A stretch of 31,537 nucleotides of DNA from the IMG/VR virus record IMGVR_UViG_3300032333_000053, positions 1-31,537 of that record. One strand, 5' to 3'. Positions 1 through 31,537 of the stretch are shown piece by piece (position 1 is the first letter of the stretch; each line of letters begins with the position of its first letter). The notes below the pieces were generated by a model, which worked only from the letters and a program-made list of their open reading frames with translations, had not been told where the DNA came from and did no database searches. The stretch comes from a virus. Both the position numbers and the translations under genes were made by a program.

Positions 1-2013
1 AAGAAGGAGGAACCTGCTACTCCTGCTCCTGCGGCTAAGCAGGAAACGCTTGACGAGAAGATTGCTAGACTTGAAAAAGAGGCTAAACTTGCCAAACTTG
101 AGAAGGAAGCCGCCGCCAGAAATCGCCCGCCCGTAACTGAAAGAGCAAAGGAGACCGTAAAGGCTGGTTATGAAAAAGCAAAAACGGGTCTTGGAAAAGC
201 CGCAGATGTTGTAAAACAAAAAACGGGTACTGCTCCTACCAGAAGTCCTATTACTGGAAGAATGGTAGAACCTCCGTCACTTTTTGAACGAGGAATTACA
301 AGTCTTGCCGATGTCGCTGGCTGGATGGCTGAAAAAGCAAAAACGGCTGTTACTGGTCAGACAATCGAGGAAGCCATTCGTGCTGGAATGACTCCAGAAC
401 AAAAAGCGTCTCAACTTGCCAGAGATGCTAAAAGAAGTTCTGCCGTTAAGCAATCTATTGCTACGCAAGCAAGAGAACAAAGACTGAATACTCCTAGCCC
501 TAATCTTAATGTCGGCCCAGAAAAACAGGTAGTTGTTAGTACTTCAAGGGGCAAGGAAGGTGTTGTACCTGCTGGTACAAACAAAAAGGCCGTTGTTATT
601 CCTCTTGAAGAAAGAGTTCAATCCTTCACTGCAAAGTTGGACAGGTTTATTAGAAATGAATCTCCGTTGCTTAACGCTAGAAATGTTGACAGGGCTACGG
701 TTCCGCAGGGTTCAATTGAAGGTGCTAAAAACAAGTTGAAAGGGTTGGTTGGCGGTGACGCTACAGCCGAAGATTTCATCGTTAAGTCCTTGAACAGGTC
801 TGGCGAGTTTAGCCCAGATGAAGTTCCTAAGATTGCCAGAAGGCTTGTAGCAGACCCCACCTTTAGGGCAACTCTTGAAGAAAGTCAGTTGTTCGATGCC
901 TACGAAAGACCTAACAACAGACTTAGCGGTGGTGCTCCTAAGCCTATCGACAGAAGAACAAGTGCAGTTAAGCCGTCTCCTGCGGCTGAGCCTACGCTCC
1001 AAGAAAGACTTGCTAGATTCCAAGAAAACAGAGTAAAGCAAACGCAAATTGATATTGAGAATGCCCGTAAGGCTCTTGCTCCTTATGGCGACCCACAGCG
1101 TGATGCAAAACTTGCTAGCCAAGCCGCTGAACAACTTGCTCCTTATGGTGGAAAGGGGCCGTCTGTTGCTACTGGCCCGCAAGCCCAGTTGGAACTTAGA
1201 AACGAAATTGAGACACGCTCCAGAGCGTTGGCGGCTAAGAGGGCTGAAACCGAAGCCGCTAGAGTGGCAACTCGTACAAGAATTGAAGGAGCCAATAACC
1301 AAGCGGAACAGGCTTTCCTTGCTAGACTTGCCAAAGAAAGAGAAGCCGTAAATCTTGCTAAGCAAGCCGAAGCCGATGCTACTTGGGATTTGAGAACTCC
1401 CAGAGAACTTGCCATGGCTGGTGCTTCTACTGGTGCTGTTGGCAACGCCCCTAGCGGTGTCACCAGAATGGACAGACTTAGAAATGTCGCTTCGCTTAAT
1501 GCGTCTACGCCAGAAGAATATGCCCTTCAAAAATGGCTACGCTCTCGTGCTCCGTTGAACAATATTTCCACAGAAGGAGGTGCTCCTCTTCGTGGTATTG
1601 TTGCTGGTCGTGCTCCTAGCAGACTTGGTGGTGTGGCTACACTTGGTGGACAGGCTTTTGGTGTCGTTCCAGACATCATGACTGGTTATGCTTTGGGTAG
1701 ACAAGGTTCTGCCATCACTAGCGAAGGCAGAGTCCTTTATCCTAGCGAAGTTGTTAATGTTGATGGAATGTCTTATCCCTTGGAAAATGTTCAAGCGATT
1801 AACTACTATCATCCTAGAAACGCTGACAAACACCCAGAAGTAACGCACAAACAGAGATATGAATTTTATCCGAATTGGTATAAGGATGAAATGGATGCCA
1901 GACAGCAGGATGTAAATGAATGGGTTCAGAGGACTGGTTATCAGTACAAGCCGATGTTTGGTAGCGAACCCATGGCTCCAGAAGTTCTTAATGCAATTAG
2001 AACAGCACAGTGA
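1..2013 (+). CDS. Ala/Lys/Glu-rich phage protein, 5'-truncated by window edge
   Basis: The reading frame is open from base 1 to the TGA at 2011-2013, so 670 residues are visible and the true start lies outside the window. The ATG at 262 is only an internal methionine: the 87 codons before it are open and have the same composition (charged helical text with repeated E-K-A words). The first 150 residues are Lys/Glu/Ala-rich and probably helical. The middle has two LAPYG words about 20 residues apart, followed by a long Arg/Ala/Glu helical stretch. A Gly-rich hydrophobic segment (LGGVATLGGQAFGVVPDIM) lies about 120 residues from the end, and the C-terminus is rich in Tyr and Trp. No enzyme family is recognised. 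It overlaps the terminase start by four bases (GTGA), so it is translationally coupled to the packaging genes. A structural or ejection protein is a guess from composition and position. Confidence 0.8.
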   Translation, partial: KKEEPATPAPAAKQETLDEKIARLEKEAKLAKLEKEAAARNRPPVTERAKETVKAGYEKAKTGLGKAADVVKQKTGTAPTRSPITGRMVEPPSLFERGITSLADVAGWMAEKAKTAVTGQTIEEAIRAGMTPEQKASQLARDAKRSSAVKQSIATQAREQRLNTPSPNLNVGPEKQVVVSTSRGKEGVVPAGTNKKAVVIPLEERVQSFTAKLDRFIRNESPLLNARNVDRATVPQGSIEGAKNKLKGLVGGDATAEDFIVKSLNRSGEFSPDEVPKIARRLVADPTFRATLEESQLFDAYERPNNRLSGGAPKPIDRRTSAVKPSPAAEPTLQERLARFQENRVKQTQIDIENARKALAPYGDPQRDAKLASQAAEQLAPYGGKGPSVATGPQAQLELRNEIETRSRALAAKRAETEAARVATRTRIEGANNQAEQAFLARLAKEREAVNLAKQAEADATWDLRTPRELAMAGASTGAVGNAPSGVTRMDRLRNVASLNASTPEEYALQKWLRSRAPLNNISTEGGAPLRGIVAGRAPSRLGGVATLGGQAFGVVPDIMTGYALGRQGSAITSEGRVLYPSEVVNVDGMSYPLENVQAINYYHPRNADKHPEVTHKQRYEFYPNWYKDEMDARQQDVNEWVQRTGYQYKPMFGSEPMAPEVLNAIRTAQ

Positions 2014-3623
2014 GTGACCCCCTTGAGTCATACAAGCCGACCCAGCATCCTGTTGTAAAACTGCCAGATGTTAAGGCACTGGTAGCAAAGTTTGGCACTG
2101 AGAAGGCCATCGAGATTCTTCAACTTAGAGAAGACAAAATCCTAGCGGAAAAACTAGACCCGTACAGACATGGCTTTGAGCCGTGGCACTGGAAGGAAGC
2201 AGACCAGATTCTGAAGGACAAACAGGAAATCTTGGTGCTTGGTGGCAACCGTGCTGGCAAAACGGAGTGGGCGGCTAAGCGTCTTATTCAGACAATGGTC
2301 AACAAGGACAAGGCTATGGTGTGGTGTCTGCATACCACGCACCAGTCCAGCATCCAGATGCAACAGAATGTTGTCTACAAGTACCTGCCACCCGAACTAA
2401 AAATTGCAAAAAAGACCAAGATTACGAATGTTTCGTATTCCCAGAAGAACGGATTCAGCGACAACACCTTTATTTTGCCGAATGGCTCCCAGTGCGTGTT
2501 CATGAACTACGCCCAGAAGAAAGATGTTATCGAAGGTGGCGAATGTGACCTAATTTGGTGTGACGAACTTGTGCCTTTGGACTGGATTGACACCCTTCGC
2601 TACCGTGTTGTGACCCGTAGAGGCAAGTTGGTCGTTACATTTACCCCCATCCAAGGTTATTCGCAGGTCGTTAAGGACTATGTGGCTGGTTGTAAGTTCA
2701 AAAAGTCGCTTAGAGCCGAACTTTTGGAAGATTCTTTGATGCATGTTAACGGTGTTCAGCGTGGTCATATGCCTTTTACGGCAGATTGCCACCGTCCGAA
2801 CGCTGGAATTGCTTGGTTTCACTCCGCTTTGAATGTTTACTCGCCTTTTGACGAGATGAAGAAGACCTTAATGGGTCGAAATAACCACGAAATTAAGATT
2901 CGTGCGTACGGATACGCTGAAAATACAGTTGGTTCTCAATTTCCCCGTTTTGGCGACAGTTCTATCGTTTCCCATGACAAAATCCCCGAGGAAGGCACGA
3001 ATTATATGGTCGTTGACCCTGCTGGAGCGAGAAACTGGTTCATGCTTTGGCTTCGTGTCACAAAAGAGGGTAAAATGTTCGTCTATCGGGAGTTTCCAGA
3101 TATGTCTCTTGGTGAATGGGCTTTGCCTTCCGACAAACCCGATGGTAAAGAAGGGGTTGCCCAAAGAAACGGTGCAGGGATGGGGTTGGATGAGATTAAG
3201 GCAACAATTCGTAGGCTGGAAGGGGAGGAAGAAATCGCAGAAAGATATATTGACCCCCGTGCTGGTGCGACTCAAGCCGTAGGCAAGGATGGCGGTACAT
3301 CATTGATGGAGTTGCTGGACGATGGTGACGACCCTATGTATTTTGCCCCTGCGGCTGGCGTTGCCATCGAGCAAGGCGTTGCCATTATTAACGACTGGTT
3401 CTCCTATGACCTTTCCCAGCCTCTAAGCCCAATCAACGAACCTAGGTTGTTCGTTTCGGACAAGTGCCAGAACCTTATTTATTGCCTAAAGGAGTGGACT
3501 GGTGCTGACGGTGAAAAGGGTGCTACAAAAGACCCTATTGACTGTTTGCGATATCTCGCTGTTATGTCGCCAGTGCACATTGGCAACGACTATACTCCCG
3601 TAGGCAAGCCATTTATCTATTAA
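2010..3623 (+). CDS. terL: Terminase large subunit (packaging ATPase/nuclease)
   Basis: 537 residues, the usual size for a phage large terminase, which docks on the portal, pumps DNA into the prohead and cuts the concatemer. The N-terminal ATPase has a Walker A motif GGNRAGKT at residues 78-85 and a Walker B motif LIWCDE at 181-186, with the catalytic Glu at its end. The C-terminal RNase H-like nuclease shows acidic residues in the expected order: YMVVDPAG (D336), ERYIDPRAG (D415) and DPIDCLRY (D508/D511). The start is a GTG overlapping the stop of the upstream gene (GTGA). No Shine-Dalgarno precedes it, so re-initiation after the upstream gene is likely. The portal gene follows after one base. 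No small terminase subunit is recognisable in the window. Function is certain from the motifs; the packaging type (cos, pac or terminal repeats) cannot be told. Confidence 0.96.
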   Translation: MSDPLESYKPTQHPVVKLPDVKALVAKFGTEKAIEILQLREDKILAEKLDPYRHGFEPWHWKEADQILKDKQEILVLGGNRAGKTEWAAKRLIQTMVNKDKAMVWCLHTTHQSSIQMQQNVVYKYLPPELKIAKKTKITNVSYSQKNGFSDNTFILPNGSQCVFMNYAQKKDVIEGGECDLIWCDELVPLDWIDTLRYRVVTRRGKLVVTFTPIQGYSQVVKDYVAGCKFKKSLRAELLEDSLMHVNGVQRGHMPFTADCHRPNAGIAWFHSALNVYSPFDEMKKTLMGRNNHEIKIRAYGYAENTVGSQFPRFGDSSIVSHDKIPEEGTNYMVVDPAGARNWFMLWLRVTKEGKMFVYREFPDMSLGEWALPSDKPDGKEGVAQRNGAGMGLDEIKATIRRLEGEEEIAERYIDPRAGATQAVGKDGGTSLMELLDDGDDPMYFAPAAGVAIEQGVAIINDWFSYDLSQPLSPINEPRLFVSDKCQNLIYCLKEWTGADGEKGATKDPIDCLRYLAVMSPVHIGNDYTPVGKPFIY

Positions 3624-3624
3624 C

Positions 3625-5811
3625 ATGAGTCTTTATAACCCTTCCATGGAATCTAACGGTGACCCGCTGGTCAATGCCAGCGACAAGCCGAATGTCTCCG
3701 CTCTTTACGATGAACTTCAGCGTTGCTTCTACCATGGAGCAAATGCGGCTGAACTTAACGCCAACGATGACCTGCGTTATTGCAGATGGGAGGGTCAGAC
3801 CATTGACGGCAGAAAGCATTCTACTGGTAAGCCCGAAGATGAACCTGCCATGCCGTTTGAAGGTGCGTCCGATGTAAGAATTAGACTTATTGACAGAGTT
3901 ATTAACGAGCAGGTCGCCATGTTGATGAACTCGCTGAAGTTGGCTAAACTTGGCGTAAGCGGAAGAACCGCTGACGATGCGGCTTATGCTTCTGGCATGA
4001 ATTCGCTTATCGGTCACTTTACCAACAGGCTTAGAAGCGAACTGCGAAGAGAAACAGAACTGTTCTGTCAGTACGGAAACCAATATGGCTGGTCTGCCAT
4101 GTATGTTGGCTGGGAACAGCAAGTTGGTCTTAGAGAGCAGAAGTTTAACATGGTCGAACTTATTGAAATGGCGACCACCGCTGACCCGAGTCAAAGCGAA
4201 CTCATTTCCGCTCTGCCCGAATACATTATTAACCCGCAGACCGAAGACATGGCTGTTGCTATTCTTACCCAGCGTCTGCTGACCATCAAGGAGAAGGAAG
4301 TCAGACGAATGGTTAAGGAACTTCGTGAGACTGGTACTGCTACCGTCTTTGAGGAGACTATCACTAAGAACCTTCCTTGCGTCACTGCCCTTAAGCCGTT
4401 TGACGAAATCAGTTTCCCTCCAGAAACCATCGAATTCCAGAAAGCCCGTGTTGTCTTTAGAAGAATGTTCATGACGGAAGTCGAACTTCGTTCTATGGAG
4501 CGTAACGATGGCTGGGATAACGATGCTATCGAAGAAGCCGTCAATACGGCTGGCAAGATGTCTTGGTATAACGACCCGAATATCGTTCCTAGAGCAAACA
4601 TGCTCGATACCTACGAATTCAGAGGAAACCACCTTATTGAGGTCTGCTATGCCTATACTCGCCAGATTAACGAAGATGGCATTCCTCACATTTACTACAC
4701 CGCCTTCTGCCCTAACGCTTCTAGGTCTTCCTACTTCAAGCACGAGAAACTTGGGTACGCCCATGGGCAGTATCCTTTCGTAATTTACCGCAGAGAGAAC
4801 ATTCGGAAGAACATTGCCGAATCTAGAGGCATCCCCGAAATCTTGATGACCGAACAGGCTGAACTTAAGGGACAGCACGACTCGATGAGAGACCGTACCG
4901 CCTTTGAGACAGTGCCTCCGATTATGGTCAAGAGACGCATCCAAGGTATTGGTCGAATTGGCCCTGCCCAACAGTTGCCTGTGTCTAGCCCCGATGACTA
5001 CAAGTTCATGGAGCCTCCGAGAGGCACTCCTAACTTGGCTCAAATGGTCATTGAGCATGTCGAGACAAATGCGGCTAGATACTTTGGTCTTACCTCTGGT
5101 ATGCAGAAGCCCGAGACTCCTGCACCGTACGCCCAGATGCTCCAGCAGGTTGCTACCGACAATTGGCTTACTACCATCTCCGAGATTTACACCCAACTGT
5201 TGCAACTTGGTCTTCAGTACCTTGCCAGCGAGGAAATCGAGAGAATCACCAACATCTCCATTCCGCAGAACATGTCGGACATCGCCAACCAGTTCGACTA
5301 TGAACTGAAGTTCGACATTCGTAATCTTTATGTCGATTTCGTGATGGAAAAACTTGCGGCTATTAACCAGTCCGTCCTGCCGATGGATGCTGGTGGTGTT
5401 ATTGACAGAAACAAACTCATTGCCATCGCTATGAACGCCATTGCTCCCGATATGGCTAAGGAAGTCATTATCGACCAAGCGACAGCCTCCCAGAAGATGT
5501 ATCGTGATGTCCAAACCGACATTGCCCTTATGATTCTGGGTAACGAGCCTCAGTATGTCGAAAACGACCCGACAGCCCAGACCAAGATGCAGTATGTGCA
5601 GGACATTATGTCCAAGAATCCTGTTGCTCAGCAGAACGCACAGGGTAACCCGACCTTCCAGATGATTTTTGAGAATTATGTCAAGAATCTGCAAATGAGC
5701 GTCAGCCAACAGCAAAACAAGCAAATTGGTCGCATTGGGGTATCCCCTCTGGCTGAAAAACTGGCTCAACAGCAAATGATGCCTTCCAACAACAATGAAG
5801 CACCTGTATAA
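3625..5811 (+). CDS. Portal protein
   Basis: 728 residues, in the range of the long portals of podoviruses. The portal forms the ring at the special capsid vertex through which DNA enters and leaves. Supporting signs are the position directly after TerL and the N-terminal motif WEGQTIDGRKH (residues 55-65) followed by PFEGASDVR (79-87 region), a pattern I know from phage portal families. A conserved-looking YFGLTSGMQKP segment lies near residue 485, then long amphipathic helices and a Gln/Asn-rich tail. The ATG at 3625 lies one base after the terminase stop and has no SD. The last 17 bases overlap the next gene. The complementary strand is open for 720 codons here; I treat that as a codon-usage artefact. 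Confidence 0.92.
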   Translation: MSLYNPSMESNGDPLVNASDKPNVSALYDELQRCFYHGANAAELNANDDLRYCRWEGQTIDGRKHSTGKPEDEPAMPFEGASDVRIRLIDRVINEQVAMLMNSLKLAKLGVSGRTADDAAYASGMNSLIGHFTNRLRSELRRETELFCQYGNQYGWSAMYVGWEQQVGLREQKFNMVELIEMATTADPSQSELISALPEYIINPQTEDMAVAILTQRLLTIKEKEVRRMVKELRETGTATVFEETITKNLPCVTALKPFDEISFPPETIEFQKARVVFRRMFMTEVELRSMERNDGWDNDAIEEAVNTAGKMSWYNDPNIVPRANMLDTYEFRGNHLIEVCYAYTRQINEDGIPHIYYTAFCPNASRSSYFKHEKLGYAHGQYPFVIYRRENIRKNIAESRGIPEILMTEQAELKGQHDSMRDRTAFETVPPIMVKRRIQGIGRIGPAQQLPVSSPDDYKFMEPPRGTPNLAQMVIEHVETNAARYFGLTSGMQKPETPAPYAQMLQQVATDNWLTTISEIYTQLLQLGLQYLASEEIERITNISIPQNMSDIANQFDYELKFDIRNLYVDFVMEKLAAINQSVLPMDAGGVIDRNKLIAIAMNAIAPDMAKEVIIDQATASQKMYRDVQTDIALMILGNEPQYVENDPTAQTKMQYVQDIMSKNPVAQQNAQGNPTFQMIFENYVKNLQMSVSQQQNKQIGRIGVSPLAEKLAQQQMMPSNNNEAPV

Positions 5812-6061
5812 TCCCGAACACCTCGCTTTTGAGGGTCAAAACGAAGTCTGGAGCCAGATTATGCTGGTTATTGACTTAAACATTAAATCTGAGACTGACG
5901 AAGCCCTGTCTATTGAACTTCAAGGGGAAAAGAGAGCGTTTCAGTGCGGACGGGCTTCTTGCATCAAAGACTTCAAGCGTATGCTACTTGAAATCCGAAA
6001 AGAAGGCATGGATAGGAAGCACATGAACTGGACGACTGACGAAGAACTAAATTCTTTGTAA
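5795..6061 (+). CDS. Small protein of unknown function, 88 aa
   Basis: Not recognised. The predicted protein starts MKHLYNPEHLAFEGQNEVW and has two Cys/His-containing patches in its second half, with no clear zinc finger. The ATG lies 17 bases before the portal stop in another frame, and the gene stops just before the only sizeable gap in the rightward unit. Position between portal and scaffold suggests a small head-assembly or accessory protein, but nothing in the sequence proves it. The overlapping start, collinearity and base composition like its neighbours support that it is real. Confidence 0.7.
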   Translation: MKHLYNPEHLAFEGQNEVWSQIMLVIDLNIKSETDEALSIELQGEKRAFQCGRASCIKDFKRMLLEIRKEGMDRKHMNWTTDEELNSL

Positions 6062-6149
6062 AAACAGTTGACAGATGTAAAACGATTGTAAAAGTAACTT
6101 TGTTTTCCTTGTTTTCTCAAAACATTGTAAAGTCCAAGCAGACTTGAGA
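6057..6149 (+). promoter_or_regulatory. Putative promoter/regulatory gap with four TGTAAA repeats
   Basis: This is the longest non-coding gap in the rightward unit, directly before the scaffold and capsid genes. It is AT-rich and carries TGTAAAA at 6057, 6076 and 6087 and TGTAAAG at 6126. TTGACA occurs at 6068-6073, but no good TATAAT follows at 16-18 bases. TAACTTTG at 6095-6102 matches the Bacteroidetes -7 consensus TAnnTTTG, though the gap to the nearest upstream TTG (24 bases) is slightly long. A tiny GTTTT-CTC-AAAAC hairpin lies at 6111-6123. A promoter raising capsid expression is plausible; which sigma factor reads it is open. Confidence 0.4.
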
Positions 6150-7148
6150 ATGCTTAATAATCTCATGAACCCAGAAGAAGAAAACAGCGATAACGACAAC
6201 GCTGAGTCGCAAGACGAAAATGTCGTAAACGAGGGTATCGGCTCTCTTACAACGGAACGCCTAACGGATATTCTCCGAAGGGACTTTGACCCCACCGAAC
6301 AAGGTCAGACGGACACTGCCGAGTCCGAGAGTAATCAAGCAGAAGACTATGAAGGGGACGGTGAGCAAAACGCCACCGAAACTGAAAATAGCGAAGAGGT
6401 TCATTCACAGGACGAAGAAGAAACGGAGGACAGGGGTCTTTCTAAGGGCGTTAAGAAGCGAATTGATAAACTGGTGTCGAAGCGTAGGGAAGCCGAAGCC
6501 GAGATTGCCAAACTCAAAGAAGAACTTGAAGCCACTAGAAATCAGAAGACAGCCCCCGAACCGATTGTTTCCATCAAGGATAATCCTTACAGCCACATTA
6601 ACAGCGTTGCAGAAATCGAGAGCGAAGTCTCTCAGGCACGGTCTGTTCGTAGATGGTGCGAGGAACATTCTGAAGGTTACACGGCTACGGATGCTGAAGG
6701 CAATGAAACCTACTACTCTGCCGAAGAGGTTAAGCAAATCAAGTTAAACGCTATTGACGCACTTGAAGAGCACCTCCCTAAGCGGATGCAGTATGTCAGA
6801 GCCAAAGATAACTTTGAAAACCTTGCCGAAAAGGAATATGGTATTGTTTGGAAGAAGGACGCAGATTCTCGTGAGAAGCAAATTGCTTACCAGTTTCTGA
6901 AGGCTTTCCCCGAAATCACCAGATTCCCCGACTACAAGATGGTTATTGGTGACTACATCGCTGGCGTTAAAGCCCGTGAAAGCAAAGGCTCCAAGACTGT
7001 TGCGAAGGCTCCGCATAATCCTAGACCGAGTGGGTCGGCTCCTAAAGCCAACAGTGCAGACAGCAGACTGAAGGCATCCGAACAACGCTTCAAGAGCAAT
7101 TCTTCTAGCGAAGACCTCAAGGAAATCCTGCTTAAAAAGTTCCTATAA
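6150..7148 (+). CDS. Scaffolding protein (putative)
   Basis: 332 residues from the ATG at 6150. An in-frame TTG lies two codons upstream and a further ATG at 6165, so the exact start is uncertain; none has an SD. The first third is very acidic (runs of Glu, Asp, Asn, Ser). A Lys/Glu/Leu coiled-coil stretch with words such as AEIAKLKEELEATRNQ follows. The C-terminal part is helical and ends in a basic, Ser-rich tail. Acidic start, central coiled coil, basic C-terminal end and location between portal and major capsid protein are the usual signature of a phage scaffold, which directs capsid assembly and then leaves or is cleaved. No protease motif is visible. The assignment rests on position and composition. 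Confidence 0.8.
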   Translation: MLNNLMNPEEENSDNDNAESQDENVVNEGIGSLTTERLTDILRRDFDPTEQGQTDTAESESNQAEDYEGDGEQNATETENSEEVHSQDEEETEDRGLSKGVKKRIDKLVSKRREAEAEIAKLKEELEATRNQKTAPEPIVSIKDNPYSHINSVAEIESEVSQARSVRRWCEEHSEGYTATDAEGNETYYSAEEVKQIKLNAIDALEEHLPKRMQYVRAKDNFENLAEKEYGIVWKKDADSREKQIAYQFLKAFPEITRFPDYKMVIGDYIAGVKARESKGSKTVAKAPHNPRPSGSAPKANSADSRLKASEQRFKSNSSSEDLKEILLKKFL

Positions 7149-7156
7149 TTACGCAT

Positions 7157-8257
7157 ATGCCTATTCTTACAGAACCGAAAATTACTTCTGGTAAGCGAGA
7201 AGACCTCGCTGACCTTATCGCTATGGTTGATGCCCGTGACACGCCTTTCTCCTCGATGGCGAAGAAGGGTAGCAAGCCCGGAAATACGCACTTCCGCTGG
7301 CAGGTTGACCAGTTGCCTACCACCAAGACTGGTGGTGTTATCGATGGCACTGATGTTGACCCTGTCGCTGATGTGGAAAACTATGTCAAGGACACCGTTG
7401 GTGGTGTGACGAAGCAGTACCGCTACGAACTGGGTATGCACCCGCAGATGTTCCGTAGAACTGTCCGAGTCTCCCCGATGGCTCTCGACCTCACTAACAT
7501 CGCTGGTGTCAAGGATGAACTGGCTAACAATGTCGCTAAGGCCGTCAAGATGCTGAAGCGTGACATTGAAGTCACTCTCTGCGGCTCGCAGGGTGCTCAG
7601 CAGGACACTGGTGTTGGTGGCGTTCCGTTCCTTACCCGTGGTCTCGATAAGTATCTCGCTGTTCGTGGTGCTACCTCTGCCAACATTCTTGGTGGTGGTT
7701 CTGCTGACCCGACCAACTATGGTACTGTCGCCCAAGACTCGTATCTGGCTGTCCCGACCGACTTCCAGATGCCCAAGGAGCAGTTCCTCTATGGCACGGT
7801 TGCTAACGACCTCAACGAAGAGAACATTCAGAACCTTCTGACTGGTCTGTACGAACAGACTGGTACTTCCAAGGAATATGACGCTCTTCTTGGTACTCGT
7901 TGCAAGCGTGGCTTCACGAACCTCGTCTTCACGACTGGCTCGTCTGGCTCGACTGAAACCCGTAACTCCGTCCGCACCTTCAACCGTGATGCCGCTGACT
8001 CGACTTACACCTCTACGGTGCAGGTCTTTGAAGGCGACTTCGGCAGACTGAAGTTGCACTCCTCGACTTGGCTGAAGAACAAGTTCGTTGGCTATGTGAT
8101 TCCGTTCGACATGGTGGAAGTCCGCTATGGTGGGCAGGTCGCACAGGTCAGAGAACTCCCCGACTTCGGTGGTGGCCCTGCTCGTACGGTTGAAGCGGTT
8201 CTTGGTCTCGTTGTCCATAACCCGCTGGCCTTCGGTAAACTCGACTTCACTGCCTAA
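7157..8257 (+). CDS. Major capsid protein, SU10/DUF5309 type (HK97 fold)
   Basis: 366 residues. The N-terminal part, REDLADLIAMVDARDTPF (14-31) followed by FRWQVDQLP (46-54), is the hallmark start of the SU10-like (DUF5309) major capsid family. Later come the typical helix rich in Glu/Leu/Lys (ELANNVAKAVKMLKRDIE) and a beta-rich second half. The protein would form the icosahedral shell. Codon use differs from neighbouring genes: many more C-ending codons (CTC, GTC, ATC, TCC, TAC), as expected for the most abundant virion protein. The ATG lies eight bases after the scaffold stop without an SD. There is no fused protease or Ig domain. Confidence 0.93.
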   Translation: MPILTEPKITSGKREDLADLIAMVDARDTPFSSMAKKGSKPGNTHFRWQVDQLPTTKTGGVIDGTDVDPVADVENYVKDTVGGVTKQYRYELGMHPQMFRRTVRVSPMALDLTNIAGVKDELANNVAKAVKMLKRDIEVTLCGSQGAQQDTGVGGVPFLTRGLDKYLAVRGATSANILGGGSADPTNYGTVAQDSYLAVPTDFQMPKEQFLYGTVANDLNEENIQNLLTGLYEQTGTSKEYDALLGTRCKRGFTNLVFTTGSSGSTETRNSVRTFNRDAADSTYTSTVQVFEGDFGRLKLHSSTWLKNKFVGYVIPFDMVEVRYGGQVAQVRELPDFGGGPARTVEAVLGLVVHNPLAFGKLDFTA

Positions 8258-8260
8258 ATA

Positions 8261-8626
8261 GTGTCCAACCTCGTTCAACATTTGTCTGAAGTAATTCCCG
8301 ACCACCTCCGCAAGGGGGTGCAGGAAGAATTGCTCCGTGGGTGGAGAATTGAGGAAACGAAAGCAAGGCATCAAGCCAGACAACTTGGTGCTTTTTTTAA
8401 ACAGAACGAAGCCAAGAACATTGACGGTCTTGGCAGATTGGTTGGAGAAATCCCCTCCACCTCTTATCACTACTGGGGTCAGAGACTTGGGTATGAATGC
8501 TGGAAGGACGATGAATTCGTCCGAGAGTTCTTCAGAGATAACCCCGAGTGTGCTGTTGCGAATTACGCAAAGAAAGCCACCGTAAACGGTGCAATTTTTA
8601 CTGCTGACGGTTATCTTACGAAATGA
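8261..8626 (+). CDS. Conserved-looking small phage protein, 121 aa, GTG start
   Basis: Function unknown. The whole frame contains no ATG codon, so translation must begin at a non-standard codon; the GTG three bases after the capsid stop is the best choice. The protein is helical and basic at the N-terminus (DHLRKGVQEELLRGWRIEE) and has a Tyr/Trp-rich centre (YHYWGQRLGYECW). A run of seven T at 8392-8398 encodes Phe-Phe. It overlaps the next gene by ATGA (8623-8626). Position between capsid and adaptor would suit a head-completion or decoration role, but this is inference only. Confidence 0.72.
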   Translation: MSNLVQHLSEVIPDHLRKGVQEELLRGWRIEETKARHQARQLGAFFKQNEAKNIDGLGRLVGEIPSTSYHYWGQRLGYECWKDDEFVREFFRDNPECAVANYAKKATVNGAIFTADGYLTK

Positions 8627-9390
8627 GAACTGCGGACTTTTCCAGAATCCTATTTGAAGCCATTCAACTTTGCGGTCTAGACCGAGACGAAGTTAGTGAC
8701 GCTACATTCTCCCAGATTAGGGACTTTGCTAGCATGCGGCTTCGGTATGTCTGGGAGTACGACACCTTTCCTCAAGTTATCCGTTTTGCAGAACTGACAA
8801 TCCTTAAGGATGCCAATGACGCTCCTTACTTTGTCATCCCCGCTGACTGCGGTGAAATCTTTAATGTGTGGGAAAAGAATCCCATCACTACCACAAGAAA
8901 CGCCCAACTGACCTTTATGCTGGCTTCGACCAGCACCCAAGAGCGAGCCTACCTTACGGTTGCCAAGGAAGGTACTGTCTGGGTCGAATACAGAATCAAG
9001 TGCCCCGAATTGAATGGCGTTCTTTGGAACGCTGACACGGAGTATGTTCCTACCGCCCAGACCTACTTTGACTCTGGGGCTGTTAGCGGTTCCTATAGAC
9101 CCGTTGCTGGCAAGCCTTACAAGGGCAACTTCTATACATCTCTTACTACAAATACGAATAAGAAGCCGTCTGAACAGCCTAACGATTGGGCTGTTATTCA
9201 GATTCCGCACATTTTCGCTACATATGTAACCAGAGGTATTTACGCTGACTACCTTAGAAGTGAAGGCCAAGTCGAAAACGCCAAGGTAGCCGAACAGGAA
9301 GCACAGGCTTTCCTTGACGAAGAAATCGATAAAATTGCTCGACAGCAGGGTCAGACCCGTAGAATCAACTTCATTAATCCCTATTCCTAA
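8623..9390 (+). CDS. Head-tail adaptor, gp11-like (tail tubular protein A-like)
   Basis: 255 residues. The opening (ADFSRILFEAIQLCGLD, then FASMRLRYVWEYDTFPQV) resembles the N-terminal helical domain of gp11/TTPA-like adaptors, in which a helix carrying an R-x-R-x-x-W-E-x-x-x-(W/F)-P pattern sits near residue 40. The central part is beta-rich and the C-terminus is a long Glu/Ala/Gln helix, which in this group contacts the portal. Such proteins form the ring between portal and nozzle. It is followed after a one-base overlap (TAATG) by a small beta protein and precedes the fibre and nozzle genes, matching this role. The family assignment is by pattern, not by a search. Confidence 0.75.
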   Translation: MRTADFSRILFEAIQLCGLDRDEVSDATFSQIRDFASMRLRYVWEYDTFPQVIRFAELTILKDANDAPYFVIPADCGEIFNVWEKNPITTTRNAQLTFMLASTSTQERAYLTVAKEGTVWVEYRIKCPELNGVLWNADTEYVPTAQTYFDSGAVSGSYRPVAGKPYKGNFYTSLTTNTNKKPSEQPNDWAVIQIPHIFATYVTRGIYADYLRSEGQVENAKVAEQEAQAFLDEEIDKIARQQGQTRRINFINPYS

Positions 9391-9662
9391 TGTCTAATAA
9401 CATTTCTCTTCCCCCCTTCATCAAGAAGTTCCGTCAGACGGTTCTTGCTGGCAATGGTACGCTCCCCGCTGTTACTGAATACCAGCGTAGAGTTACCCTC
9501 ATTATTGCCCCCCAAGCCGCCTCTGTGGTCATCAAGTTCAACACTACCGATACTGCTGGCATCACGCTTCAGCCGTACACCCTGTTTAGCGTTGAAGGCT
9601 ATAACGGCCTTGTTGAGATTACCTCCAGCGGTTCTACGGTCATCTACGAGGGTCTGGTGTAA
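9390..9662 (+). CDS. Small beta-rich virion protein (putative), 90 aa
   Basis: Unknown family. The sequence is a series of short beta-strand-like segments with many Thr, Val and Ser (for example TLPAVTEYQRRVTLIIAP and STVIYEGLV), with no Cys and no signal peptide. It begins at TAATG overlapping the adaptor stop and ends directly against the fibre ATG (TAAATG), so all three are translated together. A small beta-sandwich in the head or tail (decoration or fibre-attachment protein) is the likeliest role from position and strand content. Confidence 0.68.
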   Translation: MSNNISLPPFIKKFRQTVLAGNGTLPAVTEYQRRVTLIIAPQAASVVIKFNTTDTAGITLQPYTLFSVEGYNGLVEITSSGSTVIYEGLV

Positions 9663-10910
9663 ATGGGTACAGTAACCTACAGCGGCCTGTCCGTTGAGGT
9701 TGACCCTACAGTCAATGCTCAAATTACGGCCCTAAATCTTGTCAGCAACACCCAGTTGACAACTTCGCTAGCGTCCTATTTGACGATTGCGACATACAAT
9801 ACCAATATTGCGTCATATTTGACTACGGCTTCTGCCTCTGCCACTTATGCCACAAAAGCCAGTCCTACATTTACTGGCACTGTAACTATCCCTGCTGGGG
9901 CTTCTATTAGTGGTTTCGCCACCCTTGCTTCTCCTACTTTTACTGGAGACCCTCGTGCCCCTACTCCGCTTACATCCGACAACGATACTTCTATTGCTAC
10001 CACAGCGTATGTGAAGTCTAACCTGTCTTCGTACGCCACAACGGCTAGCCCTACTTTTAGCGGAACGCCTTCTTTGCCTACTGGTACTGTTGCGGTTACC
10101 CAGACTACTTCAGACAATAGCACTAAACTTGCTACAACTGCGTTTGTTAAGAACCAGTCTTATTTGACCACTAGCACGGCTTCTAGCACTTACCAGACTC
10201 TTTCTGGAATGGCTAGTTATGTGACCTATGGTGTTGCCGCAATCACTTACCAGCCTATTGGTTCTTACCTTACTGACGCTCCTAGCGATGGAAACCAATA
10301 TGCTCGTCAAAGTGGAACATGGACTGTGGTTACTGGCGGTGGTGGCGGTGCTAGCGGTATTGCTCTTTATGACAATGGTGTAACCTACAGTGTTGGCACT
10401 CAAGTTGTTTATAGCAACAGAATCTTTTATCTGTCCACTTATGTTGGCGGGGCTGGTTACGACCCTATCGGTTACCCTTCTTACTGGACTGAAATCAGTG
10501 CGTCTGCTGGTGGTAGCGTGGCTTGGGGCGGGATTACTGGTACGGTTACTGACCAAACAGACCTTGTAAGTTACATTACTGGTCTTGGCTATCTTACGAC
10601 TGTTCCCGCTAAGACGCTAAACACAATCTCTGCCAGTTCTTACATGCTTGCGGCTGGTGATGAAAATAAGGTTCACTTCCTAACAGGCGGTATGTCTGGT
10701 GCTACACTTATTCTTCCTGCGGATACTACTTATGCCTTCCCTGCTGGCACAGAAATCACAGTTGTTTGTGACGATACATCAATGAACAACATGAATATCG
10801 GTATTCAGTGGGCTGGTCAACCTTTGGTCAACGGAGTGTGGGGTGTTCCTGTTACAAGCAAAGTAAGCAAACTTGTTAAAATTGGAACAGACCTCTGGCT
10901 CTATACCTAA
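9663..10910 (+). CDS. Tail fibre with phage tail repeats
   Basis: 415 residues, rich in Thr, Ser, Gly and Ala, and a receptor-binding candidate. The N-terminal 60 residues carry short TASYL-type words. Residues 66-162 contain three copies of the known short tail fibre repeat, beginning ASPTFTG or ASPTFSG and, in two of them, ending IATTAYV or LATTAFV. A five-glycine hinge (225-229) leads to a segment (about 236-278) with a W/Y-rich pattern, YDNGVTYSVGTQVVY followed by YWTEIS, like carbohydrate-binding modules of the chitin-binding 5/12 type. The C-terminal 100 residues are beta-rich and end with a Trp. The gene is adjacent to the 90-residue gene and followed by the nozzle. It is probably trimeric, with the C-terminal end facing the host. 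Confidence 0.85.
   Translation: MGTVTYSGLSVEVDPTVNAQITALNLVSNTQLTTSLASYLTIATYNTNIASYLTTASASATYATKASPTFTGTVTIPAGASISGFATLASPTFTGDPRAPTPLTSDNDTSIATTAYVKSNLSSYATTASPTFSGTPSLPTGTVAVTQTTSDNSTKLATTAFVKNQSYLTTSTASSTYQTLSGMASYVTYGVAAITYQPIGSYLTDAPSDGNQYARQSGTWTVVTGGGGGASGIALYDNGVTYSVGTQVVYSNRIFYLSTYVGGAGYDPIGYPSYWTEISASAGGSVAWGGITGTVTDQTDLVSYITGLGYLTTVPAKTLNTISASSYMLAAGDENKVHFLTGGMSGATLILPADTTYAFPAGTEITVVCDDTSMNNMNIGIQWAGQPLVNGVWGVPVTSKVSKLVKIGTDLWLYT
9858..10148 (+). repeat. Three tandem coding repeats in the tail fibre
   Basis: Three units encode A-S-P-T-F-(T/S)-G starts at residues 66, 89 and 128 of the fibre. Units two and three close with the same T-S-D-N ... A-T-T-A-(Y/F)-V text. The units diverge in DNA, so the repeat is old rather than a fresh duplication. 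Confidence 0.8.
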
Positions 10911-10922
10911 CTTTTCCATGAA

Positions 10923-12785
10923 ATGGCTAATGCTGAACGAAAGAAAGAAGGCGATACAGGATTTCTTGCTATCGACACTCGTGCTAACCCTTCAAGCCTT
11001 AAGGAAGGTTACCTCCAAGATGGTCGAAATATTCGACTGGAGTCTACAACGCTTGAATGCAGAAAAGGAATCAAGCAAGTCTTCTCAAGCGACAGACTAG
11101 CCAGCCTTCTTGACGGGCTTCCCGAAGGCTCTAAGATTCTTGCGTCTGGACTTAATGTACTAAAGGACGGCACAGAACAGTTCATTCTGGTCGTTGAAGA
11201 TGGCCTGTTTACTTTTAACGCCAATACAAACTCCCTTAGCAATAAATTCGATTTTGACGGAAGAAAATGCCTTGAAGGAAAAACGCAGGTTCTACAGGCA
11301 GTAAACCGCATTTACATTCTGCGTGGTGAAACCGAGTACTACAGAGAAGGCACTTCTTCGTTCAATAACACGAACAAAACCATCACCGTACAAACACAAA
11401 TTTCGCACAATCTTTCTGTCGGGGATGAAGTAATCCTTGAATCTGAACATGCAGAAATGAAAGGTGCTTTTATTGTAAACAATGTTATTTCTGCTACTTC
11501 ATTCAATGTCATTAATAATGCTGGAACTACGAATCGTGGCTTTCACCCTGCTCTTGTCGCTAAGGCTAGACCGCCTCTTGTATTTGATGGCTTTAATGTA
11601 TCGGTAACTAAGCAGGGAACGATTGATGGAAGTGTTGATACATTCAGTACTAAGTGCTGTTTTCCCCCATCTTCTGTTGGCTTTTATTTCAGAAATAGAA
11701 TCTACCTCAAGTACTCTAGAGACGAGATTGCGGTTTCTTATTATCTTCCAAATGACGATGGTGATTGGGAGTTTGACCTAACCATCCAAGCGTTCCAAAT
11801 TAACCTTGGTGACGAGCAAGAGATTGTTGGCTTTTATCCTTGGACGCAGGACAAGGTGCTAGTACTGAAGACCAACTCTATCTATGAACTCAAGGTCTCT
11901 GACAATACGACAAGCCCCGAAGTTGTTCTTTCGCAGTCGTATGTTAGGTCACTCACAACAGAAATCGGGTGTACAGCCAAGCGAAGTATTGGGAATGTTT
12001 CCAGTTCGGTCTTCTTCCTTTCTGCATCTGGGGTCTTCAGCCTTGAACCACAGTTGGACACTAACCTCCTTGCCAACTCTTACCCCCTTAGTAAGTCCGT
12101 CCAGAAATATATTGATGCCATTAATGTCAATGAGGCATACAAGTCGATTGGGCAAGTCTTTGCAGGACGGTATTACCTTGCAGTTCCGCTAACGCTAAAT
12201 GGCGTAGAACGGGTAGGGGTGTTGGTCTACAACTTGAACAACAAGAACTGGGAGTCTTGCGACACCTACCCTATTGGGTTCAACATCGACAACATGATTG
12301 TTTCTATCTATGGAAACAGAAAGAGGCTCTTTTTTGTCGATAACGCCACAGGCCCATATCTGGCTGAAGAACTCGATGTAGACCAGTTTGGCGACACTTT
12401 TGGTGCAAGAATCCTGCCTCTATGGCTTCCGTTCTGGCTTAGAGCACTTAACTTCTCTGAGCATAAAATTGAAATGTTTGCCAGAACCCGCAGATACCAG
12501 TTTGGTACTTTGCAAGATAAGCGGTTTACAGTCGCAGAAATTGACTGTTTCTATGGCACAGAGGGTGCTCTGCGTGTTGATGTAAACAGTATTAACCCAG
12601 ATACAACCCTCAAGATTGACATTAGCACAGCCTCGTTTGGCGAAGAACTAACAAGAAAAGTGCCTATTCGCAAGAAATGCTTGGGTATTGAAATTGATTT
12701 GACTTCTCTACAGGGCAGACCTTCTGTATTTTCTGCCTTTGTAGAGGCTACCTCTAGCGGTAGAAACATTCATAGCGAAAAATAA
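10923..12785 (+). CDS. Tail nozzle protein, gp12/TTPB-like
   Basis: 620 residues. The opening DTGFLAIDTRANPSSL followed by LQDGRNIRLE is typical of phage nozzle or 'stabilisation' proteins that start with a strap leading into a beta-propeller. The body consists of repeating strand blocks (IYILRGETEYYREG, VVLSQSYVRS, VGVLVYNLNNKNWESCD). Residues about 155-198 form an inserted small beta domain with the common HNLSVGDEVIL...GAFIVNNVISATSFNV pattern. Hexamers of this family form the tip of the short tail, and cell contact triggers opening. Neighbours (fibre before, collar fibre after) agree. The ATG at 10923 lies 12 bases after the fibre stop, with no SD. Confidence 0.82.
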   Translation: MANAERKKEGDTGFLAIDTRANPSSLKEGYLQDGRNIRLESTTLECRKGIKQVFSSDRLASLLDGLPEGSKILASGLNVLKDGTEQFILVVEDGLFTFNANTNSLSNKFDFDGRKCLEGKTQVLQAVNRIYILRGETEYYREGTSSFNNTNKTITVQTQISHNLSVGDEVILESEHAEMKGAFIVNNVISATSFNVINNAGTTNRGFHPALVAKARPPLVFDGFNVSVTKQGTIDGSVDTFSTKCCFPPSSVGFYFRNRIYLKYSRDEIAVSYYLPNDDGDWEFDLTIQAFQINLGDEQEIVGFYPWTQDKVLVLKTNSIYELKVSDNTTSPEVVLSQSYVRSLTTEIGCTAKRSIGNVSSSVFFLSASGVFSLEPQLDTNLLANSYPLSKSVQKYIDAINVNEAYKSIGQVFAGRYYLAVPLTLNGVERVGVLVYNLNNKNWESCDTYPIGFNIDNMIVSIYGNRKRLFFVDNATGPYLAEELDVDQFGDTFGARILPLWLPFWLRALNFSEHKIEMFARTRRYQFGTLQDKRFTVAEIDCFYGTEGALRVDVNSINPDTTLKIDISTASFGEELTRKVPIRKKCLGIEIDLTSLQGRPSVFSAFVEATSSGRNIHSEK

Positions 12786-12786
12786 A

Positions 12787-13833
12787 ATGGCCCAAATTTC
12801 TAAAGGACACCAATACGAACCTTCTGGCGACAAATCTCAAGTTACCGCTGAAAACCTTAATGACCATGTAGATAAGGCTACGCTTCTCCTTGGTTGTATT
12901 AAGGAGCAGGATTGGTCTGGCGGTGCTAATAATGAAGATGAAATTCTTGTAGCACAGGGAGAAAGTTTGGTCAGAATTTCAAAACAAAATTTTCTTAATA
13001 ATACACTTCTTGAAAGTGGTTCCTTTACTTTCGGAAATACATATTTCGTTGGAAACAGTGTTCATATTAGTTATTCTGGCTTTCACAGCACTGTAATGCA
13101 GGAAGGACAGAGTAAGACGATTTTTCATGCACCTGCGGCTGGTTATGCTATTGGATACGGATTTGGTGATTTTACATCAATGGCATATTCGTTGGTTGTT
13201 TCTGGTCAAGGGCTTAACAGGACTACAATTGGACAGTGGAAGTCGGCTCTGATTGTTGACCATGACTCTAAACTTCTTGTTCATGGTCGTGACAGAACTA
13301 AGGATTTTACCCCCTCTGGAACTATCGTTGCTTTTGCTGGAATTAACGCCCCAGATGGTTGGCTAATTTGTGACGGAAGAACGCTTGATGCTACAAATAC
13401 TGTGGATTATGACCTGCTTCCTAATAATGATGTAGTCTCTAAATACTACTGGCTTTGGCAGGTTCTTGGCACTACTTATGGTGGCACGGGTCAGTCTTCC
13501 TTTAAGATTCCCGACCTAAGAGGCGAGTTTATCCGTGGCTACGACCACAATAATGGTAATGACCCGAGAGTCTTTGGCTCTAAGCAGAAGGACTTGCTGA
13601 AGGCTCACAAGCATGTTGCTTCAAACAACGACTGCCAAGCGTATGAAAATATTAATGGCAGAGGTACTGGTGCGTATAATCATTGGTGCGACACTAGGGC
13701 AATTTATAATAATGCAGATGCGGCTTTGACTGGTGATGGTCTACACCCCGAGCAGGTTGTGAATGGCGTTCCTACCGTTGGTAGCGAAACTAGACCCAGA
13801 AACATTGCTCTTAACTACATTATCAAAATCTAA
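12787..13833 (+). CDS. Tail collar domain fibre protein
   Basis: 348 residues. Residues about 178-252 are a clear phage tail collar domain: GTIVAFAGINAPDGWLICDG, then a Tyr/Leu-rich insert, then FKIPDLRGEFIRGYDH. The end, ETRPRNIALNYIIK, is the standard closing motif of collar fibres such as T4 gp12-like and other distal fibre tips. The KAHKHVAS segment after the domain resembles the His-rich metal-binding part of such tips. The N-terminal 60 residues probably attach to the virion. Residues about 60-160 are visibly more AT-rich in codon choice than the flanking genes. A role in host binding is well supported; the receptor is unknown. Confidence 0.9.
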   Translation: MAQISKGHQYEPSGDKSQVTAENLNDHVDKATLLLGCIKEQDWSGGANNEDEILVAQGESLVRISKQNFLNNTLLESGSFTFGNTYFVGNSVHISYSGFHSTVMQEGQSKTIFHAPAAGYAIGYGFGDFTSMAYSLVVSGQGLNRTTIGQWKSALIVDHDSKLLVHGRDRTKDFTPSGTIVAFAGINAPDGWLICDGRTLDATNTVDYDLLPNNDVVSKYYWLWQVLGTTYGGTGQSSFKIPDLRGEFIRGYDHNNGNDPRVFGSKQKDLLKAHKHVASNNDCQAYENINGRGTGAYNHWCDTRAIYNNADAALTGDGLHPEQVVNGVPTVGSETRPRNIALNYIIKI

Positions 13834-13835
13834 AT

Positions 13836-14684
13836 ATGGGACTAGGAGATATTGTTGCAGGTTTTGGCTCAAAGCCAAAGGACATGCCGTTGCCCAAGAC
13901 ATATGGGCAAATTGGTCAGCAGAACATGGACATGCAAGCGGGGTGGATGCCATCCTACTTGAACTATGAGCGTTCTTTTAGACCGCAGTGGCAAAATGTA
14001 AACGAGTCTTCGCTTGGCTCGCAGGTGTTTGGTGGCGAAGGCGGTGCTGGCTACCTTAGCATGCTTGGACAGGCTGGCTCCCAGTCTCTTGGACAGCAAG
14101 AGTCCTTGGGTGCTGGGCAACTGTCCATGATGAGCAGACTGCAAGGTTCTGCTAGAAACGCATACATGTCGCCCATGATGCAACAGGCTCAGAACTCGAT
14201 GTTCAATACAGCCCAGCAGTATGCTTCTGGGCAACTGAGTCAGCAAGACCGCTTCATGGCTGGTCAAAGTGCCAACCAAGCAATGGCGGCTAGAGGTCTT
14301 ACTGGCAGACAGGCTGTTGCGGCTAATGTGCTTGGTAACTACAATATGTCGCAGGACAGAATCATGCAGGGTCAGAAGATGTTGCAGGGCGTGTATGGCA
14401 ACGAGGCTAATGTTGCTGGCAATATTGCTAACCTTACGATGTCTGGTCTCGACCAGATGGGTTCCGCTGGGAAACTTATTGGTAGTGCTGGACAGACTCT
14501 TGGTCAGTACAACACTGGTGTCATGAATCCCAGAGACCAACTTGGCTTCGACCAAGAAGCGGCTCGTTACAAGGCTGATGTCAGCAATAGACTGGCTCAG
14601 CAGAAGTGGAAGGCTGGCATGTGGCAAGCGGCTGGCAATATGATTGACGATGGCATTAGTGCCGCTACGGGAGGATTCGGCTGA
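13836..14684 (+). CDS. Internal virion/ejection protein (putative), 282 aa
   Basis: Very rich in Gly, Ala, Gln, Met, Asn and Ser and almost entirely helical after residue 60, with many Gln-Gln and Met words (SPMMQQAQNSMFNTAQQYA). It ends in a short Gly/Ala tail. This composition and its place directly before two long helical proteins match the small internal core or ejection proteins of podoviruses (roles like T7 gp14 or P22 gp7). Such proteins leave the particle with the DNA and help build a channel through the envelope. No sequence family is recognised, so the function is by analogy. The ATG lies two bases after the previous stop, without an SD. Confidence 0.7.
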   Translation: MGLGDIVAGFGSKPKDMPLPKTYGQIGQQNMDMQAGWMPSYLNYERSFRPQWQNVNESSLGSQVFGGEGGAGYLSMLGQAGSQSLGQQESLGAGQLSMMSRLQGSARNAYMSPMMQQAQNSMFNTAQQYASGQLSQQDRFMAGQSANQAMAARGLTGRQAVAANVLGNYNMSQDRIMQGQKMLQGVYGNEANVAGNIANLTMSGLDQMGSAGKLIGSAGQTLGQYNTGVMNPRDQLGFDQEAARYKADVSNRLAQQKWKAGMWQAAGNMIDDGISAATGGFG

Positions 14685-14685
14685 T

Positions 14686-16758
14686 ATGGCTGAATCTTTT
14701 TATGACCCGAACTTGATGGCTGAACAGCAGAGGAATGCTACGCAGTCCACCGCTGGTTTTGACAATTTCATCAAGGAGAGACGGGAACAGCGGGCACAGT
14801 ACGAGAAGTCCAAGCAAGAGCGTGAGCAAATGATTGCGGCGGCTGAAGGTCTTGCCGAGCATTTTGCTCCGCAGGGCGAAGCCGCTCCTGCCTACATTGC
14901 CAAGTTCCTCAAGAAGGCTGAATCTGGTGGTGGCATCCAGCAGTTGTCCTCCCAAGACATCGGCAAGTTCCTTGGCATGCACCAGACTGTTGCTAAACAG
15001 CAGGAGTTTGAATCTGGGCAAGCGGACAAGGCTAGCACCATCGCTCTTCGTGGTGCACAAATTGATGCGGCTAGAGCATCTATTCCGCATACACAGGCAC
15101 AGACTAGGGCTTTGGCTGGCGAGGAAACCAGAAAGCAAGCCGAGTACGAGAGAGCACAGGTTCTTAACAAGTTCCTTGCCGAAACACAGGGTGCTGACAT
15201 TGGCTCTCCTACTAAGACTGTTACAACACCTACTGGAGTTGGCATTGAAAAGCCTACCTTTAAAGACCCTAGAACTGGTGAGACCGTTGAAATTGACCCG
15301 TCTGCCTATAGCGAAATGGGTCTCGATGAAAGCGGGCGTGTCGTTGACAAGGATGTCTTTACTTATGTTTCGAGCCTTGGTGCTGAAGAACTGTCTACCA
15401 TCATTGGTCACCACTTGGCTCCCTCTGCCGAAGTTAACATCAACAAGGAAATCGATGCTAGCCGTCCCAGATGGAAAGATGTCATTGGGCTAGAGCCAGA
15501 GGTCATTTTTGACAAGGGCGGTTCCAGAAAGGATATTGTCGGGCCTAACGGTCAAACTGTTAAGGAAAAGCCGTTTACGCAGAATGTTGAAAGCCTCCTT
15601 AAGGTTATTAACAACAATCCTAGACTTTTCCCGACAGGTGTTCCCAGAACTTATAAGGGAAGAAACATTACGCAGGGCTACTCTTGGTCTGGCAATGGTC
15701 GTAAGACTACGCTGACAGCCCCCGAAGTAGACACGCTACAAGATTTTGTTATCGATAAACTGCGTGAGGCTGGCTACGAGGACTTGGCTAATGTTGGTAC
15801 TCTTATTAAGGGTCATAGAGAAATCGCAAAGGTCAATGACACAAACGCTCTTCAGTTTGAAAAGAAAGTGTTCACAGAAACAGTTGAACAGAAAATTGAC
15901 GATGAAGCCGCTCTTGCCAGCATTCGCTATGACCAAGTAGCCGCCCGATGGAGAGCACAGGGTCTTCCTACTCCCTTGCCAAAGGCGGCTTACATTGCGG
16001 CTAGCGTACCAGACCTTACTAAGGTCGTTCCTGTTGTGGACTTGAATGGTAGACCTACTGGTCAGTACAAGACCTATGTTAAGGTGGGCGACACTTGGAA
16101 GGACGCTACCGTTGAAAAGGGCACTGAGGCTAGTGACAGGGAGGCTTGGCTTAATACTGAAGCCAGAGGTAAGGATAACATGCTTAACTTCAGCGGTCAG
16201 TATGGTAATATTGTAGTTAATGGCAGGGCTACAGCCTTTGACGAAAAGGGTGTTTCCGAACTTTCTGATGTTCTTAATGACACTGAGGCGTTCAATGAAA
16301 ATATGGACTTGCTTAAGGAACTTTACGAAAAGCATAACTTCGTTGAAAGAATTTCTCCCTCAAGTAAGGTTCGTGCTGAGATTAAGTCTATTATTGGCAT
16401 TACCCAGCCAATGATTCGTAAGTATATCCTTGGTACTGGTGTCGTTACTACACCAGACCAAGAGAGACTTGATGACCTGTTTAGACATCCAGACAATTGG
16501 GAAACTTGGTTTAAGGACGAAGCCAATATCTTGGTATTTGAAAAACTTAAGGGTGTTCTTCATCAGAAGGCTATTTCACTTCTTAATAAACATAAGGTTG
16601 TTCAGCCAAACGGGGAGAAGGGCTTTATGCTTGGTAGCAATAACAGCAAGGGTAAGGCTAAGGCTCTTGAACTTATTGCCGTTCACCAGCAGGGATATAA
16701 ATTGACTCCTGCTGATATTGCTGTCATCAAAAAGTACAACCCCAACTTTGGACAATGA
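14686..16758 (+). CDS. Internal virion protein (putative), 690 aa
   Basis: I place the start at the ATG at 14686, one base after the upstream stop. An in-frame ATG at 14644 would add 14 residues but overlap the previous gene by 41 bases. The first 180 residues are strongly helical and charged (RREQRAQYEKSKQEREQMI; then Gln/Arg/Ala-rich helices). The remainder mixes short strands and helices around a Lys/Gly/Asp-rich middle. No catalytic motif was seen. It ends in an ATGA overlap (16755-16758) with the giant gene. Order and size are compatible with a second ejection protein acting together with its two neighbours. Confidence 0.72.
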   Translation: MAESFYDPNLMAEQQRNATQSTAGFDNFIKERREQRAQYEKSKQEREQMIAAAEGLAEHFAPQGEAAPAYIAKFLKKAESGGGIQQLSSQDIGKFLGMHQTVAKQQEFESGQADKASTIALRGAQIDAARASIPHTQAQTRALAGEETRKQAEYERAQVLNKFLAETQGADIGSPTKTVTTPTGVGIEKPTFKDPRTGETVEIDPSAYSEMGLDESGRVVDKDVFTYVSSLGAEELSTIIGHHLAPSAEVNINKEIDASRPRWKDVIGLEPEVIFDKGGSRKDIVGPNGQTVKEKPFTQNVESLLKVINNNPRLFPTGVPRTYKGRNITQGYSWSGNGRKTTLTAPEVDTLQDFVIDKLREAGYEDLANVGTLIKGHREIAKVNDTNALQFEKKVFTETVEQKIDDEAALASIRYDQVAARWRAQGLPTPLPKAAYIAASVPDLTKVVPVVDLNGRPTGQYKTYVKVGDTWKDATVEKGTEASDREAWLNTEARGKDNMLNFSGQYGNIVVNGRATAFDEKGVSELSDVLNDTEAFNENMDLLKELYEKHNFVERISPSSKVRAEIKSIIGITQPMIRKYILGTGVVTTPDQERLDDLFRHPDNWETWFKDEANILVFEKLKGVLHQKAISLLNKHKVVQPNGEKGFMLGSNNSKGKAKALELIAVHQQGYKLTPADIAVIKKYNPNFGQ

Positions 16759-19700
16759 ACAAATCCTTCTACTATGATAATGCTGAATCACTTGAAAAGA
16801 TTCGGCAAGACATGGCCTTTCTTGATTCGGTAAAAGACCCGCTCAAGAATCCTTATACGCTATCGGCTAAACAAGAAGCCCCTCAAGAAGAAGATGTTCT
16901 GACCAAGGGTGAGCGTGAGGCTTACCTTATTAGCAATTATGCCAAGGGTGGGTATGTGCCGACCTATGACGGTTACTTGGCCTATGAGACATGGAAGAAG
17001 CAGAACGAAACTAGTGCTTGGGGCACTATTTGGGATGCTGGCAAGCATGCCGTTTCTACTGTCGCTGGTGGTATTTACGATACAGTTACTAGCGGTGACA
17101 TTCTGAATCCGCTTACTGTTGGCGGTACTGTCATTGAGGGTGCTGGCAGAGGAACCAGATACTTCGTCAACATGCTTGACCAAATCAAGTATGACCCGAC
17201 AAACCCTATTCATCGTGCCCTCTTTAGACAGGGAACTCCCGAAGAAAGATATGCCGACTTCCAAAAGGGTTTGGAATTCCAGCGTGAGACTGGAGAGATT
17301 GAAAAGGCTGGTTATTGGGTTCCTAAGAAGGAGTGGGATGTTCAAGGGTGGAAGATTCGTACCTTTAACGAAAGTGGTGTGGCGGCTGCCGAGATGGTTC
17401 TCGACCCGTCCATCCTTATGCCGAACCTAAAGATTGGTTCTTTGCTTGGTAAAACTGCACTTGGTTCTGCAATTACTAAGTCTGCGGCTAGGGTTGCCGT
17501 CAAGGGTGCTAACCTTGCCGAAAGAGCGGCTATGAGAATTGAGGGTGGTGCTGGTAAAGTTGCTGGCACTGCTATGGGAATCTTTGAATATCCTGCCAAT
17601 AAGGCTAGCGAGTTTTTTGGCATCGAAACACTTACTACATCTAACGGTAAAGTCATTGCTAAAGACTCTATCATTCGTGGTTCTGGTGTTGCCATTGGTG
17701 CAGGTGCTTACCTTGCACAGATTCCGTTTGCGGCTCCTGTTGCTGGTGTTTGGCTTGGTGCTAAGGTAACAGAGATTGCTGGTAAGACTATCGCTGAAGC
17801 GTTGGGTCATGCCAAGACTCCGTCCTATTTGACGATTGCTGACAGGCTTGCCTACCAGAGCACCGACCCTGCTGTCCGTGCTATCGGTGGTATGGCAATG
17901 CGTACCAACGGATTTATCGATTTTGCTACGCAGGGCGTTAAGTCCACATTCCACGGCTCCATGTATGGTGGTGCGTTTGGCTTTGCCCTTGGTGGCGAAG
18001 AAGGCTTCTACAGCGGTGTCGGTACTGGCATCGGTTTGGCTGGCTCGTTCCACATGCTTGGTGGTGCTTACGGTATCGTTGGCAACAGAAAGGAACGCCA
18101 GATTGCCAATGCTCAAAAGCACTTTGCCTATGTCGCTGAAGGTTTCGATGAAGCCAAGCGTTACGGTGTCAATAGACTGCTACAGAACATCGAGGATGTT
18201 TACGGGCAGGAGAAGATGTTCAGAACGATGGCTAACATTGCCGCCGCTGAGCGTTTGAACAAGAACGGCAAGAACCTTATCCTTACAACGGAACAGATTC
18301 AGAGCATCCTTGGCGACTCGCCCGATTGGGCAGAGTACCAGAAGTTGATGAAAGACCCGCAGTTTGGTGGCTACACTACCAGACGGGCTAGCAATGGGGA
18401 GATTGTAACCATTATCAATGCTGACTATGCGGCTCACTCTGCCGTCAGCGGTGAACTGTTCCACTCTGCTTTGCTTCAGCGTTACGGGCAGGGTATGAAG
18501 GAACATATTGTCAAGAGTCTCCTTGGCACTGCCGACAGCGATGGCTTCCTGTATAAGTTGTCTCCAGAAACCAGAATCAAGATGCTTGAAGACTTCAAGC
18601 GGGCTTACCTTGAACTGGATGACACTTCTGGTGGCGGTGCTCAGCGGGCAATGCTAGACTCTTTCAACGAAGCCATCGAACAAGTTAGGCGTGGCGAAAA
18701 GCCCGAGACACTTTATCCTATCTTTGAAGAGTATGCCGAGGCTTACTTTAACAGATGGGTGGAAGACAAGCCTATCGACTACTTGCTTCGTGGCTCTAAT
18801 CCGTTTGAAGCCGTGTTTGACGGTGCTAAGAAGATGGTCAGAAATCTTATCGAAAGAGACATCGAACAGGTTGGCGGTAGAATGCAGTTCAAGTCTGGCG
18901 AACCAGAAGGATTCTTCTTGGACGGCAATGGCAAGCGTGTGGTAGTGCCAGAACTAGACAAGGTCATGCGTCTTCTAGTCCGTGAGATGAAGAAAGACCC
19001 AGATGCACTTGAAGGCTTCCCCATCCGAGACAATGTTAACCAGCACCATGTAATGCTTAAGGATGCTGAATACCTGTTTACCAGAGACGAGAGCGGTAAA
19101 CTGGTTAGAAAGAACGATGAGCAGATGGAGATGGAATGGTCTAAGGGCATCACTGGACTGATGAACGCCCATGCTAAACTTAAGCCAGAAGAGCGTGGGC
19201 TTAGGTTTACACAGCGTGTCCTTTCGGCAGTTGAAGAGGATGTCGAAGGTGCGTTTGCCCCCAAGAGCAAGAAGGCTACTGAACTTGAAAAGGAGGCTAA
19301 GCGTCTTGAGAAGATTGCGAAGCAGAGACAGGCTAAGTTGCTTCGTGAAGCGGCTCGTGCGGCTAAGTTGTCCGACAAGGAACAGCGTAAGTTGGCTAGG
19401 GAAGAGGAAGCCAACCTTGACGCAGAGGTCGAACACCTAAGAGAGCAGTCGGAATACGAAGGTATCGTTGAGTACAAGATTGAGGGATACATGACCGATG
19501 CGGAAATCAATCTCTTTGCCGAACATCTGCCGAAGGCTGTCGTCCAGCGTATGGCGGCTTTCAACAGAGTAATCCATAACAAGGGTTCTGACGGCAACAA
19601 TGTTCTGAGATTTGATTATGAAAGCGAAACGAGCCAAAACTTCTCTTACACTAAGGAAGGTTCTCCGACTGGTGCAGGTAACGAGAAAAATAGTGGAAGA

Positions 19701-22700
19701 GTTAAAACGCGTGATGTTGTCCCTTATGAAATGATTCTTAAGTTTGAGCGAAAGAGACTGACCAAGTCGCTCAGAGCAAAGTATGGAATTGACGATGCTG
19801 ACGCTAAGTATGCCGCCATCAAGCCCGTCCTTCTTGTAAACGGCATCGACATGAAGGCGTTGGACAGACGAGTCCGCTACGCCTACAACCACATGCGTAG
19901 ACAGAACGCCACCAGTTCCATCTCTTCTGCCACGGTAAAGATGTACTACGAGTCGGAGGAAGAGATTCACCACGACATCAAGAGACTCCTTGGCAATTAC
20001 AGCCTTGGTGACATTGCCATGGCTGGTGCTGACTTCTTTGGTGGTGGCTCCGAGGGTCGTGCCAAGCGTGACATTATCAATGCCATCATCGGTGCTAGAC
20101 CTGTCCGCATTAGCCCAGAAAAGATGCAGAAGAAGGGGTATCACTACCCGCTTGACCTTCAGAGACCCATGACTGGCCCGAAGTCCAGATACGAAGGCGG
20201 GCCTCTTAACGAAGCGTTCATGGCGTTTACCTCGTTCAGAGTGGATAGAATGCTAGACAGACCTAAGCACCTCCATGGTGAAGGCTTCTACTACGACCAC
20301 GACTACGCCCACCCCATGAACAAGGGCAACTTCCAGCCCCGCTCCAAGGCTCTGCGTGACCATGTTGGCAGACCCCTTAGTTATTCCGAGCGTCAGTTGC
20401 AGGACGAGACCATCTTCAAGAGTCCCAGCGGTGAGCCTTACAGAGTATTTGCCAGCAACAAGGAGGGTGGTGTTCACTACGCTTGGTTCGATGAAACCAG
20501 AGCCGTTGACAACCATAGCCAGCACACCGAAGGCTACATTTCGCTTAGAAATAACGAAGTGCTGGACATGCTTAATGACGGCAAGATTGATTCCGTCAGA
20601 GACTTGAACGCTGACTTCATGCGTAAGGTAGCCGACATGGGCTACAAGGCTGTCGTTGCTAGAACAAACGATGGTGACCGTGTTGTTGCCTTCACTGACT
20701 TCAACAACTTCAAGCAGACCGATGTGTCTGCCTTTGACCAACTGCTTGGCAACTTTGCCCCCAAGAGCAGAAGCATTGCCGAGATTACAAGAGAGCGTCT
20801 TGGTCTTACTGGTGCTACTCCCGCTACTCCCGAGGCTGGAAAGCCTATGAGTCTTGCTGAGCGTACAAAAGCAAGACTTGGAACTACGCAGACTCCAGTT
20901 GAAATCCTTGCCGAGCGTACCTTTGGTGTGCCCAAGGCTGAACCCATCAAGATTGATGTAGCCACAGACATTGTGGTTGGCACTCCCGAAAGACAAATGT
21001 CGCCAGAACAGATGGCTAAGGTTCAGAAGTCGCTTGCCATGAGAAAGAGTCTTCTTGCTGAGCGTGGACTACAGGGTGAAATTAGAAAAGAGATTCTTAC
21101 TAACAGAAGAAAGTTTGCGGAAGCCATGGCTAAGACCAAGGAGTTCAAGGGTTGGCATTCTACTGAAATATTTGACTCGATGTATACTAGCATCTGGGGT
21201 GAAAACGCCACCATCTCTATTACTAAGGGTGGTAAGGTTTCCCTTGGTGTCATCCAGTCGCTTAGCCCCAAGGAGTATGGTGCTTACAGAAGAAACGGTG
21301 TGCTTCCTGCTGACATCAAGCAGAGAACCATTGCCGACATCGACATGGCTCTGATGGAGAATTGGAAGCGTAGACACTTGCTACAGCAGTCGCTAGCCAA
21401 GACTAAGGCTAATGTTAAGATTGCTTTTGAAGAAAGGCGTAAGCAGGAGGCTAAGTACTCCGCTGAACTAGATGCCATCAGAAACGAACTCATTCAGATG
21501 CTCGCTTCGTACAAGATGTTCGATGTGGCTGACGAAGTTCTTGGTGCTGAAATGGGCAAGAAGCGTGTAGCCCAGACCTATCGTAAGGAAGTTACCCCCG
21601 AGGTTGCTGGTTGGACTCCAGCCAAAAAGATTGATGTACAAAATAGTCACGATGCTTTTGTCCAGTCCAAGGACAGGGTGTTTTCCTATAAGACTCTGAA
21701 GGCTCTGTATCCTTTGCTTGGAAGAACAGACCCAATTACTGCAATGGATGTCTTGTCTATGGCTTCGCCCGAGATGAAAGACATCCGAAAGGAAATGAGC
21801 ACGAGTGCTCTTAAGCATGTCATCGATGAATTCAACCAGTACAACCTTGTTGAACACAGAAAGTGGCTCACTGAAAAGCAGTCTACACTAAAGCAGTACG
21901 CCAAGGAGAAGGAGAAACTGGACAACGACATCAAGGTCGCTGAGTCTACCAGCAAGAAGTACGATACCTCCGAGGCTAGAGCCAGAAGCAACGAGTTGGC
22001 TTCCAAGATTCGTGAACTTGAAAAGTCTCAAGACCCCATCATCGAAGAATGGAACATGCAGGACTACAAGGAGGAGATGGTTCACGAACTTCTTCAACTT
22101 GAGCCAGACGAAAGAGCGGCTAGCATCGAGGATTACAGAAAGCAGTTCGACATTGCTGGCAGAACCGATGAATGGCCCGAGGCTGAACAACTGCTAATCA
22201 AGAGTGGCATCCTTCCTCCCGAGAAGATGTCCAAGGAATACGGAAGAATCGTTGAAGTTAACGATGCCGAGAAGCGTGTGCTTGGTGGTGTATCTGAGAA
22301 CTACAAGGATGCCATGGACGAGGCTTACCGAGTCCTTCAGCAGTCCATGAAGAAGGACAAGACCATCACGCCCCTACAGCGTTTTGCCGTAATGATGCAG
22401 TCTGTCGCCAGACACTATAAGAAGAACCCTGCTCTCCGTGAGAAGATGAAGCAGTTGGAATCTCTGTTCAAGGAGACGGAACAACTGACTGACTTTAACC
22501 TTAAGCGGGCGTATAAGAAGATGCTCGACTACGGCTTTGTGTCGATGAACTGGGACGGCAATGAAAAGAAGGTCGTCCTAGATGCTACTGGTCACTATGT
22601 CGAAAGAGTAAGCCCTCCCAAGAAGGAGATTGGAATGGACTTTGGTAAACTTCGTATGCCCAAGGGCTGGGCTATGAAGCAGGAGCGTGTTGTTCTTACC

Positions 22701-25700
22701 TCTACGGACGGCATCAAGGTCTCCAACCTTGAGATGGAGAAGGCCATCAGAGACATGCGAGCCAGATTTGGCGACGGACAACTTGACCAACTTAGTGATG
22801 ACCAAATTATTGAATTGGCAAAAGATAATAAGGCTGGCGTTGCTACTGAAACAGTTAAAGAAGGAAGAAGAATTGGAGAAGATAAACAAACAAACATTTA
22901 TCTTACTGGTGAGGCTAGAACCATTAGACGCTGGGCGGCTTTTGAAGAGCGTAAGGATAACACCTACGAAGAGACCGACTCTAGAGTTGTTTATGTAGAA
23001 AAGAAACCGAAGTACATCTTGGCTAAGGGCGTTAAGTCGGACAAGATGATGGTCATCCCAGTATCCGAAACTACTTTTGACAAAAAGAAGGGTACTTTCT
23101 ACTGGTCTCGTGACAGACAACTTAACGAAAAGACCAAGGCTAGAAGTTATTCAAACATCGAATCGTGGTTGGGCGAGGAAGGGACAGTGTTTAAGTCTGT
23201 TCGTGATTTGACCCTTGGTGATACCTCCGATGTCTATGCGGCTTACAAGCCCAACGGCTGGCATATTGACGGCAAGTACTTCAAGACACAGGACGAAGCC
23301 AAGCGTCTTGCCGTTATCGATGCCGAAAACAACCATGCCTACGAAGCCGTCTACAAGACTGCCAAGCGTCTGGACAAGGATGCCTATGTCACGGTGCTTC
23401 AGATGATTCAGAACAGCACTGGGATTACATACCAGAACGCTATCAAGGAAGCCATTGGTTTCAAGGGTACACGAAAGAAGTGGATTGATAATCCCGACTA
23501 CAACCCGAACAAGCCTTGGTCTTTGCAGTTCAACCCCCGCAAGATTCAAGTGAAGGAAGACTTCACTGGTGCTACAGTTCCTTCCGAGTTCAAGAAACTC
23601 GCCATCTATAGAGCGGGCAATCTGTTGCTCGTTACTTCTGACAACAGAAAGGATGTACTTACCAGACTCACTGCCGAGGCTAAGGTCTCCGTCAAGGGTG
23701 GCAGAACCAAGAACATTGAAGCCATTGCCCGTGAGGCTATTGGCGAGCGTGAAAGAGGCAAGAAGGTGCTGGGCGACCTGTACAGAATCGTTAAGGACGA
23801 GAACGGTCAGATGGCTGGCATCGATTGGATTACCCATTACGACAACCCGAGACAGGTGTCTGAAATGATTACCAAGATGGACGACCAGTCCTATGTAGAC
23901 CTAGATACCACCGTTGACTTCCAGCGTAGGCTTACGAAGGAAATTAAGCCTGTCCTTGCCAAGGCTTTCAAGGAAGAGAAGAAGAAGATTTACACGGTGC
24001 TTACTGAGAACCCTAAGAAGATTCGGGAAATCAGAAGCAGACTTATTTCCATCGAAGAGGCTCACGAAAAAGCCGTAGAGGACACTGGTATTATTATCAA
24101 AAAGGGACTGAAGCCCTCTGCCAAGAGAGACTTCATTAACAGAAACATTGATAGGCTTAACCGCCAGACCAATGAACTTACTGACACCATTGAAAGAAGA
24201 TTGCACTACATCTTCACGATGGGCTTCCACAGAAGACCAGAAGTTGCTGAACGACTTGTTGGTGAAGGCAAGTACTTTGAGGACAAGACCAGCGTTGAAA
24301 ACTACTACGAGGAAATCCTTGAAGATAGAAGACAGCAGAGATTCATCAGAGACGACAACGGTAATGTTCTGACCGAATACCCAGAACTGGATGCTCTTGC
24401 TACCAAGAAGAAGTTGGAAGACAGCCTTGGTGAAATCGAGAAGTCTTGGTCTGACATGATGCCGAAGAACAGGGCTACCGCTTTGCTTGAGGATGTGCTC
24501 AACGGTACATACAACGAAGAGCATGAACTCCTTACTAAGCAGATGGACTTCCTTAAGAGACAGTTGTCCATGGCGGCTGGTGGCACTGAAAAAGTTAAGG
24601 CTGGTCTTACTGGTGCGATGATTGGCAAGAAGGCTGGTGCTGGAAGATGGATTGGCCCGAAGGAACAGGCGGCTGAAGAGGCTAGACTTGCCAGAATTGA
24701 AGCAAACATTCCCAAGAAGTCTGAAGATGTAGCCCTTGGCACAGTCGAAAAACTCCTTGAGGGTACGCAGGGTCTTAGCGACAAGAAGGTTGAACGCTTC
24801 CCGACATACCTTCCTCCCGAAGGCGAATCGTTTGTGTCTGCCAGAGACTACTTGGATAGGTTCCAGCGGTTGGTTAGCGACATCGCTGAAGCACACAAGA
24901 AGTTTGGCGACCCTGCCTCTCTGGATAAACTAGACCTCCAGAAGATTCTGGACACCGATGCTGACCTGTTGCCCACCAAGGAGGTGGATGCCCATGTCGC
25001 TAGACAGGAGTCCCTTGATGCGATGAAGGACAACATCCGTAACATCGAGGAATACTTTGACCTTAGCACACAGCCGCAGGAAGGTAAGGACTTCAAGTCT
25101 TCCGTAGACATTTGGAGCCTTGCTGAGCGTCAGTGGATGAACGAAATCAGCGAGAACAGAATCAATGCGGCTGTCCGTGCCGCCTTGGAAGGTAGACAAG
25201 ACCATGTCATCCTTGCCAACAGGGCTAACCAGAGAATCAAGACCCACTACGAGGGTGTCATTAAGGCTAGAATGGCTGTCATCGATGCCAACTTCGCTAA
25301 ACTTTCCCCAGAACTAAAGCCGATTTACATCAAGTACTTGGAGAGAATCCGTGACGGTCTGGCTGTAGAGCGAGCGTCTGAACTGGAGCGTGTACAGGCA
25401 GAGATTGCCACCATCAACGAAACCGCTGGCGAGTATGCACTGACACCAGACAATCCTAAGATGGCTCAACTGCTGGCTAAGTGGCAGGAGTTGGGAATGA
25501 AGGGTGACCCTATGACGATGTACTCCTCCAAGGAGGAAAGCGTCCGTAGAATGTTCCCGTTCCTGTTCTCTGAATTCTATCCTAGCAGACAGGACATCGC
25601 TACCTCCTCTTCCTATACCAAGTGGGAGTCCAGAGCCACGGACGAAAGAGTTACCTCTGAGACTACCAGCACTGGCACTAGACAGGGTATGAATGTCGGT

Positions 25701-27725
25701 GGCTTCACGACAACCAACCCGATTGTTGCTGAAGTTATTCGCAACGAGCAGACGAGAAACAAGTTCCTTAGCATGCGTGGTCTTCGTGAGATTGACCTGT
25801 TTGCCGCCGCCCTCGCCAAGAAGAATGCTGTTGAAACGCAGGTTAACAATGGTGGTAAGGACGCTGTTGTACAGATTGATGCCGAAGGTTACGCCCTCCT
25901 TGAACGGTACTTCCCCGAACTTACAGAAGGCAAGGAAGGCCCAGATGGTAAGCCTGTCTGGAAGATTAACTTTAAGATTAACAAGGAGGCTGGCTACGAG
26001 GATTCGTTTAGCACCGCTGGATACGCCAAGCGTGTGCGTGAAGAGAAGAAGGTCGGGGAGATTGCCCTACAGGGCGGTCTCATTGACAAGGCTTTCAACT
26101 ACTTCTTGGACGAGGTGACCATGAACCAGTCTCACATCGAGCATGCCGTTGCCAGACTCAGTGGCAAGGAGCGACTGGCTGAACTCACAGCCCCAGAGAA
26201 CCTTGCCCCCAACGGCAAGATTGACATTAGAAAACTCAATGTCGAAGAACTCGACTTTGCTTTCCACCTGCTTGGCAAGGCTAAGATTACAAACGAGAAG
26301 GCACACATGTCGGTCATCGAACTGACGAGCAACCCGCTGTATGCCAAGAGCATGATTCTTGCTTTCTCTAGAGGCAAGGATGGCAACCTACAGTCTATGT
26401 TTGGTGACGATGTCCAGAAGTCTGCTACCTTCCTTGCGATGAACCTTGGCGAAAAGAAGAAGTTCGTTGACGAAATCGTTAGACAGATTGAATTCTCCAA
26501 GGACAAGATTGAATCTGAAAAGGCTAAGCAGAATAAGGAGACACTTGATGCTTCTATCTCTACGGCTTGGAAGGTTAAGGAACTGGAGAAGATTTCCAAG
26601 GAGCAGTTGGATGCCGCCAAGCACCTGTTGCTTGAGTTGGCTAAGACCGACTCTGCGGTCAAGGCGTACAAGGGTAAGGTGGAACAGTTCTGGTCTAGCA
26701 GACCGCAAGCCAGAACGAATATCCTTAGCATTGATGACTCGCTGAAGTTGCTTTCTCCCAACATGGAGTATGGCAAGGCTGTCATTGGTGCTGACGGCAA
26801 GACCGTTGATGTGCCCGTTGCCAACCCCAACGATGCCCTGTTCAGAACAGCCAACGGCATGTTCCACGCCTTCAAGCAGGGTGGTTCGTACAGACTGTTC
26901 TTCTCTGGTTACAAGTCTGCTGACGGCAAGGTAAACATTGCCCCGTCCCACATCATGACGGCTCCCGACCTACAGAGGTTGCAGGTTGGCATTAGAATGT
27001 TCCATGACGATGTGAAGCGTGTGGAGGTCATGGCTAAAGCCGCTCCCGATAGCCTTGAACTTAAGGGTGCTGAAGTTGCCTCGTTCTCTGGGTCGTTCTT
27101 TGAGACGCACGGTGGCTCCATTGCTCCCGACCTGCTGAAGGCTCTGCAAGTTAACCTTGCCCAGATTGGCAACTACCCCGACACGACATGGCTGGTCACG
27201 CCAGAGAGCGGTAACAAGAGACAGATTGTTATCTATCCTAATACCGCCACATGGGACAGGCTTCATAACAGCGGAGAGTACATCAAGAAGGATGGCTCGT
27301 GGTACAAAGACCCTGCGGTGCAAGCCGCCCAAGAGCGTCTTGACCGTGCCCGTCTGGAACTAGAAAGCCAGCAGATTGCCGATGTCACTACTGCTGAACC
27401 GAAGCCCAGCGAAATCATTACTGAAACTGCCAATGTATCTAAGCACGACCAGCCCGATGCAAAGGACAAGAGAGCCGAAGGCATCGACAATAAGGTGGTC
27501 ATGCAGGTCATCGAAGAGGGCGACATCTATAATGGCACTAGCGTTGAACCTGCCATGCAGGATTGGACTGCCCTTAGAAACAGAGACGGATGGGTAGTCA
27601 TGCGAGAGCAGAGCCGTGATGCCAAGGGCTGGAAGACTAGGTTCAAGACCTTCTTCCCCAGCGGTGTGCTTGCTGGCATCGATGAAAACGAGGAGGACGC
27701 TGTGTCCAGAATGTTCAATGAGTGA
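16755..27725 (+). CDS. Giant polyvalent virion-associated protein, 3656 aa
   Basis: One uninterrupted frame of 10,971 bases. Parts visible: residues about 229-354 and 402-444 are Gly/Ala-rich and hydrophobic and could insert into a membrane. Residues 555-670 resemble a zincin-like protease segment, with GELFH at 566-570 (the first His of HExxH is replaced by Gly) and EEYAEAYF at 658-665. Residues 838-898 form a Lys/Glu/Arg helix. Residues about 1220-1320 resemble the ADP-ribosyltransferase-like domain of large polyvalent phage proteins but lack its YHGT word. Long charged coiled-coil regions and small W/F-containing alpha/beta segments fill the rest. No RNA polymerase signature of the N4 virion enzyme (TxxGR, HDS) was found. 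Size and place after the ejection proteins suggest a protein injected with the DNA; this is inference. It overlaps both neighbours and has no SD. Confidence 0.88.
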   Translation: MNKSFYYDNAESLEKIRQDMAFLDSVKDPLKNPYTLSAKQEAPQEEDVLTKGEREAYLISNYAKGGYVPTYDGYLAYETWKKQNETSAWGTIWDAGKHAVSTVAGGIYDTVTSGDILNPLTVGGTVIEGAGRGTRYFVNMLDQIKYDPTNPIHRALFRQGTPEERYADFQKGLEFQRETGEIEKAGYWVPKKEWDVQGWKIRTFNESGVAAAEMVLDPSILMPNLKIGSLLGKTALGSAITKSAARVAVKGANLAERAAMRIEGGAGKVAGTAMGIFEYPANKASEFFGIETLTTSNGKVIAKDSIIRGSGVAIGAGAYLAQIPFAAPVAGVWLGAKVTEIAGKTIAEALGHAKTPSYLTIADRLAYQSTDPAVRAIGGMAMRTNGFIDFATQGVKSTFHGSMYGGAFGFALGGEEGFYSGVGTGIGLAGSFHMLGGAYGIVGNRKERQIANAQKHFAYVAEGFDEAKRYGVNRLLQNIEDVYGQEKMFRTMANIAAAERLNKNGKNLILTTEQIQSILGDSPDWAEYQKLMKDPQFGGYTTRRASNGEIVTIINADYAAHSAVSGELFHSALLQRYGQGMKEHIVKSLLGTADSDGFLYKLSPETRIKMLEDFKRAYLELDDTSGGGAQRAMLDSFNEAIEQVRRGEKPETLYPIFEEYAEAYFNRWVEDKPIDYLLRGSNPFEAVFDGAKKMVRNLIERDIEQVGGRMQFKSGEPEGFFLDGNGKRVVVPELDKVMRLLVREMKKDPDALEGFPIRDNVNQHHVMLKDAEYLFTRDESGKLVRKNDEQMEMEWSKGITGLMNAHAKLKPEERGLRFTQRVLSAVEEDVEGAFAPKSKKATELEKEAKRLEKIAKQRQAKLLREAARAAKLSDKEQRKLAREEEANLDAEVEHLREQSEYEGIVEYKIEGYMTDAEINLFAEHLPKAVVQRMAAFNRVIHNKGSDGNNVLRFDYESETSQNFSYTKEGSPTGAGNEKNSGRVKTRDVVPYEMILKFERKRLTKSLRAKYGIDDADAKYAAIKPVLLVNGIDMKALDRRVRYAYNHMRRQNATSSISSATVKMYYESEEEIHHDIKRLLGNYSLGDIAMAGADFFGGGSEGRAKRDIINAIIGARPVRISPEKMQKKGYHYPLDLQRPMTGPKSRYEGGPLNEAFMAFTSFRVDRMLDRPKHLHGEGFYYDHDYAHPMNKGNFQPRSKALRDHVGRPLSYSERQLQDETIFKSPSGEPYRVFASNKEGGVHYAWFDETRAVDNHSQHTEGYISLRNNEVLDMLNDGKIDSVRDLNADFMRKVADMGYKAVVARTNDGDRVVAFTDFNNFKQTDVSAFDQLLGNFAPKSRSIAEITRERLGLTGATPATPEAGKPMSLAERTKARLGTTQTPVEILAERTFGVPKAEPIKIDVATDIVVGTPERQMSPEQMAKVQKSLAMRKSLLAERGLQGEIRKEILTNRRKFAEAMAKTKEFKGWHSTEIFDSMYTSIWGENATISITKGGKVSLGVIQSLSPKEYGAYRRNGVLPADIKQRTIADIDMALMENWKRRHLLQQSLAKTKANVKIAFEERRKQEAKYSAELDAIRNELIQMLASYKMFDVADEVLGAEMGKKRVAQTYRKEVTPEVAGWTPAKKIDVQNSHDAFVQSKDRVFSYKTLKALYPLLGRTDPITAMDVLSMASPEMKDIRKEMSTSALKHVIDEFNQYNLVEHRKWLTEKQSTLKQYAKEKEKLDNDIKVAESTSKKYDTSEARARSNELASKIRELEKSQDPIIEEWNMQDYKEEMVHELLQLEPDERAASIEDYRKQFDIAGRTDEWPEAEQLLIKSGILPPEKMSKEYGRIVEVNDAEKRVLGGVSENYKDAMDEAYRVLQQSMKKDKTITPLQRFAVMMQSVARHYKKNPALREKMKQLESLFKETEQLTDFNLKRAYKKMLDYGFVSMNWDGNEKKVVLDATGHYVERVSPPKKEIGMDFGKLRMPKGWAMKQERVVLTSTDGIKVSNLEMEKAIRDMRARFGDGQLDQLSDDQIIELAKDNKAGVATETVKEGRRIGEDKQTNIYLTGEARTIRRWAAFEERKDNTYEETDSRVVYVEKKPKYILAKGVKSDKMMVIPVSETTFDKKKGTFYWSRDRQLNEKTKARSYSNIESWLGEEGTVFKSVRDLTLGDTSDVYAAYKPNGWHIDGKYFKTQDEAKRLAVIDAENNHAYEAVYKTAKRLDKDAYVTVLQMIQNSTGITYQNAIKEAIGFKGTRKKWIDNPDYNPNKPWSLQFNPRKIQVKEDFTGATVPSEFKKLAIYRAGNLLLVTSDNRKDVLTRLTAEAKVSVKGGRTKNIEAIAREAIGERERGKKVLGDLYRIVKDENGQMAGIDWITHYDNPRQVSEMITKMDDQSYVDLDTTVDFQRRLTKEIKPVLAKAFKEEKKKIYTVLTENPKKIREIRSRLISIEEAHEKAVEDTGIIIKKGLKPSAKRDFINRNIDRLNRQTNELTDTIERRLHYIFTMGFHRRPEVAERLVGEGKYFEDKTSVENYYEEILEDRRQQRFIRDDNGNVLTEYPELDALATKKKLEDSLGEIEKSWSDMMPKNRATALLEDVLNGTYNEEHELLTKQMDFLKRQLSMAAGGTEKVKAGLTGAMIGKKAGAGRWIGPKEQAAEEARLARIEANIPKKSEDVALGTVEKLLEGTQGLSDKKVERFPTYLPPEGESFVSARDYLDRFQRLVSDIAEAHKKFGDPASLDKLDLQKILDTDADLLPTKEVDAHVARQESLDAMKDNIRNIEEYFDLSTQPQEGKDFKSSVDIWSLAERQWMNEISENRINAAVRAALEGRQDHVILANRANQRIKTHYEGVIKARMAVIDANFAKLSPELKPIYIKYLERIRDGLAVERASELERVQAEIATINETAGEYALTPDNPKMAQLLAKWQELGMKGDPMTMYSSKEESVRRMFPFLFSEFYPSRQDIATSSSYTKWESRATDERVTSETTSTGTRQGMNVGGFTTTNPIVAEVIRNEQTRNKFLSMRGLREIDLFAAALAKKNAVETQVNNGGKDAVVQIDAEGYALLERYFPELTEGKEGPDGKPVWKINFKINKEAGYEDSFSTAGYAKRVREEKKVGEIALQGGLIDKAFNYFLDEVTMNQSHIEHAVARLSGKERLAELTAPENLAPNGKIDIRKLNVEELDFAFHLLGKAKITNEKAHMSVIELTSNPLYAKSMILAFSRGKDGNLQSMFGDDVQKSATFLAMNLGEKKKFVDEIVRQIEFSKDKIESEKAKQNKETLDASISTAWKVKELEKISKEQLDAAKHLLLELAKTDSAVKAYKGKVEQFWSSRPQARTNILSIDDSLKLLSPNMEYGKAVIGADGKTVDVPVANPNDALFRTANGMFHAFKQGGSYRLFFSGYKSADGKVNIAPSHIMTAPDLQRLQVGIRMFHDDVKRVEVMAKAAPDSLELKGAEVASFSGSFFETHGGSIAPDLLKALQVNLAQIGNYPDTTWLVTPESGNKRQIVIYPNTATWDRLHNSGEYIKKDGSWYKDPAVQAAQERLDRARLELESQQIADVTTAEPKPSEIITETANVSKHDQPDAKDKRAEGIDNKVVMQVIEEGDIYNGTSVEPAMQDWTALRNRDGWVVMREQSRDAKGWKTRFKTFFPSGVLAGIDENEEDAVSRMFNE

Positions 27726-28020
27726 CCGTTCCCTACAGGAAGTAGCCGCAGAGTTCATCAAGGGTGGATGGATTGTAGCCATCCTTGGTGCTCTTGGGGC
27801 GGCGGCTAGGCTTATGCTGTCCCCGCAGAAGCACCACTGGGTGGTGTGGGCTAAGAAGATTACGGCTGGCGGTATCGTGGGGGTGCTTACCTACTTTGCC
27901 CTGTACCCCATTGACATTGACCCAATGTACAAGGCGGTCATGTTCAGTATCAGCGGGGCGTTGGCTCCAGAACTATTTGAGTTTGCGACCACTAAATTAA
28001 TTTCTAAATTTCTAAAGTAA
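27718..28020 (+). CDS. Holin, LydA-like
   Basis: 100 residues with three likely membrane segments (about 16-34, 48-64 and 70-88) separated by short charged turns (SPQKHH; DIDP) and a basic C-terminal tail. The pattern GGWIVAILGALGAAARLML ... GGIVGVLTYFALY ... SISGALAPEL is that of the LydA/phage_holin_3 type. A holin opens the inner membrane at the end of infection. The ATG lies within the last codons of the giant gene (overlap of eight bases); I prefer it to an upstream in-frame ATG at 27616, which would add 34 non-hydrophobic residues inside the giant gene. Its stop overlaps the next start (TAATG). Confidence 0.82.
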   Translation: MSDRSLQEVAAEFIKGGWIVAILGALGAAARLMLSPQKHHWVVWAKKITAGGIVGVLTYFALYPIDIDPMYKAVMFSISGALAPELFEFATTKLISKFLK

Positions 28021-29318
28021 TGGAAGAGGAAAATCTGAATGCAGATACAAGTGCAACAACGCTTGCATTGAGTAAATTCCTGTCGATGCCAAGACAGGAC
28101 TATCACTTTTATCAGAACCACAATTTCACTTCACCCGCAGAAGCCGAAAAATTTTTAATTTCAAAAGGGTTTTTAGACTTTTGGAACAGAGATAAAGTAT
28201 CTACAGATGGAATCGGATATAGAGTTAAGACTGGCTGGAATTCCCTAGACAGTGCCCAGCAAGAACATACGCCCCATAAAAGAAGAGACTATAAGGCTCT
28301 CATTGAAAAGAGACAGGCAACTGTAGACAGAGCAAAATCCAAGTTCCAACCTAATCCTTACAGTCAAAGACCTAGAATGCTTAACGGTCAGCCTGTTCTT
28401 GGTGCTGATGGAAGACCGCTTTTTGATGTCGTTCCAGACGCTGAACAAATCAGAAATTATGGCAGGACAATGGATAGAGGCGTTACGCAACTTAAGAATC
28501 TATCAAGAATTGAAAACAGATTTCACACTCCATACAGCAGTGTAATAAGACACCTAGGAGATGAAGATAAGGGCTTAAGTGCTTACTTGGCATTTTCTCA
28601 AGCCTTTCAGAGCAGTGGTCATAGCGGTGCTGGCGAAGGAAGACTACCAATAAGGGTTCTTTTTAACGAGAAACTTCCTAATTACTCTTTGGCTGGATAC
28701 CAACCCTTTGACGGAAACTACCCCAACTTGTCCGTCCAGAAAGCCATGGAATCTATTGATGCTACTGGAGGAAAAGCACACATGAGATATGGTACTAGAC
28801 TTGGTGCTACTGTTAGTAGCAGTCCAACCAATGAAGCCTTTGTGCCAGCAGGAATGGCGGCAACAGCAAGAAGAGTTGGAAATGTCATGCCAGATGGAAG
28901 CATTCGTGTCGTTGGCCCTGCGTCTAAAGCGGCTAACGCATTAAGATTTGCAAACAATGTTGGGGCGGCGGCTAAACCTGTAATGGGTGTGTTAAATGCT
29001 GTGGCAGTACCTCTTCAACTTTACCAACAGTATGACTCGCTTCAAAGTCCAGACGCTATGGAAAGAGATTACGGTGGTTCAGACCCAATGAGTCTTAGAC
29101 CTTGGATGGATTTGGCTGGAGATGCTACAGGCATTGGTGGCACTAACTTAACGCAAGCACTGCAAAGATATAGTAGAACAGTAAACGACCCTCGTTACAT
29201 TGAAAAGAATCCTATTAGTAGCATTGGTGGACAGGCTATTCGTGGTAACTTTGATTATCTTAAAGGATTTTTAAACAACCTTGGATACTATGGCAGTGGT
29301 GAAGGCTGGTTTAAATGA
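28020..29318 (+). CDS. Unknown phage protein, 432 aa, AT-rich
   Basis: Not recognised. The N-terminal part is charged and aromatic (RQDYHFYQNHNF; FLDFWNRDKV). A Pro/Asn/Arg-rich stretch follows near residue 110. The second half is Gly/Ala/Asn-rich with a mildly hydrophobic segment (KPVMGVLNAVAVPLQLYQQYD). There is no signal peptide and no catalytic motif of lysozymes or amidases. Codon use is clearly more AT-rich (AAA, AGA, CAA, GGA) than in the giant gene or the spanin-like gene beside it, and is closer to the truncated gene at the left end. It sits between the holin and the spanin-like gene, where an endolysin would be expected, but a virion role is equally possible. Confidence 0.72.
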   Translation: MEEENLNADTSATTLALSKFLSMPRQDYHFYQNHNFTSPAEAEKFLISKGFLDFWNRDKVSTDGIGYRVKTGWNSLDSAQQEHTPHKRRDYKALIEKRQATVDRAKSKFQPNPYSQRPRMLNGQPVLGADGRPLFDVVPDAEQIRNYGRTMDRGVTQLKNLSRIENRFHTPYSSVIRHLGDEDKGLSAYLAFSQAFQSSGHSGAGEGRLPIRVLFNEKLPNYSLAGYQPFDGNYPNLSVQKAMESIDATGGKAHMRYGTRLGATVSSSPTNEAFVPAGMAATARRVGNVMPDGSIRVVGPASKAANALRFANNVGAAAKPVMGVLNAVAVPLQLYQQYDSLQSPDAMERDYGGSDPMSLRPWMDLAGDATGIGGTNLTQALQRYSRTVNDPRYIEKNPISSIGGQAIRGNFDYLKGFLNNLGYYGSGEGWFK

Positions 29319-30067
29319 GAACACTCGTTCTATGCATACTGGTTCTTGCTCAGTATGGTTGTACTACTGTCGAAGAAGTTAAACCTGTGACCAAGGTCGA
29401 TGTCGTTGAGAACACCGACAAAGACCTATACATTGACTGGCTGGAGGCAGAGATAGGGGAAGCGGCTGGTGCTATCAAGGTTGTCAGCCAAACCCTCCCA
29501 GAAGGCAATCCCAAGGCCGTTCTGACGCTAACCTATAACAGGCTATCTGGTATCAAGGAGCCGACTGTCACAGAAATCGAAAAATACCAAAAGGCACTGA
29601 AAGATGCAAAAACACTGGCAGTCGAGTCAGCAAAAGCCAAAGAAACGCAAGAAGAGTCAAACCGACTATATGCAAAAGTCGAAGCGACAGATGCAGAAAA
29701 TAAATCGCTAAAAAGACAGTTAGATTTAGTAAAAGCACAGCGGGAGCAGGAAGCCAAGGATAAGGCGATTCAAGACACGCTGAACGACATTACTAAGACC
29801 TGCAAATGGGTAGGTGCGTTCTTCCTGCTGGCATGCCTTGGCATGGTGTTCGTGTCTAGGTATGCTACGGCTACCATCTGCGGTGGAATCGGGCTTGGGC
29901 TTATTATGGCTCCCATCTTCGTGCCGACCATCATGATGAACCCTGTTTTCCAAAACGGTATTATGGTCTTGCTTTTGATTGGAGTTGTCTATGGTATGTG
30001 GCTGGCTAAAAAGCACACCAAGCCACTTGACAAACAGCCCACGCCTGTCAAAGTCGAAGGCGAGTGA
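29315..30067 (+). CDS. Membrane protein with unimolecular-spanin-like topology (putative)
   Basis: 250 residues. The N-terminus is a short hydrophobic stretch followed by Cys16 (LVLAQYGCTT). It looks like a lipoprotein signal, but the residue at -3 is Gln rather than Leu, so the lipobox is weak. Residues about 85-160 form a charged coiled coil (Lys/Glu/Ala/Asp-rich). Three membrane segments follow at about 165-182, 185-208 and 214-231, and then a basic tail. A lipid-anchored start, periplasmic coiled coil and C-terminal membrane anchor is the layout of a unimolecular spanin, which joins inner and outer membrane at lysis. Three C-terminal segments instead of one is unusual. It lies two genes after the holin and is the last gene of the rightward unit. 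If the signal is not cleaved, it may be just another membrane protein. Confidence 0.65.
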   Translation: MRTLVLCILVLAQYGCTTVEEVKPVTKVDVVENTDKDLYIDWLEAEIGEAAGAIKVVSQTLPEGNPKAVLTLTYNRLSGIKEPTVTEIEKYQKALKDAKTLAVESAKAKETQEESNRLYAKVEATDAENKSLKRQLDLVKAQREQEAKDKAIQDTLNDITKTCKWVGAFFLLACLGMVFVSRYATATICGGIGLGLIMAPIFVPTIMMNPVFQNGIMVLLLIGVVYGMWLAKKHTKPLDKQPTPVKVEGE

Positions 30068-30164
30068 GGCTAATGCGGGTGGCGTTGGTTGTTGTGCGTT
30101 TGTGGGATTAGCCCTCTTGAAGTGTACTTGCCCCTACGACTAACCCGCTAGTAGAGGCAAGTAC
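30066..30164. terminator. Two tandem hairpins between convergent genes
   Basis: The 112-base gap between the converging units has two inverted repeats. The first pairs GGCTAAT (30068-30074) with ATTAGCC (30107-30113) and extends to GAG/CTC past one bulged C, with a 32-base G/T-rich loop. The second is stronger: GTACTTGCC (30124-30132) with GGCAAGTAC (30156-30164), one C-A mismatch, then CTAC/GTAG, and a 13-base loop. Neither is followed by a T-run on either strand, so they are not textbook intrinsic terminators. Position between convergent genes still makes a two-way stop or RNA-stabilising role likely. Confidence 0.5.
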
Positions 30165-30179
30165 CACTATTCCCACCAC

Positions 30180-30518
30180 CTACTCCTCATCGTCATCGTC
30201 CCAAAACGGGGTGTCGGAAAACCCTTCCATCTCGGTCTCAGATTCCCGCACAAGGATTGGCTTCGGGTCTGCCATATATGGTATCGCCCTCTCGGTGTTG
30301 TAGTCAACCATCTCTGAGGCTTGCCCATATGTAAGGCCATCCTTGAGGCAGAAGCACTCGATAACCGTTTCGTAGTCATAGAGTGCTCCACCAGTAGTTG
30401 CATCTTTGCCAATGAGAGCAGAGTCAAGCCAGAGTCTAGGCTCGAGAAGGGAGCATCCTTTATAAGTAGCGTCATTTTCTTTCAGTTCTGCTTTGCTTAC
30501 TTTTCTAGGCTTTAACAT
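30180..30518 (-). CDS. Small acidic phage protein, 112 aa
   Basis: Function unknown. The centre (ALYDYETVIECFCLKDGLTY then ASEMVDYNTERAIPYM) follows a pattern I have seen in small phage and bacterial proteins: YD-x-x-x-x-I-E, then a D-G turn, A-x-E, a Y-N pair and a Pro-rich end. The C-terminus finishes with a run of Asp/Glu (FWDDDDEE). Leftward gene; its ATG overlaps the end of the upstream HTH-like gene by 14 bases, so they are co-transcribed. No SD is visible before the start. Confidence 0.7.
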   Translation of the reverse strand: MLKPRKVSKAELKENDATYKGCSLLEPRLWLDSALIGKDATTGGALYDYETVIECFCLKDGLTYGQASEMVDYNTERAIPYMADPKPILVRESETEMEGFSDTPFWDDDDEE

Positions 30519-30750
30519 AGTAATGAAGGACAGGGTAGGTTCGTTTGCCAGTGGAGATGGTGAAGTACTTAGTATCGATTTTCTCTGGGTTTCTTTCGTG
30601 TGCCCTGTTTAGCATTCTTTGGGTATGCTGTAGGGTTCTTCTTCTTTGCTTTGCGAACTCTTTTGCGGTCATCCACCCGCTTGGCACTTCGTCCACAGCC
30701 GCATTTCTTACCATTCTTTCCAGAGCGTCCAACTGTTTCTTGGTCATCAT
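30505..30750 (-). CDS. Small HTH-like protein, 81 aa
   Basis: A short basic protein. Residues about 25-50 (GWMTAKEFAKQRRRTLQHTQ then RML) look like a helix-turn-helix of the winged type, in which T-x-x-E-F-A starts helix two. The C-terminal part (TISTGKRTYPVLHYYV) could be the two wing strands ending in Tyr-Tyr. It might regulate transcription or bind DNA in the early region. The start is ATG-ATG overlapping the stop of the phosphoesterase gene (30747-30750). The HTH reading is a pattern judgement and should be treated as tentative. Confidence 0.62.
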   Translation of the reverse strand: MMTKKQLDALERMVRNAAVDEVPSGWMTAKEFAKQRRRTLQHTQRMLNRAHERNPEKIDTKYFTISTGKRTYPVLHYYVKA

Positions 30751-31487
30751 AGGTCAGCGTGTGAAAAGATGAATCGCTTTCCGACTTTGTGTGCTTGCCA
30801 GACTTTCCAGTTATTTCCTTGTACAAAGCCATATAGCCAGCCGCTACCCCATCGGCTTGTTGCAAGTCGGTGTTTCGCATAGCCCATGTCTCCCTTGCGG
30901 CACAGACATCCTCCAGAGAAACCCACTGCCCCTCCGTGCTTCCTAGCACATACTTGTTCGATTCTGTGAATGTGCCCCATGAGGACTGCACCTTTGGGTT
31001 CACAATAGTGTCTGGCATGCTCTTCGACTGCGTACGGCCCACAGGTAAAGCCATGACAGGTTTTGATTGGCCCCATGGTATGAATGCCTTCATCAGCGTG
31101 GTAATCGTAGATTTTACGGCAACCATTGCTTTTAAGATGGTTCCGAATGTCGGAATCCAACTGCATGCAGTAGTCTTGTTTGAGTCCGTTTGAGGAACTT
31201 TCGATGATTTGGCTGAGTCTGTCTTCATGGTTTCCATAGTGAAATACCGTAGGCTTGTATCTGGAGATGAAGTCCATTCCCGCCCGCACATCGGACGCAA
31301 GGGACTCGTTCTCCTCTTTGCCAGAAGCACCCCGTCTTAGGCTTCGGAAGTCAAAGCAGTCACCAAGATGGATACGCTCTTGGGGCTGGAATTCTTTGAT
31401 GAACTTGAACAGTTCGTTGGCTACGGACTTGTCAATCATGTCACCGTGGTTGTCCCCCACAGCGACAAACTTAATACGCTTGCTCAC
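30747..31487 (-). CDS. Calcineurin-like metallophosphoesterase
   Basis: 246 residues with the full set of metal-binding motifs in order: GDNHG (D12, H14), HLGDCFD (D43), YGNHEDR (N86, H87), CHG (H145) and MGHIH (H172, H174). These hold a two-metal centre that hydrolyses phosphate mono- or diesters; the substrate cannot be read from sequence. Length is typical for single-domain phage members of the family. Eight Cys, unusually many, lie mainly in the second half. The start is GTG at 31487-31485, overlapping the stop of the preceding leftward gene (GTGA). An AAGGGAGG stretch six bases upstream could act as an SD, but it is also the coding text for the previous gene's last residues. It leads a three-gene leftward operon, perhaps of the early/metabolic class. 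Confidence 0.93.
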   Translation of the reverse strand: MSKRIKFVAVGDNHGDMIDKSVANELFKFIKEFQPQERIHLGDCFDFRSLRRGASGKEENESLASDVRAGMDFISRYKPTVFHYGNHEDRLSQIIESSSNGLKQDYCMQLDSDIRNHLKSNGCRKIYDYHADEGIHTMGPIKTCHGFTCGPYAVEEHARHYCEPKGAVLMGHIHRIEQVCARKHGGAVGFSGGCLCRKGDMGYAKHRLATSRWGSGWLYGFVQGNNWKVWQAHKVGKRFIFSHADL

Positions 31488-31537
31488 GGTTGGCCTCCCT
31501 TCAGCCGCTCGACCTCGGCCTTAAGGCGGGCGTAGTC
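31484..31537 (-). CDS. C-terminal end of a leftward gene, cut by window edge
   Basis: The last 17 codons and the TGA of a leftward gene enter from the right edge. They read DYARLKAEVERLKGGQP, a short coiled-coil-like end with leucines about seven residues apart. The stop overlaps the GTG of the phosphoesterase gene (GTGA), the same coupling seen at the terminase start. The frame is open to the window edge. Nothing can be said about function. Confidence 0.65.
   Translation of the reverse strand, partial: DYARLKAEVERLKGGQP

What the first reader, a model, noticed from the sequence alone, without database searches (positions are those of the whole stretch)
1..31537. GATC appears to be completely absent, with Ile and Asp codons chosen to avoid it
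A line-by-line reading of the window found no GATC, against about 120 expected with equal base frequencies. The avoidance shows in codon context: Ile after a codon ending in G is always ATT (AAG-ATT, GAG-ATT, CAG-ATT), while ATC is common after codons ending in A, C or T. Asp before a codon starting with C is GAC, while GAT is common elsewhere. This points to strong, sustained counter-selection, for example a host with a GATC-cutting enzyme or several such hosts.
Basis: seen in the sequence. Interest (0 to 1): 0.75.

Follow-up and report, generated by a model that had tools for sequence, protein, structure and literature searches.

The report
Phage stripped of fifteen restriction sites
This virus of bacteria has erased GATC and about fourteen other short DNA words of the kind that bacterial restriction enzymes cut, so completely that the amino-acid pair proline-glycine, which cannot be written without two of those words, has almost vanished from all its proteins.

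Summary
GATC is one of at least 15 eliminated words: AGCT, ACGT, GCGC (0); CCGG, CGCG (1 each); CCWGG, GGWCC (0); GCWGC (1); CGNCG; CCTGA/TCAGG; YGGCCR; GGYRCC; GRCGYC; YTCGAR. CATG, GTAC, CTAG and TGCA are near normal. The window is a 31.5-kb fragment of a roughly 45-kb SU10-type tailed phage. Relatives with at least 52% identical capsid protein also lack or nearly lack GATC; other eliminated words differ between clades. About 31 expected sites per kb are gone, against 12-13 in T7 and Anabaena phage A-4L.

Losing both CCGG and CCWGG makes Pro-Gly unencodable: 1 is present, 31 expected. The single surviving CCNGG sits on a conserved Pro-Gly of the capsid protein. Isolated cyanophages lacking GGNCC likewise lack Gly-Pro. 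Residual sites lie mostly where the protein leaves no site-free codons (30/50 versus 8% in shuffles).

Best explanation: sustained counter-selection by many Type II restriction enzymes of the host population. Host and enzymes were not identified.

The parts
1..31537 (.). fragment of a roughly 45-kb tailed-phage genome with no GATC, ACGT, AGCT or GCGC and almost none of about 11 further restriction-like words
2010..3623 (+). terminase large subunit (Terminase_6N, phrog_2)
3625..5811 (+). portal protein; Pro447 is followed by Ala here and by Gly in sister clades, where that Pro-Gly carries the other residual CCNGG
6144..7148 (+). scaffolding protein (phrog_8865); carries the window's only TCAGG at 6632, at V-S-Q-A-R, present in relatives G003 and G004 too and not forced by the protein
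7157..8257 (+). major capsid protein (SU10_MCP, PF17236; phrog_1328)
7277..7282 (+). CCC GGA, codons of Pro41-Gly42 of the capsid protein: the only Pro-Gly in the window's called proteins and the only CCNGG in the window
14837..14841 (+). residual CGSCG on an Ala-Ala-Ala run, where no site-free coding exists
16755..27725 (+). giant 3,656-aa protein of unknown family; carries residual GCTGC at 17385 and CGCCG at 18242 and 25805 (all on Ala-Ala-Ala) and unforced CGCG at 19708 and CGACG at 22772
27616..28020 (+). holin-like protein (phrog_6384)
28966..28970 (+). residual CGSCG on an Ala-Ala-Ala run

Best explanation
The window comes from a tailed phage that carries no DNA methyltransferase of the families tested in it and its longer relatives, and survives in bacteria with many Type II restriction-modification systems by having no cuttable sites. 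Shown: at least 15 short words, mostly palindromes of the Type II kind, are removed from both strands, almost entirely through synonymous codons, and are still being purged. Where synonymous change cannot help, the protein itself changes: Pro-Gly (needs CCNGG) is nearly gone, and relatives that also lack GGNCC have no Gly-Pro. The few sites left sit mostly on peptides that no site-free codons can encode (Ala-Ala-Ala, and one conserved Pro-Gly in the capsid protein). Inferred: the selecting agents are restriction endonucleases of one or several R-M-rich hosts; which set a phage must avoid depends on its current hosts, so the set turns over between close relatives; complete removal of many words suits a phage that meets hosts with different R-M combinations.
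For: Zero or near-zero counts against codon-shuffled nulls for 15 words at P<1e-6. Words match known specificities (MboI GATC, AluI AGCT, HhaI GCGC, HpaII CCGG, EcoRII CCWGG, AvaII GGWCC, Hpy99I CGWCG and others; enzyme names from general knowledge) while CATG, GTAC, CTAG and TGCA are near normal, so this is not general palindrome avoidance. Neutral drift over the 1,622 synonymous differences to G001 would create about 138 sites in the 13 words counted; 11 are seen. GGWCC, not eliminated in G003, shows 7 against 7.6 neutral, an internal control. Pro-Gly 1/30.8, lowest of 282 dipeptides; normal in relatives that keep CCWGG (G007 33/42) or CCGG (G008 53/54) and in the outgroup (38/37.5). Residual sites forced by protein: 30/50 against 141/1866 in shuffles, Fisher P about 3e-20. 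No PF01555 or PF02086 match in 19 records and no PF00145 match in 18 relatives. The outgroup G017, capsid 39% identical, is not depleted in any 4- or 5-base word. Isolate phages of restriction-rich cyanobacteria show the same kind of profile.
Against: No host or restriction enzyme was identified: no close phage relative in the genome collection, no plasmid match, no convincing spacer in 388 Verrucomicrobiota genomes. One eliminated word (CCTGA/TCAGG, 1/67) is asymmetric and I know no enzyme for it. CGSCG (5 left) and the weaker six-base words are statistically less certain. The record is a fragment, so a methyltransferase in the missing third of this phage is excluded only through its relatives.
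Confidence: 0.87

Rival explanations
1. The words are missing because of a mutational process or general compositional bias (CpG loss, general palindrome avoidance), not selection by restriction.
For: Several eliminated words contain CpG (ACGT, GCGC, CCGG, CGCG, CGNCG).
Against: TCGA is only mildly low (97 against 128) and CATG, GTAC, CTAG, TGCA are near normal; AGCT, GATC, CCWGG, GGWCC, GCWGC lack CpG. Absence is exact and defined at word level: GCWGC is gone but GCSGC is in excess, 64/41. Sets differ between close relatives. Amino-acid pairs are lost only where they force a site.
Confidence: 0.03
2. Sequencing, assembly or library artefact removed these words.
For: All evidence on this lineage is from metagenome contigs.
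Against: Codons on either side are adjusted, and proteins are intact and conserved. Relatives come from many different IMG/VR sample identifiers and carry clade-specific sets. Outgroup contigs of the same collection have normal counts.
Confidence: 0.01
3. Selection is by sequence-specific defence other than classic Type II restriction: CRISPR PAM avoidance, phosphorothioate (Dnd/Ssp)-linked, BREX-type or methylation-dependent systems.
For: One eliminated word is asymmetric (CCTGA/TCAGG), as BREX or Type III/IIS targets are. In haloviruses GATC absence has been linked to methylation-dependent Mrr (PMC7230728).
Against: Most eliminated words are symmetric 4-6-mers with Type II specificities. A large survey found elimination almost only for orthodox Type II sites (PMC6286503). 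PAM avoidance would not produce a dozen palindromes.
Confidence: 0.07
4. The host is a bloom-forming cyanobacterium such as Microcystis (a sub-hypothesis of the best explanation, not exclusive of it).
For: Microcystis phage Mic1 eliminates or nearly eliminates an overlapping set: GATC 4/119, CGCG, CCWGG, GGWCC, GCWGC, YGGCCR, GGYRCC, GRCGYC, TTCGAA, CCTNAGG. Bloom-forming cyanobacteria hold about the most R-M systems per genome (PMC8262939).
Against: No shared genes with known cyanophages and no cyanophage marker gene among the Pfam families listed for relatives (12 of 37 families not displayed). Relatives range from 43 to 57% GC. ACGT, AGCT and CCGG are not eliminated in Mic1. Microcystis phage LMM01 shows no elimination.
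Confidence: 0.3

Closest known systems
Restriction-site avoidance in dsDNA phages (survey of nearly 4,000 viruses, PMC6286503)
   Same: Near-complete elimination of orthodox Type II sites in phages; recognised anti-restriction strategy
   Different: Survey counts eliminated (site, phage) pairs as 3.9% of its data set; here one phage eliminates at least 15 words at once, and amino-acid pairs are lost as well
HF1-group haloviruses (PMC7230728)
   Same: GATC and CTAG totally absent across a virus group, AGCT in one; called remarkable purifying selection by several host defences
   Different: 2-3 tetramers absent there; here 4 tetramers at zero, 2 at one copy, plus nine longer words
Anabaena phage A-4L, Nostoc phage N1, Microcystis phage Mic1 (GenBank isolates)
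   Same: Elimination of several words (GGCC, GGWCC, GGYRCC, GRCGYC; GATC in A-4L and nearly in Mic1); where GGNCC is gone Gly-Pro is gone too (0/36.6, 0/25.5, 1/37.2)
   Different: Fewer words (11, 2 and 8 at P<1e-6) and 1-13 removed sites per kb against about 31; no shared genes found
Escherichia phage T7
   Same: GATC and CCWGG nearly eliminated, Pro-Gly reduced (7/29.6)
   Different: 10 words, 12 removed sites per kb

Membership tests
Type II restriction-site avoidance (strategy) | Recognition-type words under-represented against a null that keeps the proteins | tested here: met
   15 words at P<1e-6; GATC 0 vs 74-116 in shuffles
Type II restriction-site avoidance (strategy) | Avoidance specific to certain words, not all palindromes | tested here: met
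   CATG, GTAC, CTAG, TGCA near normal
Type II restriction-site avoidance (strategy) | Ongoing purifying selection | tested here: met
   about 138 new sites expected under drift to G001, 11 seen
Type II restriction-site avoidance (strategy) | A host that encodes enzymes with these specificities | not testable with these tools
   host not found
Phages protected by their own methyltransferase | phage-encoded DNA methyltransferase | tested here: not met
   no PF01555 or PF02086 in 19 records including the window, no PF00145 in 18 relatives; records are linear and may be incomplete
SU10/phiEco32-type tailed phage (by capsid) | major capsid protein of PF17236 | tested here: met
   E 5.4e-36
SU10/phiEco32-type tailed phage (by capsid) | short tail and elongated head | not testable with these tools
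   morphology only

The most novel reading that the evidence does not exclude
Restriction can edit a virus's protein language: a phage lineage facing many restriction systems at once has deleted whole amino-acid pairs (Pro-Gly, and Gly-Pro in sisters) from its proteome, with essential dipeptides in the capsid and portal proteins pinning the last cuttable sites. The same rule holds in isolated cyanophages.
Probability: 0.8. Interest if true: 0.78.

Novelty: new variant of a known kind. Interest (0 to 1): 0.72.

Why it matters
Site avoidance is usually thought of as a silent, synonymous matter involving one or a few enzymes. Here it covers at least 15 words, about one removed site every 32 bases, and its cost shows in the proteins. 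The eliminated-word list is a readable fingerprint of the restriction repertoire met by an uncultured phage's hosts, and turnover between close relatives gives a record of host or enzyme change. It also makes testable predictions: which phages should lack Pro-Gly or Gly-Pro, and that the last sites lie on indispensable peptides.

Tried and rejected
General palindrome avoidance, CpG depletion and codon-usage bias: rejected by unaffected words and codon shuffles. Phage-encoded methylation as shield: no methyltransferase of the families tested was found in 18-19 records. Host search: capsid alignment in genome contigs gave only a 30%-identical hit on a short contig of a Verrucomicrobia MAG; the first 20 kb of the window against 388 Verrucomicrobiota genomes gave only chance-level short matches with no CRISPR repeats around the eight loci checked; plasmids none. 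Note that low CCNGG logically entails low Pro-Gly, so the correlation across phages is partly built in; the informative fact is that the amino-acid price was paid.

Full report
Observation. GATC is absent from the 31,537-base window. A null that shuffles synonymous codons within each gene, keeping proteins and codon usage, gives 74-116 GATC (mean 93.9).

GATC is not special. With the same null, AGCT is 0 (expected 152), ACGT 0 (98), GCGC 0 (56), CCGG 1 (73), CGCG 1 (41), CCWGG 0 (40), GGWCC 0 (34), GCWGC 1 (62), CGNCG 6 (118), YGGCCR 0 (34), GGYRCC 0 (29), GRCGYC 0 (33), TCAGG 1 (32) and CCTGA 0 (36). A greedy search that discounts words containing already accepted words leaves 15 independent words at P<1e-6. 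CATG, GTAC, CTAG and TGCA are near normal and TCGA only mildly low. GCWGC is gone while GCSGC is in excess, so word-level specificity is sharp. In all about 31 expected sites per kb are missing. The same procedure gives 11.9 for T7, 13.1 for Anabaena phage A-4L, 5.1 for Microcystis phage Mic1, 0 for Microcystis phage LMM01 (first 50 kb of LMM01 and Mic1) and 4.1 for the outgroup G017.

What carries it. The record is a lone IMG/VR virus contig of a tailed phage: terminase (Terminase_6N), portal, scaffold, SU10-family capsid protein, collar fibre, a giant 3,656-aa protein and a holin-like protein. Relatives of 44-46 kb add ERF annealing protein, exonuclease, O-like initiator, DnaC-like loader and RusA. 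No methyltransferase of PF00145 was found in 18 relative records, nor of PF01555 or PF02086 in 19 records including the window. One relative's protein matches ArdA.

Relatives. In loci whose capsid protein is at least 52% identical, GATC is 0, or at most 2 per fetched locus and 6 per contig; the outgroup at about 39% (L038-L042, G017) is not depleted in GATC. Other words come and go: G009 nearly lacks CATG and GGCC, G012 nearly lacks GGCC, G010 and G011 nearly lack GTAC, G008 (57% GC) lacks AATT, ATAT, TATA and CTAG but keeps CCGG and GGCC, G007 keeps AGCT, CCWGG and GCWGC. Loci L013 and L017, 94% identical in capsid protein, differ in ACGT, CATG and GGCC. The set therefore turns over quickly.

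Ongoing selection. Between the window and G001, 1,622 of 8,150 shared codons differ synonymously. Neutral replacement would create about 138 sites in the 13 words counted; 11 are present, 8 of them CGNCG. In G003, GGWCC, which that phage does not eliminate, appears 7 times against 7.6 expected, an internal control for the simulation.

The protein price. CCWGG and CCGG together cover all of CCNGG, so Pro-Gly (CCN GGN) has no allowed coding. Pro-Gly occurs once in the called proteins of the window against 30.8 expected, the lowest of 282 dipeptides, and 1-3 times against 21-47 expected in G001-G006, G009 and G012. It is normal where CCWGG is kept (G007 33/42) or CCGG is kept (G008 53/54) and in the outgroup (38/37.5). 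G009 and G012 also lack GGNCC and have no Gly-Pro (0/33, 0/30). The rule extends to isolates with known hosts: A-4L GGNCC 0/69 and Gly-Pro 0/36.6, Nostoc N1 0/40 and 0/25.5, Mic1 1/75 and 1/37, with Pro-Gly normal in A-4L and N1. Absence of CCNGG logically forces absence of Pro-Gly, so the correlation is partly built in. The finding is that amino acids, not sites, gave way.

The last sites. The window's only CCNGG is CCC GGA at 7277-7282, Pro41-Gly42 of the capsid protein. The same Pro-Gly is kept across most of the lineage, written CCCGG in some phages and CCTGG in others, and is usually the only CCNGG or one of two in loci that eliminate the word; some clades have replaced the glycine. A second pinned Pro-Gly lies in the portal of sister clades and is Pro-Ala in the window. 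Residual GCWGC and CGSCG inside genes lie on Ala-Ala-Ala, which cannot be encoded without one of the eliminated words. Over five genomes 30 of 50 residual sites are forced by the protein, against 141 of 1,866 in shuffled controls. Ala-Ala starts with GCG or GCC in 60 of 61 cases although GCT is the commonest Ala codon elsewhere.

Interpretation. Symmetric words of Type II specificity, exactness, purifying selection, absence of the methyltransferases tested and clade-specific turnover together point to restriction by many enzymes of the host population. This is the known strategy described in PMC6286503 and noted as remarkable at two to three tetramers in haloviruses (PMC7230728), pushed much further. 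The host remains unknown. Overlap with the list of Microcystis phage Mic1 and the R-M wealth of bloom-forming cyanobacteria (PMC8262939) make them a candidate, not more. Enzyme names attached to words are from general knowledge. My literature searches found no report of dipeptide loss through restriction, but the library is partial.

Noticed in passing
6632 (scaffold gene 6144-7148): The only TCAGG in the window, at V-S-Q-A-R, is not forced by the protein, yet the same site recurs in relatives G003 and G004; it may mark a conserved nucleotide signal.
   Followed up: partly
19708: The only CGCG, at Lys-Thr-Arg-Asp in the giant gene, is not forced by the protein and recurs in the close relative G001.
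   Followed up: partly
16755-27725: Giant 3,656-aa ORF of no recognised family (no Pfam or PHROG match), present at 2,500-3,700 aa in the longer relatives.
   Followed up: no
G008 (L067-L068): A 57% GC relative lacks 22 words, including AATT, ATAT, TATA and CTAG and asymmetric ones such as GAAGAC, CTCTTC and GAGACC that resemble Type IIS targets.
   Followed up: partly
G003 (L054-L056), G012 (L078-L079): Asymmetric word ACGGG/CCCGT eliminated (0/39 and 1/25), as CCTGA/TCAGG is in the window clade; candidate targets of asymmetric restriction systems.
   Followed up: no
L089 (Anabaena phage A-4L): The asymmetric four-base word AATC/GATT is absent (0 against 222 expected) in coding sequence.
   Followed up: no
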